Positions 1 to 64,000 of a DNA stretch of 64,000 nt are shown in pieces (positions within the stretch are counted from its first letter, which is position 1; each line of letters starts with the position of its first letter). Position numbers and translations under genes: made by a program. Origin of the DNA: Ferrimonas lipolytica (lineage in GTDB: Bacteria; Pseudomonadota; Gammaproteobacteria; Enterobacterales; Shewanellaceae); contig NZ_CP051180.1 in NCBI RefSeq assembly GCF_012295575.1, forward strand, positions 682,001 through 746,000, in the 5' to 3' direction. The notes under the pieces were generated by a model. That model made no database searches. It saw only the letters and a program-made list of their open reading frames with translations, and was not told where the DNA came from.

Positions 1-351
1 AAACAAGCTGAGATCGCTATCTTAAGAACCATGGGTATGAGCCAAAGCAGTGTCCTCACCAGCTTTATGGTGCAAGGGGCGGTTACTGGCGCGGTTGGCT
101 GTTTGCTCGGTGCCGCTATCGGTTCGCTACTGGCGTGGCGATTGTCTGAGCTGGTGGGGTGGATTGAATCGACCATGGGAATTACCATCTTATCTGGCGA
201 CGTTTACTTTATTGATTTTCTGCCATCGCAACTGCAGTTAAGCGACGTACTGTTAGTTACAGTGTTGGCCTTCATAGTTACGTTGGTGGCGACTTGGTAT
301 CCCGCTTGGCAAGCCAGCCGCTTGAAGCCGGTTGAGGCGTTACACCGCTAG
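1..351 (+). CDS. lolE: Lipoprotein-releasing ABC transporter permease LolE, C-terminal part
   Basis: This is the end of an inner-membrane permease of the LolCDE complex, which extracts mature lipoproteins from the inner membrane and hands them to LolA. The frame is open from base 1 (it begins KQAEIAILRTMG), so the gene starts upstream of the window. The visible 116 residues hold the FtsX-like core: two hydrophobic segments around residues 24-50 and 85-105, and the closing WYPAWQASRLKPVEALHR, typical of the family C-terminus. The DVYFIDFLPSQL stretch is what I associate with LolE rather than LolC, although FMVQG is more LolC-like. Being last before ppiC also suits a lolCDE order. The LolC/LolE choice is the uncertain part. 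Confidence 0.8.
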   Translation, partial: KQAEIAILRTMGMSQSSVLTSFMVQGAVTGAVGCLLGAAIGSLLAWRLSELVGWIESTMGITILSGDVYFIDFLPSQLQLSDVLLVTVLAFIVTLVATWYPAWQASRLKPVEALHR

Positions 352-417
352 CTCTAATGGGGCAAGACTGATAGGATCCGCGCAATTTTTTCGGCTCGCT
401 TAACGAGGAGACCCCTG

Positions 418-699
418 ATGGCTCGCACAGCAGCAGCGTTACACATTTTGGTAAAACATGAAGAGAAAGCCAAAGAATTGCTTACTCAGTTAGAAAAGGG
501 CGCGAACTTTCAAACTCTCGCGAAGAAGCACTCGACCTGCCCATCGGGTAAGAAGGGCGGTAGTCTTGGTGAATTTGGTAAGGGTGATATGGTGCCAGCC
601 TTTGATAAAGCGGTATTTACCGGCGCTATCTTGAAGCCAATTGGTCCAGTAAAAACCAAATTTGGCTTTCATATCATCAAGGTATTGTATCGCACCTAA
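418..699 (+). CDS. ppiC: Peptidyl-prolyl cis-trans isomerase, parvulin type (PpiC)
   Basis: A 93-residue single-domain parvulin, the same length as E. coli PpiC. It catalyses cis-trans isomerisation of peptide bonds preceding proline. There is no signal peptide, so it should be cytoplasmic. The sequence opens [18 protein letters not shown] and contains the parvulin landmarks [19 protein letters not shown] (about residues 38-56), [10 protein letters not shown] and the closing [10 protein letters not shown]. An AACGAGGAG ribosome site precedes the ATG. It stands alone, 66 bp after lolE, with a hairpin behind it. Confidence 0.96.
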
Positions 700-737
700 C
701 AGCCCAGCGTGTCTGTTCTAACGAACACGAGAATCGA

Positions 738-766
738 AACTACGGCAGCCTTGGGTTGCCGTAGTT
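738..766 (+). terminator. Stem-loop downstream of ppiC
   Basis: The arms AACTACGGCAGCC and GGTTGCCGTAGTT pair over 13 bp around a 3-base loop, with one G-T wobble. The following sequence (GTTGGTAGCGG) lacks a real T tract, so this may be a weak terminator or a 3'-end stabilising hairpin. Confidence 0.45.
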
Positions 767-979
767 GTTGGTAGCGGCGGGGGGCTCTTCAGCTGAGTCG
801 CTAGGGCGGGTTCTGGCCAGCTGTTGTCATTGCTGCTTACCTAACTAGATTTGAGTTAAATTGTTCATTTTTGCCTAAACCTTGCGCAATGTTGTTGCTG
901 ATCAAGGGTTGGGAGTTATCTTGTTGGCATACTCAGCCCTGTTGTTTTCCAATGTAGTCTATCGACAGGGAGTGATGCG

Positions 980-1141
980 ATGAACAACCAACCTAATGCG
1001 AAAAAGAATGATGTGCCTGCGGTGTGCCCAATGGCGGCTCTGAAAGGCTGTAACCGCTGTCCTATCTATAAGGTGTGTTTACCTAAGTACGTTATTGGTG
1101 ACGAGCCTTTACCGACAAGAACGCCGAAACGGGTAGATTGA
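980..1141 (+). CDS. Small cysteine-rich protein, 53 residues, unknown function
   Basis: A short open frame from ATG 980 to TGA 1141. A good ribosome site (AGGGAG, 967-972) lies 7 bases upstream. It reads MNNQPNAKKNDVPAVCPMAA and continues with a compact Cys cluster: C16, C24, C27 and C33, in the arrangement C-x7-C-x2-C-x5-C, where C24-C27 is a CNRC knuckle. Four cysteines in 18 residues suggest zinc or iron-sulfur binding; this is inference. There is no signal peptide or membrane segment. I do not recognise the family. It is followed by a mobile element copy and preceded by about 280 bp in which I see only the ppiC hairpin. Confidence 0.6.
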   Translation: MNNQPNAKKNDVPAVCPMAALKGCNRCPIYKVCLPKYVIGDEPLPTRTPKRVD

Positions 1142-1173
1142 GTTAAGCAGGGTGCTTGCAACGCATAAAAAAT

Positions 1174-1419
1174 GGCTGTGTCGTAGTTAGCTGTTGAAGT
1201 TTATCTTAAGTCTTCGGCTTCATCGATTGCGGTGCTTTTAGGGGGAGCTTCGCCCCCTTTGGAATCCCCCTTGCCTTAGGTCGCAGTCCAAAGCGCTTCG
1301 CTGGACTGCTCCAATGCGGCAGAAGATCAACGGCGGTAGTGCTTTCCCCTTGTACCAAAACTCGCCTAGCCGATGCTTTAACTGTATTAGAAAGAACAAC
1401 ACTTAATTGGTACACAGCC
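1174..1419 (-). mobile_element. MITE-like element, copy 1 (reverse orientation)
   Basis: A 246-bp non-coding element of the family also found at 35519, 37079 and 40469, here inverted relative to those. It starts GGCTGTGTCG and ends ACACAGCC. The ends form imperfect terminal inverted repeats of about 26 bp. It is flanked by a perfect 8-bp direct repeat TAAAAAAT (1166-1173 and 1420-1427), a clear target duplication. Inside are a GGGGGAGCTTCGCCCCC hairpin and blocks shared with all copies. It lacks the TGCATACAA-containing module of about 35 bp seen in the other three. The 69-codon minus-strand frame inside it has no support as a gene. Confidence 0.9.
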
Positions 1420-1420
1420 T

Positions 1421-1452
1421 AAAAAATGGCAGCTCTAGTGGCTGCCATTTTT
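1421..1452 (-). terminator. Intrinsic terminator of the DUF2062 gene
   Basis: Perfect 12-bp arms AAAAATGGCAGC (1422-1433) and GCTGCCATTTTT (1441-1452) enclose a 7-base loop. Read on the minus strand the hairpin is followed by a T tract. That tract is the target duplication of the adjacent MITE copy. Confidence 0.85.
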
Positions 1453-1466
1453 ATATCTTGTTGAGA

Positions 1467-1994
1467 TTAACTGTATCGCTTAGCTCGGTTTTTTTGCCGT
1501 TTGCGCCAGTTAAATAGAATGCCATATCTCCACAAGCTATTGATTATAAAGTAAGTAAATGCTGCACTGATAATGCCAAGCATCGCGCAGCCTAAAAGCA
1601 TCGGCGGGCCGACAGAGTGAATGCTTTCTGCCAGCCACTGCCAACTGAGCTCAAAGTTAAAGTCAGTCCGTTCTATTCCTAAGATGGATACGCCAAATGC
1701 GTAGGCGCTGTAGAACATAATTGGCATGGTGATTGGGTTTGAAATCCACACTGTAGCCACTGCTAAAGGCAGGTTCACCCCAAATAATATTGCGCTAAAG
1801 GCCGCTAATAACATCTGAAAGGGGATTGGCACCCAACACACTAATACGCCCAAGGCTAACGCGCCGGAGGCTGAGCGTCGGTTTAGATGCCATATGTTGG
1901 CTTGTTGCATCCATGGCCCCAGCAGCTTCAAATACTTATGCTGCCTCAACTGCTCTGGATCAGGCATGATGCGTTTAAATGTTCTTCTTGGCAT
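1467..1994 (-). CDS. DUF2062 family inner-membrane protein
   Basis: A 175-residue protein starting MPRRTFKRIMPDPEQLRQHK. Hydrophobic segments lie at roughly residues 46-75, 78-105 and 130-155, ending in a basic tail (FNWRKRQKNRAKRYS). The segment WISNPITMPIMFYSAYAFG with NP-IT-P is the signature I associate with DUF2062 proteins, whose function is unknown. It is divergent from comEC, and the two start codons overlap. In Shewanella a DUF2062 gene sits in the same position between lolCDE and comEC, which supports orthology. The gene ends at its own terminator. Confidence 0.88.
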   Translation of the reverse strand: MPRRTFKRIMPDPEQLRQHKYLKLLGPWMQQANIWHLNRRSASGALALGVLVCWVPIPFQMLLAAFSAILFGVNLPLAVATVWISNPITMPIMFYSAYAFGVSILGIERTDFNFELSWQWLAESIHSVGPPMLLGCAMLGIISAAFTYFIINSLWRYGILFNWRKRQKNRAKRYS

Positions 1995-4224
1995 GTGTTA
2001 CAACGTCACCTTATACCCAAAGTCCAATCGAATATTGCTGGGATGGATAAGTGCTTTAGCGACAGTGGTCGTCTGGCCCGCACTGGCTCCGCTCCCGGTA
2101 TTAGTTGTTGGCGTTCCCGCACTTTGGCTGCTTCGGCGCTTTCCTATCTCGTTCGGTTTTGCTGCAGGCTTGTTGTATGGCCAGTTTTGGTGCCACCATC
2201 TTAGCGGCACCGACCACCCTATTCCGTTAGGAAAGATGGTCGTAGTGGCGAAACTAAACTCCGCCCCGAACAGCGACGAACTATACCAGCGTAACCATTG
2301 GTTGGTCGAGTCAGTCAATGATCAAACCTTGCCGTGGTATGTCAGCAAAACGGTCGAGTTGAGCTGGCATCGGCCACCACCGCTGCAACTAGGCCAAACC
2401 TATCGGTTAGAGGTGAAACTGAAGCCCCCTAGTGGGGTTGTTAATCTAGGCGGCTTTAATCGATACCGGCATCTTCTGTCGCGCCATGTGGTCGCCAGCG
2501 GCTACGTCCGCCGGGGGGAGCTTCTCAGGTTGCAAGCGCATTGGCGTGGTGAGTTGTTACAGCGCCTAGCAGCGGCAACCGCTTTGTTACCTCAAGGAGA
2601 CATGATCCGCACATTGGTGTTGGCGGACGATCGCAGCGTAACCGACGAACGCTGGCAACAGATGCGTAAAGCTGGCCTGATTCACCTGTTGGCTATATCG
2701 GGTTTGCATCTATCTATTATGGCAGGGGCTGTGTTTACTGGGCTCAATTGGATTCGGCGTTACTTCTTTGCCGATGCTAGAGGGCATGGTTTGGCGCTGG
2801 TATGGCTAGCAACCGCAATGGCCGCTATTGGTTATGGCTGGTTGGCGGGGATGGAGTTACCAACACTACGAGCTACGGTGGCAGTGGTGTTTACGCTGTT
2901 GCTGCTGTGGGTTCGACGGCAAGCTCGGCCGTGGGAGCTGCTCCTGCGCGTTGCGGCACTGGTGTTGCTAGTGCAGCCCTTGGCCTCCATGGCCGCAGGT
3001 TTTTGGCTTAGCTTTGGCGCTGTAAGCGCTATCTTATTATTTGCGTGGTGGTGTCCACGGCCAACAACACGGCTACGTCAGTTAGGCTGGTTTTTCCGCT
3101 TACAAATAGTGTTGACACTACTGATGTGTTTGCTCCAAGGGGTGTGGTTTGGCACCTATTCATTCCATGGGGTGTGGACCAACATCTTGTTGCTTCCCTA
3201 TTTTTCATTGTTGGTACTGCCGCTGTGTTTGCTATTGAGCCTGTCCTATTTCATTGGCTTACCGTCGAGTTGGTTGCAGCTTGCTGATTGGTTATTGTGG
3301 CCGATTGCAGAGGTGGCTCAATTTGCAGCTGAACTCACTGTGGGTTTTGGCTTTTTAGCCAGTAGCATGGTTTGGCCATTGTGCTTGTTGGCTTTGGCTA
3401 TTGCAGTGGCTTTTTATCAATTGGTGGCGCAGTGGCGGCTCTGCAGCGGGGTGCTACTGATGAGTGCGCTTATGTGGTGGCGTTTACCGGTACCGCAATG
3501 GCAGCTCGACGTGATTGATGTCGGTCAAGGGCTGGCGTTATTGATAACCCATCAACAACAGGTGTTACTTTACGATACCGGTGCCGGTTTCCCCAGTGGC
3601 TTCAGCTATGCAAAAAATGCTATCTACCCGCTGATGCAACAGCGCGGTATTGCACAGGTCGATACATTGGTGATTAGTCATGGCGACAATGACCATGCTG
3701 GCGGAATGGGCTGGCTTAAAGAGCAGGTACCAATCGACCTGCATATCGGCCACGGCGGTGACCGTTGCCAACAAGGTCCCAGTCAGTGGGGGCAGCTCAC
3801 GCTATCTTGGTTTCAAGCTGAGGCTGACGGCAATGATGGCTCTTGCGTATTGCTTATTGAGTCAGCAACCCATCGATTATTGCTTAGCGGTGATATTGAG
3901 AAAGACGGTGAGCAGGCTTGGTTGGCTGCTACGCGGGACAGTAAGGTAGATGTGCTCATTGCACCGCATCATGGCTCCAATACCTCAAGCTCTGCTGCTT
4001 TTGTCGCACGCACTGCCCCGACTCATGTGGTCTTTGCCGCGGGCCGAAATAATCGTTGGGGCTTCCCTAAAAGCGAGGTAATTCAGCGTTATCGCCAACT
4101 TGGTTCTACCCTTTGGACTAGTGGCCAACAGGGGCAGATTCAATTTAATTTTCATGGTAGTGGCGAAATTTTAGTCGAAACATATCGGCGTAATTGGTTT
4201 CCTTGGTGGTATAACCAGCAGTAG
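1993..4224 (+). CDS. comEC: DNA internalisation channel ComEC/Rec2
   Basis: An integral membrane protein for transport of single-stranded DNA across the inner membrane during natural transformation. The order is an N-terminal membrane/OB-like region (DUF4131), the Competence domain with many hydrophobic segments (MRKAGLIHLLAISGLHLS at about 225 is its hallmark), and a C-terminal metallo-beta-lactamase-like domain with HGDNDHAGG at about 563 and APHHGSNTSSS near 660. The frame is open further upstream, but an earlier ATG (1894) would run 100 bp into the divergent DUF2062 gene. I therefore take ATG 1993, giving 743 residues. No convincing ribosome site is visible there, and TTG 2035 (LLGWISAL) is an alternative. 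Confidence 0.92.
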   Translation: MCYNVTLYPKSNRILLGWISALATVVVWPALAPLPVLVVGVPALWLLRRFPISFGFAAGLLYGQFWCHHLSGTDHPIPLGKMVVVAKLNSAPNSDELYQRNHWLVESVNDQTLPWYVSKTVELSWHRPPPLQLGQTYRLEVKLKPPSGVVNLGGFNRYRHLLSRHVVASGYVRRGELLRLQAHWRGELLQRLAAATALLPQGDMIRTLVLADDRSVTDERWQQMRKAGLIHLLAISGLHLSIMAGAVFTGLNWIRRYFFADARGHGLALVWLATAMAAIGYGWLAGMELPTLRATVAVVFTLLLLWVRRQARPWELLLRVAALVLLVQPLASMAAGFWLSFGAVSAILLFAWWCPRPTTRLRQLGWFFRLQIVLTLLMCLLQGVWFGTYSFHGVWTNILLLPYFSLLVLPLCLLLSLSYFIGLPSSWLQLADWLLWPIAEVAQFAAELTVGFGFLASSMVWPLCLLALAIAVAFYQLVAQWRLCSGVLLMSALMWWRLPVPQWQLDVIDVGQGLALLITHQQQVLLYDTGAGFPSGFSYAKNAIYPLMQQRGIAQVDTLVISHGDNDHAGGMGWLKEQVPIDLHIGHGGDRCQQGPSQWGQLTLSWFQAEADGNDGSCVLLIESATHRLLLSGDIEKDGEQAWLAATRDSKVDVLIAPHHGSNTSSSAAFVARTAPTHVVFAAGRNNRWGFPKSEVIQRYRQLGSTLWTSGQQGQIQFNFHGSGEILVETYRRNWFPWWYNQQ

Positions 4225-4295
4225 TGCACGCAAAATTTGGTATCGAACCACGGGCAAAGTAGAATGAGCGACTTTCTAAGCAACGAAGTACTGAC

Positions 4296-6044
4296 ATGAG
4301 TTCAGGAAAAACAGGCGCCTTTCGCGCAACTTTCAAGCGGTTGTGGCCATACGTTCGCCAATACAAATCCGGATTTTTTGCGGCCATCATCGGTATGGCC
4401 GTTTATGGTGTTGTTGATGCGTCGCTGGTTTATATGATTAAACCGTTAATCGATAACGGCCTTGCTGCAAGTGATCCGGCAACCTTGCGTTTTGCGCCGC
4501 TGGTGATTTTAGGGCTGTTTCTGTTTCGCGGTATCGCTAACTTTGTCTCAACTTATTGCCTTGCTTGGGTGAGCCAAAACGTTATCCACAATATGCGACA
4601 AGAGATCTTTGGCAAGTATCTACGGTTGCCGGTGAGCTTCTTTGACTCTAACTCTACCGGGGATTTGATCTCCAAAGTCACTTATGATGCCGAACAGGTG
4701 TCACGGGCTTCTTCCAGTGGTTTGATCATTATCGTTCGCGCCAGTTTCACCCTGATAGGCTTGTTGGCAATCATGTTTTGGGAAAGTTGGCAGCTGTCGG
4801 CTATCTTCTTCCTCATTGGCCCTATTATTGCGTTGGTGATTAGCACCGTAAGCAAACGCTTCCGAGCAGTGTCTAAGCGAATTCAAGGAGCCATGGGAGG
4901 GGTTACCACTGTCTCCGAGCAGATGTTAAAGGGCCATAAGAATGTGCTGGCTTTTGGTGGGCAGGAAGTTGAATTAAAAAGATTTACTAAGGCCAGTAAT
5001 CGCACTAGGCAGCAAAACATGAAGCTGTCTGCGGCCTCAGCTCTAAGCCAACCGTTGATTCAAATTATCGCTGCCATTGGCTTGAGTGTGGTGTTGTTTG
5101 TGGCCAGTTTTCCATCGATCTTAAACAGCCTTACTCCAGGCTCGTTTGTGGTAATTATTGGCTCGATGATGGCACTGATGACACCAATTAAGCAGCTGAC
5201 TAAGGTTAACGTGCAGCTTCAGCGCGGTGTTGCCGCCGCCGAAAGTATCTTTGCAGTATTGGATGAGCCGGAAGTTGACGATACTGGCACCAAAACATTG
5301 GGTCGTAGTGACGGTAAGATTGAAGTTAACGACTTAACCTTCCAGTACCCAAGTTCTGAAGGACCGGTATTGAAACAGGTCAATCTATCGGTACCTGCGG
5401 GGAAAACGCTGGCGTTAGTTGGTCGTTCTGGTTCTGGTAAGTCGACCTTGTCTAATCTGTTGCCTCGATTTTATGAGATCAATCAAGGCTCAATCGCCAT
5501 CGATGATGTCGATATTCGCGAGCTCACCATGGCCAGTCTCCGGCAGCAGATGGCGATTGTGTCGCAGCAAGTGGTGCTGTTTAACGACACCATTGCCAAT
5601 AACATTGCTTATGCCTGTGATGAAGCGGTTACTCGTGCTCAGATTGAAGCAGCAGCTGAGGCGGCGCATGTATTGGTGTTCACTAACGATATGCCTGAAG
5701 GCCTAGATACCATGGTGGGGGAAGATGGGTTGATGCTCTCCGGAGGTCAACGTCAGCGCATCGCCATTGCTCGAGCTATTTTACGTGATACCCCAATTTT
5801 GATTTTGGATGAAGCCACTTCCGCACTAGATACTGAGTCTGAGCGGGTGATTCAGTCGGCATTGGATCGTCTGGCCGCCAGTCGTACCTCTATCGTTATT
5901 GCCCACCGCCTTTCTACTATTGAGAAAGCCGATGAGATTGTGGTGATGGATAAGGGTGAAATCGTTGAGCGCGGCACTCACCAGCAGTTATTGGCTAAGC
6001 AGGGTGCTTATGCTCAGTTGCACGCGATGCAGTTCGGTGAATAA
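4296..6044 (+). CDS. msbA: Lipid A export ABC transporter MsbA
   Basis: A half-size ABC exporter that flips lipid A-core from the inner to the outer leaflet of the inner membrane using ATP. At 582 residues it equals the E. coli protein. The N-terminal transmembrane domain has six hydrophobic segments in about residues 25-320, with the MsbA landmark SFFDSNSTGDLISK. The nucleotide-binding domain has Walker A GRSGSGKST at 376, signature LSGGQRQR at 481, Walker B ILILDEATSALD shortly after, and a switch histidine in AHRLST. It lies 18 bp before lpxK, forming an msbA-lpxK-Trm112-kdsB unit. Confidence 0.97.
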   Translation: MSSGKTGAFRATFKRLWPYVRQYKSGFFAAIIGMAVYGVVDASLVYMIKPLIDNGLAASDPATLRFAPLVILGLFLFRGIANFVSTYCLAWVSQNVIHNMRQEIFGKYLRLPVSFFDSNSTGDLISKVTYDAEQVSRASSSGLIIIVRASFTLIGLLAIMFWESWQLSAIFFLIGPIIALVISTVSKRFRAVSKRIQGAMGGVTTVSEQMLKGHKNVLAFGGQEVELKRFTKASNRTRQQNMKLSAASALSQPLIQIIAAIGLSVVLFVASFPSILNSLTPGSFVVIIGSMMALMTPIKQLTKVNVQLQRGVAAAESIFAVLDEPEVDDTGTKTLGRSDGKIEVNDLTFQYPSSEGPVLKQVNLSVPAGKTLALVGRSGSGKSTLSNLLPRFYEINQGSIAIDDVDIRELTMASLRQQMAIVSQQVVLFNDTIANNIAYACDEAVTRAQIEAAAEAAHVLVFTNDMPEGLDTMVGEDGLMLSGGQRQRIAIARAILRDTPILILDEATSALDTESERVIQSALDRLAASRTSIVIAHRLSTIEKADEIVVMDKGEIVERGTHQQLLAKQGAYAQLHAMQFGE

Positions 6045-6062
6045 CGGTTTAGGTGGTCTCTA

Positions 6063-7049
6063 GTGCAGCAATGGTTTGAACGAGCATGGCAACACGGTCA
6101 TCCGCTGCTGTGGTTATTGGCTCCATTAACGCTTCTGTTTATTGGCATTAGCGCGTTGCGGCGTTGGTTGTTTGCTGCTGGTGTCAAATCCTCAATTGAG
6201 GTTGATGTACCGGTAGTCGTGGTTGGCAACATTAGTGTTGGCGGTAACGGTAAAACGCCAACGGTGTTGTATCTCACTGAGCTACTGCAACGCAGTGGTT
6301 ACCGGCCGGGGATCATCAGTCGCGGCTACGGTGGCGACAGCAAGCAGCATCCGATGTTGGTTGACAGCAACAGCGATCCGAAGCTCTGTGGTGACGAACC
6401 ATTATTAATGGCTCAGCGGAGCCAAGTGCCGTTGGCCGTAGGCTCTGACCGTGTTGCTGCTGCCAAGCTGCTGATTGATTCGGGGTTGGTCGATATCTTA
6501 ATTAGCGACGATGGCATGCAGCACTATCGGCTTGGGCGTACTATTGAAGTGGCGGTGATTGATGGTGTTCGCCGCTTTGGTAATGGGTTGCGATTGCCGA
6601 TGGGTCCACTGCGCGAGTCCGTCGGTCGCCTCCAGTACTGTGATTTGCTTATTTGCAATGGCGGTACAGCGCAATCGGGGGAGTGGCTGATGAAGCTTCA
6701 ACCCGCAGATTGGCTTAAGGTCGATGGCAGCGGTGCTGCGACTCCTGCGGGGGAGATGGTGGCGATGGCTGGAATCGGTCATCCCCCTCGATTTTTTGAT
6801 ACGATCGCTGAGCTCGGTTTACGTCCGGTACAATGCCACGCCTTCGTTGATCATATGCCTTACAGTGCTGAGATGTTGATGCCGCTGGTATCCGCTGAGC
6901 AGTCGTTATTAATGACAGAAAAAGATGCGGTTAAGTGTCGCGACTTTGCCCAGCACAACTGGTATTACCTACCTGTCAGTGCTAATTTGGGCGAAAAATT
7001 TGATAGTCACTTTTTGACTTTACTGAAGGAAAAGCTCAATGGCGTTTGA
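6063..7049 (+). CDS. lpxK: Tetraacyldisaccharide 4'-kinase LpxK
   Basis: Phosphorylates the 4' position of the tetraacyldisaccharide precursor to give lipid IVA, the sixth step of the Raetz pathway, at the inner membrane. It has 328 residues. An N-terminal hydrophobic anchor lies at about residues 14-38, followed by the P-loop [11 protein letters not shown] at 55-65. The [10 protein letters not shown] motif around 149 is typical of LpxK. The start codon is GTG at 6063, preceded by AGGTGG. The stop overlaps the next gene by 11 bp, indicating translational coupling. Confidence 0.96.
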
Positions 7050-7218
7050 TCATAAGTTGTTGGAAATCATCGCTTGCCCAGTGTGCAAGGGAAAGCTGGA
7101 ATATGATCGTGACGGTCAGCGTTTGATCTGTCGTGCCGATCGCTTGGTATACAGCATTGATGAAGGGATCCCAGTGTTGTTAGAAGACCGAGCAACGCCG
7201 CTAGAGAGTAACGACTAA
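7039..7218 (+). CDS. Trm112/YcaR family small zinc-ribbon-like protein
   Basis: A 59-residue protein, [20 protein letters not shown] at its start. It has the Trm112-like fold signature: C13-x2-C16 with a further C31, and the closing [10 protein letters not shown]. Genes of this type sit between lpxK and kdsB in many gammaproteobacteria (E. coli ycaR). Eukaryotic Trm112 activates methyltransferases; the bacterial role is not established. It overlaps lpxK by 11 bp and its stop TAA shares one base with the kdsB ATG (TAATG), so the three genes are coupled. Confidence 0.93.
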
Positions 7219-7958
7219 TGAGCTTTGTTGCGGTTATCCCTGCACGTTATGGCTCCAGCCGCCTGCCAGGTAAGCCTCTTGCAGAGATAGCAGGTAAGCC
7301 GATGGTCGCTCACGTTGTTGACCGTGCTAAGCAGTCCGGTGCCGCTCGCGTTGTGGTTGCAACCGATGACCAACGTGTTGTTGCTGCCCTTGGTAACCGC
7401 TGTGAAGTGCTGATGACCTCAGCAGATCACCAGTCCGGTACTGAGCGCCTGGCTGAAGTGGTTGAGTTGCTGCAACTGAGTGACGACACCATCGTGGTGA
7501 ATGTACAGGGGGATGAGCCGTTGATCCCTGCGGCCAATATCAGTCAGGTAGCGGCAAACCTAACCGACAGTAAAGCGCGTATGTCGACGTTAGCGGTGGC
7601 TATTGCCGACGCAGAAGAGATGCACAATCCTAATGCGGTCAAGGTTGTGTGCGATGAAGAAGGCTATGCACTCTATTTCTCACGCGCAGCCATTCCATGG
7701 GACCGTGACAGCTTTAACCAACAGCTTGGGGTAAGCCCAGGTGCATTGCGCCACGTTGGGATCTACGGATACCGTGCTGGCTTTATTCGCGATTACATTC
7801 GCTGGCCGGTTAGTCCGCTCGAACAGATTGAGTCGCTAGAGCAACTTCGAGTACTCTATCAAGGTGAAAAAATTCATGTCGCTGAGGCGATTGAGCCACC
7901 GCCTGCCGGGGTTGATACCGCTGAAGATTTAGCCAGAGTGCAAGCTATTCTGAGCTAA
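7218..7958 (+). CDS. kdsB: 3-deoxy-manno-octulosonate cytidylyltransferase KdsB
   Basis: Activates KDO with CTP to CMP-KDO for attachment to lipid A in LPS synthesis; cytoplasmic. It has 246 residues, close to the E. coli length. The N-terminal nucleotide-binding motif [15 protein letters not shown] (8-22) and [11 protein letters not shown] near 97 are the family hallmarks. Later AIPWDRD and HVGIYGYR are also conserved. It is the last gene of the msbA operon and is followed by a strong terminator. Confidence 0.97.
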
Positions 7959-7973
7959 ACACTAAGTAACAAT

Positions 7974-8002
7974 AAAAAGAGCACCGCTAAGGTGCTCTTT
8001 TT
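7974..8002. terminator. Bidirectional terminator between kdsB and the DUF-type membrane gene
   Basis: Perfect arms AAAAAGAGCACC and GGTGCTCTTTTT enclose a 5-base loop. Because both flanks are A/T tracts it can serve kdsB on the plus strand and the gene at 8022 on the minus strand. Confidence 0.9.
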
Positions 8003-8021
8003 GATCCTAGTGAGAGCGGCG

Positions 8022-8408
8022 TCAATTATAGTCGGGCCATAGCTCTTTTTGAGTTTCGGTTACTAGGTAGTTAAGGCGTTCTGGAGCAGGGGTGTCTTCT
8101 AACAGGATGCTGGTTGCGGCCAATTGGATCAAAATAATGAATACACAGACAATGACGGCTTTCCAGTATGGGCAATCTAAAACTAAGCTGACGGCAAATG
8201 CTCCGGCAAAGATGCTGGCTAGCCACGCAAACTGAGTGTCGTCGATTAGCTTAAATGCCATATCTTGCAAGGCTAGCACCGCGACTATACCGATAACGGC
8301 CCCAATAAAACTGGGGTTGCCGGTGCGTAAGACTCGTGCGCCGACATAGACCGGGGTGAGTCCAATAACTAAAGAGGCAGCAAGAAATAGCGCCAGTTGC
8401 ATCAGCAT
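8022..8408 (-). CDS. Hypothetical membrane protein, 128 residues
   Basis: I do not recognise this protein. It starts MLMQLALFLAASLVIGL and shows four hydrophobic stretches at about residues 3-24, 34-52, 60-78 and 82-102. A soluble C-terminal tail follows, ending TQKELWPDYN. It begins 4 bp after the stop of the metallo-hydrolase gene on the same strand, so the two are probably co-transcribed and share the terminator at 7974-8002. A second ATG lies two codons in. Confidence 0.7.
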   Translation of the reverse strand: MLMQLALFLAASLVIGLTPVYVGARVLRTGNPSFIGAVIGIVAVLALQDMAFKLIDDTQFAWLASIFAGAFAVSLVLDCPYWKAVIVCVFIILIQLAATSILLEDTPAPERLNYLVTETQKELWPDYN

Positions 8409-8412
8409 AGTG

Positions 8413-9264
8413 TTATCCGTTCAGTTCCGTCCAAAGGGTTTCAATCCAGCGTTCCTCAGTAATAAAACGCCAGCTCCATGATTGCAGGTGTTGCGGTAAT
8501 CCTTGCTCTAACCATACTGCCTTTGGTTGCTTCTGCATAGATTCTGCCCACGTTATCGATTGATTTAACATGGTTTTAAATTGTTCTAGATCAGCTTTGT
8601 TCGCTAATTCGCCGTGACCAGGGATGATCTTGGTATTGTTGTCGACACTAGCCAACACCTCGTCAACGCGGTTGATATAAGCGCGGACACTGCCGCCGTG
8701 GGCTTGGTCAACAAACGGGAAGGTATCTTTAAAAAACAGGTCGCCCATGTGAATTACATTGTGTTGTTTAAACCACACTAGTGAATCGCCATCGGTATGG
8801 CCAACGCCTAGGTGGACCACTTCGATATCTTGGTCGTTAAAATGAAAGGTGATCCCATCGTTGTAGGTCACTACCGGATAAGCAGACGGATTAACCTTGC
8901 TATCTTGTTGCAGATGCTTAAGCACGTTGTGGTGAGCAAACACGGTGCCGTGCTGGGCAAAATGGCCATTGCCGCCGGTGTGATCACCGTGATGGTGGGT
9001 GTTGATAATGAATTTGGGTTTGCCGGCGGCATCTGGTTGTAATGGCGTTAGTGCCTCGACAATACGTTGGGCTAGCGGAGCAAACTGGTCATCGATAATG
9101 AGTACGCCATCGGTACCGCTGCTGACTCCAATGTTACCGCCGGCACCGGTAAGCATATGGATCCCTGGGGCAACTTCGGTGGCGGTAATGTTGACCTCGG
9201 CAAAGCGATCGGCGCTGACGGTAGCGCTAAAACATAACGCCAAAAGCAGTATTTTGTTAAGCAT
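8413..9264 (-). CDS. Secreted MBL-fold metallo-hydrolase
   Basis: A periplasmic enzyme of the metallo-beta-lactamase superfamily, 283 residues. I chose ATG 9264 because it gives a clean signal peptide (MLNKILLLALCFSATVSA); the longer frame starts at a GTG and adds 17 non-signal residues. The zinc motif HHHGDHTGG lies around 91, with further metal ligands in GHTDGDS and PGHGE near 160 and 220. The family covers beta-lactamases, glyoxalase II-like and other hydrolases, and the substrate cannot be read from sequence. It sits behind the RND operon but is separated from it by a terminator. Confidence 0.85.
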   Translation of the reverse strand: MLNKILLLALCFSATVSADRFAEVNITATEVAPGIHMLTGAGGNIGVSSGTDGVLIIDDQFAPLAQRIVEALTPLQPDAAGKPKFIINTHHHGDHTGGNGHFAQHGTVFAHHNVLKHLQQDSKVNPSAYPVVTYNDGITFHFNDQDIEVVHLGVGHTDGDSLVWFKQHNVIHMGDLFFKDTFPFVDQAHGGSVRAYINRVDEVLASVDNNTKIIPGHGELANKADLEQFKTMLNQSITWAESMQKQPKAVWLEQGLPQHLQSWSWRFITEERWIETLWTELNG

Positions 9265-9305
9265 GTTGGAAAGTCCATTTGAACAATGAATAACCAACTT
9301 AGTTG

Positions 9306-9333
9306 AAAATGGCACCGCAATGAAGTGCCATTT
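9306..9333 (-). terminator. Terminator of the RND efflux operon
   Basis: Arms AAATGGCAC (9307-9315) and GTGCCATTT (9325-9333) with a 9-base loop; on the minus strand the stem is followed by TTTTC. It lies just beyond the stop of the second pump gene. Confidence 0.65.
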
Positions 9334-9357
9334 ATCAAGCTGCTGCGATTGCGTCTA

Positions 9358-12300
9358 TTACTTTAACCTGTTGGGAACCTGTTGTTGTTGCCGTTGCCAT
9401 ATGGCACTCACCCCTTGGGCGCAGCGATTACGCCAGCGGCTTAGGATTAAGTAGAGATAGGGCACAAGCAACAAGCTGGTTGCGGTTGAAACAATCAGGC
9501 CGCCAATGATGGCAATTGCCATGGGCGTATAGCTAGGGCCACCTCCGGCGATGCGGGTATCACCCAAAGCCAATGGCAGTAGCCCTAAGATGGTGGTGGC
9601 TACCGTCATTAACACCGGTCGAAGCCGCCCAACTGCGGCATCAATAATTGCTTGCTGCAACGTTTCTAGTTGTGGCTTACGTTGATTAATCTGGTCAACC
9701 AACACAATGCCGTTGTTAACCACGATCCCCATCAATACCAAAATGCCGATCATCGCCATAATACTCATCGACTGGGCGGTGATGAAGAAGGTCCAAAATA
9801 CGCCAGTGATGGCAAACAGTATCGAGCTGATCACCGCGGTAGGAAGCAGCAGTGATTCAAACAGCGCGGCCATAACGATGTAGATCATTACCACGGCTAA
9901 TAACATATTGGTTGCCATCAGTGCTTGGCTCTCATCTTGATACTCAAAGCCACCACCAAAGCTATAACCATAACCTTCAGGCCATGCTATCGATTGTAAC
10001 CGTTGCTCGATCTCTTGCTTGAGATCGTTAAAGTCACGGTCGTTGATGTTGCCACCAATAGCGATGGAGGTTTGTCGATTGAAGTGGCGGATTTCGTTCA
10101 ACCTCGGTTGCTCCGATATCGTCGCTACTTGTTGGAGCGTGACTACGGTGCCGTTGACTTTACCTAGAGGAAGTTGCGATAGCTTTGCCCGCGATTGTTG
10201 CCATCGCTTGGGCCACTGTAAGCGGATCTCGATTTCACCGTTAACATCATGGCGGTAGGAGCGTAAATTCTCTCCCCGCAGTGCGGTTGCCACTGTGGCG
10301 GCGCTCTGCTGCAACGACAACTCAAGTTGGGCTAATCGTTGTCGGTCAAATCGAATGAGTAATTCTTGCTGACCACCGGATAGATCGCTACGAACATCGG
10401 ACAAGCCGTCGATGCTACTCAGCAGTGGCACTACCTCGGCTGCCAACTCCAGCAGCGTTTCGGTGGAGCGACCGCGCAGATGAACCCTCATACCGTTGTT
10501 GTCGTTGTCTTGCCAACCAAAAACGGGTTCGGCGAAGGCGTATTTTGGAAACCCAGCTGCAATTTTCTGTTTGAGCTCTGGTAGAGGCAATGGTAATTCG
10601 TCATTCAATAACAGCGTGGTTTGAATGTCATCGGTGGCGTAGTAGCTGTAAATCGAGTGGAAGCCATATTCTTGTTGGTGTTGATAGAGGTAGTCTTCCA
10701 TCCGGTTGATCATCGCTTCGCTAAATTCGAGTTGATGTCGTCCCTCTAACTGGTAATTGATGTACAAACGGTCTTGGCCATCTTCGTCGTCACCGTTATT
10801 CACCTTCGATACCGGCAGGGCGGTACTAGCGAGGATAATTATTGCCATAGCACCACTGGTTTTTGGGTGGGATAGGGTCCAGCTGAGTAGGCGACGGTAA
10901 CGAGTCGATTCCAACTGTTGTGCACTCTGACCAAAGTGGCAGAACTTAAATAGCAGCAACGGTAACAGTGAGCGTGAAATCAATAAGCTTGCTAGTAGTG
11001 AGAAACAGATAGCGATGGCAACGTGCTCAAGGAACACCGTCAATTCCACTTTGACCCCAAATATATTTGGAATAAAGACGATAGCGGTGGTTAGTGTGCC
11101 TGCCAATACCGCCAAGCCGACATTATCGACCCCGCTAATTACGGCTTGGCGACGATTCTCCGGAGGTTGTTGCAAAACGCTTTCACTAACAACCACGGCG
11201 TTATCGATAAGCATGCCTACTGCGAGTAACAATCCCATCATTGACAGAATGTTGAGGCTATAACCAAGCAGGTACATTAACCCCAATGTAATGGCTATCG
11301 ATAACGGCACCGAGATAACAATGATGGCGGTGGTTAATGGATTACGGATAAACAGAAACAGCACTGCGAATGACAGTAACGCTCCAATGCCACCGGCTTG
11401 GGCTAAGTCATTGAGTGAATTTTTGACCCCTTTGGCTTGGTCATCCATAACGAACAGTTCGATGCCGTCAAATTGCGGGCTTTGTTGGGCCCGTTCAAGC
11501 ACTGGCCTGACTCGTTCAGCCACTTCAACTAAGTTGGCGCCAGACTCCTTAAATAGGTCTAAGCCAACGGCATAGGCGCGATTGAGGTGGCGCCCCTCTT
11601 CTGGCTCGGGTTGACTAAAACTGATTTCGGCAATATCGCCGAGTAGCAAATCCTTGCGGATCATCAACTGCTCGATACTGGCGAGGCTATTAAACTCGCC
11701 CTGCTGCGATACTTGCCACAACTGCTCACCAGTGCGAACGGTGCCGGCGGTTAATACAAAATTTTGCTGTTGTAACTGCGAGCTTAACCAATGTTGATTA
11801 ACCCCTCGAGCGAGCATTTTCTCCGGAGAGAGGCGGATGTGGATCTGCATCGGTTCAACCCCGTACAGTTCAACCCGTGAGATCCCATCAAGTCGAGCTA
11901 AAGGGCGCTTTAACTGTTTGTCGAGCAGATCGAACGCCGCTGACAGATCTCGCTGGGAGGATAAGCGGAGGGTCATAATAGGGGCATCAGAGGTAGCAAA
12001 CTGCCAAATAAGTAGTCGTTCTACGTCGTCAGGTAGCAGGTGACGGACTGAATCGATGCGTTCTCTCACCTCGACCACGCGATTACCAATATCCTCTTCC
12101 CACGCAAAGTCCATTCGTACCCAAGCTTCATCTTGGTTAGAGCCTGAGCGCATCTTCTTGACGCCACCTAAGGTGGCTAATGACTCCTCCAGAACTGAGG
12201 TGATCTCTCGTTCCACCTCTCGCGGCGAGCTGCCTTGGTAGGGCACCTGCACGGTTATTTGTGGAATGTCCAAGCCAGGCCACATCTCTAGCGGCAGTAA

Positions 12301-12399
12301 TTTACTCGCAACGGCGCCAAGTAACAGCATGGCGATAAACAACATGGTGATGGTAACTGGTCGACGCAACGCCCAAGCGGTTAGGCTGAATTTAGTCAT
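9358..12399 (-). CDS. RND efflux transporter permease (second pump of the operon)
   Basis: A 1013-residue inner-membrane proton-driven pump of the AcrB/HAE-1 superfamily. The start is set by AAGGAG nine bases before ATG 12399 (MTKFSLTAWALRRPVTITML); the frame is open 48 bp further but without a ribosome site. Two halves, each with a first hydrophobic segment, a large periplasmic region and a bundle of five further segments, are visible. The proton-relay region reads GMLIDNAVVVSES near residue 400, with one Asp where AcrB has two. It overlaps the preceding pump gene by 8 bp. Tandem pumps may assemble as a heteromeric trimer, as in MdtBC; that is inference. Confidence 0.92.
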   Translation of the reverse strand: MTKFSLTAWALRRPVTITMLFIAMLLLGAVASKLLPLEMWPGLDIPQITVQVPYQGSSPREVEREITSVLEESLATLGGVKKMRSGSNQDEAWVRMDFAWEEDIGNRVVEVRERIDSVRHLLPDDVERLLIWQFATSDAPIMTLRLSSQRDLSAAFDLLDKQLKRPLARLDGISRVELYGVEPMQIHIRLSPEKMLARGVNQHWLSSQLQQQNFVLTAGTVRTGEQLWQVSQQGEFNSLASIEQLMIRKDLLLGDIAEISFSQPEPEEGRHLNRAYAVGLDLFKESGANLVEVAERVRPVLERAQQSPQFDGIELFVMDDQAKGVKNSLNDLAQAGGIGALLSFAVLFLFIRNPLTTAIIVISVPLSIAITLGLMYLLGYSLNILSMMGLLLAVGMLIDNAVVVSESVLQQPPENRRQAVISGVDNVGLAVLAGTLTTAIVFIPNIFGVKVELTVFLEHVAIAICFSLLASLLISRSLLPLLLFKFCHFGQSAQQLESTRYRRLLSWTLSHPKTSGAMAIIILASTALPVSKVNNGDDEDGQDRLYINYQLEGRHQLEFSEAMINRMEDYLYQHQQEYGFHSIYSYYATDDIQTTLLLNDELPLPLPELKQKIAAGFPKYAFAEPVFGWQDNDNNGMRVHLRGRSTETLLELAAEVVPLLSSIDGLSDVRSDLSGGQQELLIRFDRQRLAQLELSLQQSAATVATALRGENLRSYRHDVNGEIEIRLQWPKRWQQSRAKLSQLPLGKVNGTVVTLQQVATISEQPRLNEIRHFNRQTSIAIGGNINDRDFNDLKQEIEQRLQSIAWPEGYGYSFGGGFEYQDESQALMATNMLLAVVMIYIVMAALFESLLLPTAVISSILFAITGVFWTFFITAQSMSIMAMIGILVLMGIVVNNGIVLVDQINQRKPQLETLQQAIIDAAVGRLRPVLMTVATTILGLLPLALGDTRIAGGGPSYTPMAIAIIGGLIVSTATSLLLVPYLYLILSRWRNRCAQGVSAIWQRQQQQVPNRLK

Positions 12400-15300
12400 G
12401 ACGCAACTCCTTAGTAATAAAGGTTGCATAAAGCACCGGCAGCACAACTAAGGTCAAAATGGTCGCCAGCCCTAAGCCAAAGATCACCGTCATTGCCATC
12501 GGGGCGCGTAACTCGGCACCGTCGCCAAAACCTATCAACATCGGCAGTAAGCCAAGGATGGTGGTAAGCGTGGTCATGATGATTGGGCGGAGGCGATTGG
12601 CTGCAGCCTGCTCAATCGCGTCAACTAATGACAGCTGTTGTAGACGTAACTGATTAATGCGATCCAGTAACACGATGGCATTGTTCACCACGATGCCACA
12701 CAGCATGATGAAACCGATAAACACCAATACCGATAACTGCGTGCCAGTAAGCCACAGGCCGAAAACGCTGCCCGCGAGCGCCATCGGCACGGCAGCCAAG
12801 ATCAGCAGTGGTTGTCGGAACGACTCGAACTGGCTGGCCATAACGATGTAAACCAGAAACATCGCTAACCCTAAGGCGATATACAGTGACTGGCTGGATT
12901 GCTCCATCTCTTCATTTTGGCCACCAAAATTCAGCTCTAGCCCAGGCGCTAATGGCAGTTGTGCCAATAATTGTTTAGCGTGAGCAACCCCTTCGCTTAA
13001 GCTACCGTAATTAATGCCCGCGCTAATAATGGTTACCCGTTGTTGATCGATACGACTGATTGCCGCTGGACCAACGGATTCGATGATGGTTGCTACCGCA
13101 GCTAATGGGATAGGGCGGCTGCTATTGGGATTAATCACCAATGCACTTATATCGTCAATTTGGTCACGCTGCTGCTGCAGGGCACGTACCTGAATATCGA
13201 TCTTACGATCGGCTAAGGTATAGCGTGACGCCAAGCTGCCGCCCACCATCGTAGCCACCTGTTGCGCCACTTGTGGAGCGGTTAAGCCCAGTGCCGCCAA
13301 CCGAGCGTGATCGAAGCGGATTGCCAGCTCTGGCTGACCGTCACGAAGGCTGTTGCTGATGTCACTAAAGCGACCATCATTGGTCAATGCTGTTGCAATA
13401 CGATGGCTAGCACGGCGAAGCTGGGCCAGATCATAGCCACTTATTTCAATCGCAATCGGTTGCTTAAAACTGAGCAACTGAGGTTGTTTCAGCTCTGATT
13501 CGAGATCGGGAATAGTGCGGGCATGCTGTCGTAATGCCGCCATTACCGCCGCTTGCTGAGTTGAGTCATTCAACACGACTTGCAGTCGGCCCCAATTTTC
13601 GCCGTTGCGGCTGCTTGACGAGGCCATTTGACTAGCACTACCGGCTTGCGAATAGGCGTGGGCTACTCCTTTTAACGGCAGCACGGTTTGCGCTAGCTGC
13701 GCCAAGACCCTATCGGTTTGTTGTACCTCTGTACCTGGTGGCAAGTGCAGGTCTAAGTAAAATTCGCCCTGATTCATCGCTGGGATCAGTTCCATCCCGA
13801 GGCGAGGAGCTATCCAGCCAGCACTAGCAGTAAAAACCAGCGCTAACAATAGTGTTAAGGCGCGTTGCTTTAGTGCTGCTCCAAGCAGGCGAGGATAGAA
13901 CCATTCGATGGCGCGATAGCCACGATTAAATAGCCAATCGACAGGCTTGAACAGCAGCGACAGCATCTTGCTGATAACGGTAGCGAGCCATAGCAGCGCG
14001 AACAGCAGTGCACCAGGAAGCCACTGAAATAATAAGGTAAACGGAAAACTAGCAACGGTAGAGCCGTAATGGATTAGCTTGTTGCGGCCGCTAACCGGTG
14101 TTGGTGTTTTGCTGACTTTGGTAATGGTTGGCCAGCGCCACTTAGCTTGCCCTGCCAGCATAGGAATAGCAGTTAATGCAATGAGGAGAGACGCCACCAG
14201 CGCGAAAGCGACGGTGAGGGCCTGATCGCCAAATAGCGCTCCGGCGACGCCTTCCACAAACAGGAGCGGCACAAACACCGCCAGTGTCGTTAAGGTCGAT
14301 GCAGTGATTGCCGTTGCGACTTCAGCAGTACCTTGTTCCGCCGCTTCCGGCGGCGGCAGATGCTTATGCCTATCGATGTTTTCCAAAACCACAATCGCAT
14401 TGTCGACTAACAGACCAACGGCAAGGGCTATCCCTCCCAATGACATTAAATTCAGACTAATGCCAGAAAAGTACATCAAGTTGAAGGTGGCTATGACCGA
14501 AACCGGGATGGTAAGTGAAATAATTAAGGTCGGTTTAAGTTGGCGCAGAAATAGGAAAATCACCAACATTGCTAAAGCAGCACCAAGTAATGCAGCATTG
14601 GTTACCTCCTTAACCGCGCCCGCGACAAATTCAGATTGGTCGTAGAGGATCTCCAACGGCTTAAGCTGCTGCTTCTGTTTTAGCTGTTCAAGCTTGGCTT
14701 TAACCGCTTTGGCGACTGCAACTACATTGGCATCGCCCTCCTTATAGATGGCGATTTCGACCGCATTGGCACCATCAACCCGCGAGATGTCAGTTCGTTC
14801 GGCATAACCGTCAACCACTAGAGCGATATCATTCAGGCGTAGCTGCCGTGCATCCTCTCGATAGATAATAATATTGGCGAGTTCTTCGACGCTATTGAAT
14901 TGATTCAGCGTGCGTACCAGTAACTCTTTACTTCCTTGGTTGAGCTTACCGGCGGACAGATTGATGTTTTCAGCGCCGATCCGTTCTACCACCTGTGCTG
15001 GCGTTAATGCCAGCTGCGCCAATTTATCTTGGTCGAGTTGAATCTGAATTTCGCGAACCAAGCCGCCCGCAGGGCGAACCGAGGCAACCCCTTCGATGGT
15101 TTCCAGCTGGCGCTTCAGTTCGTCGTCAGCCCAGGTGCGCAGCGCAATCAGTTCGCTTAATTGGTCGGTTTCACTTTTTATGCCCAAGCGCATAATTGGA
15201 TCAAGGTTGGGGTTAAACCGGAGAATCAGTGGCTTATCGACATCCAGAGGCAGTTGAATGGCGTCGAGCTTCTCTCGTACGTCCAAGGCAGCCAGGTCCA

Positions 15301-15601
15301 TGTTGGTGCCCCAATTAAACTCCAACTGCAGATCGGACAAACCAGAACGTGAAGTTGAACTTAACCGGCGTAACCCTTTAACGGTGCCTATCGCCTCCTC
15401 AATGGGTTTAGATACTAACTGCTCGAGTTCTGCTGGAGCGGCGCCAGCATAGAGGGTTCGGACGGTCAGGGTGGGGTAGTTCATCTCTGGTAAGAGCGTG
15501 ACCGGTAGTCGATTGAAGCCGACCATACCAAATAGAACCAAGGTGAGGATCCCCATCCACACCGTTACCGGGCGCTTAATGGCAGTTTTGATTAAGCTCA
15601 T
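12392..15601 (-). CDS. RND efflux transporter permease (first pump of the operon)
   Basis: A 1069-residue RND pump starting MSLIKTAIKRPVTVWMGI. It has the usual two-fold architecture and the TM4 motif GLLVDNAIVVLEN near 400. It is about 55 residues longer than its partner. The extra length lies between the halves (about residues 495-570), where a hydrophobic stretch LLFQWLPGALLFALLWLATV suggests additional membrane segments. The gene lies 11 bp after the adaptor gene and overlaps the second pump. No outer-membrane channel gene is present, so a TolC-like partner must be encoded elsewhere. Substrate unknown. Confidence 0.92.
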   Translation of the reverse strand: MSLIKTAIKRPVTVWMGILTLVLFGMVGFNRLPVTLLPEMNYPTLTVRTLYAGAAPAELEQLVSKPIEEAIGTVKGLRRLSSTSRSGLSDLQLEFNWGTNMDLAALDVREKLDAIQLPLDVDKPLILRFNPNLDPIMRLGIKSETDQLSELIALRTWADDELKRQLETIEGVASVRPAGGLVREIQIQLDQDKLAQLALTPAQVVERIGAENINLSAGKLNQGSKELLVRTLNQFNSVEELANIIIYREDARQLRLNDIALVVDGYAERTDISRVDGANAVEIAIYKEGDANVVAVAKAVKAKLEQLKQKQQLKPLEILYDQSEFVAGAVKEVTNAALLGAALAMLVIFLFLRQLKPTLIISLTIPVSVIATFNLMYFSGISLNLMSLGGIALAVGLLVDNAIVVLENIDRHKHLPPPEAAEQGTAEVATAITASTLTTLAVFVPLLFVEGVAGALFGDQALTVAFALVASLLIALTAIPMLAGQAKWRWPTITKVSKTPTPVSGRNKLIHYGSTVASFPFTLLFQWLPGALLFALLWLATVISKMLSLLFKPVDWLFNRGYRAIEWFYPRLLGAALKQRALTLLLALVFTASAGWIAPRLGMELIPAMNQGEFYLDLHLPPGTEVQQTDRVLAQLAQTVLPLKGVAHAYSQAGSASQMASSSSRNGENWGRLQVVLNDSTQQAAVMAALRQHARTIPDLESELKQPQLLSFKQPIAIEISGYDLAQLRRASHRIATALTNDGRFSDISNSLRDGQPELAIRFDHARLAALGLTAPQVAQQVATMVGGSLASRYTLADRKIDIQVRALQQQRDQIDDISALVINPNSSRPIPLAAVATIIESVGPAAISRIDQQRVTIISAGINYGSLSEGVAHAKQLLAQLPLAPGLELNFGGQNEEMEQSSQSLYIALGLAMFLVYIVMASQFESFRQPLLILAAVPMALAGSVFGLWLTGTQLSVLVFIGFIMLCGIVVNNAIVLLDRINQLRLQQLSLVDAIEQAAANRLRPIIMTTLTTILGLLPMLIGFGDGAELRAPMAMTVIFGLGLATILTLVVLPVLYATFITKELRHD

Positions 15602-15612
15602 TGGCAGTGCCT

Positions 15613-16689
15613 CTATTTGCTGGCCGCGAGGCGCACGGGATTAATGATATCGACTTTGGTTTGGTCTTTTAGTTGGTGCTGACCACGAATAACGACTTGA
15701 TCGCCTGCGGCTAATCCAGTTAACACCTCCACTTGGCCATCATCATTAAAGCCGAGGGTAACGTCGCGGATCTCTGCCATGTCGCCGTTAACCACAAAGA
15801 CGGAATAACCATTGTCTTGGCGCAGCAGGGCTGACCGCGACATGATGATGGCGTTATGGTGAGTGTCAAATTGCAGTTTTGCTCGTGCGAGCATGCCACT
15901 ACGTAAGTTGTGCTGGCTGTTGTCGATGACTAGCGTCACTTTTAAGGTGCCGCTGTTGCTATCAACCACTGGGGCTATTCGCAAAACTTTTGCGTTGTAG
16001 TGCGTTGCTGTGCCATCCACCTCGAGTTTGGCCAACTGACCGACATTGACGTTAGCTATCTCATGTTCAGGGAGGTGAATAATGCCGTGCAATTGCTGTT
16101 GTTGAACAATGAAGTACAGCTCGGTAAGCATTGCAGTAGCCATATTGCCACGGTCAACCTTACGGCTGGCAACCACCCCCGCAATAGGGCTGGTAACTTG
16201 GCTGTAGTGCAGTTCTAACTGGGCTAAGTCACGATCAGCCAACGCCGATTGACGTTTAAATTCGAGTTTAGCCATCGCCTCTTGGCTGACGAGTTGTTTG
16301 TTAGCAATTGCCTTCATTCGCGCTAACTCTTGGTCAATCACATCGAGCTCCGCTTGGGCTTTGTTCAGCGCCAGCCGATATCGCTTCGGATCGATACTGG
16401 CTAACACTTGCCCAGCGCTGACTTGCTCACCTTCCTCCACATGTATTGATTCAACCATACCGCTGACCCGTGCAACGACATGGGCTTTTTCTGGCGCTTC
16501 AAGCACCGCGGTTGTTTGGTAAAAGTGAGAAATCGAGTCTTGCAACGTGGTTTCGACTTCAACTGGCATAGCAATAATGTCGGCAACATCATCAATCGGG
16601 TTTGTTAGCGCGTTATCTGCAGCCGGTGACGGCGTGCAAGCACAAACAAGAGTGGTACAAGTTAATGCGAGGAGCAGTTTCAAATCCAT
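15613..16689 (-). CDS. RND efflux periplasmic adaptor subunit (membrane fusion protein)
   Basis: A 358-residue HlyD/AcrA-like adaptor linking the pumps to an outer-membrane channel. The N-terminus MDLKLLLALTCTTLVCAC resembles a lipoprotein signal, with a possible lipidated Cys at position 18. The order is a biotinyl-lipoyl half-motif (VVARVSGMVESIHVEEGEQV at about 70-90), an alpha-helical hairpin (QAELDVIDQELARMKAIA), the second lipoyl half (SPIAGVVASRKVDRG) and a beta-barrel with ALLRQDNGYSVFVV. It is the first gene of the operon. About 280 bp upstream separate it from the gltA terminator, and I see no clear operator there. Confidence 0.92.
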   Translation of the reverse strand: MDLKLLLALTCTTLVCACTPSPAADNALTNPIDDVADIIAMPVEVETTLQDSISHFYQTTAVLEAPEKAHVVARVSGMVESIHVEEGEQVSAGQVLASIDPKRYRLALNKAQAELDVIDQELARMKAIANKQLVSQEAMAKLEFKRQSALADRDLAQLELHYSQVTSPIAGVVASRKVDRGNMATAMLTELYFIVQQQQLHGIIHLPEHEIANVNVGQLAKLEVDGTATHYNAKVLRIAPVVDSNSGTLKVTLVIDNSQHNLRSGMLARAKLQFDTHHNAIIMSRSALLRQDNGYSVFVVNGDMAEIRDVTLGFNDDGQVEVLTGLAAGDQVVIRGQHQLKDQTKVDIINPVRLAASK

Positions 16690-16924
16690 GATAGCGGTTC
16701 CGGCAAAGTAAACGACACATGCAACTTAAGCAAACAGCAGGCCAATTTTTTAGTCTTTGTATTTATTGGTTTTTATTGGAAGTTGGGGATACTTTGTTAA
16801 TGTAAATCACCAGTTGTTGGTTGGATGTACAAGTGAGTGGTGATTTTGCTTGTTGGGGTATTTAGCTGACAAATATAGATTGCTGTAATCGTTTATATCA
16901 TCGAAACTCGCTGATTTTGGACAT

Positions 16925-16952
16925 AAAAAAACCAGCCCTAGGGCTGGTTTTA
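16925..16952 (-). terminator. Terminator of gltA
   Basis: Arms AAAACCAGCCC and GGGCTGGTTTT meet at a short loop. The A run at 16925-16930 becomes a T tract on the minus strand, 17 bp past the gltA stop. Confidence 0.88.
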
Positions 16953-16968
16953 ATGGAGTAGCGTTTGC

Positions 16969-18255
16969 TTAACGACGGTCACCAGGGACGTAATCACGTT
17001 GTTTTGCACCGGTGTATAGCTGACGTGGGCGACCGATCTTGTGCCCAGGTTGGCTTAACATCTCTTGCCAGTGGGAAACCCAACCAACGGTACGAGATAG
17101 TGCAAAAATAACGGTAAACATGGAGGTTGGAATACCGATGGCCTTCATGATAATACCTGAGTAGAAGTCGACGTTTGGATACAATTTCTTCTCGATAAAG
17201 TATGGATCAGACAGCGCAATGCGCTCCAGCTCCATAGCAACATCAAGTAAAGGATCCTGAATATTCAACTCAGCCAATACTTCGTGACAGGTCTCACGCA
17301 TCACCGTGGCACGAGGGTCAAAGTTCTTGTAAACCCGGTGACCAAAGCCCATTAGGCGGAACGGGTCAGCCTTATCTTTAGCGCGTTCGATGAACTCAGG
17401 AATACGGTCTACCGTACCAATCTCAGCCAGCATCTCTAAACACGCTTCGTTGGCACCACCATGAGCGGGGCCCCACAACGACGCTACGCCAGCAGAGATA
17501 CAGGCGAATGGGTTAGCACCAGAGGAGCCAGCCAAGCGTACGGTAGAGGTGGAGGCGTTTTGTTCGTGATCGGCATGCAGAATAAAGATCCGGTCTACAG
17601 CACGCTCAACAATTGGATTAACCACGTAATCTTCACATGGCACCGAGAACATCATATTGAGGAAGTTACCTGCAAAAGACAGGTCGTTACGAGGATAGAC
17701 GAACGGTTGGCCTAGGTTAAATTTGTATGCCATTGCCGCTAATGTAGGCATCTTCGAGATCAACCGGATCGCCGCCACCGAGCGGTGATGCTCGTCATTT
17801 ACGTCTAATGAATCGTGGTAAAACGCTGATAATGCGCCAACAACGCCACACATGATTGCCATTGGGTGAGCATCGCGACGGAAGCCTTTAAAGAAGGTGG
17901 CTAACTGCTCGTGAACCATGGTGTGGTTGGTTACTAAATTGGTAAATTCTTTCATCTGCTGGGTAGACGGCAATTCACCGTGCAACAACAGGTAACACAC
18001 TTCTAAATAGCTGGACTTGGTCGCCAATTCGTCAATGGCGTATCCGCGGTGCAGCAAAATACCCTTATCACCATCAATGAAGGTGATCTCTGATTCACAA
18101 GAGGCGGTAGCCATGAATCCTGGGTCGAAGGTGAAATGGTCGTGCTTCCCTAGAGAGCTGATGTTGATCACATCCTGACCTTCAGATCCGGATTTGATCG
18201 GCAACTCAATTGGGGCGCGACCAGGGATCTGGAGTATAGCAACGTTCTCAGCCAT
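16969..18255 (-). CDS. gltA: Citrate synthase (type II, hexameric)
   Basis: Condenses oxaloacetate with acetyl-CoA to citrate, the entry step of the TCA cycle. It has 428 residues, one more than E. coli GltA. The catalytic residues are visible in [10 protein letters not shown] (His, about 265), [15 protein letters not shown] (His, about 306) and NVDFYSGI (Asp, about 363). An N-terminal extension typical of the Gram-negative, NADH-regulated enzyme is present. AAGGAG precedes the ATG. The gene is divergent from sdhCDAB, so the two transcription units share a 408-bp control region. Confidence 0.98.
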
Positions 18256-18663
18256 AGCTGAATCTCCTTACTTCTTATGTTATTCCATTTCTTTTTGCCG
18301 GGTCATCTTAAGTGAGGAATGTCACAAAAGCCAATTGAGAGAAATTAGAACATTTTTACGAGTATTTAACACCTCTTGGTTCGCTATCGATTAATAATCA
18401 CTCGAGAGTGGATGGTTTAAATCCCAAATATTCCTAAAGTGTGATGTTTGTATTTGTTTAATCACATTTGTATACTGGCCGCGTCTCTCCACCGCGGCCT
18501 TTTTGCAAGGCAGATCTCAGGGTGAGTTTTAAGTGTTAAAAATGTGACAATTTAGATTTTAAGTCGCATGTGGAGGCAGCTTGGCAAGGTGCTAGTTTGA
18601 TGCCCGCGATGGCAATAGGCTTAACGCTCACAGCCGAGCAAAAAAACGATAATTATTTGCTCA
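18256..18663. other. gltA-sdhC divergent control region
   Basis: 408 bp without a coding frame. It must hold promoters for both TCA units. A TTGTAT - 17 bp - TATACT pair (18448-18476) looks like a plus-strand sigma-70 promoter. It is immediately followed by a GC-rich hairpin with a T5 tail (18477-18504). I see no exact CRP, ArcA or FNR site by eye. Confidence 0.5.
18477..18504 (+). terminator. Orphan terminator-like hairpin upstream of sdhC
   Basis: Arms GGCCGCG (18477-18483) and CGCGGCC (18493-18499) are followed by TTTTT. No coding sequence lies upstream on this strand. It could end a short RNA, or be a structure near the 5' end of the sdh transcript. Confidence 0.5.
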
Positions 18664-19062
18664 ATGGAGCTGAGTGAGCAGAACGTGAATAAGCAAAGAC
18701 CTGTCTACCTGGATCTGAATCAGATCCAATTTCCCGCAACGGCAATTGCCTCTATTTTGCACCGTGTCGCTGGTGTAGTGATGTTTGGCGCCCTTGCCGT
18801 GCTTTTGTGGCTGTTAGCCACTTCCCTCCAATCTGAAGCTGGATTTAACTACGTTGTCGATCTGTTTGATGGCTTCCTTTTTAAACTTATCCTTTGGGCC
18901 ATTTTAATCGCTTTCTCGTATCACTTGTGTGCCGGTATCCGGCACCTAATGATGGACATGGGTTATTTCGAAGACTCAATGGAAAGCGGTAATAAGTCAG
19001 CTCAGGTCAGTATGGCGGTTACCGCAGTAATGGCAGTGATAGCGGGGATTTGGTTATGGTAA
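18664..19062 (+). CDS. sdhC: Succinate dehydrogenase cytochrome b556 subunit SdhC
   Basis: Membrane anchor of complex II that binds haem b and ubiquinone with SdhD. It has 132 residues (E. coli 129) with three hydrophobic segments at about residues 30-50, 70-92 and 110-131. The signature QRPVYLDLNQIQFPATAIAS and the haem ligand region SYHLCAGIRHLMMDMG are clear. ATG 18664 fits the E. coli length, but GTG 18685 is possible because neither has a strong ribosome site. The stop overlaps the sdhD start (ATGGTAA). Confidence 0.96.
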   Translation: MELSEQNVNKQRPVYLDLNQIQFPATAIASILHRVAGVVMFGALAVLLWLLATSLQSEAGFNYVVDLFDGFLFKLILWAILIAFSYHLCAGIRHLMMDMGYFEDSMESGNKSAQVSMAVTAVMAVIAGIWLW

Positions 19063-19403
19063 AAACTACCGGCGCGATTGGACGTAGTGGTGTCAACGAT
19101 TTTGTGTTGATCCGTGCGACGGCGATCATTCTTGCTAGTTACCTCATTTTTCTTGTTGGTTACTTAGCGTGCACACCACAACTGGATTATGCCGCGTGGC
19201 AACAGTTATTCGCTGGCGTCGGTATGAAGGTGTTTACCTTTATCACCTTGTTAGCGGTTGTTGTTCACGGCTGGATCGGTTTATGGCAAGTCCTGACCGA
19301 TTACGTTAAGCCGGCGGGCTTGCGAGCCGTTGGCCAGTTTGTGGTCATTTTGATGTTACTGGCGTACCTATTCGCCGGTATAGTGATCCTGTGGGGTGTG
19401 TAA
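19056..19403 (+). CDS. sdhD: Succinate dehydrogenase membrane anchor subunit SdhD
   Basis: The second anchor subunit of complex II, 115 residues as in E. coli. Three hydrophobic segments are visible. GRSGVNDFVLIRATAI (about 9-24) and HGWIGLWQVLTDYVKP (about 70-85, with the haem and quinone region) are family hallmarks. I take ATG 19056, which overlaps the sdhC stop; a TTG six bases earlier is less likely. sdhA follows with no gap. Confidence 0.96.
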   Translation: MVKTTGAIGRSGVNDFVLIRATAIILASYLIFLVGYLACTPQLDYAAWQQLFAGVGMKVFTFITLLAVVVHGWIGLWQVLTDYVKPAGLRAVGQFVVILMLLAYLFAGIVILWGV

Positions 19404-21164
19404 GTGTCTATTCCAGTAAAAGAGTTTGATGCCATTGTAATTGGCGCAGGTGGTGCGGGCATGCGCGCGGCACTTCAGATTTCCAAAGAGGGCAAAAGCT
19501 GTGCTTTGCTTTCTAAAGTTTTTCCTACCCGTTCTCATACCGTATCGGCGCAGGGTGGTATCACCGTAGCGCTGGGCAATGCCCACGAAGATAACTGGGA
19601 ATGGCACATGTATGACACGGTTAAGGGCTCCGATTACATCGGTGACCAAGACGCGATTGAGTACATGTGTAAAACCGGCCCAGAAGCGATCCTCGAGATG
19701 GAGAACATGGGGTTACCATTCTCTCGTTTCGAAGATGGTCGTGTTTATCAGCGGCCGTTCGGTGGTCAGTCAAAAGAGTTTGGTGGTGAGCAGGCTGCAC
19801 GAACTGCAGCAGCAGCCGACCGAACTGGGCACGCACTGTTGCACTGTCTTTACCAGCAAAACGTAAAGAACCAAACCGAGGTTTACTCCGAGTGGTACGC
19901 CTTAGACTTGGTTAAGAACGATGACGGTGCAGTTGTTGGTTGTACCGCAATCGAGATTGAAACCGGTGAAATCGTCTACTTCAAAGCTAAGGCAACCGTA
20001 TTAGCCACCGGTGGTGCAGGGCGGATCTACGCCTCTACCACTAACGCTCACATTAACACCGGCGACGGCGTTGGTATGGCACTGCGTGCTGGTGTTCCGG
20101 TGCAAGATATGGAAATGTGGCAGTTCCACCCAACCGGTATCGCAGGAGCAGGTGTACTGGTTACTGAAGGCTGTCGTGGTGAAGGCGGTTATCTGCTTAA
20201 TAAAGATGGTGAACGCTTTATGGAGCGTTACGCACCGAACGCCAAGGACCTTGCCGGTCGTGACGTGGTTGCTCGCTCAATTATGACCGAAATCCGCGAA
20301 GGTCGGGGCTGTGATGGCCCTTGGGGTCCCCATGCCAAGCTGAAGTTAGACCACTTAGGTGCTGAAGTGCTTGAATCGCGTCTGCCGGGTATCTGTGAAC
20401 TATCGCGTACCTTTGCTCACGTTGACCCCGTAAAAGAGCCAATCCCAGTTATTCCAACCTGTCACTACATGATGGGCGGCATTCCGACCAACGTTACCGG
20501 ACAAGCACTGGATGCAGATCAAAACCCAGTGAGCGGTTTGTTGGCTGTTGGCGAGATAGCTTGTGTATCGGTCCACGGTGCTAATCGCTTAGGCGGCAAC
20601 TCGCTGCTTGATTTGGTGGTGTTTGGCCGCGCTGCGGGTATGCATTTAGGTGAAACCTTGGATGCACAGGGGGAGCCAAAAGAAGCGACCCCAGCCCAAA
20701 TTGAGGCCGCTCTTGAACGCATTAACCGTTGGGATAACTCCGTTGATGGTAACGGCGACGATCCAGTGCAGATCCGCAAAGATTTGCAGCAGTGTATGCA
20801 GCTTAACTTCTCGGTATTCCGACAAGGCGACGCGATGGCTGAAGGCTTAGAGCAGCTGCAAGCGATTCAAAAACGCTTACATAGCGCTAAGCTGAGCGAC
20901 ACTTCTAAGGCATTCAACACCCAACGTATTGAATGTTTGGAACTGGATAACCTAATGGAAACCGCCATCGCAACGGCGAAGGCAGCAAACTTCCGTACTG
21001 AAAGTCGTGGTGCTCATTCGCGTGAAGACTTTACTGACCGAGATGACGCTAACTGGCTGTGCCACTCCATCTACGATCCTCGTACTGGTGAGATGGGCCG
21101 TCGTGAAGTGAACATGTCGCCGAAGCTGCGGGAAGCTTTCCCGCCGAAAGAGCGTAAGTACTAA
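19404..21164 (+). CDS. sdhA: Succinate dehydrogenase flavoprotein subunit SdhA
   Basis: Catalytic subunit of complex II with covalent FAD; oxidises succinate to fumarate on the cytoplasmic face. It has 586 residues (E. coli 588). [10 protein letters not shown] (16-25) is the dinucleotide-binding site. The His of [12 protein letters not shown] (about 46) is the FAD attachment site. HPTGIAGAG and the active-site [16 protein letters not shown] segment (here [13 protein letters not shown]) are present. The start codon is GTG, directly abutting the sdhD stop. Confidence 0.98.
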
Positions 21165-21176
21165 GGAAGGGTGCGG

Positions 21177-21884
21177 ATGTCATTAAAAGTTTCTATCTAT
21201 CGCTACAACCCGGAAACGGATCTGAAGCCGAAGATGCAAGACTACAGTTTGGATCTGCCGGAAGGCTCCGATCTGATGGTTCTGGATGTATTAATTCAGT
21301 TGAAAGAACAGGATCCAACGCTGTCGTTTCGTCGTTCATGCCGTGAAGGGGTTTGCGGCTCTGACGGTATCAATATGAACGGTAAGAATGGCTTGGCATG
21401 CATCACCCCTATCTCCGCCTTTACTGGCAAAGAACTGGTGATACGTCCGCTGCCAGGTATGCCGGTGGTTCGCGACTTAGTCGTTGATTTAAGTCAGTTC
21501 TACAAGCAGTACGAGAAAGTTAAGCCATATCTGATAAACGATGGTAAAACGCCGGTTCGAGAGAATTTGCAGTCGCCAGAGCAGCGTGAAAAGTTGGATG
21601 GCTTGTACGAGTGTATCTTGTGTGCCTGTTGTTCTACCGCTTGCCCTTCGTTCTGGTGGAACCCAGATAAATTCGTTGGTCCAAGTGGCTTGCTGCACGC
21701 ATACCGTTTCTTGGTGGACAGTCGTGATACCGCTACCGATGAACGCCTTGGTGATTTGGATGATGCATTTAGCGTTTTCCGCTGCCATGGCATCATGAAC
21801 TGCGTTAATGTTTGTCCTAAGGGACTAAATCCTACAAAGGCGATTGGGCACATCAAGTCGATGCTCTTGAATCGCGCGGTCTGA
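21177..21884 (+). CDS. sdhB: Succinate dehydrogenase iron-sulfur subunit SdhB
   Basis: Carries the 2Fe-2S, 4Fe-4S and 3Fe-4S clusters that pass electrons from FAD to quinone. It has 235 residues from ATG 21177, chosen because AAGGAAGG ends six bases upstream; an in-frame GTG at 21171 abuts that site. Cys motifs are SCREGVCGSDG (2Fe-2S), then C-x2-C-x2-C-x3-CP in ECILCACCSTACP and CHGIMNCVNVCPKGLNP. A hairpin (21919-21955) separates it from sucA. Confidence 0.98.
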   Translation: MSLKVSIYRYNPETDLKPKMQDYSLDLPEGSDLMVLDVLIQLKEQDPTLSFRRSCREGVCGSDGINMNGKNGLACITPISAFTGKELVIRPLPGMPVVRDLVVDLSQFYKQYEKVKPYLINDGKTPVRENLQSPEQREKLDGLYECILCACCSTACPSFWWNPDKFVGPSGLLHAYRFLVDSRDTATDERLGDLDDAFSVFRCHGIMNCVNVCPKGLNPTKAIGHIKSMLLNRAV

Positions 21885-21918
21885 CGTAGGATGCCGTTGT
21901 TTAACGGTTGAGAAACAT

Positions 21919-21955
21919 AAGGCCACGTTTTCAGCAATGAAGGACGTGGCCTTTT
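21919..21955 (+). terminator. Stem-loop between sdhB and sucA
   Basis: Arms AAGGCCACGT (21919-21928) and ACGTGGCCTT (21944-21953) with a 15-base loop and a short T run. It probably gives partial termination inside the sdh-suc supra-operon. Confidence 0.7.
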
Positions 21956-22008
21956 AGGTTCATGTTCGAGGAATGAGTTCTCGATACTGATTAGCTAAAG
22001 GAATAAGA

Positions 22009-24810
22009 ATGCGACAGGATTCCCTCAAGGCTTGGCAACAAAGTACACACTTTGCCGGTGCCAACGCAGCTTACATGGAAGAGCTGTATGAGGCCTATTT
22101 GGAAGATCCCTCCTCGGTAAGTGAAGAGTGGCAAGCCATTTTTTCTGAGCTACCGGGACAAAGGGACGAAGTAGCGCATACACCAATTCGTGAATATTTC
22201 CGTGCCGCGGCGTTGGATAGCAATCGTTCTAAAAAGACTACTGTTGATCCGGAATTGAGCGAAAAGCAGGTGCGCGTACTGCAGCTGATTAACGCCCACC
22301 GTTTCCGTGGTCACCAAGGCGCTGATCTTGACCCTCTTGGGTTGTGGAAGCGTGAACCAGTACCAGAACTTGACCCTGCTTTTCACGGCTTAACCGTTGA
22401 AGATATGTCGCGCCAGTTCAATACCGGCTCCTATGCCGTTGGTGGCGATTCGATGAAGCTGGGTCAGTTGATTGATTCGCTTAAGCGTACTTACTGTGGC
22501 CATATTGGCGCAGAATACATGCACATCACCTCGACTGAAGAGAAGCGCTGGTTGCAGCAACGGATCGAAGGAGTGGTTGGTGTCGACAAGCTTAGCGCCG
22601 AAAAGAAAGTCCAGATTCTCGAAGGTCTCAACGCCGCAGAAGGGCTAGAAAAGTACCTAGGCGCTAAGTTCCCTGGGGCGAAACGTTTTTCGCTGGAAGG
22701 TGGCGATGCGTTGATTCCGATGATGCGTGAACTGATCTACCGCTCTGGCGATCATGGTGCTAAAGAGATGGTTATTGGCATGGCTCACCGTGGCCGTTTG
22801 AATATGCTGGTAAACATCCTTGGTAAGAAACCTGGTGATCTGTTTGATGAATTTGCCGGTAAGCATGACGAAGCGCTTGGCTCTGGTGACGTTAAATACC
22901 ACCAAGGCTTCTCCTCTGATTTTGCAACCCCGGGGGGTAACGTTCACCTTGCGTTGGCCTTTAACCCATCCCACCTTGAGATCGTCTCGCCGGTTGTTAT
23001 CGGCTCTGTCCGTGCGCGTATGGACCGTCGTGGCTGTACCAATGGCAACAAAGTGGTGCCGGTGACGATTCACGGCGATTCCGCTATTGCGGGTCAGGGG
23101 GTGGTGCAAGAAACCTTGAACATGTCGCAAACCCGTGGCTTCTCGGTTGGTGGTGCAATTCGATTGGTGGTGAATAACCAGGTTGGTTTTACCACTTCTA
23201 ATCCTGCCGACACCCGCTCGACCGAATACTGTACTGATATCGCTAAGATGGTTCAGGCACCGGTATTCCATGTTAACGCTGACGATCCAGAAGCGGTCGC
23301 CTTTGTAGCTCAGCTGGCGATGGATTATCGCTATGAGTTTGGTCGCGATGTCTTTATCGATCTCATCTGTTACCGTCGTCATGGTCACAACGAAGCCGAT
23401 ACGCCAGACGCAACTCAACCGCTGATGTATCAAAAGATCAAGAAGCATCCGACCCCCCGCCGTTTGTACGCCGATAAACTGGTGGCAACCAAAGTATTGG
23501 AAGCGGAGCAGGTGACTGAACAGATCAACACCTACCGTGACCAGCTCGACGCTGGCGATTGTGTTGTACCTGAGTGGCGAACCATGGCAGAGCATTCCGT
23601 TGATTGGGAACCGTACCTCGGCCACCAATGGGATGTGGCATGGGACGACAAAATTGAAGTCGCGCAGTTGAGTAAACTAGCGGCGGCTATCAGTGAAATC
23701 CCTGAGTCGCACAAGTTGCAGTCGCGGGTTGCTAAGATCTATCGCGATCGTGAAACCATGGCCAGTGGCGATAAGCCTCTGGATTGGGGGATGGCAGAAA
23801 CTCTGGCCTACGCCACCTTGTTGAAACAGGGTTACCGGGTTCGCTTGACCGGTCAGGATTCCGGCCGTGGCACTTTCTTCCACCGCCACGCGGTGCTACA
23901 TAACCAAGATAACGCTACCGCATACATGCCGCTGCGTCATGTCGCCGATGACCAAGGTCCAATTGAGATTTTCGACTCGGTGTTGTCTGAAGCCGCCGCG
24001 ATGGCATTCGAATACGGCTACGCTACCGCCGAGCCGTCAGGACTGACCATCTGGGAAGCACAGTTTGGCGATTTTGCCAACGGTGCTCAGGTAGTGATTG
24101 ACCAATTCTTATCGTCGGGTGAACAGAAGTGGGGCCGTTTGTGCGGCTTGACGCTGCTGTTGCCGCACGGCTATGAAGGCCAAGGGCCGGAGCATAGCTC
24201 GGCGCGTCTGGAGCGTTTCCTACAGTTGTGTGCCAACTACAACATGCAGGTCTGTGTACCGACGACCCCAGCGCAGGTTTACCACATGCTGCGCCGGCAA
24301 ACGATCCGACCGATGCGTCGTCCATTGGTGGTCATGAGTCCTAAGTCGCTGTTGCGTCATCCAATGGCGGTTAGCAGTATCGAAGAACTGGCCAATGGCA
24401 CCTTCCAAAATGTAATCGGTGAAATCGACGATCTTGACCCAAGCAAGGTTGATCGTGTGGTGTTCTGTTCTGGTAAGGTCTACTTCGATTTACTGGAGCG
24501 TCGCCGCAAAGAGGAGATGGATAATGTAGCCATTGTTCGCATTGAGCAGCTGTATCCATTCCCTGCTGAGGAGATGAGTAAAATTTTGGAGCCGTATCAA
24601 CACGTCACTGAATTTGTCTGGTGTCAGGAAGAGCCACAAAATCAAGGCGCTTGGTACTGTAGCCAGCACCATTTCTGGGCCGCGATTCCAAAGCGTGCAC
24701 AGTTATCTTACGCCGGACGTAGTGCTTCTGCTGCACCAGCAGTGGGCTACGTTTCATTGCACAACACACAGCAACAAGCACTGATTGAAAGTGCGCTGAA
24801 TCTGTATTAG
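22009..24810 (+). CDS. sucA: 2-oxoglutarate dehydrogenase E1 component SucA
   Basis: Thiamine-diphosphate enzyme that decarboxylates 2-oxoglutarate and reductively succinylates the E2 lipoyl group. It has 933 residues, as in E. coli. Seen are the N-terminal E2-binding segment (AAYMEELYEAYLEDPSSV), GMAHRGRLNML near 262, the TDP-binding GDSAIAGQGVVQE (about 353-365) and the pyrimidine-domain RLTGQDSGRGTFFHRH near 620. AAAGGA precedes the ATG. A 323-codon frame on the opposite strand inside this gene is a shadow. Confidence 0.98.
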   Translation: MRQDSLKAWQQSTHFAGANAAYMEELYEAYLEDPSSVSEEWQAIFSELPGQRDEVAHTPIREYFRAAALDSNRSKKTTVDPELSEKQVRVLQLINAHRFRGHQGADLDPLGLWKREPVPELDPAFHGLTVEDMSRQFNTGSYAVGGDSMKLGQLIDSLKRTYCGHIGAEYMHITSTEEKRWLQQRIEGVVGVDKLSAEKKVQILEGLNAAEGLEKYLGAKFPGAKRFSLEGGDALIPMMRELIYRSGDHGAKEMVIGMAHRGRLNMLVNILGKKPGDLFDEFAGKHDEALGSGDVKYHQGFSSDFATPGGNVHLALAFNPSHLEIVSPVVIGSVRARMDRRGCTNGNKVVPVTIHGDSAIAGQGVVQETLNMSQTRGFSVGGAIRLVVNNQVGFTTSNPADTRSTEYCTDIAKMVQAPVFHVNADDPEAVAFVAQLAMDYRYEFGRDVFIDLICYRRHGHNEADTPDATQPLMYQKIKKHPTPRRLYADKLVATKVLEAEQVTEQINTYRDQLDAGDCVVPEWRTMAEHSVDWEPYLGHQWDVAWDDKIEVAQLSKLAAAISEIPESHKLQSRVAKIYRDRETMASGDKPLDWGMAETLAYATLLKQGYRVRLTGQDSGRGTFFHRHAVLHNQDNATAYMPLRHVADDQGPIEIFDSVLSEAAAMAFEYGYATAEPSGLTIWEAQFGDFANGAQVVIDQFLSSGEQKWGRLCGLTLLLPHGYEGQGPEHSSARLERFLQLCANYNMQVCVPTTPAQVYHMLRRQTIRPMRRPLVVMSPKSLLRHPMAVSSIEELANGTFQNVIGEIDDLDPSKVDRVVFCSGKVYFDLLERRRKEEMDNVAIVRIEQLYPFPAEEMSKILEPYQHVTEFVWCQEEPQNQGAWYCSQHHFWAAIPKRAQLSYAGRSASAAPAVGYVSLHNTQQQALIESALNLY

Positions 24811-24834
24811 AACAAGACAAGGATTGAATAGCCG

Positions 24835-26025
24835 ATGAGCATCGAAATTAAGGTCCCCGTTCTGCCCGAATCGGTAGCCGATGCCTCCATTGCCACTTGG
24901 CATGTGCAACCAGGCGAAGCGGTTAGCCGTGATCAGAACCTGGTAGATATCGAAACTGATAAAGTAGTACTTGAAGTGGTGGCGCCAGAGGATGGCCAGA
25001 TCAGCGAAATTCTGCAGGGTGAAGGCGAGACTGTTCTAGGTGAACAAGTTATCGCTAACTTCTTGGCAGGCGCTAAGGCTGGTCAAGAGGTGTCGAAACA
25101 GGAAGCCGAAGCCCAGCCAGTGGCAGAGTCTGACAGTAGTGATGCGTTAAGCCCATCGGTACGTCGTTTGGTTGCTGAGCACAACGTTGATATTACCGCC
25201 GTTAGTGGCAGTGGCGTTGGTGGCCGCATCACCAAAGAGGATGTCGAAGCCTTCATTCAAGGTAAAGGCAAGGCTGCGCCAGCTGCTGCCGCTCCTGCAC
25301 CAACACCAGCCCCAGCGCTGAGTGGCCGTACCGAAAAGCGTGTGCCAATGACCCGCTTGCGTAAGCGCATTGCTGAGCGTTTGTTGGAAGCAAAGAACTC
25401 CACTGCCATGCTAACCACCTTTAACGAGGTTAATATGGCACCGATTATGAGCTTGCGTAAGCAATATCGCGACATTTTTGAGGAGCGCCATGGCATCCGT
25501 TTAGGCTTTATGTCGTTTTACGTAAAAGCAGTAGTTGAAGCCCTGAAGCGTTACCCTGAAGTGAATGCTTCGCTGGATGGTGATGACGTGGTTTACCACA
25601 ACTACTTTGACATCAGCATTGCGGTTTCAACCCCGCGTGGATTGGTAACGCCAGTACTGCGTGATGCAGACAAGCTGTCTGTGGCTGAAATTGAACAGGG
25701 TATTAAAGAGCTTGCAGTTAAAGGTCAACAAGGCAAGTTGACAGTCGACGAGCTGACCGGAGGTAATTTCACTATCACCAACGGTGGCGTGTTTGGTTCT
25801 TTGATGTCGACCCCGATTATCAACCCACCACAAAGCGCAATTTTAGGTATGCATGCGATCAAAGACCGCCCGATGGCGGTTGATGGACAAGTTGTAGTGC
25901 AACCAATGATGTACTTGGCGCTTTCGTACGATCACCGAATCGTTGATGGCCGCGAGTCGGTTGGCTTCTTGGTAACCATTAAAGAGTTACTGGAAGATCC
26001 AACTCGACTGTTGTTGGACATCTGA
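24835..26025 (+). CDS. sucB: 2-oxoglutarate dehydrogenase E2 (dihydrolipoyl succinyltransferase) SucB
   Basis: Transfers the succinyl group to CoA. It has 396 residues with one lipoyl domain (lysine in ETDKVVLEV, about 43). A peripheral-subunit-binding domain ([15 protein letters not shown]) follows, then an Ala/Pro-rich linker. The catalytic domain ends with the active-site motif [11 protein letters not shown] near 370. It follows sucA by 24 bp. The E3 gene (lpd) is not in the window. Confidence 0.98.
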
Positions 26026-26030
26026 TCTAC

Positions 26031-26056
26031 CTGGGGCAGCATCGCTGCCCCAGTTT
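26031..26056 (+). terminator. Stem-loop between sucB and sucC
   Basis: Perfect arms CTGGGGCAGC and GCTGCCCCAG with a 3-base loop, followed by only TTT. It may attenuate readthrough into sucCD. Confidence 0.7.
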
Positions 26057-26110
26057 CAACTCTGATTCTGATCAGAGCCAAGGATAATTAGAAGTAAACG
26101 GACTATAACC

Positions 26111-27277
26111 ATGAATTTGCATGAATATCAGGCTAAGCAGATCTTCGCAGAATACGGTCTACCTGTATCAGAAGGTTACGCTTGTGACACCCCCCAAGAA
26201 GCAGCAGAAGCTGCCGGTAAAATCGGTGGCGACAAATGGGTAGTAAAGTGCCAAGTCCACGCCGGCGGCCGTGGTAAAGCCGGTGGCGTAAAGCTGGCTA
26301 ACACTAAAGAAGAGATCCGCGAGTTTGCTCAGCACTGGCTGGGTAAAAGCTTGGTAACCTATCAAACTGATGCTGGCGGCCAGCCGGTAACTAAAATTTT
26401 GGTAGAGTCTTGCACCGACATTGATCAAGAGCTATACCTTGGCGCTGTTGTTGACCGTGGCACCCAGCGCGTGGTGTTTATGGCATCCACTGAAGGTGGC
26501 GTTGAGATTGAAAAAGTAGCTGAGGAGACCCCTGAGCTGATCCACAAAGCCGCTATCGATCCATTGGTAGGTCCAATGCCTTACCAAGGTCGTGAACTCG
26601 CATTTAAGCTTGGCCTGAAAGGTGATCAGATCAAGCAGTTCGTCAAGATCTTTATGGGGTTGGGGCAAATGTTCCTCGATAAAGATTTTGCACTACTAGA
26701 AATCAACCCACTGGTTATTACCGATAAAGGCGATCTGCACTGTCTTGATGGCAAGATCAACATCGATTCTAACGCCCTCTACCGTCAAGCTAAGGTGCGT
26801 GAAATGCACGACCCTAGCCAAGAAGATGAGCGTGAAGCACACGCTGCTCAGTGGGAGCTTAACTACGTAGCTCTTGACGGCAGCATCGGTTGCATGGTGA
26901 ACGGTGCCGGTTTGGCGATGGGTACTATGGATATCGTTAACCTGCATGGTGGCAGCCCAGCGAACTTCTTGGACGTTGGTGGCGGCGCAACCAAAGAACG
27001 TGTTACCGAGGCGTTTAAGATCATCCTGTCTGACGATAACGTCAAAGCCGTTCTAGTGAATATCTTTGGCGGCATCGTGCGTTGTGACCTGATTGCCGAA
27101 GGCATTATCGGTGCAGTAGAAGAAGTAGGTGTAACCATTCCTGTTGTTGTTCGCCTTGAAGGTAACAACGCTGAATTAGGCGCTAAGACCCTAGCGGATT
27201 CAGGTTTGAACATCATCGCTGCAACTAGCCTGACTGACGCGGCGCAGCAAGTAGTAGCGGCAGCGGAGGCCAAGTAA
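26111..27277 (+). CDS. sucC: Succinyl-CoA synthetase subunit beta SucC
   Basis: ADP-forming succinyl-CoA ligase, ATP-grasp subunit, 388 residues as in E. coli. The start [19 protein letters not shown] and [16 protein letters not shown] (about 46-61) form the ATP-grasp region. LEINPLVI near 198 and [10 protein letters not shown] near 318 are CoA-ligase hallmarks. Its stop overlaps the sucD ATG by one base (TAATG). Confidence 0.98.
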
Positions 27278-28149
27278 TGAGCGTTTTAATTAATAAAGAC
27301 ACCAAGGTTATTTGTCAGGGTTTTACTGGCGGACAAGGTACGTTCCACTCAGAGCAAGCGATTGAGTATGGAACGCAGATGGTTGGTGGTGTGTCACCGG
27401 GCAAAGGCGGTACCACTCATCTAGGCTTACCGGTATTTAATACCGTTCGTGATGCTGTTGAAACCACCGGTGCAACCGCGTCGGTTATTTACGTGCCAGC
27501 GCCGTTTTGTAAAGACGCTATCTTTGAAGCTATCGATGCGGGAATTGAGCTTATCGTAACCATCACTGAAGGGATCCCGACACTGGATATGCTGGAAGTG
27601 AAAGTTAAGCTAGACCAAGCTGGCGTTCGTATGATTGGCCCTAACTGTCCAGGTGTTATCACTCCGGGCGAGTGTAAGATTGGCATCATGCCTGGTCATA
27701 TCCACCAGCCTGGCAAAGTTGGCATCGTCTCTCGTTCTGGTACCTTGACCTACGAAGCGGTTAAGCAGACCACCGACGAAGGCTTCGGTCAGTCTACCTG
27801 TGTTGGTATTGGTGGTGACCCGATTCCAGGTTCTAACTTCATTGACGTACTGGAGATGTTCCAGAACGATCCACAAACCGAAGCGATCGTCATGATTGGT
27901 GAGATTGGTGGTACTGCTGAAGAGGAAGCTGCCGCTTATATCAAGGCGAATGTAACCAAACCAGTGGTTTCTTACATCGCTGGCGTTACTGCACCAGCAG
28001 GTAAGCGCATGGGCCACGCTGGGGCGATTATTGCTGGTGGTAAAGGTACGGCGGCTGAAAAGTTTGCTGCATTGGAAGACGCAGGTGTTCGCACTGTTCG
28101 CTCATTGGCTGATATCGGTACGGCGTTGCGCGATGTAACCGGCTGGTAA
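27277..28149 (+). CDS. sucD: Succinyl-CoA synthetase subunit alpha SucD
   Basis: Binds CoA and carries the phosphohistidine. It has 290 residues. [16 protein letters not shown] (about 13-28) is the CoA-binding P-loop region. [19 protein letters not shown] and the active-site histidine segment [15 protein letters not shown] (about 245-260) are clear. It is the last gene of the suc unit, followed by a strong terminator. Confidence 0.98.
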
Positions 28150-28187
28150 GCGCAGCAACGGCATAATGTCATAGCGTAACACTCGTT

Positions 28188-28215
28188 AAGCCCACCTATT
28201 TTGGTGGGCTTTTTG
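28188..28215 (+). terminator. Terminator of the suc operon
   Basis: Arms AAGCCCACC and GGTGGGCTT around a 6-base loop, with a TTTTT tail. Confidence 0.92.
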
Positions 28216-28276
28216 CTTCCTAAGGCACTTAGCAGTAGTCTTAATTCGGGAGTTTAACCATAAGGATATCGGCAAT

Positions 28277-29110
28277 ATGGAATTGGTTGCAGTAGATTAC
28301 CAAGCCCCAGATGCGGCAGAGCAGTTTGTTCGCTCATTGCATAATACCGGCTTTGCAGTGATCAAGAATCATCCAATCTCACAAGAGTTGGTAGAAACCA
28401 TTTATCAACAGTGGGGGCGCTTCTTTCTTACCGACCAGAAAAGCAATTTTCGTTTCGATCCGAAAACGCAGGATGGCTTCTTTCCTGCTGACGTATCAGA
28501 AACCGCGAAGGGCAACGACAAGAAAGATCTGAAGGAGTATTTCCACTTTTACCCTTGGGGGCAATGTCCTGACTCACTGCGAGTTGAATTGGCCAGCTAC
28601 TATGCCCAAGCTGGGGCATTGGCCAGTGAGTTACTCACTTGGGTACAACGTTTTGGCCCCAAAGAGCTTACCAACGGCTATAGTGAACCATTGCCAAGCA
28701 TGGTCTATGGCAGTGACAAAACCCTGCTTCGGGTGCTTCACTATCCGGTGTTGCAGGGTGATGAGCCAAAGGGGGCAATGCGGGCTGCCGCCCATGAAGA
28801 TATCAACCTTTTGACCATCCTACCTGCAGCTAATGCTAAGGGGTTGCAGCTTAAAGACGGGCAAGATTGGGTTGAGGTGGCGGCAGACTTCGGTCATTTG
28901 GTGGTTAACGTTGGCGATATGCTGCAAGAGGCGTCTAACGGCTATTTCCCTTCGACCACTCACCGTGTGGTTAATCCAGACTCTAGTGATAATAGCGCTA
29001 GGATTTCACTGCCTTTGTTCTTGCATCCTCGACCAGAGGTGGTGTTGTCGGAACGGTATACCGCTGAAGGTTACCTTACCGAGCGATTAAAGGAGCTTGG
29101 CGTATTATAA
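28277..29110 (+). CDS. 2-oxoglutarate/Fe(II)-dependent oxygenase, isopenicillin N synthase-like
   Basis: A 277-residue soluble non-haem iron oxygenase. The order is the N-terminal DIOX_N region (GFAVIKNHPISQELVE) and the C-terminal double-stranded beta-helix. Iron ligands are H173 and D175 (HEDINLLTILPA) and H229 (THRVVNP). R242 of the ARIS motif should bind the 2-oxoglutarate carboxylate. Family members hydroxylate or desaturate small molecules; the substrate is not readable here. It has its own ribosome site and terminator, so it appears monocistronic although it lies just after sucABCD, which consumes 2-oxoglutarate. Confidence 0.9.
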   Translation: MELVAVDYQAPDAAEQFVRSLHNTGFAVIKNHPISQELVETIYQQWGRFFLTDQKSNFRFDPKTQDGFFPADVSETAKGNDKKDLKEYFHFYPWGQCPDSLRVELASYYAQAGALASELLTWVQRFGPKELTNGYSEPLPSMVYGSDKTLLRVLHYPVLQGDEPKGAMRAAAHEDINLLTILPAANAKGLQLKDGQDWVEVAADFGHLVVNVGDMLQEASNGYFPSTTHRVVNPDSSDNSARISLPLFLHPRPEVVLSERYTAEGYLTERLKELGVL

Positions 29111-29521
29111 TTTATTAGCGCAATAATCATTCACTTTATAAAAAGGCATCATTTATTGGTGCCTTTTTTATTGATGTTAATTGTACGCCTCCCATTAATA
29201 TTTTTAGTGACATTAATTTGGCGGTCGACATGTTCTTGTTACACCAATTGTTGCTTTATTGCCCAAAAGAAAAAATTGTAAAAAAAAACAGGTTATTGTT
29301 AACCTGAATTAGGTTATTGTCGATGCCTTACTAAGTTTAGGAAGTTCATCGTAACGAAAGCATGTTGGTTATAGTGGATTGGTTGTGATTGGGTCGTTCA
29401 TTAGTGTTGGTTATTTAAGGAGTTACTGCACTGTTACGGATTTTTGTTTGGTCGATTTAGATTGGTAGGTGACTGGTTTATTTTTGTTCAAATAAATAAG
29501 TACAGTAAAGGGATGTTCACA
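29111..29521. other. Intergenic region upstream of the chemoreceptor gene
   Basis: 411 A/T-rich bases with the terminator of the preceding gene at its left end. A small inverted repeat CAGGTTA-4-TAACCTG (29289-29306) could be an operator or a weak hairpin. I see no gene. The AAAGGG at 29507-29512 is the ribosome site of the chemoreceptor. Confidence 0.5.
29139..29172 (+). terminator. Terminator of the oxygenase gene
   Basis: Arms AAAAAGGCATC and GGTGCCTTTTTT (one wobble) around a short A/T-rich loop, ending in a T6 run. Confidence 0.88.
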
Positions 29522-31138
29522 ATGAATTTATTAAAACGATTATCTATCGGCAATAAGATTGCGATCATTATTGGTGTGGCAGTGGTTAGTTGTGTTTTGT
29601 TACTGGCACTGTTCAGCGTCCATAGTACGCGCAATCTCGAGCGACTGGAGCTGTTGCAAAAATCGCTTTATCCATCGATGCAGCAGTTGCAGTCGATGTC
29701 GATCAAGACGGATCGCATTGTTGATTCGCTGCGCACTGCAGTGATGGTGGGCGAAACCGATATGCTGGAAAGCGCGAATGAGTTCCGGCAACAATGGCTA
29801 AAGAGCGCGCAAAAGCTAGCAGCAGTGCAGCCAATCGCAACACAAAATCCACAGCTTGAGCGACTAATGCAAAGCTACTATAGCCAAGCGTATGCTCTAG
29901 CTAAAGGCATGCTGGATGGCACTCTCGACTTTCAGCAGATGGAGGCTCAAGCAGGGAAAATAAATAACGAGCTTGAGGCGTTACAACAATTCCAAACTGA
30001 GATGATTAGTTCGGCTCAGCAGGCAGTTGATTTTGCAGTGCAAGAAACCAATGATGGTAGCAGTGAAGCTCAATTTTTAGCCGCTGCATTAGGTTTAATT
30101 ACTATTATTATGGTGCTGTTTATTGGCTGGTCAGTCACACGCAATATTACCAGCGGTATTAATAGTGTAACTGATTCCCTTAAAGAGATTGCCTCGGGTG
30201 AAGCTGATCTTACCGTTCGGTTAAAATATGATGGTAAAGATGAACTAGGAGAATTGGTTAGCTACTTTAATCAGTTTGTCGATACCTTGCAGGTGTTGAT
30301 TAGCCAAACCAAAGATAACACCTTAAAGCTGGGTGAAATGGCAACTCGCTTAGGTCAAGTTAGTACAGTGACCAATAATAATATTGCCTCTCAATCCCAC
30401 GCCATTGAGCAGACTACAGGCGCGCTAAGCGAAATGTTTGCCAGTGTAAAACACATTTCTGAACACGCGGCTATGGCCAGCAGTGCCGCGACCCAAGCCA
30501 GCACAGATTGTGATGAAGGTCGTACCTTGATGCGTGCCAGTGTTGAAACTATTAATGAGCTGGCCCACGACGTTAAACACACTGCTGATGAAATCGGCCG
30601 GCTAGAGAGTCATACCAATAATGTCGGTAGTATCTTAGACACCATCCGCAGTATTGCAGAGCAAACCAACTTGCTAGCACTTAATGCAGCTATTGAAGCG
30701 GCTCGTGCTGGTGAACATGGCCGAGGCTTTGCCGTTGTTGCTGATGAGGTACGTAACCTTGCATCACGGACCCAGATCTCCACTCAAGAGATTCAAGTAG
30801 TGTTAGAGGAGTTACAGAGTGCATCTAAGACTGCCGTTGCTGCGATGAGCCGCGGCAGTGACCGCACCGAAACCAGTGTTGCCCAAGCGGAAAATACCGG
30901 AGTGTCGTTGAACAATATCAGCGATCAGGTCTCGGAAATATCGCAAACCAACCATCTGATAGCCGCTGCAACCGAAGAGCAAAGTGCGACCTCAGAGCAG
31001 ATCCGCAACTACATCGAAGAGATTCAAACTATGGCACGTCAATCGACGGAGAACACCGCTGAGCTCGAAGATGTAAGCCAATCTCTGCTAGAGATTAATC
31101 AGCAGCTAGTCAATGAAGTAAACCATTTCAAGGTTTAG
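29522..31138 (+). CDS. Methyl-accepting chemotaxis protein
   Basis: A transmembrane chemoreceptor of 538 residues. ATG 29522 is chosen for its 9-base spacing from AAAGGG; the longer frame runs into non-coding-looking sequence. TM1 lies at about residues 11-32, then a four-helix-bundle-like periplasmic domain of about 150 residues, TM2 (about 187-208), a HAMP domain (to about 262) and the signalling domain. The conserved hairpin tip [19 protein letters not shown] is near 380. The C-terminus has no CheR-tethering pentapeptide. It is followed by a porin and a small phosphate-binding-like protein, a set that may sense and take up one ligand (inference). Confidence 0.93.
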
Positions 31139-31182
31139 TTCAGTCTCACAACACTGACAACGTTCCCTCCTTATACCTATTT

Positions 31183-31207
31183 GGCGCTGTAGTAGCGCCG
31201 CATTTTC
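31183..31207 (+). terminator. Weak hairpin after the chemoreceptor gene
   Basis: Arms GGCGCT and AGCGCC with a 5-base loop, then GCATTTT. It may partly separate the receptor from the porin gene. Confidence 0.4.
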
Positions 31208-31225
31208 CTCGTCTGGAGTTTAGAA

Positions 31226-32416
31226 ATGGAATTGAAAAAACTTAGCTTATTCATTGCGTTAGGGCTAGCTATGCCAACCGCGATGGCCGCAACCGAGGCC
31301 AATGCTGAAATCGACCAATTAAAGAGTCGAGTGGCACAATTGGAATCAAGTGTGGAAGTAAACAGCTGGATTGAACGCTTTAGGGTAAATGGCTTTGCAT
31401 CACTTGCTGTAGGCATGGCGAAAGATGGTGCCGGTTACGCAGGTTATAATGACGATGAGCTCAACTTCTCTCAAGACAGCTTGTTTGCTATTCAAAGCAC
31501 CTACCAAATCAACAGTAAAATGGATGCAACGTTACAGCTGATATCCCGCGGCCGTGATGATTGGGATCTAAAAACTGAATGGGCCTTTGTGTCCTATGAG
31601 TTTGATAATGGCGCCCAAGCTCGCGCAGGTAAGCTGCGATTGCCGCTGTTTATGCTGTCCGATTACTTAGAGGTAGGTTATGCCTATCCATTTGCGCGTC
31701 CATCGGCAGAGGTCTATAGCGTCTCTCCGGTTAGCTCCTATACCGGTGTTGAACTGCTACATACCTTCGATTTCGATAATTCATCACTGAGTGTCCAGCC
31801 AATTTGGGGTGAGATGTCGGTTCTAGCTGAAGACAGTAGCTTTGGTGAGAAGTCTGAATTCAGCGACCTTTATGGTTTAGCTGCTACTTACGAGTGGGAG
31901 CGAGTTACCTTGCGCGGTAGCTATTTTTCGTCGACCTCTGATAAGGATAATATCGATTTTTTAGCTAATAAAGACGTTGATTTTTATGGCTTTGGTTTTC
32001 GTTATGATGCTAACGAATTTATGCTGATGTCTGAGTACACCATTATAGAAGTCGATGATGAGTACCCAGATACAGATTCTTTCTATGCCGCTTTGTCATA
32101 TCCAATTGGTTCAGTGACACCGTACATCATGTACTCGGTGGTTGAGAGTCAGGATGACGACGATCGTGTTATGCCTATGGGTTTGCGTTCAGCACTCGAC
32201 GTTGAACGTACTACCTATTCTGTGGGAGCTCGCTGGGACTTTATTGCCGGTGCGGCGCTTAAGTTCGACGTGAGTTACTCTGACGATTTCAACGGCAGCT
32301 CCGCCGCCCTCGAAGGCAATATTGGTGAGCTAGCTGGATTGCCCGGTGTGCCAGTTGTCGTTGATAACTTTGATGAAGCACTGGTGTACACCGTTAAACT
32401 CGACGTGATGTTCTAA
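31226..32416 (+). CDS. Putative outer-membrane porin with N-terminal coiled coil
   Basis: A 396-residue exported protein. The signal peptide is MELKKLSLFIALGLAMPTAMA. A short heptad-like stretch (IDQLKSRVAQLESSVEV) follows, as in trimeric porins that anchor to peptidoglycan. The rest alternates polar and aromatic residues in beta-strand patterns. The last strand ends in Phe (LVYTVKLDVMF), the BAM recognition end. I cannot assign a substrate. It lies 13 bp before the PstS-like gene, so both are probably co-expressed. Confidence 0.82.
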   Translation: MELKKLSLFIALGLAMPTAMAATEANAEIDQLKSRVAQLESSVEVNSWIERFRVNGFASLAVGMAKDGAGYAGYNDDELNFSQDSLFAIQSTYQINSKMDATLQLISRGRDDWDLKTEWAFVSYEFDNGAQARAGKLRLPLFMLSDYLEVGYAYPFARPSAEVYSVSPVSSYTGVELLHTFDFDNSSLSVQPIWGEMSVLAEDSSFGEKSEFSDLYGLAATYEWERVTLRGSYFSSTSDKDNIDFLANKDVDFYGFGFRYDANEFMLMSEYTIIEVDDEYPDTDSFYAALSYPIGSVTPYIMYSVVESQDDDDRVMPMGLRSALDVERTTYSVGARWDFIAGAALKFDVSYSDDFNGSSAALEGNIGELAGLPGVPVVVDNFDEALVYTVKLDVMF

Positions 32417-32429
32417 GGGGATAATAACA

Positions 32430-32837
32430 ATGAAAAAACTGTCTATTGCCTTAGTGGGTATTGCGTTAAGTGTGTCTGCTCAAGCCGATGTGGTGCTGGT
32501 TGGTAACCCCGCAGCTGCTGAGCTCAGTCAAACGAACGCCTCTAAGCTGTTTCTAGGTAAGATGAAAACCCTACCTTGGGGCGGCAAACCGAAGTTGATT
32601 GAGCTGCAAGACGGCAATCCATTACGGCTTGAATTTCATCAAAAGGTAACCGGTAAGACCGAAGCACAGCTTAAGTCTTATTGGTCACGCTTGGTGTTCA
32701 CCGGCAAAGCTGCAGCACCGTCGCAAGTAACTTCTGCGGCACAAGTTAAACAGCAAGTTGCAGGTAATTCAGCGGCGGTTGGCTATATCGATCAAGCTGA
32801 TGTAGATGACAGCGTTAAGGTGCTACTAACGCCATAA
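32430..32837 (+). CDS. Small periplasmic PstS-like (phosphate-binding-type) protein
   Basis: A 135-residue secreted protein with signal peptide MKKLSIALVGIALSVSAQA. The body (LVGNPAAAELSQTNASKLFL, FHQKVTGKTEAQLKSYWSRL, VKQQVAGNSAAVGYIDQADV) matches the short 'phosphate ABC transporter substrate-binding' proteins of Vibrio and Shewanella. They correspond to about half of a normal PstS and usually lack an adjacent ABC transporter, as here. An actual phosphate ligand is not shown. It is the third gene after the chemoreceptor and porin. Confidence 0.82.
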   Translation: MKKLSIALVGIALSVSAQADVVLVGNPAAAELSQTNASKLFLGKMKTLPWGGKPKLIELQDGNPLRLEFHQKVTGKTEAQLKSYWSRLVFTGKAAAPSQVTSAAQVKQQVAGNSAAVGYIDQADVDDSVKVLLTP

Positions 32838-32880
32838 TCTGTCCATTGGGTATCGTTGTGTACCCAGAGGATGAAGACAC

Positions 32881-32910
32881 GAGGCCGAGCTTACTGCTCG
32901 GTCTTTTGCA
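32881..32910 (+). terminator. Terminator after the PstS-like gene
   Basis: Arms GGCCGAGC and GCTCGGTC with a 5-base loop, followed by TTTTG; one mismatch or wobble at the stem base. Confidence 0.65.
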
Positions 32911-33085
32911 TCTAATCAACACCCGCCAGAATCCGATAATAATAACGGTGATTGTGATCACGGTTGAGAAAATCAAAAAATCTGCATGAATCACTTGTGT
33001 GAACACAGTGTTCTAACTGTGCTGATGTACACTGCGCGCGCCAGATATTGTGTTCAATCCACTGCCACAAGGGATGTCGAGTAAG

Positions 33086-34834
33086 ATGAAGTCCGACTTA
33101 GCTATTTCACAACAGACCACACTGAAACCCATTAGCGTTATTGCCGCTCAAGCCGGAATCTTAGCTGATGAGGTAACATCCTATGGTGATACCAAGGCCA
33201 AACTGAAGTTTTCGCTGTTAAAGCGAGCAGAAGCTGAAGCTCAAGGGAAATTGGTTGTAGTAACGGCGATCACACCGACACCGCTAGGCGAAGGTAAAAC
33301 TGTGACCACGATAGGTTTGGCCCAAGGTCTACAACGTATTGGCACCAAGGTGATGGCATGTATTCGTCAACCGTCAATGGGGCCAGTATTTGGGGTTAAG
33401 GGAGGTGCAGCTGGCGGTGGTTATAGCCAAGTTGCGCCGATGGAAGAGCTGAATCTTCATTTAAGTGGAGATATTCATGCGGTAGCGGCCGCACATAACC
33501 TTGCTGCGGCAGCCATCGATGCCCGACTGTTCCACGAGCAGCAGCTTGGTAATGAGTTTACAGCTAAGACGGGGTTGTCACGGGTTGATATCGATCCTAA
33601 CCGGATTGCGTGGCGTCGTAGTGTTGATATGAACGATCGCGCACTGCGCCGGGTCACCATTGGCATCAATAGGCCGGGCTCAAGCGCCAATGGCATCGAA
33701 CGCGAAAGCGGCTTTGATATTACTGCTGCGTCTGAGTTAATGGCAGTGTTGGCATTGGCTGCTGATTTAGCCGATTTACGTCAGCGCCTTGGTAAGGTGG
33801 TGTTGGCCTATAATATCGATGGTAAACCGGTTACTGCTGAAGATATTCAGGTGGCTGGTGCGATGGCAGCAGTAATGCGCGACGCGGCCCAGCCGACACT
33901 AATGCAAACCTTAGAGGGTGTGCCTACCTTGGTGCATGCTGGCCCATTCGCCAACATCGCGCACGGCAACTCCTCCATTATTGCTGATAAAATGGCACTT
34001 GGCCTAGCCGATGTAGTCGTTACAGAGGGTGGGTTTGGCTCAGATATGGGCTTTGAGAAAGCCTGTAATATTAAAGCGCGTGCCGCGGGTAAATCCCCAG
34101 ATGCCGGTGTTGTTGTTGCTACCTTACGTGGCCTAAAAGCCAACTCTGGGGTGTATGATTTACGCCCAGGACAGACGCTGCCGCAGGCGATTTTCGAACC
34201 AGATCAACATGCCCTTGAAGCTGGCTTTGCTAACTTGCAATGGCACATTAATAACGTTAAGCGTTATGGGATTCCAGTTGTGGTGGCCTTAAATCGCTTT
34301 CCGCAAGACAGCGATGCCGAGCTGCAATGGCTGCAACAGCAAGTGGAAGCTCAAGGTGCATCGGTGGCCATTTCTGAAGCATTTAGTAAAGGCGGCGAGG
34401 GTGCTGAATTGTTAGCACAGCGAGTGGTTGAGGCTCTAGCACAACCATCAGAACAGTCGTTCCAATATCTGTATGATGTTGAACAATGCATTGAGCATAA
34501 GCTACTAACGATGGTGGAAGCAGGTTACGGTGGTGCTGGGATAGAGCTTAGTGAACAAGCCAAGGCCGATATCCTAACGTTGGCTAAGTTGGGCTATAGT
34601 AATCTACCGTTATGTATGGCCAAGTCACCGTTGTCAATCAGTCACAACCCCGCGTTAAAGGGAGTTCCTCGTGACTTTACGGTGCCAATCTCGTCGCTAA
34701 AACTGTGTGCTGGCTCAGGTTTCATTTATGTCTTAACCGGCAATGTCATGACCATGCCAGGTTTGTCGGCGACGCCCGCTTACTTAAATATCGACATCGA
34801 TGCCGATGGCAATATTACCGGCCTGGATGAGTGA
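33086..34834 (+). CDS. fhs: Formate--tetrahydrofolate ligase
   Basis: ATP-dependent synthesis of 10-formyl-THF from formate and THF, feeding one-carbon metabolism. It has 582 residues from ATG 33086, which matches the family N-terminus ([20 protein letters not shown]); AAGGGA lies 11 bases upstream. Earlier candidates are ATG 33074, which overlaps that site, and GTG 33050. The nucleotide-binding loop is [20 protein letters not shown] (about 65-85). [19 protein letters not shown] and [12 protein letters not shown] are other signatures. It is monocistronic. Confidence 0.96.
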
Positions 34835-35008
34835 TTTTTAGTGTAACGATGACCGCTTGCTTGGCGTAATAAGATTGCGCCGTGTCATCATTGCCGCCAA
34901 CATTTGTTACAGGCAAATCAGACAGGATAGCCAGAATCGGTTATCCTTATTGATTATTTTAAGCCTGTTGCGGCTGCTTTGCGCCCAACCACCTCTTAGG
35001 ACACATGA

Positions 35009-35458
35009 ATGATTAATAACGATGTACTGCGCATGGTGCGAGATTTACTTGAATACGATGATGCCACCATGACCGATGTGTTTGCGTTAGCTGAGCACAC
35101 CATCGACGTAGACACCGTCCATGCCATGTTGTTAACCAACGGCGACCAAAATTATCAGAAGTGTGACGATGAGCTTCTGGCGACCTTTTTGAATGGTTTG
35201 ATCAACAAGCTGCGTGGTAAAAAAGAGGGTGCTCTACCACTCGCAGAAACACATATCAACAACAATGGTGTGTTTATGAAACTGCGTATCGCTTTGAATT
35301 TGCAAGCTGAACAAGTTTTGGAAACCCTAGCGCTGGGCGGTGTAGAGCTGAGTAAGCACGAACTGAGTGCGTTTTTCCGTAAACCGAATAACAAACACTA
35401 CCGTGACTGTAATGACGCAACCCTAGTCGCGTTTTTACGTGGTGCGGCGTTGCGATAA
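35009..35458 (+). CDS. DUF1456 family protein (YehS-like)
   Basis: A 149-residue cytoplasmic protein made of two similar halves. Each half opens with a hydrophobic/acidic helix (MINNDVLRMVRDLLEYDDAT; GVFMKLRIALNLQAEQVLE) and ends in a YxxCxD-type segment (NYQKCDDELLATFLNGL; HYRDCNDATLVAFLRG). This internal repeat is the DUF1456/YehS hallmark. Function unknown. It ends at a strong terminator that carries a MITE insertion in its T tract. Confidence 0.9.
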   Translation: MINNDVLRMVRDLLEYDDATMTDVFALAEHTIDVDTVHAMLLTNGDQNYQKCDDELLATFLNGLINKLRGKKEGALPLAETHINNNGVFMKLRIALNLQAEQVLETLALGGVELSKHELSAFFRKPNNKHYRDCNDATLVAFLRGAALR

Positions 35459-35483
35459 AACGCGACTAATAATCGATTTGACT

Positions 35484-35516
35484 AACGCCAAACGGGCAAC
35501 CGTTTGGCGTTTTTTT
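35484..35516 (+). terminator. Terminator of the DUF1456 gene
   Basis: Perfect 12-bp arms AACGCCAAACGG and CCGTTTGGCGTT with loop GCAA, followed by a T tract that forms part of the MITE target site. Confidence 0.94.
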
Positions 35517-35518
35517 AT

Positions 35519-35798
35519 GGCTTAGTACCAACTGAGTGTTGTGCTAACCAATGCTGTTAAAGCACTGGCTAGGTGAGTCGCGATACAAAGGATAAAGCAC
35601 TACCGCTATTGATCTTCTGCCGCATTGGAGCAGTTCAGCGAAGCGTTTTGGACTGTGACCTAAGGCAAAGGGGGCGAAGCTCCCCCCTTATGCATACAAT
35701 GATGTGCCGCCGCCACCGCGACATATTCCCCTAAAAGCACCGAAATCGGTGAAGCCGAAGGCTTAAGATAAACTTCAACAGTTAACTACGATATAGCC
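35519..35798 (+). mobile_element. MITE-like element, copy 2
   Basis: A 280-bp member of the family, starting GGCTTAGTACC (slightly diverged from GGCTGTGTACC) and ending GATATAGCC. Flanks share TTTTTAT(G) on both sides, a near-perfect 8-bp duplication blurred by the terminator T tract. The internal blocks GTTAAAGCAC, GAAGCGTTTTGGACTG, GGGGGCGAAGCTCCCCCC and CCGAAATCGGTGAAGCCGAA are shared with the other copies. The 224 bp between its end and the next gene (to 36022) show no gene I can support. Confidence 0.88.
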
Positions 35799-36022
35799 TT
35801 TTTATGCCAATTTGAGTGTCGTGACAACCATGAAATGTCGTGAGTTCTTGAGGCGCACGATGTTGGTTCCAATTGGTTAATCCAAAGCTTATGGGTAACT
35901 AAGCTGATAGTACTGGCGTCAATTGGGTTAATAACCACTGCTGGGTGAGCAGCACTAGTGGAGCAATAAACTCGTATTAAGCTAGCTGTGCGATTTATCG
36001 GCACCGCTAGCTTAGTTAGCTG

Positions 36023-36415
36023 CTATTTGCCTGCAAGGTGATCAAAGTGGGCGTGGTCTTCGGCACAAAAGCTGGGTAGTAGCACCAATGGAATGGCTTC
36101 AAACTCAATTCTGTCTAGCGGTTGATAGCGCGCTCCGACCAGCGAGCTGGCTCGAATCCCATCTTCTAACGCTAACCGCTCGGGGTAACGAAAATCGACA
36201 ATCAGATCTTCATCCGTGTGCCAAACCAACCAGTAGTGTGGGGTTACCGCAAAACCTTCATCATCGATATAGCTGCCGCTCCAAAGGCTAGCCGATTGCT
36301 GGTGGTGCGCCAGAATACTGAACACCGCTTGAGACAGTGGTTTAGCCGTAAGCTGTGGCGTCGGTAGGTCGAGCAGGGCATTAATTAACTGAGTTGCGGT
36401 GAACGTTGTTGTCAT
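36023..36415 (-). CDS. Hypothetical protein, 130 residues
   Basis: I do not recognise this protein. It starts MTTTFTATQLINALLDLPTP behind a good ribosome site (AAGGAG, 8 bases before the ATG), which supports a real gene. It is soluble, acidic and rich in aromatic and histidine residues. Visible stretches are HYWLVWHTDEDLIVDFRYPE in the middle and FCAEDHAHFDHLAGK at the end. It has no signal peptide, membrane segment or known motif. It stands alone between two MITE copies. Confidence 0.65.
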   Translation of the reverse strand: MTTTFTATQLINALLDLPTPQLTAKPLSQAVFSILAHHQQSASLWSGSYIDDEGFAVTPHYWLVWHTDEDLIVDFRYPERLALEDGIRASSLVGARYQPLDRIEFEAIPLVLLPSFCAEDHAHFDHLAGK

Positions 36416-36644
36416 AACCCGCTCCTTAACGATGGATCTTAACGGTAATAATCAGTTACCTCGTGACTAACTGCAAGTGGCATCGCTAGCTCAGCACGAT
36501 TAATGGCAAAACAGCGGTGCTGGTTTGGGAAGGTGGCTACCCAAGTAGTGGGCATGCCTTGAATTTTCTCTGTGGTTGCTGCACTTTATGGTTCAACGCT
36601 CAAGCTGTTGTTGAGATGGAATGTGGGATTCACAAGGAGAGAAG

Positions 36645-37022
36645 ATGTTCAGTCACATCATGATTGGCGCCAATGACATGCAGCAATCTAAGCGGTTTTA
36701 CGATGCCGTATTTGCTGAGCTTGGCTACAGCGCAGGCACCATGGACGAGAAAGGGCGCTGTTTCTATATTACTCCAACCGGAGTCTTTGCACTTACCAAG
36801 CCGATAGATGGTAAGGACGCGACTCACGGCAATGGCAGCACCATTGGTTTTGCAGCAGCGTCGCCCCAACAGGCGGATGCTTGGCATCAGGCTGGTCTTA
36901 CCAACGGCGGTAGCGCCTGTGAAGAACCACCTGGGATCCGTGCTGGTGGTTCTATAGGGGATCTCTATATCGCCTACCTGCGTGATCCATCAGGTAATAA
37001 AATCTGCGCGTTACATCGTTAA
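36645..37022 (+). CDS. VOC family protein (glyoxalase/dioxygenase-like)
   Basis: A 125-residue vicinal-oxygen-chelate domain protein. ATG 36645 is preceded by AAGGAGAG; the longer frame adds 8 residues with no ribosome site. The opening MFSHIMIGANDMQQSKRFYD and the closing AYLRDPSGNKICALH are characteristic. A metal ligand His is at position 4 (SH-I-M-IG) and a Glu/His pattern follows in the second half. The family includes glyoxalase I, fosfomycin resistance and ring-cleavage enzymes; the substrate is unknown. Confidence 0.9.
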   Translation: MFSHIMIGANDMQQSKRFYDAVFAELGYSAGTMDEKGRCFYITPTGVFALTKPIDGKDATHGNGSTIGFAAASPQQADAWHQAGLTNGGSACEEPPGIRAGGSIGDLYIAYLRDPSGNKICALHR

Positions 37023-37078
37023 ACAATCAAGGCTTAGCCCGATAGCTAACGTTAATACCTAATCGCTGTAGCTAAAAA

Positions 37079-37374
37079 GGCTGTGTACTAACTAAGTGTT
37101 TTTCTTTTCAATACTGTTAAAGCACCAGCTAGGCGAGTATTGATACAAGGGGTAAAGCACTACCGATGTTGACCTTTTGCCGCATTGGAGCAGTCTAGCG
37201 AAGCGTTTTGGACTACAACCTTAGGTAAGGGGGATTCCAAAGGTGGGGGGCAGAACTCCCCCCTAATGCATACAAGAATATGCCGTCGCCACCGCGGCAT
37301 AACCCCTTAAGAGAACTACAAGCGGTAGAGCCGAAGGCTTGATATAAACCTCAACACTTAACTGTGACACCGCC
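37079..37374 (+). mobile_element. MITE-like element, copy 3
   Basis: The longest copy, 296 bp, starting GGCTGTGTACTA and ending GACACCGCC. It shares all internal blocks with copies 2 and 4. Its flanks (GCTAAAAA and CCAAAAAA) are only partly alike, so the target duplication has decayed. The right end lies against the A tract of a terminator hairpin at 37377-37408. Confidence 0.85.
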
Positions 37375-37376
37375 CC

Positions 37377-37408
37377 AAAAAACGCGGTGACCTAAGGCGC
37401 CGTGTTTT
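37377..37408 (-). terminator. Terminator of the SEC-C motif gene
   Basis: Arms AAAACGCGGTG (37379-37389) and CGCCGTGTTTT (37398-37408) pair with two G-T wobbles. On the minus strand the stem is followed by a T run (the A run at 37377-37382). Confidence 0.7.
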
Positions 37409-37429
37409 AATTCAGGAAAGTGGGGGAAC

Positions 37430-37762
37430 TTAACCGCAGCACTTCTTGAATTTTTTACCACTGCCGCAAGTGCATGGGTCATTACGACCTGGGGTCGCCG
37501 CGGTGGTAACGGTTTCCGGCTTGGAAACTATCGCGTCCAGTTGCGTGATATCTTCAGCTTGATCGGCGATCACTGCAATGGTGGCAACCAAATTGTGTTG
37601 CTCAACCTGTGCTTGAATCTCTGCGCGGCGCGCTTCGGTAGCAACTTGCAATGATAACGGCATCTCTTCGCTACCCAGCTTTACTTCACGTTTGGTGTTG
37701 TAGCCGAAACTTTCGTGCTTGGGTTTCTTCTCAATTTTGCCTTTAAAGAAAAACTTAGACAT
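37430..37762 (-). CDS. SWIM/SEC-C metal-binding motif protein (PBPRA1643 family)
   Basis: A 110-residue cytoplasmic protein starting MSKFFFKGKIEKKPKHESFG. It ends with a SEC-C zinc motif, GRNDPCTCGSGKKFKKCCG (about 92-110), in which C-x-C-x8-CC ligands are visible. This matches the 'PBPRA1643 family SWIM/SEC-C' proteins of marine gammaproteobacteria. The SEC-C motif of SecA binds zinc, SecB and ribosomes; the role of these small stand-alone proteins is not known. Confidence 0.9.
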   Translation of the reverse strand: MSKFFFKGKIEKKPKHESFGYNTKREVKLGSEEMPLSLQVATEARRAEIQAQVEQHNLVATIAVIADQAEDITQLDAIVSKPETVTTAATPGRNDPCTCGSGKKFKKCCG

Positions 37763-38035
37763 GGATGCGTTACCTATACAATTGTGCTGGGCGGAGCGTT
37801 ATACCCTATTTGCGGCTAAGTTTGTACTGAATATTGCTTACTCTTAGCGCAATCGTGACCATGTCATCGAAGCGGGTTAGGTCGTTGAGTTAAACCGGTT
37901 TCAGCGGCAATATCAGTAATGTGTGCGGTTGACGCAGTTTGTTATCACTTTTTACTCTTTCAGACCGAGTTGGTGTGTGTTTTCGGTTGTCGGAATTTGC
38001 TAATCTGCTTGTCAATTATCTAAGTGAGAATCGTC

Positions 38036-38680
38036 ATGAAGTACCAGATCATCCCAGTGACCCCATTTCAGCAAAACTGCTCACTAGTGTGGTGTGAAGC
38101 CACTAAACAAGCAGCAGTGATCGATCCCGGCGGCGACATTGAGCGCATCGTTAGTGCAGCTGAAACCCTCGGGGTGACCATTGAACAGATCTGGCTTACC
38201 CACGGTCATATTGATCATGTAGGTGGTGCGGATAAGTTGGCTAAGCAGCTTCAGGTTAATATCCTTGGCCCGCACGAAGCCGACAAGTTCTGGTTGGACG
38301 CGCTTGATCAGCAGTCGCAAAAGTTTGGCTTCCCACGTATTGAACCCTTCACCTCAACTCGATTCTTAATCGAGGGTGACCGTCTTAACTTAGGTGAAAT
38401 TGAGTTAGAAGTAATCCATACCCCAGGTCATACGCCGGGCCACGTGGTGTTTTTCCACCGCTCTAGCGCGACCGCCTTTGTTGGTGACGTGCTGTTCCAT
38501 GGTTCCATTGGCCGTACCGATTTTCCTATGTCCGATCACCAAGCACTTATTGACTCTATTACTCAAAAACTGTGGCCATTGGGCGATAACGTTAGCTTTA
38601 TTCCGGGGCATGGCCCAGGTGCGACCTTTGCTGATGAACGTCGTAAGAACCCGTTTGTTGCCGATTCGGTATTGGGTTAA
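38036..38680 (+). CDS. gloC: Type II glyoxalase-like MBL-fold hydrolase (YcbL/GloC)
   Basis: A 214-residue cytoplasmic metallo-hydrolase, near the E. coli YcbL length. ATG 38036 gives MKYQIIPVTPFQQNCSLVWC, aligning with YcbL; an in-frame GTG 12 bases earlier is an alternative. The zinc motif THGHIDHVGG lies near 55, HTPGHTPGH near 130, and GDVLFHGSIGRTD and FIPGHGPG follow. The family hydrolyses S-lactoylglutathione and related thioesters. It is followed 5 bp later by a small secreted-protein gene. Confidence 0.92.
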   Translation: MKYQIIPVTPFQQNCSLVWCEATKQAAVIDPGGDIERIVSAAETLGVTIEQIWLTHGHIDHVGGADKLAKQLQVNILGPHEADKFWLDALDQQSQKFGFPRIEPFTSTRFLIEGDRLNLGEIELEVIHTPGHTPGHVVFFHRSSATAFVGDVLFHGSIGRTDFPMSDHQALIDSITQKLWPLGDNVSFIPGHGPGATFADERRKNPFVADSVLG

Positions 38681-38685
38681 GTCGC

Positions 38686-39177
38686 TTGAAGCGCATTCTT
38701 AAAGCCGCCCTGATGGGCGGTTTAATGTTGCTCTGTTACAGTGCTGCCGCTGTTGATCTTGGACAAAAGTTGAACCAATTCAGCTTGGAGGACCAGTTCG
38801 GTCAAGCTCATCTTGTCGACATCTCCTCAGCCACCTTGCTGTTTACCGATAGCCGTTCGGCGGGAGAGGTTGTCTCTGCGGTGATGCAGCAACTGCCTTT
38901 GGTTGAACAGCAACGGCTGACTTACGTGATCGACATCAGTGAGATGCCGTCGATGATTACGCGATTCTTTGCTCTTCCAAAGATGAAGAAGATGCCGTTT
39001 ATCATGCTGCTGGATAGGGATGGCGATGTTACTTCCAGCTTTCCCCGACGCGAAGACCAAGTGACGCTGATGTGTATCAGCAACGGCAAGCTAAGCGACC
39101 TACAGTTTTATCAGCAGCAACAGCAGCTCCAACAAGCACTGCTGCAGCCACAATGTGAGCGACTAGCGGCTAATTAA
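38686..39177 (+). CDS. Secreted protein with thioredoxin-like fold but no CxxC
   Basis: A 163-residue protein. TTG 38686 gives an intact signal peptide (MKRILKAALMGGLMLLCYSAAA), preceded by GGGTTAAG; ATG 38713 would truncate it. The body runs LGQKLNQFSLEDQFGQAH, then LLFTDSRSAGEVVSAVMQQL, then MKKMPFIMLLDRDGDV, a pattern reminiscent of AhpC/TSA or SCO-like thioredoxin folds (with a MPF cis-proline-like position). There are no redox cysteines at the usual place. Function unknown. It is coupled to gloC and its end overlaps the convergent glycerate kinase gene by 8 bp. Confidence 0.75.
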   Translation: MKRILKAALMGGLMLLCYSAAAVDLGQKLNQFSLEDQFGQAHLVDISSATLLFTDSRSAGEVVSAVMQQLPLVEQQRLTYVIDISEMPSMITRFFALPKMKKMPFIMLLDRDGDVTSSFPRREDQVTLMCISNGKLSDLQFYQQQQQLQQALLQPQCERLAAN

Positions 39178-40318
39178 ACTCGAGCTTTTGCGCCAGTGAC
39201 CAAACGCGTATGACGTTGGTTGCGGTTTGTTTTAGGTTTTCTGCAGCCCCTAATTTAACCAGTTCAAAACTCATCGGTGCCGGTACGCAGGCAAACATGG
39301 CATCAAGCCCGTGTTCGCTCAACACCTTGGCGTCCTCTTTTAAACTGCCGGCGATCGCAATAACAGGCAGGTTGAATTGCTTTGCTCGTTTTGCCACTCC
39401 AATCGGGGTTTTTCCGTGCACGCTTTGAGCATCAAGCCTACCTTCGCCAGTAATAACCAGATCGGCGTCGGCAAGGTAGCTATCCAGCGCAATGGCATCC
39501 AATACCAAGTCCACTCCAGGACGGAGCGTGGCTTTAAGGAAAGCGATAGCACCAGCACCCATTCCACCGGCAGCACCGGCGCCGGCGTTATTGATTACGT
39601 CTATATTTAGCTGTTGTTCAATGCAACGGCCAAAATGAGCCAAGGCGCTGTCGAGTTGCTGCACCATGGCCTCAGTAGCGCCTTTTTGTGGGCCAAAAAT
39701 GGCCGAGGCACCGGTAGCTCCGCACAACGGATTATCAACGTCGCACGCCACCTGGATATCGATCTGTTGTAAACGCTTATCGATACCGCTTAAATCGATG
39801 CTCGACAGGGCAGCCAAAGCAGCACCACCAGAGCTAATATGATTACCATCAGCATCCAATAGCTTGGCACCTAGGGCTTTTACCATACCGGCTCCGCCGT
39901 CATTGGTGGCGCTGCCACCTAGCCCAAGTAACAGCGTATCGATACCACAGTCCAATGCAGCCTTGATGAGTTCGCCGGTACCAAAGCTACAGGTATTGAG
40001 AGGGTTGCGTTGCTCCGGTGCTACCAGGTGTAACCCAGACGCTTCTGCCATCTCCACCACTGCAGTCTTGCCATCGCCTAATAGCGCAAACTTGGCTTGA
40101 TTTGGGCGGCCAAGCGGGTCACAGGCAGTAATCTCAATAAAGCGTCCGCCGGTGGCATCAACCAAGGTTTGAGTTGTGCCTTCACCACCATCGGCTGCCG
40201 GCAGTTTAACCACTTTGGCAGTTGGCATAGCAGCAAGGATCCCTGCTTCAATTTGGGTAGCCGCTTCCATCGCGGTTAAGCTCTCTTTAAATGAATCTGG
40301 GGCAACGACGATCTTCAC
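39170..40318 (-). CDS. Glycerate kinase (GarK/GlxK family)
   Basis: Phosphorylates D-glycerate, probably to 2-phosphoglycerate as in GarK-type enzymes. It has 382 residues, the usual length. MKIVVAPDSFKESLTAMEAA is the classic N-terminus. LPAADGGEGTTQTLVDATGG (about 40-59), GLGGSATNDGGAGMVKALGA (about 130-150) and VITGEGRLDAQSVHGKTPIG near 285 are family signatures. No sugar-acid catabolic genes are adjacent, so its pathway here is open. Confidence 0.95.
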   Translation of the reverse strand: MKIVVAPDSFKESLTAMEAATQIEAGILAAMPTAKVVKLPAADGGEGTTQTLVDATGGRFIEITACDPLGRPNQAKFALLGDGKTAVVEMAEASGLHLVAPEQRNPLNTCSFGTGELIKAALDCGIDTLLLGLGGSATNDGGAGMVKALGAKLLDADGNHISSGGAALAALSSIDLSGIDKRLQQIDIQVACDVDNPLCGATGASAIFGPQKGATEAMVQQLDSALAHFGRCIEQQLNIDVINNAGAGAAGGMGAGAIAFLKATLRPGVDLVLDAIALDSYLADADLVITGEGRLDAQSVHGKTPIGVAKRAKQFNLPVIAIAGSLKEDAKVLSEHGLDAMFACVPAPMSFELVKLGAAENLKQTATNVIRVWSLAQKLEFN

Positions 40319-40468
40319 GGCTTTCTCCGATACACAGTTTATGGGCGCTATTATTGTGATTATATAGGGAGTTTCCTCTTAACCAGTTCACAGTTGTGGC
40401 GGTTAGATTGTGATTATTTGATATTTTTTGTGTATGGCTACGCCAGTTGCTTTTAAAGCATACAAAAA

Positions 40469-40727
40469 GGCTGTGTACCAATTAAGTGTTGTTCTTTCTA
40501 ATACAGTTAAAGCACCGGCTCGACGAGCGCCGATACAAGGGGTTAAGCACTACCGCCGTTGACATTCTGCCGCTTTGGACTGCGACCTAAGGCAAGGGGG
40601 GATTCCAAAGGGGCGAAGCTCCCCGCTAATGCATACAAGAATGACCGCGACATCCTCCCCCAAAAGCACCGAAATCGGTGAAGCCGAAGGCTTAAGATAA
40701 ACTTCAACAGCTAAGTACGACACAGCC
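40469..40727 (+). mobile_element. MITE-like element, copy 4
   Basis: A 259-bp copy with well-kept ends: GGCTGTGTACCAATTAAGTG on the left, and ACACAGCC on the right. It is flanked by a perfect 8-bp direct repeat TACAAAAA (40461-40468 and 40728-40735). Folding one end onto the other gives matches at GGCTGTGT, TTA and TGTTG within the first 26 bp. It sits in the A tract distal to the mtrB terminator. Confidence 0.92.
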
Positions 40728-40730
40728 TAC

Positions 40731-40756
40731 AAAAAAGCCCACCAAAAGGTGGGCTT
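40731..40756 (-). terminator. Terminator of the mtr cluster
   Basis: Arms AAGCCCACC (40735-40743) and GGTGGGCTT (40748-40756) with loop AAAA. The A6 run becomes the T tract on the minus strand. It lies 17 bp past the mtrB stop. Confidence 0.92.
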
Positions 40757-40773
40757 AGTAAAACTAACGCGAT

Positions 40774-42753
40774 TTACAAATCGTAGCTGAAGCTCAGCAT
40801 GATTAGGTGTGCGTTGTAGTTGTGGTCAAGATTGCCAAGAGTGACTAAGTTGTCCACTTCATACGGGTCTACATTGCCGTAATCGGTCTCTTCGAAGCGT
40901 TCGTACTGGTAGTCAAGGCGTACTGCCATACCGGTGCGGATTTCAACTTCGGTAAACAGGTTAACGCTGTGGCTAGTAGCAAAGTAGTCATCGTAAGGTA
41001 CGGTTACACCTTGCTTCATTACGGTGTCGCTGGTCGAGTCCGCGTAGAGGTAATCAACACCTACTACGGTGTTTTCTAGCAGCTGGTAATCAGCACCGAA
41101 ACCAAGGTGAACAAACTCATCTTCAACGTCGGTAAACCAGTTAGCTGAACCACTGCCGCCACTGCTACCTTGTTGCTCGGTGTTGATCCACTGCTGGCCA
41201 CCGTAAACGTGTAGATTCGCCTTACCGATTTGGTAGCTTAGTCCCAAATCGAAGCCGTAATCTTCACCTTCGGTTAAACCAATATCGGTGTTGTCGTAAT
41301 CGTCTAATGCCCAGTAGCCATTAAAGTCGATTGCGAGGTTGTCCAACGGAGTGTGGGTAACCTCAAGCTTCGCTTCGGTACGGTCACGATCGGCTAAGTT
41401 GTAACGACGCAGCAGGGTGTTGTCTTCGCTGGCGGTTAAGCGATCGGCATCGTACTCGGATAGGTCACGATGGCTGTAGCCACCTTTAACTGCGATATCC
41501 CACTTGTCGAAAGCAGTAACACGAAGTTTGATGGTGCCGGCGTGATCCTGAGTTTCCTCTTCATCCCAACCTTCGGCAGTACGTTGCTTCTGCTGGTACT
41601 CATATTTACCGTCTACACGATAGCCAGAGGCGATACGGTAGCTAGCACCCAAATCCAGATCGGTTTTGGTGGTGTCAAGCAGTGTTACCTCTTCCAGCTC
41701 ACCACTGATTGGATCAACGGTGAAATCGGTACCGGCTAAGATCGATGACTTGTTGTCACGATCTGAGTAGTCAACACCTGCAGTTAAGCGCAAACGGTTA
41801 GTAGCAAGGGTAGTGAACTTGATGTTGGCATCAATGGTTTCTACCTTGCCGTCAAACGCTGCAACGCTGGTGCTGGAGATGGTGTTGGAGTCTTGGTTCA
41901 TCTCACCAGAAACGAAACGGGCAGAGATGTTACTGCGACCGAACTGATAAGCGCCATTGGCGATGATCTGGTACGCGTCATTGCTTGGCTCGTACGCTAG
42001 TGCGTCTTGGTAGCCATTGAAGTCAATTGCCGCGCCCTGATTGTTGTCGAACTCAGAGTATACGTAACCAACGCCAGCAAACCAGTTAGCGCCCACTAAA
42101 CGAGCACCGGCTTCCCAGCGATCGGTAGTGGTATCGACTGCCTGAACGATATTGGTTGCGGTTAAGCCACCAATTGAAGCAGAACGGTTACCGGTTTTGT
42201 CTTCACGACGGAAATTAGCGTAGGTTTCAACCATGCCAATCTCAGCGTCAAGAGCAAAGCCGTAGCGTTCGCGCTCCAGTTTTAGGTCTTGGTCTACCAA
42301 CTCTCCGGTTGCGGTGAGGCTGTCACCACTGGTTACGTATTGGCTTTGTGCGGTGCCTTTGTAACTGGTGTAAGTTGCATAATCGGCTTGCAATACTGCA
42401 ACGCCCATTTTACCCGCAGACATGGATGCAGTGCTGTTTTCACGGCCCAAGTTATCCATCTTCAGGGTGGCTTGGTGGCCAGCTCGACGATAGGTCAGAT
42501 CAGCGTTGACACCATAAATCGCGCCATCTTCGTCGCCCATAAAGGCGTTGTTGGCGTGAATGTCGTTGGAATCAACAGTACCAGCGCTAATACCAACGCT
42601 GCCACTGGCGCCGTCGGTGGTGACACAGCGCTTACATTGCCACTTATCCAAGTTCACTTTATCGGTATTGGCGTTGGCCAAACCATAGTTCGCCATCGCG
42701 CTGCCAGACATGCTTACCAGCGCTAAGGTGATTAGATTCAAATGCAGTTTCAT
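40774..42753 (-). CDS. mtrB: MtrB/PioB-type decaheme-associated outer-membrane beta-barrel
   Basis: An outer-membrane barrel that sheathes MtrA and lets electrons cross to surface cytochromes. It has 659 residues (S. oneidensis MtrB is about 700). The signal peptide is MKLHLNLITLALVSMSGSAMA. The CxxC of mature MtrB, WQCKRC with C40 and C43, is present; this motif is a hallmark of MtrB proteins from metal reducers. The rest is a series of alternating beta-strands, ending LIMLSFSYDL. It starts 12 bp after mtrA, so they are translated as a pair. Confidence 0.95.
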   Translation of the reverse strand: MKLHLNLITLALVSMSGSAMANYGLANANTDKVNLDKWQCKRCVTTDGASGSVGISAGTVDSNDIHANNAFMGDEDGAIYGVNADLTYRRAGHQATLKMDNLGRENSTASMSAGKMGVAVLQADYATYTSYKGTAQSQYVTSGDSLTATGELVDQDLKLERERYGFALDAEIGMVETYANFRREDKTGNRSASIGGLTATNIVQAVDTTTDRWEAGARLVGANWFAGVGYVYSEFDNNQGAAIDFNGYQDALAYEPSNDAYQIIANGAYQFGRSNISARFVSGEMNQDSNTISSTSVAAFDGKVETIDANIKFTTLATNRLRLTAGVDYSDRDNKSSILAGTDFTVDPISGELEEVTLLDTTKTDLDLGASYRIASGYRVDGKYEYQQKQRTAEGWDEEETQDHAGTIKLRVTAFDKWDIAVKGGYSHRDLSEYDADRLTASEDNTLLRRYNLADRDRTEAKLEVTHTPLDNLAIDFNGYWALDDYDNTDIGLTEGEDYGFDLGLSYQIGKANLHVYGGQQWINTEQQGSSGGSGSANWFTDVEDEFVHLGFGADYQLLENTVVGVDYLYADSTSDTVMKQGVTVPYDDYFATSHSVNLFTEVEIRTGMAVRLDYQYERFEETDYGNVDPYEVDNLVTLGNLDHNYNAHLIMLSFSYDL

Positions 42754-42765
42754 TGCGGTACTCCC

Positions 42766-43719
42766 TTAGCGCATCAACGCAGAGCCATTCGGGTGGTTAG
42801 ACCCGTGGATCTGATTGTGACAGTTCAAACAGCTCTTACCTGCAGTCATCACATCGCTACCTGAGTTAAACGCAGGGTTACCGTTGTGAGCGCTAGAGTG
42901 ACAGCTTTGACACAGTTGCGGTGCACGACGAGTCAACATGTCTTTGTTAACGCTGCCGTGAACGTTGTGACAAGCGCTACAGTCTTCAACCACTGGCTCG
43001 TGTTCAAACAGGAAAGGACCGCGTTTTTCAGCATGACACTCGTAACAGTTTTCGTTGATGCTGGTGCTGTTAAGCGCCGCTTCAGACATAGAACCGTGGG
43101 CGTTGTGACAGCTAGAACAGGTCATGCCACCCCAGTCCATTGGGTGAGCACTGCGCTTAGCCATATCCGCTTTTTGACGGGTGTGACAGTTGCTGCAGGT
43201 TTCAACCTCAGTGGCAGGTTCCATGATTGGGTCTTTGGCTGCGTGCACTTGGTGACAATCAGCACAATCCAACTCTTCTAGGTTGTGAGTCGAGCTATGC
43301 CACGCCATGCGCTCTTCGTCTTGGTGACAAGAGAGACATACGCTGTTTTGTTTTTCTGAGCTAAGTGGAGAACCTTCGCCAAAGGCGATCATTGGCTCTT
43401 TACCACCTTTGTTGTGCTTGCCCATTGGCCCGTGACAGGCTTCACATTGCAGACCAGCCATAGGGCTGTCTTTGTGATCCATACGGCCATGAACACCATC
43501 AAATAAGGCCATCACCTTGTCTGACTTTTTGTGACACATCAGACAGTTGTCAGCGCCTTTCTTAGAGTATTTGCCTTCGGCAAACTTCTGATCCAATACC
43601 GCTTCAAACTCGGCTGAATCCATGTGTGCCCATTTGCCTGCAGCCATTGCTGGCGAGGTGCAAGTTAGGGCCAACAGGGCTCCACCAAGCACTGTGGCAA
43701 TAAGTTGTTTTGCGTGCAT
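42766..43719 (-). CDS. mtrA: Periplasmic decaheme c-type cytochrome, MtrA/DmsE family
   Basis: A 317-residue exported cytochrome with signal peptide ending TSPAMA. I count ten CxxCH motifs: CLMCH, CEACH, CLSCH, CADCH, CSNCH, CSSCH, CYECH, CSACH, CQSCH and CLNCH. They form two pentahaem halves, as in MtrA. It is the wire inside the MtrB barrel, carrying electrons from periplasmic carriers to the surface. MtrA, MtrD and DmsE are close paralogues; pairing with MtrB and MtrC/OmcA-type genes favours an MtrA role over DMSO reduction. Confidence 0.95.
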
Positions 43720-43747
43720 AAAGCGATTTCCTTATATGCATTAAATA

Positions 43748-43766
43748 GGGGAGGGCGAGCCTCCCC
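43748..43766 (-). other. Intercistronic stem-loop between mtrC and mtrA
   Basis: Arms GGGGAGG and CCTCCCC with a 5-base loop, in the 57-bp gap. It could stabilise a processed mtrC transcript or tune mtrA expression. Confidence 0.45.
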
Positions 43767-43776
43767 GCAGGCTTGG

Positions 43777-45732
43777 TTAGAACTTCACACCGTGCTGTTC
43801 AGTTAGCGCATCAGCAGCGTGACAGTTGCTACAGGTCTCGATAGCTTGGTTTGCTTCCGCTTCAGTACCGTTGATAACGGCACCACCAGCAAGCTTCATG
43901 TGCTCGATGGTGATTTCGTCGTCAAAACCGTGACAAGAGGCACAAGTTGCCGCCCAAGGGGTTGAGAACTGAGCTGTCTCTGCTGAGTAGAATGAGCCAG
44001 TAGCCATCGCCGTTTTATCTTCGAACGAGTCGGTGTTGAATCCGGTATGACACTTGGTGCAATCACCTGCAACAATTGGATCTGCTACGTCAGAGCTGTG
44101 GGCGCTGTGTAGTTTCATCTCCAATGCGCCTTGGTTAGCGCCATACGCGTAGGTACCGTAGGTGTTGTGACAAGCGGCACAGTCACCAACCTGCATATTG
44201 TCGTTGAAGGTGTAACCAGAGTGGTGGCTATCTTCTACGCCGGAGTTATGCACTTGGAAGTTGTCGCCATGACAGTTGAAACAGGTGGAGCTATCGATTG
44301 AATCGTAGTGACGGTTGTTGATGGTCACTCCTTCAATCGCAACGGTACCTGCCGCGCTGTCGATAGATACGTAATCTGCTTCTTCTGAACATGGAGCAAA
44401 ATCGCCATCTTCAGCACAGAAACGTAAACCAGCAATAACCAATGCGCTTTCAGTAGCGGCATCACCAGCAAGCAGGTCATCAAAGACAACTACTAGGTTA
44501 CCATCGACGATGGTTGCAGCAATCTCGTCACCACGAAGAACCGCTTTAGCCTTCTCACCGTAGTTCAGTTGGGTTGCTTGCGGATTGATGTTGCCAATTA
44601 CTTCAAGGAAGTCGAGCGAGTCGGCGTAGTTAGCAGCATCAACGGCGGTGCCGTTGGCGTCAACCAAACCGATGGTGGCAGTAACTGCGCCATCAACACT
44701 GGCAGTCAGGGTCATGGTGGTTGCTAGTGCATCAGCTACTTTGTCAGCGTTGAGGTAGTCACCAATATGGTATTCCTCAATCTGGCTCGGAGTGTGACAA
44801 GCGGAACAGGTGCTGTTGCTTTGTTCTTCTAGGTGACGACTGTAGATGGTGTTCTTATCTGCATCGTAACCGTCGTTGTGACAAGCAGAACAGGTTTCCT
44901 TAGTCGGAACGCGATTCCAGTTACCTGACTCTGCAAGCTCTTCAGTCACAATGTGACAAGCTTGACAGTTGTTGCCGATAAGGGCTTCGGCAGCAACGCC
45001 GTCGTAGATTTCACCGTTCTTGTCTTCCAATGATTGATCATCATTGTGGATGAAGTGCACTAAGTGCTGGAAGCTTGAACGTTCACCCGCCATACGAGTT
45101 TCGTTGTGACAGTTAATGCAAGTTTCAACTTCTTGATACTTACTGTGGCGACGGGTTAACGCTTCCCCTTCGGTGTGACAGGCTGCACAGCTATCGTGGG
45201 ACACTACGTCTTTGGTGTACAGCGCCGGGTTACCAGCGTGATCAACGTCGTAAGAAAGCTCGTTGTGTGGTACTTCGGTGGTGCCATCAGCCAAGGTGCC
45301 AGCTTCAGAAACAACGTTGTAGCGCTGGGTTAGCGCGGCGTTTTGCTCTAGCTCGGCAAAGGTGAAGGTGTAATAGCCGTTGCCTTGATCAACTACAGCA
45401 CTGTTGTTGCCGTTGCTTTTCCAGCGAGCAGAACTGCCAGATTCGGCGTAACCCATTGGGTAGAGTTCGTATTGCTTCACTTCGATATCGGTTAAACCAA
45501 CCACAGATTCATCATCTTGGTTAGTGGCCAATACGGTTACCTGAGGCTGACCATCAACTTGCTGTACGTCAGTTACCGCAAGGTTTAGATCGGTAATGGT
45601 CATTGCTGGCTCGCCACCAGGGCGGCCAGGTTCGCCTGAGTTACCGTCGCTACCGTCGCTACAGCCTGTCAGAGCTGCGGCTACCAATGCTGCTAAAGCA
45701 GTTAGGCGCATGTGTGATTTTTGTGTTGTCAT
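43777..45732 (-). CDS. mtrC: Surface decaheme cytochrome, OmcA/MtrC family (MtrC-like)
   Basis: A 651-residue outer-membrane lipoprotein (S. oneidensis MtrC is 671). ATG 45732 follows AGGGA; the longer frame adds 38 residues upstream of the signal. The lipobox is LTGC, followed by a collagen-like Gly-rich tether (SDGSDGNSGEPGRPGGEP). Ten CxxCH motifs are present: CAACH, CINCH, CQACH, CSACH, CSACH, CFNCH, CAACH, CTKCH, CASCH and CSNCH, five in each half. A CX8C pair (CAEDGDFAPC) in the domain between the haem groups matches the conserved disulfide of MtrC. It reduces extracellular metals or shuttles; operon position next to mtrA fits. Confidence 0.93.
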   Translation of the reverse strand: MTTQKSHMRLTALAALVAAALTGCSDGSDGNSGEPGRPGGEPAMTITDLNLAVTDVQQVDGQPQVTVLATNQDDESVVGLTDIEVKQYELYPMGYAESGSSARWKSNGNNSAVVDQGNGYYTFTFAELEQNAALTQRYNVVSEAGTLADGTTEVPHNELSYDVDHAGNPALYTKDVVSHDSCAACHTEGEALTRRHSKYQEVETCINCHNETRMAGERSSFQHLVHFIHNDDQSLEDKNGEIYDGVAAEALIGNNCQACHIVTEELAESGNWNRVPTKETCSACHNDGYDADKNTIYSRHLEEQSNSTCSACHTPSQIEEYHIGDYLNADKVADALATTMTLTASVDGAVTATIGLVDANGTAVDAANYADSLDFLEVIGNINPQATQLNYGEKAKAVLRGDEIAATIVDGNLVVVFDDLLAGDAATESALVIAGLRFCAEDGDFAPCSEEADYVSIDSAAGTVAIEGVTINNRHYDSIDSSTCFNCHGDNFQVHNSGVEDSHHSGYTFNDNMQVGDCAACHNTYGTYAYGANQGALEMKLHSAHSSDVADPIVAGDCTKCHTGFNTDSFEDKTAMATGSFYSAETAQFSTPWAATCASCHGFDDEITIEHMKLAGGAVINGTEAEANQAIETCSNCHAADALTEQHGVKF

Positions 45733-45858
45733 TATATTTATTCCCTGCAACAAGAATATTTGGACTCGAGGCGGTTCAATAAAGAGCGAATAACGCTGAG
45801 GACTTAATTGAACGCTTCGAGCTAAAAAGTCGGCTACTGCCGACAAAATTTAGTAAAG

Positions 45859-45885
45859 CCGAAGCGGCTAAAATGGCCGCTTCGG
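45859..45885 (-). terminator. Strong hairpin between omcA-like gene and mtrC
   Basis: Perfect 10-bp arms CCGAAGCGGC and GCCGCTTCGG with a 7-base loop, 10 bp past the upstream gene's stop; the tail on the minus strand is only moderately T-rich. It probably gives partial termination or a processing boundary. Confidence 0.65.
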
Positions 45886-45895
45886 TTATCGCCTC

Positions 45896-48202
45896 TTAGT
45901 GGCTGCTGCTCCAATTGGAGTGCGCTTCAAGGATTTGATCGCCAGTGTGGCAAACCGAACAGGTTTCTTTAACGCCTGCTGCTTCGTACTCGTCAGCAGT
46001 AACACCGTAGCCGTAAGATGTAGTAACCACACCTTCGTCATCAGTAGATGTGAAGGTGTTAATTGCCACAGCACCGCCATTTTGGTTGATGTGAGAGACT
46101 ACGCCCTCGTTCAGACCATAAGGCATTTGGTGACAGCTCACACAGGCTGCTGCTTGTGGAGAAACGAAGGTTTGTTCGTTGTCAGTACCGATGCGTTGAC
46201 CGTCAGTGGTACCGAAGGCAACTGGAGTGGCATCGTCAGCAATAGCACTGAGTTTGAAGCCTTCACTACCGTGACAGCTCTGACAATCAGTCTTCTTAAA
46301 GAAGCCACCTAAGTAGTGCTTACTGTGTACGATGTAAGACAGGTTAGATGAACCTAAACCTTTCTTATCACGAGTACCGTTGTGGCAGTTTGCACAACCA
46401 TCTACATCGTTGCTGTAACGGTGGTAGATAGCGGTATCGTGACAGTCTTGACAGTTACTCATCGCAGCGTGTTGTACACGCGGAGATTCGGTTGCCTTGA
46501 TATTGTCCTGATTGAAGTAGACGGTGTCAGAAGTCACGTAAGGGGCTTCTTGTCCATCAAGTTCACCATCCACGACAACACAGTCAACAGGCACCATGGC
46601 GTAGTTACCATCAACTTTGACCTTGTCCTGACAGATGTGTAGCTGACTGCTTAGTGCAATCTGGTTATCGTTGGCTAGGATTTCGTTGAGTTTGAATTCA
46701 CCAGTTCCAGCGTCTAGATCACCAGTTACGGTAACGGTAATGGTGTCGTCGTCATTGGCAACAGCGTAGCTCTTCTCCTCGCCAACGCTCGGATCTGCCA
46801 CACCAACCTTTTGGTAGTTAACGACAAAGTCGTCGTTACTGATGCCGTTAATTACAATGGCGCTGGACTTGCCACCGTACTTGTAATCACGCGGGTCAAT
46901 CATGCTCAATGGCAATTTGTCATCGCCATGCATTACCTGCATGTTGATGGTGATTGATGGCGCCGCAGCATCAACAACGATGGTGTTGAATTCTACCTTG
47001 ATGTCGTTGCTGGCGATTGCAGCTGCGTTTGCAGTAACGTGTGCTTCTTCGGCACCACGACCAAAGACACCGGTAGCGTGACAACTCTGACAGCCGCCTT
47101 CTTGGTGGTGACTTTCTTCTTCACTTCCTTCGCCGTGACAGTTCAAACAGCTGGCTGCATCTTGATCCATTTTCCAGGCATCAAATTGAGCTGTTGAGTC
47201 AGCAACGTGGCAGCTTTCACAGTTTGCGGTGGTTTGCGGGAATGGGGTTTTGCCATTGGCTTCCAAGTTCATGTGGAAGTTGTGCGCAATACCTTTGATG
47301 GAACCGTCGTAGCTACCAATCACACTGCCGTCTTCATCCTTTTGCTGGTACTGAGTGAAATCAGTGTGACAGAAGGTACAAGACTCCATGGTGTCGTGTT
47401 TGCCAGCATGGTGCATGTTGCCTAAGTTGCCATCATGACCAGGACGGTGACAGGTTTCACAGGTCTCATCAGCGATAACTGCTTTCGGACGCTCAACCAT
47501 GGTGTCGCTGCTTGGCTGCCAGTAGTAGAACGCTGGCGCGTTAAGGTAGGTGTTGGCATCAAAGTGAATTGGCTCAAGGTCTGCATCGCGAACCTTGATA
47601 ACCATGTAGACACCATTGGTTGCATCTGCGTCGTACGCGTAGGCAAGATCTTTGGTATCTACGGCAACAGTGTATTCGCTGCCATCTGGTTTAGTGCCTT
47701 GAGTTACCAAGGTATAGCTGCCATCGCCGTTGTCGGTTAGACAGTCACTGCAGTTAACGCTTCCGTTATAGCTGATACCAGCGAAGTAGGAGGAACCGGA
47801 GAACAGTGCGTTACCGTCTGCATCAGCGCCTTTGTCTTTTACGTAGTAGCTCAACCAAATGTCACGGTCGTCTGCGCCTTCGCTTTCTTCGCTACCAACT
47901 TCGGACTCTTTGCCCATACGACCAAAAGATACACCGGCAATGTCAGTGTTCTTTAGGCTATGAACTGCAACACCGTTAGCGTTGGTTAGATCAAAGTTGA
48001 TGGTGAGAACCCCTGCATCATCAACAGATGCGCTGGTTACCTTCGAGACAATCTGTGTTGCTTCAGTTGCGGCAATACCGATTAACCCGGGTTCACCTGG
48101 GTTACCGTTGTCACCATCATCACCGTCGCTGCCACAGCCAGACAGAGCCAAAGAGACCAGTAAAGCACTGGTCAATAGCTTGAAATTGTTTCGTTTTGTC
48201 AT
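45896..48202 (-). CDS. omcA: Surface decaheme cytochrome, OmcA/MtrC family (OmcA-like)
   Basis: A 768-residue lipoprotein with lipobox LSGC, then a collagen-like run GSDGDDGDNGNPGEPG. I count ten CxxCH motifs: CETCH, CTFCH, CESCH, CLNCH, CQSCH, then CQDCH, CANCH, CQSCH, CVSCH and CSVCH. An extra CSDC without His lies near 145. A Cys pair spaced by 16 (CQDKVK...VDC near 550) differs from the CX8C of its neighbour. First in the cluster, it occupies the omcA position of S. oneidensis, but the OmcA name rests on order and length only. Expression probably starts in the 652-bp region shared with feoA. Confidence 0.92.
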   Translation of the reverse strand: MTKRNNFKLLTSALLVSLALSGCGSDGDDGDNGNPGEPGLIGIAATEATQIVSKVTSASVDDAGVLTINFDLTNANGVAVHSLKNTDIAGVSFGRMGKESEVGSEESEGADDRDIWLSYYVKDKGADADGNALFSGSSYFAGISYNGSVNCSDCLTDNGDGSYTLVTQGTKPDGSEYTVAVDTKDLAYAYDADATNGVYMVIKVRDADLEPIHFDANTYLNAPAFYYWQPSSDTMVERPKAVIADETCETCHRPGHDGNLGNMHHAGKHDTMESCTFCHTDFTQYQQKDEDGSVIGSYDGSIKGIAHNFHMNLEANGKTPFPQTTANCESCHVADSTAQFDAWKMDQDAASCLNCHGEGSEEESHHQEGGCQSCHATGVFGRGAEEAHVTANAAAIASNDIKVEFNTIVVDAAAPSITINMQVMHGDDKLPLSMIDPRDYKYGGKSSAIVINGISNDDFVVNYQKVGVADPSVGEEKSYAVANDDDTITVTVTGDLDAGTGEFKLNEILANDNQIALSSQLHICQDKVKVDGNYAMVPVDCVVVDGELDGQEAPYVTSDTVYFNQDNIKATESPRVQHAAMSNCQDCHDTAIYHRYSNDVDGCANCHNGTRDKKGLGSSNLSYIVHSKHYLGGFFKKTDCQSCHGSEGFKLSAIADDATPVAFGTTDGQRIGTDNEQTFVSPQAAACVSCHQMPYGLNEGVVSHINQNGGAVAINTFTSTDDEGVVTTSYGYGVTADEYEAAGVKETCSVCHTGDQILEAHSNWSSSH

Positions 48203-48506
48203 TTCGTACCCCTGCTAAGAAGATATGACGTAAATTTTATTAGATGCCGTTCTTGGCAACTAGCAAACTAATCCTAAGTGGGTAGTGCTGTTGTGATCAA
48301 CTTAACAGCGTCTAAATTAAACTTAATGCAATTCGTAAATATTTCACTTTGATGGAGAAATAATATTCAAAACTCAAATTTGCTAGTGCGTTTGGCCGAA
48401 AATTGTACGGTGTAACTGGTTGATTATTTGAGGAATGAAATAATTTACCGTGCCTTATTGTGCGATCGCATTCGATTTAAATTCGGAATGGCGTGCAAAT
48501 TAGTAA

Positions 48507-48520
48507 TTGATCTGGATCAA
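48507..48520. promoter_or_regulatory. fnr box: FNR (EtrA) binding site
   Basis: TTGATCTGGATCAA is an exact match to the consensus TTGAT-N4-ATCAA. Its centre (48513.5) lies about 42 bp before a predicted plus-strand start near 48556, the spacing of class II FNR-activated promoters. On the minus strand a weaker TTTAAA sits at a similar distance towards omcA. Confidence 0.8.
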
Positions 48521-48543
48521 ATATTAATTCCACACTAACTCGG

Positions 48544-48549
48544 TATATA
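48544..48549 (+). promoter_or_regulatory. -10 element of an FNR-type promoter
   Basis: TATATA followed by AAAAA, positioned as a -10 hexamer about 30 bp from the FNR box centre. There is no good -35, as expected for an activator-dependent promoter. Confidence 0.5.
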
Positions 48550-48555
48550 AAAAAC

Positions 48556-48783
48556 TAATTCTTAATTAGTCTAAGTGACTTTCCCCAATGTTAATGCGCC
48601 AGTGTATGTGTTGCGTTGTGCAACAATTATTATGGTGATGCTGCTGGAGTTAACTTTCGCTGGTTATCGAGCCTAATCATGCCTTATTGGGCTCTCTGCA
48701 CCCACTAGCGAGCACATAGGTAAAGGTGATAAGTAGCTTTCCTAGCAAGCTTTAAAAACACGATCTGAATCAGTGTTTTTTTC
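48556..48783 (+). ncRNA. Candidate FNR-activated small RNA or feoA leader
   Basis: From the inferred start to an intrinsic-terminator-like hairpin is about 228 nt, with no convincing coding frame. A 16-codon frame from 48588 (MLMRQCMCCVVQQLLW) lacks a ribosome site. The combination of activator site, -10 and terminator is what a stand-alone sRNA would show. The alternative is a conditional terminator in a long feoAB leader. Confidence 0.35.
48754..48783 (+). terminator. Orphan terminator upstream of feoA
   Basis: Arms AAAAACAC and GTGTTTTT with an inner GAT/ATC pairing, followed by further T residues. No coding sequence precedes it on this strand. Confidence 0.7.
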
Positions 48784-48801
48784 AATTGAAAACGTATACT
48801 G

Positions 48802-48832
48802 ATGCTAAATGATAGTAATTTGCATTTAGCAT
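48802..48832. promoter_or_regulatory. Fur-box-like palindrome upstream of feoA
   Basis: Perfect 9-bp arms ATGCTAAAT and ATTTAGCAT flank AATGATAGTAATTTGCATTT-like sequence, A/T-rich and resembling the Fur consensus half-sites GATAAT. It overlaps the expected feoA promoter (TATACT at 48795-48800). Confidence 0.45.
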
Positions 48833-48854
48833 TCACAAACTAGGAAGTAATCCC

Positions 48855-49082
48855 ATGACGCTAAAAGAGATGAACGACGGTCAGGTTGCCAAGATTGTGG
48901 AGCTGGATATGGCCGGTATCGATAGTAGCTTATTGATTAAGTTGACTGCGATGGGGTTTGTCTCTGGTTCTTCGGTTGAAGTGGTGCGTCGAGCACCAAT
49001 GGGTAAAGGCATTCAACTGAAGCTACGTGGTAGTGATTTATGCCTGACTTCGGCGTTGGCTGAACGGGTTAAGGTAGCGTAA
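48855..49082 (+). CDS. feoA: Ferrous iron transport protein A
   Basis: A 75-residue cytoplasmic SH3-like protein that supports FeoB. It starts MTLKEMNDGQVAKIVELDMA and contains LTAMGFVSGSSVEVVRRAPM, the conserved FeoA core. It sits 2 bp before feoB. An AGGAAG site precedes the ATG. Confidence 0.95.
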   Translation: MTLKEMNDGQVAKIVELDMAGIDSSLLIKLTAMGFVSGSSVEVVRRAPMGKGIQLKLRGSDLCLTSALAERVKVA

Positions 49083-49084
49083 AG

Positions 49085-51262
49085 ATGAAAAATTATGTAG
49101 TAGTTGGCAACCCCAATTCCGGTAAATCAACATTATTCAACCTATTAACTGGCGACAATGCCAAAGTTGGTAACTGGGCTGGTGTTACGGTTTCATCTCG
49201 TCAGGCGCAGCTTGAACTAGACCAAGACAACGTTAACCTGATCGATTTACCCGGTTTATATGAGCTTGGCGCTGTTGGCGGCCCAGAGGATGAAGCAGTA
49301 TCGCGTCAGGCGTTGCTGAATCGCGATTACGAAGCAATCATTAACGTTGTTGATGCAACCCAACTGGAACGTCACTTATACCTAACCATGCAGTTGCGTG
49401 AGCTAGGTGTACCAATGATTATCCTGCTCAATAAGTGGGATTCAGCACGTGAACAAAACCTTAATATTGATACCGATGAACTTGGGCGCCAGTTTGGTTG
49501 CCCAGTGTTTGGTTTGTCTGCTCGCCGTAATAAGTGTCGTGATTACGCCATTGGTGCGATTAAGCAACTGAGTGAGCAACAGCCGCAACCTTGGCATGTT
49601 GACTACGGTGAATCTTTAGAGCACTTAATTGCACAACAAGGCGGCGACCGCATTGACGCCATGGTTAAGCTGGTTAATGGCGAGCAGGGTGTTGCGAAAC
49701 TGCAACAGATCTCTACCGTACGCTTTAACTGGTTAGAAAAAGCCATTGCTGCAGCGAAAAAGCCAACCGTTGCGACCTCTGGGATCTCCGATAAAATCGA
49801 TAAAATTGTGTTGCACCCAGTTTTAGGTGTACCGGTATTTTTGTTGATGATGTACCTCACCTTCATGTTTGCCATTCACATGGGCGCAGCGTTTATTGAC
49901 TGGTTTGATATCATGGCCGGTACCATCTTTGTTGATGGCGTAGGCCTAGCGTTACAAGCGGTTGGCGCACCTGAATTGCTGGTCGGTTTACTTTCTAATG
50001 GCGTTGGTGCCGGCATTCAAACGGTAGCAACCTTTGTTCCTGTTGTTGCCTTTATGTTTATCGCCCTTGGCGTATTAGAAACCTCTGGTTACCTTGCTCG
50101 TGCTGCGTTTGTGGTTGAAGGTTTGATGAACCGCATGGGGTTACCGGGCAAAGCGTTTGTTCCACTGATTGTTGGCTTTGGTTGTAACGTACCGTCGATC
50201 ACTGCAACTCGAACCCTAGATCAGAAGCGTCAACGTATTATGACGTCGATGATGGCACCGTTTATGTCTTGTGGTGCTCGCTTACCGGTATACGCCTTGT
50301 TTGCCGCGGCATTCTTCCCTGAGTCGGGTCAGAATCTGGTATTTATTCTTTATGTTGTTGGTATTGCCGCCGCTATCCTGACGGGTTTGTTCTTACGCTT
50401 CTCTTTGTTACCTGGCACCGTTGGTATGTCGGTAATGGAGATGCCAAGCTACGAGATGCCAAAATTCAAGACCATCATGAACCGTACCTGGATGCGAACT
50501 CGCCAATTTGTGGTAGGTGCCGGTAAGGTTATCGTGATCATGGTTACCTTATTGAGTTTCGCTAACACCTTAGGTACCGATGGTTCGGTAGGTAATGAAG
50601 ACAGTGACAATTCGGTATTGGCTCTGGCAGCGCAACAAGTAACGCCTCTGTTTGGACCGATGGGCGTACAGGACGACAACTGGGAAGCGACTGTAGGTAT
50701 CATCACCGGTATTTTCGCCAAAGAAGCAGTAGTAGGTACTCTCAACAGCCTTTACACCCCAAGCGGTGAAGAGGACGGTGGTGAATGGGATCTGCTAGGT
50801 GCGCTGCAAGAAGCCACTGTGACTATCCCTGAAAATATGTTGGGCATTGACCTGAGTGACCCGCTCGGCATGAACATCGGTGACGTTTCCGATATGGAAG
50901 TGGCCGCTGCGGAGTTAGAGGTTGAAGTTGCTAGCTTGAAGAACTTGCAAGCGGGCTTTGTTTCAACCACTGCTGCAGTCGCCTACTTGCTGTTTATCTT
51001 GCTCTACACCCCTTGTGCTGCGGTACTGGGTGCAATTGCTGGTGAGCTGGGCAGCCGTTGGGCAGCGTTTTCTGCAGTATGGACCCTAGTGGTAGCGTAC
51101 TCAGTGGCAACCGCATACTACCAGTTGGTTTCCTTCGGCTTAGCTGGGGCGTGGTGCTTGATACCAATTACCGCGGTATTCGTAATCTCCTTCGTGGTGA
51201 TGCGTCGCCTTGGTAAAACCGCTCGTCAAGGCGCTGGTGACATCGCTGTCGTTGTTCAGTAA
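49085..51262 (+). CDS. feoB: Ferrous iron transporter FeoB
   Basis: Inner-membrane Fe(II) transporter with an N-terminal G-protein domain, 725 residues. Motifs are G1 GNPNSGKST (8-16), G3 DLPG near 56 and G4 NKWD near 118. The membrane part holds the paired gate motifs with FVPLIVGFGCNVPS near 357 and YTPCAAVLG near 641, each with a conserved Cys. A long loop rich in Glu (about 555-620) lies before the second gate. No feoC gene follows. A terminator closes the operon. Confidence 0.97.
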   Translation: MKNYVVVGNPNSGKSTLFNLLTGDNAKVGNWAGVTVSSRQAQLELDQDNVNLIDLPGLYELGAVGGPEDEAVSRQALLNRDYEAIINVVDATQLERHLYLTMQLRELGVPMIILLNKWDSAREQNLNIDTDELGRQFGCPVFGLSARRNKCRDYAIGAIKQLSEQQPQPWHVDYGESLEHLIAQQGGDRIDAMVKLVNGEQGVAKLQQISTVRFNWLEKAIAAAKKPTVATSGISDKIDKIVLHPVLGVPVFLLMMYLTFMFAIHMGAAFIDWFDIMAGTIFVDGVGLALQAVGAPELLVGLLSNGVGAGIQTVATFVPVVAFMFIALGVLETSGYLARAAFVVEGLMNRMGLPGKAFVPLIVGFGCNVPSITATRTLDQKRQRIMTSMMAPFMSCGARLPVYALFAAAFFPESGQNLVFILYVVGIAAAILTGLFLRFSLLPGTVGMSVMEMPSYEMPKFKTIMNRTWMRTRQFVVGAGKVIVIMVTLLSFANTLGTDGSVGNEDSDNSVLALAAQQVTPLFGPMGVQDDNWEATVGIITGIFAKEAVVGTLNSLYTPSGEEDGGEWDLLGALQEATVTIPENMLGIDLSDPLGMNIGDVSDMEVAAAELEVEVASLKNLQAGFVSTTAAVAYLLFILLYTPCAAVLGAIAGELGSRWAAFSAVWTLVVAYSVATAYYQLVSFGLAGAWCLIPITAVFVISFVVMRRLGKTARQGAGDIAVVVQ

Positions 51263-51281
51263 GCGCTAGATGTTCCGCACT

Positions 51282-51309
51282 AAAAAGGCAGCCAGTTGGC
51301 TGCCTTTTT
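51282..51309 (+). terminator. Terminator of feoAB
   Basis: Perfect 12-bp arms AAAAAGGCAGCC and GGCTGCCTTTTT with loop AGTT. Confidence 0.94.
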
Positions 51310-51434
51310 GCTATCTAGAACAGCGCTATTATATTTGCAAAACTTAGCTTAATTGGATTGTCATAAAGTGATTACTTCCACAGGTGAAACTTTACTAAGC
51401 TTTAATGAATAACAATCAATTAGATGGGTAGAGT

Positions 51435-52010
51435 ATGTCGGAACCAGAGCAGGGTATATGGAAGAAACCAAAGACATGGTGGCTGTTTGGCATCCCACTG
51501 GGTGGGTTTATCGCACTGATAGTAGGGGCGCTGCTGTGGATAGGCTTTGAAACCTCATTAGAGGTAACCAGTACCGATAAATTTTGTACCTCTTGCCATA
51601 ATTCACCATCGCAATTTGTGGCGGCGGAAATGCAACACTTACCTCACCGCAACAACGCGTCCGGCGTCATTGCGACCTGTCATGATTGTCACATTCCCCA
51701 TGAGTTTTTCCCAAAATTGTGGGTAAAAGCGACTAGCGCTGCGACCCACGTTACCCACCATCTTATGGGAGAGATCACCACCAAGGAGGAGTTTGAGTCC
51801 AATCGACTCAGAATGGCTGAAAAAGTGTGGGCCCATCTTGAACAGAGCGATTCGCATGAATGCCGCAGTTGCCACAAGGTTGAAGAGATGAATGTGGCCA
51901 AGCAAAGTGAAACCGCAGCGCAATACCATGATGTATTAAAGGATGAAGACGGCCCTACGTGCATTAGTTGTCACAAGGGGATCGCCCACCAACTGCCGCA
52001 AGGATGGTGA
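51435..52010 (+). CDS. NapC/NirT family tetraheme quinol dehydrogenase
   Basis: A 191-residue membrane-anchored periplasmic cytochrome that takes electrons from quinol. One N-terminal membrane helix (about 17-38) is followed by four CxxCH motifs: CTSCH at 51, CHDCH at 82, CRSCH near 145 and CISCH near 177. The closing GIAHQLPQGW is typical. By motif pattern (IPHEFFPKL, NRLRMAEKVWAHLE) it is closer to NapC/NirT than to CymA, but no nap or nir genes are nearby. Position between feoAB and glnS, near the mtr cluster, makes a CymA-like role plausible (inference). Confidence 0.92.
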   Translation: MSEPEQGIWKKPKTWWLFGIPLGGFIALIVGALLWIGFETSLEVTSTDKFCTSCHNSPSQFVAAEMQHLPHRNNASGVIATCHDCHIPHEFFPKLWVKATSAATHVTHHLMGEITTKEEFESNRLRMAEKVWAHLEQSDSHECRSCHKVEEMNVAKQSETAAQYHDVLKDEDGPTCISCHKGIAHQLPQGW

Positions 52011-52049
52011 TAATCTAAGCGGCAAGTTGCGCCACCCCTCAAAAGCCTC

Positions 52050-52074
52050 TCTGCAGTGGTTGCCACTGCGGAGA
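52050..52074 (+). terminator. Stem-loop after the tetraheme cytochrome gene
   Basis: Extended arms around CTGCAGTGG / CCACTGCGG with loop TTG form about 12 pairs. There is no T tract, so factor-independent termination is doubtful. Confidence 0.3.
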
Positions 52075-52124
52075 AGTTGTCGCAAAATACCGAACTTATT
52101 TAAATTTTACTCACGAGGCAGCGC

Positions 52125-53795
52125 ATGAGCCAGCCGGACACCGAAGTTCGTCCAACCAACTTTATCCGCAACATTATCGATGAAGATCTGGCTACAGGTA
52201 AGCACACTAGTGTGCATACTCGTTTCCCGCCTGAGCCAAACGGCTACCTACACATCGGTCACGCTAAATCCATCTGTCTTAACTTTGGCATCGCCCAAGA
52301 TTATCAAGGCAAATGTAACCTGCGTTTTGATGACACCAACCCAGTTAAAGAAGATATCGAATACGTTGACTCAATTAAGAAGGACGTACAATGGTTAGGC
52401 TTCGAATGGGACGGTGAGGTTGAGTACTCCTCCAATTACTTCGACCAGCTGCACGGCTACGCTGTAGAGTTGATAGAAAAAGGCTTGGCGTTTGTGTGTC
52501 AGCTGAGCCCTGATGAAATTCGCGAATACCGGGGCCCACTGAATGCGCCTGGCAAGAACAGCCCATACCGCGATCGCAGTGTTGAGGAAAACCTCCAGCT
52601 GTTTGAAAAAATGCGTACAGGTGGCTTCAAAGAGGGCGAAGCCTGTCTGCGAGCTAAGATTGACATGGCGTCTTCGTTCATCGTGATGCGCGATCCGGTT
52701 ATCTACCGCATCAAGTTTGCAGATCACCATCAAACTGGTGACAAGTGGTGCATCTACCCGATGTACGACTTTACCCACTGTATCTCAGATGCCTTGGAAG
52801 GCATTACGCATTCGTTGTGCACCCTCGAGTTTCAAGATAACCGTCGTTTGTACGATTGGGTATTAGATAACATCTCGTTAGAGTGTCATCCACGTCAGTA
52901 CGAATTCAGCCGCCTGAATCTTGAATACACCATGATGTCCAAGCGTAAGCTGAATCAATTGGTGGTTGAGAAGCACGTATCCGGTTGGAACGATCCGCGT
53001 ATGCCAACCGTTTCTGGTCTGCGTCGTCGTGGTTACACCCCAGGTTCTATCCGCGAGTTCTGTAAGCGTATCGGTGTCACCAAGATGGATAACACCATCG
53101 AGATGGGCATGCTGGAAGCCTGTATCCGTGACGATCTAAACCAAAATGCGCCGCGGGCAATGGCGGTGCTAGATCCGATTAAATTGGTACTGGAAAACTA
53201 CCCTGCGGCTCAGGTTGAAACCCTCAACATCAGCAACCACCCATCAGATGAGTCTATGGGCAGTCGTGATGTACCATTCTCAGGCGAGCTGTACATCGAA
53301 GCGGAAGATTTCCGTGAAGAAGCCAACAAGAAGTTCAAGCGTTTGGTGATTGGCAAGAAAGCGCGCCTGCGTGGAGCTTACGTCATCACTGCTGAGCGTT
53401 GCGATAAAGACGCTGACGGCAAGGTGACTACCGTTTACTGTAGTGTTGATACTGATACCCTTGGTTGCGACCCTGCCGACGGCGTTAAGCCAAAGGGTGT
53501 TATTCACTGGGTATCCGCAGCGCACGCACTGGACGCGAAAGTACGTTTGTATGATCGTCTGTTCAACGTACCAAACCCAAATGGTGCTGAGCTGGAAGAG
53601 ACCTTAAACCCTGAATCATTGACGACTGTTGCGGCCAAGGTTGAGCCATCACTGGCGTCAGCGGAAGCTGAGAAAGCGTTCCAATTTGAGCGTATGGGCT
53701 ACTTCTGTGCTGATAACACTGAATCGAGCAGTGACAACCTGGTGTTCAACCGCACCGTAGGTCTGCGCGACTCTTGGGCTAAGATCTCCGGTTAA
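52125..53795 (+). CDS. glnS: Glutamine--tRNA ligase
   Basis: Class I aminoacyl-tRNA synthetase charging tRNA-Gln, 556 residues. The HIGH motif is in [15 protein letters not shown] (about 34-48) and the KMSKS counterpart is MMSKRKL near 269. Other family motifs are [10 protein letters not shown] and [20 protein letters not shown] terminator follows. Confidence 0.98.
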
Positions 53796-53821
53796 TCACT
53801 CGGAAGCATTTAGCTGGAACG

Positions 53822-53850
53822 AAAACCGACGCTCTTAGGCGTCGGTTTTT
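53822..53850 (+). terminator. Terminator of glnS
   Basis: Arms AAAACCGACGC and GCGTCGGTTTT with a 6-base loop, ending in a T6 tract. Confidence 0.93.
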
Positions 53851-53898
53851 TGTTTAGGGAATCAACGAAGCAATTTAAGGCAATTCACTTTCAGTTCG

Positions 53899-55374
53899 TT
53901 ACCTTTGGTGAAAATCGCATAGGGACAGCCCATCTTCAAATTGCAATACGCCATCGAGCAGCGGCGAGTTATTAAGCGCTTTGGCATCAAGGCTATAAAG
54001 ATCGTGGCTCAACCACGGGAATGCCATACCAGTTTTAGGTAGTATGGCAGCACTGCGCTGCACGTAGCCGGAGTTGAGGTTCAACATCGGTTTACAGTCG
54101 GCAGTATCTCCTTGCCACTTGGGGTAAAAACGTTGACTAGGCTGGCGTTCAAACTCTTGTAGGAGTTGCAGAATATAGTGGTAGCTTAACTCAGCGCGTA
54201 GTGTCCATGAAGCACTGATGTAGCCGAAGATATTGATGAAGTTGGGGACTTGGCTATACATCACGCCTTTGTAGTTAACCACCTTACCGCTGTGAACTTC
54301 GCTACCATCCACTAGCACTTTCATACCTCCCCACAAACGCAGATTTAAGCCCGTTGCCGGGACTATGATATCAGCCTCAATGTGGCGGCCTGATTTTAGC
54401 TGGATTCCCTGTGCATCGAAGCTGTCAATATGATCGGTGACAATCTGCGCGCGTTTATCGTGGATGCATTTGAACAGATCGTTGCTGGGTAAAATACACA
54501 AACGCTGCTGCCACGGGTCGTAGTCGGGACTAAAATGCTGGCGATGCTGCTCACTATTTTTGAGAGCCAGTTGGTTTTGCCATTTGAGTATGTTTCTCGC
54601 TGCCTGTGGCCAGCGTTTGGCAATAAAGTAGATCAGTTGAGCACTGCCGATGTATTTGGTACGCATCAGCTTATCTAACCACTTAGCCGGCAGCACTGGC
54701 GCTAAGCATTTGTGGAGCCAATCGGTTTCAGCAAAAGAGAAGAAATAGCTTGGGCTACGCTGGAGCATGGTAACGCTGGCTGCGGTTTTAGCCACTTCCG
54801 GAACAATACTGACCGCTGTGGCACCGCTGCCTATCACAACGACTTTCTTATCGCGGTAATCGAGGGATTCTGGCCAGTGTTGAGGATCAGCGATAACGCC
54901 ATCAAAGCTATCTTGACCGGGAAATGTTGGTCGATAGCCTTGTTGGTAGTTGTAGTAGCCCGCGCAGCTAATAAGTACCTTGCATTGCAGTTGTTGAAGC
55001 TCACCGTTGTGCTCAACGTTAAGCGTCCATAACCCTTGCTCACTGCTCCATGATGCTTGCTCGACGTTGTGGCTAAAACGAATGAGCGGTTGCAGTTGAC
55101 TGTCATCAACCAGTTCATCCAGATAGGTTCGGATCCGCGCCCCTTGGCCGAGGTATTGGCTACGTCGCCACGGCTTGAAACTAAAGCTGTAACTGTACAT
55201 GTCTGAGTCCGATCTAATGCCCGGGTAACGGAACAGATCCCAAGTACCACCGACTCGTTCTCGGCTTTCCAACACAATGAAGCGGTCCTGTGGGCGTTGT
55301 TGCTTTAACTGGTGAGCGAGCCCAAGTCCGGAAAGGCCTGCGCCGATAATGATTTGATCAAAAGCCGAAGTCAT
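53899..55374 (-). CDS. NAD(P)/FAD-dependent flavin monooxygenase (FMO/Baeyer-Villiger type)
   Basis: A 491-residue class B flavoprotein monooxygenase-like enzyme. The FAD site is GAGLSGLGLAHQL (about 11-23), followed by RVGGTWDLFRYPGIRSDSDM, very typical of Baeyer-Villiger and related enzymes. The NADPH site is VVVIGSGATAVSIVPE near 184. The fingerprint between them reads FDGVIADPQHWPE, where His is shifted relative to the usual FxGxxxHxxx(W/Y). YKGVMYSQVPNFINIFGYI is also a family feature. Substrate unknown; it is not in an operon. Confidence 0.9.
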   Translation of the reverse strand: MTSAFDQIIIGAGLSGLGLAHQLKQQRPQDRFIVLESRERVGGTWDLFRYPGIRSDSDMYSYSFSFKPWRRSQYLGQGARIRTYLDELVDDSQLQPLIRFSHNVEQASWSSEQGLWTLNVEHNGELQQLQCKVLISCAGYYNYQQGYRPTFPGQDSFDGVIADPQHWPESLDYRDKKVVVIGSGATAVSIVPEVAKTAASVTMLQRSPSYFFSFAETDWLHKCLAPVLPAKWLDKLMRTKYIGSAQLIYFIAKRWPQAARNILKWQNQLALKNSEQHRQHFSPDYDPWQQRLCILPSNDLFKCIHDKRAQIVTDHIDSFDAQGIQLKSGRHIEADIIVPATGLNLRLWGGMKVLVDGSEVHSGKVVNYKGVMYSQVPNFINIFGYISASWTLRAELSYHYILQLLQEFERQPSQRFYPKWQGDTADCKPMLNLNSGYVQRSAAILPKTGMAFPWLSHDLYSLDAKALNNSPLLDGVLQFEDGLSLCDFHQR

Positions 55375-55525
55375 AGATACCTATCAATCAGAAAGGTCGA
55401 ATACGACATCAATTTCGACAGTTTATGGGGTAGTTCTGAGCTAAGTTAAGGCATGATAAGGCCTGGGCCAAGAGGAACTTAGCAAAGATAGAGTTACTGC
55501 GGTTGCCGCTGTCTGGCGCCGAGAC

Positions 55526-55553
55526 AAAAAAAACGCCGCAAGAAGCGGCGTTT
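55526..55553 (-). terminator. Terminator of fur
   Basis: Arms AAACGCCGC (55531-55539) and GCGGCGTTT (55545-55553) with a 5-base loop; an A8 run gives the minus-strand T tract. Confidence 0.92.
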
Positions 55554-55572
55554 AGTCGACTCGGTATTGCTG

Positions 55573-56001
55573 TTACTTATTGTGATCGCAACTGTCGTTG
55601 GTGCAGTTGCCATATAAGTAAAGACTGTGGTTGGTCAGTTTGATGTTGTGCTTGAGAGCAATCTCATTTTGACGCTTTTCGATGGTTTCATCGCTAAACT
55701 CGATAACCTTGCCACAATCCAAACACACCAAGTGGTCGTGGTGATGTTGGCTGGCCAGCTCAAACACCGCTTTGCCACTCTCAAAGTGGTGGCGAGAGAC
55801 AATGCCAGCGTCATCAAATTGGTTCAATACACGGTACACTGTCGCTAGGCCAATCTCTTCACCGAGATCCAGCAATAGTTTGTACAGGTCTTCTGCACTG
55901 ATATGTTGATTCTGGGGAAGCTGGAGTAGCTCAAGGATCTTTACTCGAGGCAAAGTTACCTTAAGGCCTGCTTTTTTTAACGCTTGGTTTTCGTCAGCCA
56001 T
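55573..56001 (-). CDS. fur: Ferric uptake regulator Fur
   Basis: Fe(II)-responsive repressor of iron-uptake genes, 142 residues. The winged-helix DNA-binding half includes GLATVYRVLNQFDDAGIV (about 50-67). The metal-binding half contains HHHHDHLVCLDCGKVIEF near 86-103 with the structural-zinc CxxC, and a second Cys pair in NCTNDSCDH at the end. It is monocistronic. Likely targets in the window include feoAB. Confidence 0.98.
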   Translation of the reverse strand: MADENQALKKAGLKVTLPRVKILELLQLPQNQHISAEDLYKLLLDLGEEIGLATVYRVLNQFDDAGIVSRHHFESGKAVFELASQHHHDHLVCLDCGKVIEFSDETIEKRQNEIALKHNIKLTNHSLYLYGNCTNDSCDHNK

Positions 56002-56156
56002 GGTACTCTCTAATTGTTATTGGGCACTAAACCCCAGATATGCTAGCGGCCATTATAGGTAGCTTCGAGCAAAGTTAAAACCATTAGCTTTGTATGGTTA
56101 AGCTTCTATATGCTAGTAAACACAAATATTTAGCTTTGACATGAGTGATTATCGGT

Positions 56157-56870
56157 ATGTATCAACGGATTGTGATATTAACCGGGGCAGGGATCTCGGC
56201 AGAATCGGGTTTAAGGACATTTCGTGCTGAAGATGGCTTGTGGGAGCAACATCGAATTGAAGATGTGGCAACTCCTGAAGGCTATTGGCGCAACCCGGAT
56301 CTGGTGCATAAGTTTTATAATCAACGCTGGCAGCAGTTGCGCGAAGGGGTAGAAGCTAACCCAGCGCACCATGCTTTGGCTAAACTCGAGCGCGAGTTTA
56401 GTGGTGAGGTGATGCTGGTTACCCAAAATATCGATAACCTGCATGAGCAAGCCGGCAATAAGCAGGTGCTGCATATGCACGGGGAGTTGGTTAAAGGGCG
56501 CTGTCCTAAGAGCCAACAAGTGTTTCCACTGGTTGCTCCTTTTGGGCCAGATAACCTGTGTACCTGTTGTGTTATGCCACAAGTGTTGCGGCCTCACGTG
56601 GTCTGGTTTGGTGAGATGCCATTCGGTTTAGACAGAACCTATGAAGCCCTTGCGAAGTGCGATCTGTTTATTGCCATTGGTACTTCCGGTACGGTTTATC
56701 CGGCAGCGGGCTTTGTCGAGCAAGCTAACCAAGCGGGGGCAGAAACTCTCGAAGTAAACCTTGCCCCGACCGAACGCTACAGTCAGTTCGACTTTCATCG
56801 CCAAGGCAAAGCTGGCGATGAAGTGCCAAAGGTGGTGGAGCTTATTCTCGATGGTCAGCTACTGGCTTGA
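56157..56870 (+). CDS. cobB: NAD-dependent protein deacylase, sirtuin CobB
   Basis: Removes acyl groups from lysines using NAD, 237 residues. ATG 56157 (MYQRIVILTGAGISAESG) fits the family; GTG 56145 would add four residues. Motifs are GAGISAESGLRTFR (10-23), TQNIDNLHEQAG, the catalytic His in MHGEL and a zinc region with CTCC. Y54 and R57 (YNQR) form the Y-x-x-R pair that marks desuccinylase-capable class III sirtuins. The C-terminus overlaps the convergent bioA by 16 bp. Confidence 0.95.
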   Translation: MYQRIVILTGAGISAESGLRTFRAEDGLWEQHRIEDVATPEGYWRNPDLVHKFYNQRWQQLREGVEANPAHHALAKLEREFSGEVMLVTQNIDNLHEQAGNKQVLHMHGELVKGRCPKSQQVFPLVAPFGPDNLCTCCVMPQVLRPHVVWFGEMPFGLDRTYEALAKCDLFIAIGTSGTVYPAAGFVEQANQAGAETLEVNLAPTERYSQFDFHRQGKAGDEVPKVVELILDGQLLA

Positions 56871-58150
56871 TAAACCGAGGGTAAGGCCAAAACGCGAGTA
56901 AGAGCTTGAGTTAGTTGACTGAGCTGTTGTGGCGAGATGATATACGGCGGCATGATATAAACCAGTTTACCGAATGGCCTTATCCACACCCCTAATCTGG
57001 TAAACTCCTGCTGGATTGCAGCCACATCAACTGCGCGTTTGGTTTCAACAACGCCGATCGCCCCAAACACTCGCACGTCTGTCACCTGTGCCAATTGTTG
57101 GCATGGGGCAAGTTGCGCCGTTAACTGTTGCTCGATGGCATCGACTTGTTGTTGCCAGTCACCCCGTTGCAAAATTGCCATGCTGGCGTTGGCTACTGCA
57201 CAAGCCAATGGGTTAGCCATAAAGGTAGGGCCATGCATAAACACACCCGCTGCGCTGGCACACACACCTGCGGCAACTTCGTCAGTGGCTAACGTTGCGG
57301 CTAATGTCATGGTGCCGCCAGTCAAGGCCTTGCCGAGACAGAGAATATCGGGTACCACTGAAGTATGTTCGTAGGCAAATAGCTTGCCGGTGCGGCCAAA
57401 TCCGGTTGCAATCTCATCAAAAATTAGCAAGACCCCATGTTGTTGACACAGTGTCGCCAACCGTTCTAAGTAGGCGCTACCATAAAAGTGCATGCCGCCG
57501 GCGCCTTGCACTAACGGCTCAACAATTACTGCTGCCAACGTTTCGCCGTGGTCAGCAAAACCAGTTGCTAATGCTTGTTCATCAGCTGCGGTTAGTGGCT
57601 GACCTACTGCTGTAGTTGGACGGGGTAAGAAATGGGCTTTGGAAAGTGAATCGGCAAATAAGCTGTGCATTCCATTGACTGGATCGCAAACACTCATCGC
57701 CGCAAAGGTATCCCCGTGATAGCCACCACGGATGGTCAACACCTGGGTGCGCTGGAGCTGGCCCACACCTTGCTGAAATTGCAGTGCCATCTTGAGTGCA
57801 ACCTCTACCGCGACCGAACCAGAGTCAGATAAAAACAGCTTGTTGAGCTTCGGTGCGGTCATGGCGAGCAGTTTTTTACCTAGCTCTACTGCCGGCTCAT
57901 GAGTTAAACCACCAAACATAACGTGGCTCATCGCGTCGATCTGCTGTTTGGCAGCATGTGATAATTCAGGGTGTTGATAGCCGTGGATGGTGCTCCACCA
58001 ACTGCTCATGCCATCAATTAAACGCTGGCCACCTTCGAGTTCAATCTCGACGCCCTCGGCGCGCACTACCGGGTAGCAGGGGAGAGGGTTGCTGGTTGAA
58101 GTGTATGGGTGCCAAAGATGGTCGCGATCAAATTGCAGATCAATAGTCAT
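56855..58150 (-). CDS. bioA: Adenosylmethionine-8-amino-7-oxononanoate aminotransferase BioA
   Basis: PLP enzyme that converts KAPA to DAPA with SAM as amino donor, a step of biotin synthesis. It has 431 residues. DRDHLWHPYTS is the classic N-terminus. GMSSWWSTIHGYQHPE (about 46-61), the pre-lysine IFDEIATGFGRTG near 240 and the PLP lysine in LCLGKALTGGTM near 275 are present. It is divergent from bioBFCD, the usual enterobacterial-type arrangement. Confidence 0.97.
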   Translation of the reverse strand: MTIDLQFDRDHLWHPYTSTSNPLPCYPVVRAEGVEIELEGGQRLIDGMSSWWSTIHGYQHPELSHAAKQQIDAMSHVMFGGLTHEPAVELGKKLLAMTAPKLNKLFLSDSGSVAVEVALKMALQFQQGVGQLQRTQVLTIRGGYHGDTFAAMSVCDPVNGMHSLFADSLSKAHFLPRPTTAVGQPLTAADEQALATGFADHGETLAAVIVEPLVQGAGGMHFYGSAYLERLATLCQQHGVLLIFDEIATGFGRTGKLFAYEHTSVVPDILCLGKALTGGTMTLAATLATDEVAAGVCASAAGVFMHGPTFMANPLACAVANASMAILQRGDWQQQVDAIEQQLTAQLAPCQQLAQVTDVRVFGAIGVVETKRAVDVAAIQQEFTRLGVWIRPFGKLVYIMPPYIISPQQLSQLTQALTRVLALPSVYQASS

Positions 58151-58193
58151 GGTTACTTTTTAATCATCAGTAAAGGTCGGATTTGTTTATGCA

Positions 58194-58221
58194 TTGACAG
58201 TGTATCGGTTCGCTTTATCCT
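58194..58221 (+). promoter_or_regulatory. Predicted sigma-70 promoter of bioBFCD
   Basis: TTGACA (58194-58199) and TATCCT (58216-58221) are separated by 16 bp in the 104-bp bioA-bioB gap. A BirA operator is expected here, but I find only partial matches to TTGTAAACC/GGTTTACAA. Confidence 0.6.
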
Positions 58222-58254
58222 AGCCAATAGAATATCCCGACCAACACTACTGGA

Positions 58255-59289
58255 ATGACCATGGCCGCAATTCGCCACGACTGGACCTTAGAGCAAATCC
58301 AAACTCTATTAGCGCAACCACTAAACGATTTATTGTTTGAAGCACAAACCGTGCACCGCCAACACTTTGAACCGAATCAGGTGCAGATCTCGCGTTTGTT
58401 ATCGATCAAAACCGGGGCTTGCCCTGAAGATTGTAAGTACTGCCCGCAAAGCGCCCGCTACCATACCGGTTTAGCAGCAGAGCAGTTAGTGGAAGTGGAA
58501 AAGGTTCTTACTGAAGCAAAGGCTGCGCAAGCGGCAGGTGCAAGCCGATTCTGTATGGGCGCTGCATGGCGTAATCCGCGAGAACGAGACATGCCTTACC
58601 TGTTACAGATGGTGCAAGAAGTGAAGGCGATGGGGATGGAAACCTGTATGACCCTCGGCATGCTCACCGAGGAGCAAGCCGATGCGCTGGCAGAAGCGGG
58701 GTTGGATTACTACAACCACAATCTGGATACCTCACCGGAGTTTTATGGTGAAATCATCTCTACTCGTAATTACAACGATCGTTTGAACACCTTAGATAAT
58801 GTTCGCCGCGCCGGTATGAAGGTTTGCTCCGGTGGTATCTTAGGTATGGGTGAGCAAGCTTCTGATCGCGCTAGTCTGTTGCAGCAGTTAGCTAACCTGC
58901 CAACGCATCCTGAGAGTGTGCCTATCAATATGTTGGTGAAGGTTGAAGGTACCCCGATGGCGGATCAGCCCGACTTAGACCCGATTGAGTTCGTTCGCAT
59001 TATTGCTGCTGCCCGGGTAATGATGCCTGCGTCTCATGTTCGTCTATCTGCTGGTCGTGAAGATATGAGCGACGAACTGCAAGCGATGTGCTTCTTCGCT
59101 GGTGCTAACTCCATCTTTTATGGTTGCAAATTGTTGACCACTGCGAATCCGAAAGAGAATGATGATATGGCGTTGTTCGCTCGCTTGGGGATCACCCCAG
59201 AAGCCGGCACTGCGAAGCATATTGAAGAGTTAAAGCCGGTGTTACCAAAACCTCAGAAGGACGAGCTGTTTTACAATGCCGCACCCTAA
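58255..59289 (+). CDS. bioB: Biotin synthase BioB
   Basis: Radical SAM enzyme inserting sulfur into dethiobiotin, 344 residues. The 4Fe-4S motif is [16 protein letters not shown] (C-x3-C-x2-C, near 55-62). The 2Fe-2S region is represented by [11 protein letters not shown] and later conserved Cys and Arg ([10 protein letters not shown]). ATG 58261 is an alternative start two codons in. The end overlaps bioF by 14 bp. Confidence 0.98.
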
Positions 59290-60388
59290 CCATTGGCACC
59301 AACGAGCGACGGCGATAGTTGAGCAGCGTGGCAGTCAACAGCTGCTGCGGCAGCGTCAATGCGTGGAAGCGGTTGATGGTCGTACGGTGACCATTGACGG
59401 TGAGCAGTATCTGCAGTTTGGCTCTAATGATTACCTTGGCTTGGCCTTCGCTAACGAAGCGATTGCAGCGAAAGGCGCCGGTGCAGCTCCGCTGGTAAGT
59501 GGTTATCACCGTGCGCATCAGCAATTGGAACAACAATTGTGTCGCGCGACTGGTTACGAGGCGGCGTTGCTATTTAGTTCCGGCTTTGCCGCAAACTCAG
59601 CGCCATTGGCGTTAATGCAGGCCGGCGACCGTGTGTTGGCCGATAAATTGGCTCACGCCTCCATTATCGATGCTGCTCAAGCGAGTGCTGCGAGTTTACG
59701 TCGCTTTCCCCATAATAATTTAGAGATATTAGCCCGTTGGCTAGCAGACAGTGATGCCCCAACTATAGTGGCAACCGAGTCGGTGTTTTCAATGGACGGC
59801 GATCAAGCGCCAGTTGCTAAGTTGGTGGCATTAGCTAAGCAACACGGAGCGTTAAGCTGGATTGATGATGCTCATGGTTTCGGCGTTATTGGTAGGGATG
59901 GCTTGGGTGTCGCTCAGCTGGCTAAACCAGATCTGATCACCGTTACCTTTGGTAAGGCGATGGGCGCTAGTGGCGCCGCTCTGCTTGGCAGTAAGATATT
60001 GATTGATGCGATTACCCAGCATTGTAAGCATTACATCTATTCAACTGCGATGCCGGTGGATTTGGCGCAGCGGTTAACGCAGCGTCTAGCTGGGTTGTGT
60101 TGCTCAGCACCACGGCAACAATTGCAGCGCTTAATTGAGCAATTTCGCACTGGTGCGCTAGCTCAAGGATGGCCGCTCGGTGATTCAATGACGCCAATTC
60201 AGCCGCTGCTATGTAACGACACCGCTCAAGCGTTATCTCTGGCGCAGCGGCTACAAAGCCACGGTATCTGGGTGCCAGCGATTCGGCCACCAACAGTACC
60301 TCAAGCTCGGTTACGTATCGTTATTAACGCATGCCATAGCAGCACTGACATCGATACTTTGTTGCAAGCGTTAGGAGCGAACCGATGA
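59276..60388 (+). CDS. bioF: 8-amino-7-oxononanoate synthase BioF
   Basis: PLP enzyme condensing pimeloyl thioester with L-alanine to KAPA, 370 residues. [11 protein letters not shown] (about 43-53), [12 protein letters not shown] near 168, [10 protein letters not shown] near 195 and the PLP lysine in [13 protein letters not shown] near 228 are the family motifs. It overlaps both neighbours, showing tight coupling in bioBFCD. Confidence 0.97.
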
Positions 60389-61104
60389 CAGCGGCAAACT
60401 GCTTTGCGCTGGCGGCCGCCAATTACGATCAGCACGCGGCGGTGCAGCGCTGGGCTGGGGATCTATTACTACAACGTTGTCAGCCGCAAATGCGCTGGTT
60501 GGATATTGGTTGCGGTACTGGCTATCTGAGTCAGCACCTGTCGGCAGAGCAGATAATTGGTATCGATATTGCCAAAGCGATGTTGCAGCAGTGCCAACCA
60601 GCTAGGGCACAGTTGCTGCAGGCAGACATGCACAGCCTCCCTATAGCCACGGCGGCAGTTGATGCCATTGCTGCAAATCTATCGTTGCAATGGAGCAGTG
60701 ATCTGCAGCTGGCGTTAACCGAGGCGGCACGGGTAACAGCGGTTGGTGGCCAGCTGTTAGTCAGTGTTCCGGCGGATTATACCTTCACCGAGCTGCAACC
60801 GTTGATTGATAGCCAGAAACTTGCATGTAATCGATTTTTGTCGGCGGCGCAGTTGCAGCAAGTTGCAGAGCAAGCAGGGTGGCGCGATGTGACGGTAACA
60901 TCGCACACCACCACGCTCTATTTTGGGTCACCAAAGGCACTGCTACAGCACTTTAAATTAACCGGTGCTCAGCATGCTAAGCGTCAGCCAGGGCTGCGTG
61001 GCCGAGGATGGTGGCAGCAAATTTGCCAACAATTACAAACTAATAATACTGAGCGGGGCTTACCGCTAACGTGGCAAATACACCTGTTGGAAGGCAAACG
61101 ATGA
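60385..61104 (+). CDS. bioC: Malonyl-ACP O-methyltransferase BioC
   Basis: SAM-dependent methyltransferase that starts pimeloyl synthesis by methylating malonyl-ACP, 239 residues. The SAM motif is WLDIGCGTGYLSQHL (about 36-50). NLSLQWSSDLQLAL and SPKALLQHFKLTGAQ are characteristic BioC segments. Its ATG overlaps the bioF stop, and its stop overlaps the bioD ATG (ATGA). Confidence 0.95.
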   Translation: MTAANCFALAAANYDQHAAVQRWAGDLLLQRCQPQMRWLDIGCGTGYLSQHLSAEQIIGIDIAKAMLQQCQPARAQLLQADMHSLPIATAAVDAIAANLSLQWSSDLQLALTEAARVTAVGGQLLVSVPADYTFTELQPLIDSQKLACNRFLSAAQLQQVAEQAGWRDVTVTSHTTTLYFGSPKALLQHFKLTGAQHAKRQPGLRGRGWWQQICQQLQTNNTERGLPLTWQIHLLEGKR

Positions 61105-61772
61105 TCTACTTTGTTACCGGAACTGACACCGACGCCGGCAAAACCTGCATCACCGCAGGATTGCTGCGCGCTGCAGGTTCAAAGTCATTAGGATTGAAAC
61201 CGATCGCCGCCGGCTGTGAGTTAACTGCAGCGGGTTTACGCAATAGCGATGCGCTGCAGTTGATGCAAGCCAGTGGTATCAAGCTTAGCTATGAGCAAGT
61301 TAATCCTATTGCTTTTGAGGAAGCGATTGCGCCGCATATCGCCGCTAAACGTAGCCAACACCCCCTGACGGTTGAGCAATTGACGCCATTACTGCCGCAA
61401 GCAGCCATGAAGGAGGCGTCGTTATGTTTAGTGGAAGGTGCCGGCGGTTGGCGTTTGCCGCTCAATTACCAGCAAACACTACCACAGTGGGTGCAACAAC
61501 AGGCTTGGCCGGTGATCTTGGTGGTTGGCGTTAAGCTTGGGTGTTTGAATCATGCGCTACTGACGGCTGCCGCGATTCAGCAGGATGGCTTGGAGTTGAT
61601 AGGCTGGGTTGCGAATCAGGTTGATCCATCGATGTCAGCGTATCAAGACAACCTTGATACGCTGAAATCTATGATGCCGGTGCCAATGTTAGCCTCGGTT
61701 CCGTTTTTAGCCGAGCCGGAGACAGCAGCAGATCACTTACAGCAAGCAGCGGTTCGATTACTTAAGGTTTAG
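61101..61772 (+). CDS. bioD: Dethiobiotin synthetase BioD
   Basis: ATP-dependent closure of the ureido ring of biotin, 223 residues. ATG 61101 gives MIYFVTGTDTDAGKTCI, with Walker A GTDTDAGKT at 7-15. LGLKPIAAGC and VEGAGGWRLPL are family motifs. The longer frame starting 30 bp earlier lies inside bioC. No bioH is visible here. The end overlaps the convergent pepE by 4 bp. Confidence 0.97.
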   Translation: MIYFVTGTDTDAGKTCITAGLLRAAGSKSLGLKPIAAGCELTAAGLRNSDALQLMQASGIKLSYEQVNPIAFEEAIAPHIAAKRSQHPLTVEQLTPLLPQAAMKEASLCLVEGAGGWRLPLNYQQTLPQWVQQQAWPVILVVGVKLGCLNHALLTAAAIQQDGLELIGWVANQVDPSMSAYQDNLDTLKSMMPVPMLASVPFLAEPETAADHLQQAAVRLLKV

Positions 61773-62476
61773 AGCCACTGGCTAAGATCGGCGTTGACCT
61801 CAATCTGTTGTTTTTGAGTGGCTCCTTGGAATAGGAAGCCGGGTTTATGGCCTTGTAAGGTCATACGATTGTTGTTGATTAGCAAGGCACTCCCCTCTTG
61901 AATTGCGATTACCGGCGTTAATGGCGCAACCTTGGTAAACTCTTCCAATCGCTGCTGCCGGGTCTCGCCGTGGTGGCCTGGCGGGTGGTAATCGATGTAG
62001 TGTGGGTTGAGTTGAAATGGTACTAACTCCAGTGCGGTGAACTGTGGCGGCTCAATAATCGGCATATCATTGGTGGTGCGAATTGATAATCCAGCCACAT
62101 TAGAGCCGGCGCTCCAGCCAATGTAGTGCATCCCTTGGGTGCATTGAGATTGAATCGCCTCGATCAAGTTGAAACGGTATAACTCATGCAACAGATGAAA
62201 AGTATTACCACCACCGACCAAGACGCCGTCATATTTATCTAAAACGGCAGCAGGGTCTTCCAACTGGTGGGCTGAATCGATCTGGCATTGCAACTGTGGC
62301 AGCGCATCCATCACCATTTGATGATATTGATCGTAGCTGATGCTTACCCCAGCATAGGGAATAAACAGCCAGCGGCTATCTGGCTGGACGAGTTCTCTAA
62401 GCATCTCAATTGCATGAGCTAAATAGCCGGTTCCATCGGCTCGAGAGCTGCTCAATAATAAAATCTTCCCTGACAT
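61769..62476 (-). CDS. pepE: Dipeptidase E (alpha-aspartyl dipeptidase)
   Basis: A cytoplasmic S51-family serine peptidase that cleaves Asp-X dipeptides, 235 residues. The nucleophile is the serine of YIGWSAGSNVAG (about 121). GVLVGGGNTFHLLHELYR near 85-102 and NPHYIDYHPPGHHGETRQQR near 157-176 (catalytic His region) are family signatures. Confidence 0.96.
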   Translation of the reverse strand: MSGKILLLSSSRADGTGYLAHAIEMLRELVQPDSRWLFIPYAGVSISYDQYHQMVMDALPQLQCQIDSAHQLEDPAAVLDKYDGVLVGGGNTFHLLHELYRFNLIEAIQSQCTQGMHYIGWSAGSNVAGLSIRTTNDMPIIEPPQFTALELVPFQLNPHYIDYHPPGHHGETRQQRLEEFTKVAPLTPVIAIQEGSALLINNNRMTLQGHKPGFLFQGATQKQQIEVNADLSQWL

Positions 62477-62547
62477 TATCCCTTTTCCATCTTGCTTTGT
62501 TCTAATGGGAACAGCGTAGCAAAAGTTGCCTATTGATCCGATCCCCC

Positions 62548-62576
62548 CTTGAAAATAATCAAGCTAACCCTCACAT
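62548..62576 (+). promoter_or_regulatory. Sigma-32-like heat-shock promoter of htpX
   Basis: CTTGAAA (62548-62554) is followed after 13 bp by CCCTCACAT (62568-62576), resembling the RpoH consensus CTTGAAA-N13/14-CCCCATNT. It lies about 50 bp before htpX, a known heat-shock gene. Confidence 0.55.
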
Positions 62577-62628
62577 CATCTACTAAGCAACAAAGGTTGC
62601 CCGATTCTATTAGGAGAAATAACGAAAA

Positions 62629-63507
62629 ATGAAACGCATTGCTTTGTTCTTGTTAACCAACTTAGCAGTCATGCTGGTGTTAGGCGTCGTACTTTCAGTC
62701 GTGACCTCAGCATTGGGTATTACCCATAACAGCGTTGGCTACTTGGTGGTTTTAGCGGGTGTGTTTGGTTTTGGTGGCTCTATTCTTTCGCTACAGATGT
62801 CCAAGTGGATGGCGAAGAAAAGCATGGGCTTGCAAGTGATTGAGCAAGCTCGTGATGAGCAAGAGCAGTGGTTGATGGATACCGTTGCTGCACAAGCTCA
62901 ACAAGCTGGTATTAAGATGCCAGAAGTGGCCATCTACAGTGGTCCAGAGATGAATGCGTTTGCAACCGGCCCAAGTCGTAACAACTCGTTGGTCGCGGTT
63001 TCAACCGGTCTACTTTACGGCATGAACCGTGACGAAGTAGAAGCCGTTTTGGCGCACGAAGTAAGTCATGTTGCCAACGGTGACATGGTAACCATGGCGC
63101 TGATGCAGGGGGTAGTGAATACCTTTGTGATCTTTGCTGCACGCTTTATCGCAGGCACGGTATCCAATGTTATCGGTGGTAGCGATGAGGAAGAGGGCGG
63201 TGAAGCGTCGTACATGACCTACTTTGTTGTTTCTATGGTGCTAGAGATCCTATTCGGCATGTTGGCTTCGGTTATCGTGATGTACTACTCCCGTCAACGT
63301 GAGTATCGTGCTGATGCCGGCGGCGCGGCATTGGCTGGCCGAGAAAAGATGATTTCAGCGCTTGAGCGGTTGCGTCATAACCACGAAAGTAGCATGCCAG
63401 CGAGCATGGCGGCGTTTGGCATCAGTGGTAAGAGCGCAATGTCTGAGCTGTTGCTGACTCACCCACCGCTGGAAAAGCGAATTGCTACGTTGCGTCAAGC
63501 AGGTTAA
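62629..63507 (+). CDS. htpX: Protease HtpX
   Basis: Inner-membrane M48 zinc metalloprotease that degrades misfolded membrane proteins. It has 292 residues with hydrophobic segments at about 5-25, 35-55, 160-180 and 195-215. The zinc motif HEVSH starts at 143 ([12 protein letters not shown]) and the third ligand region is EYRADAGGA near 223. An AGGAGAAATAACGAAAA leader precedes the ATG. A terminator separates it from cctA. Confidence 0.97.
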
Positions 63508-63523
63508 TCCCTGCGGCAACGAA

Positions 63524-63552
63524 CAACGGCGACCTTAGGGTCGCCGTTTTGC
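63524..63552 (+). terminator. Terminator of htpX
   Basis: Perfect arms AACGGCGACC and GGTCGCCGTT with a 5-base loop and a TTTTGCTTT tail. Confidence 0.9.
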
Positions 63553-63569
63553 TTTGTCGGGGTAGTGAA

Positions 63570-63585
63570 ACTAGATTTATCTAGT
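63570..63585. promoter_or_regulatory. Inverted repeat upstream of cctA
   Basis: ACTAGATTTATCTAGT is a perfect palindrome with 7-bp arms, 42 bp before the cctA start. It could be an operator or lie in the 5' untranslated region; no regulator is assigned. Confidence 0.3.
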
Positions 63586-63627
63586 GAGGGGGCAGATTCC
63601 TCTTATTTTGCTACTAGGAGAAACTGT

Positions 63628-63960
63628 ATGAAGCGCTTTACTCTGCCGTTGACTGTTTTAGCGGCATTAACATTTAATGTATCAGCCGCAGATGACGATG
63701 TACTGGCTGATGTCCATGCCGAAATAAACGGTGGCTGTGAATCCTGTCATACCGAAGGTGGGGAGCCGACAGACGACTTTGTGGCCGAGAATCAGGCGTG
63801 TCAAGATTGCCACGGTAGTGCCGATGAGCTCGAAGGAGATCATCATGCCATTCATGCGGAATTGATGATGTGTTCTGACTGTCATGAACCCCATGAAATG
63901 CCATTTAATCAGAAACCTAGCTGTGACACCTGTCATGATGACGGCCGAACAGTTGAGTAA
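63628..63960 (+). CDS. cctA: Small periplasmic tetraheme cytochrome c (CctA/STC)
   Basis: A 110-residue exported electron shuttle. ATG 63628 follows AGGAGA and gives the signal peptide MKRFTLPLTVLAALTFNVSA; the longer frame has no ribosome site. Four CxxCH motifs lie at 37, 58, 82 and 99. The spacing and the segments GGCESCH, CQDCHG and KPSCDTCHDDGRT closely match the small tetraheme cytochrome of Shewanella. It carries electrons in the periplasm between the quinol dehydrogenase and terminal reductases such as MtrA. The gene is complete and monocistronic; only 40 bp of window follow. Confidence 0.95.
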   Translation: MKRFTLPLTVLAALTFNVSAADDDVLADVHAEINGGCESCHTEGGEPTDDFVAENQACQDCHGSADELEGDHHAIHAELMMCSDCHEPHEMPFNQKPSCDTCHDDGRTVE

Positions 63961-64000
63961 ATAACAGCGAATTGGGCACTGTCCTACTCCTGATGCAGCT

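Follow-up and report, generated by a model that had tools for sequence, protein, structure and literature searches.

A high-copy MITE family of Ferrimonas lipolytica with a likely IS1595-family partner and an association with intrinsic terminators

Host-sparing transposons are known for their choice of targets, for example, tRNA genes and attachment sites. Bacterial MITEs such as Correia, Chunjie, and ERIC are short and non-coding, carry terminal repeats, are flanked by duplications, and occur in high copy numbers, and MITEs with partner insertion sequences (ISs) are well known, as described in a review (PMC10969869) whose main text does not use the term IS1595. According to another source, the duplications of the IS1595 family are 8 bp long (PMC8101967). 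As for terminators as targets, intrinsic terminators are the insertion sites of group IIC introns (PMC4424553), and IS1272 and TnSha1 of the IS1182 family use stem-loops, including terminators, as their targets (PMC4923244). No report of a terminator preference of IS1595 elements or their MITEs was found in searches of open-licence PMC papers.

The family described here shares all the above-mentioned traits of Correia, Chunjie, and ERIC, and differs from them in having IS1595-type ends and the U-tract of terminators as its target. Group IIC introns are RNA-based retroelements without terminal inverted repeats. These reverse-transcriptase-based elements contrast with the present family, which is characterized by terminal repeats, the DDE transposase of its likely partner, and 8-bp duplications; a group IIC intron identity was rejected on the grounds of the terminal inverted repeats, the 8-bp duplications, and the IS with the same ends. 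Insertion of IS1272 removes the stem-loop without any duplication (PMC4923244), whereas the present family keeps the hairpin and duplicates the U-tract.

The window analysed here is a stretch of 64,000 nucleotides, bases 682001-746000 of the single 4.13-Mb contig of Ferrimonas lipolytica. A preliminary description of this window had claimed four non-coding, MITE-like elements with common ends, imperfect terminal inverted repeats of about 26 bp, and perfect 8-bp flanking repeats in two copies. All four elements were found where they had been placed, with common ends GGC...GCC, imperfect terminal inverted repeats of approximately 23-26 bp, and no open reading frame of 80 or more amino acids; together with the shared boundaries and the many copies, this bears out their MITE-like, non-coding nature. 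Copy 1 (1174..1419, minus strand, 246 bp) lies in the opposite orientation to copies 2-4, so that a direct alignment of the four copies understates its similarity. Its target duplication TAAAAAAT is perfect (8/8; 1166..1173 on the left and 1420..1427 on the right), and the right-hand repeat is the U-tract of a minus-strand terminator, whose hairpin (1425..1449, minus strand; 9-bp stem, 7-nt loop) follows the DUF2062 gene and adjoins the element. Copy 4 (40469..40727, plus strand, 259 bp) is likewise flanked by a perfect duplication, TACAAAAA (8/8; 40461..40468 on the left and 40728..40735 on the right). Here too the right-hand repeat is the U-tract of a minus-strand terminator, with its hairpin at 40735..40756 (minus strand), after an MtrB/PioB-like gene (40774-42753, minus strand).

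The duplications of the other two copies are imperfect, as had been noted. The terminator hairpin after the DUF1456 gene (35485..35510, plus strand) stands directly before a T-tract, TTTTTTAT (35511..35518), which is both U-tract and left target repeat of copy 2 (35519..35798, plus strand, 280 bp); its counterpart on the right, TTTTTATG (35799-35806), agrees at 5/8 positions in register and is the same tract shifted by one base. In copy 3 (37079..37374, plus strand, 296 bp), the duplication has decayed (GCTAAAAA/CCAAAAAA, 6/8), and the imperfect hairpin beside it (37383..37404, minus strand; score 9) is under the cut-off and was not counted as a terminator. In other words, copies 1, 2, and 4 are located at the terminators of the DUF2062, DUF1456, and MtrB/PioB-like genes, respectively. 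Between copies 2, 3, and 4 lie a gene for a small SEC-C motif protein (37430-37762) and a 130-aa open reading frame without a Pfam match (36023-36415). The MtrB/PioB-like outer-membrane gene has six matches in the same genome.

The number of four copies applies to the window only, and the genome holds hundreds. In the genome-wide search that the preliminary description had proposed, the 23-nt left end gave 234 matches at up to three mismatches in the whole 4.13-Mb genome, and its IUPAC form gave 257 at up to two. The left-end pattern written backwards gave none, so the family is not a product of chance. BLAST with one copy gave at least 44 matches when the best 40 of 327 candidates were scored. 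We also sampled the genome evenly with 59 pieces of 20 kb each, which together with the window cover 1.244 Mb (30% of the genome). An oriented profile found 108 non-overlapping matches in 104 loci of this sample (24,861 bp, 2.0%), which corresponds by simple scaling to approximately 345 loci genome-wide. The pairing of inward-facing ends, with two overlapping pairs resolved, gave 77 elements in the sample, all but one of them with flanks. From 55 of these 76 copies, 240-310 bp long and with a mean pairwise identity of 84%, a consensus of 291 bp was built.

Perfect 8-bp duplications flank 27 of the 76 complete copies, against 0.49 expected by cross-pairing. Duplications of 7 bp (7 copies, 0.85 expected) and 9 bp (4 copies, 0.11 expected) are also in excess, which we take for slippage in T-runs, and those of 2-6 bp reach at most approximately 3.5 times the expectation. 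The elements thus combine terminal inverted repeats, a duplication of fixed length, shared boundaries, the absence of a transposase, and a partner with the same ends, and a high-copy MITE family with hundreds of copies in this genome is confirmed.

The likely partner element, whose existence had been predicted with its family unassigned, is of the IS1595 type. The F. lipolytica genome contains a single match to the transposase domain of IS1595. This match is interrupted by stops and sits in a 1029-bp element that has the same ends as the MITE and a duplication of 7/8. With an open transposase from F. futtsuensis as the query, two places were found in the genome, both of them remnants (9/9 candidates scored). 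The second is an IS derivative of 439 bp with an internal deletion; its ends fit the end pattern, and it is possibly a step from the IS to the MITE. At its position (C1:3351056-3351494; 657-1095 of locus L262), the flanks do not form a matching pair of target repeats. Neither remnant adjoins a hairpin. An intact transposase of this type did not turn up among the nine of nine candidates scored, which makes it probable that the family no longer moves in this genome.

Open copies are found in sister species. The F. futtsuensis transposase of 315 aa matches NF033547 at 185.4 bits (cut-off 75) and PF12762 at 42.9 bits (cut-off 27), and its N-terminal zinc ribbon matches NF050000 at 45.5 bits (cut-off 28), whereas the zinc ribbon model PF12760, at 21.0, stays under its cut-off of 25.4. 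In another sister species (G011), there are five copies of the IS, three of them open and two split into two frames. Their duplications are 8 bp long and perfect in 5/5 copies, as they are (8/8) at four F. futtsuensis loci. The element therefore shares with the IS1595 family its transposase family (NF033547, PF12762, and zinc ribbon), a length of approximately 1.02-1.03 kb, GG...CC ends, and the 8-bp duplication. The closest ISfinder-type name is ISAchd1, at 57% identity (among the best 25 of 34 plasmid records), and one more relative of the transposase came from a class-wide search (369 genomes, E 1e-60). ISAs1 and further families that make 8-bp duplications were set aside from the model search once the IS1595 element with the same ends had been found. 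The right end of the MITE resembles one end of the IS for some bases past the terminal repeat. Judging from these sequence comparisons, an IS1595-family IS with the same ends is the likely partner of the MITE family, and it would have moved the MITEs in trans.

The association of the MITE family with intrinsic terminators is firm, and this preference, together with the copy number, goes beyond the preliminary description. An intrinsic terminator in the correct polarity adjoins 40 of the 76 copies, compared with 63 of 1500 intergenic positions drawn at random; two of the 40 also have a hairpin on the wrong side, and none has the wrong polarity alone. When only strongly T- or A-rich octamers are considered, 32 of 39 copies are at terminators (274/1500 at random). 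No scored terminator adjoins the remaining 36 of the 76. For the distance between hairpin and duplication, only hairpins followed by at least four T in 8 nt were counted (50 of 152 sides). The base of the hairpin lies -1 (14), 0 (21), or +1 (4) nt from the start of the duplication in 39 of these 50 sides, and 10 nt or more from it in 8, which means that it is usually the U-tract that makes up the duplicated octamer. The hairpin is faced by either MITE end (22 versus 19). By a crude count in the sample, approximately 18% of the detected terminator loci are occupied (40 occupied, 182 free).

Comparison with sister species, rather than with the sister strains suggested earlier, revealed orthologous sites without the element. 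After the MtrB ortholog, a hairpin (score of at least 18) with a T-tract lies within 80 nt of the stop in 13/13 other Ferrimonas genomes, and no MITE end was found in the 1.5 kb read there in any of them. F. futtsuensis has an IS copy with one end 1.16 kb past its MtrB-like gene; in the window, it is the terminator of this gene that copy 4 occupies. After DUF2062, a T-tract hairpin is present in 12/13 genomes at a score of at least 17 and in 10/13 at a score of at least 18 (two of these hairpins have a poorer T-tract). No end was found downstream of DUF2062 in the 13 genomes, and two weak ends with four mismatches lie upstream. DUF1456 has a match in only four other genomes: an element-free terminator is present in G010, the closest relative; in G009, the hairpin comes with a poorer tract; and the remaining two scored none. 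These observations show that the terminators are present in sister species without the element.

Insertions at terminators have also occurred in these relatives. The end pattern is found in one of the 13 other Ferrimonas genomes, namely G010, in which it occurs 23 times, and is absent from 46/46 genomes outside the genus. We fetched 21 of the 23 listed places, and the tallies for G010 and G011 were made by eye from the flanks. Twelve complete elements were read in G010. The duplication is perfect in 10 of them, and 10 adjoin a hairpin-T tract, including one that has a wrong-side hairpin as well; among eight further stretches with a single end, a hairpin is on the visible side in one. The non-autonomous elements of G010 have related ends and are for the most part longer: of the 12 complete ones, ten measure 490-619 bp, one measures 264 bp, and one, with an extra end inside, measures 853 bp. 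In G011, all five IS copies have a perfect duplication and a hairpin on the T-tract side, and no hairpin was found at the visible end in F. kyonanensis.

A wider search for ends covered 50 of 66 transposase loci and 15 further loci, with 16 short fragments left out, and relatives of the IS were kept if their terminal repeats agreed at 18/24 or more and their duplication at 6/8 or more. Among the relatives of at least 50% identity, 10/29 are at terminators, against 82/3480 random positions in the flanks; the 29 include the four F. futtsuensis loci, which lie at contig ends and may represent only two insertions, and in 3/19 of those not at terminators the flank on the hairpin side is truncated. 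Among the relatives below 50% identity, none of five is at a terminator, which is too few to call the trait absent there.

We consider it highly probable that these high-copy MITEs were moved in trans by a DDE transposase of the IS1595 family, with cuts staggered by 8 bp and a preference for intrinsic terminators. One cut would fall where the hairpin meets the U-tract and the second 8 nt downstream, and this inferred cutting geometry would duplicate the U-tract. The upstream gene would then retain its hairpin and U-tract after the insertion, with the element just past the termination point, and insertion beyond terminators would probably be near-neutral and do little harm. That the elements are instead terminator-like regulatory repeats, spread by recombination and not as transposons, is very improbable: the consensus can fold extensively, but this account is contradicted by the 8-bp duplications and the orthologous terminators without the element, and the ends held in common with an IS and a search of the window against Rfam, which gave no match at gathering scores, also speak against it.

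Within transposition by the IS1595-type partner, the question is what directs the elements to terminators. It is quite possible that the transposase reads local sequence only, i.e., 8 bp rich in T/A between GC-rich stretches, with terminators being the commonest such sites and neither the hairpin nor termination playing a role. A T/A-rich octamer with G/C on both sides is also seen where there is no hairpin, so a local sequence preference does exist. Moreover, a 20-bp model built from all sites predicts 33.5 ± 3.5 hairpin sites, near enough to the 41 observed that local sequence may account for much of the association, although this model is partly circular because it has learnt terminator features. 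On the contrary, the same kind of model built from non-hairpin sites predicts 20.7 ± 3.5 against the 41 observed, a control for T-tract plus GC flank gives 268/1500 against 37/50 observed, and an exact-8-mer control gives 19.8 ± 3.4 expected against 41 of 69 sides observed. Since these three controls leave an excess and the all-site model a small one, the association itself stands, and the local GC/T8/GC sequence explains part of it. We put forward only tentatively, and as the more doubtful reading, that what this IS1595 lineage recognizes in the intrinsic terminator is a structure (hairpin DNA or RNA, or the polymerase as it terminates) and that it duplicates the U-tract exactly, in which case termination would remain intact after each insertion. 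It is also conceivable, and in our view unlikely, that insertion was broadly A/T-directed and that purifying selection removed the copies elsewhere, sparing those behind terminators. Where the context was assigned, 0/38 copies of the hairpin type lie between divergent genes, against 7/33 without a hairpin; this zero is expected of selection against promoter insertions, and also of terminators, and by sequence alone selection after insertion is only partly separable from targeting. However, the one-base precision of the distance from hairpin to duplication is not expected from selection alone, and neither is the same pattern in the elements of the sister species, whose duplications are mostly perfect (10/12 with perfect duplications, 10/12 at hairpins).

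If the 8-bp stagger does coincide with the U-tract, the family could multiply to hundreds of copies and seldom disrupt a gene. If, beyond this, the terminator is recognized as a structure, the family would be a DDE transposon with a built-in rule for harmless landing. How a small transposase finds terminators thus becomes a testable question, and the system is a possible insertion tool for marking the ends of transcription units.

Finally, two copies in the F. lipolytica genome (C1:1617420-1617673 and 1617725-1617941; locus L062) lie 51 bp apart, both with perfect 8-bp duplications. A single terminator-like hairpin is located between them; the first copy adjoins it, and the second lies some way beyond.
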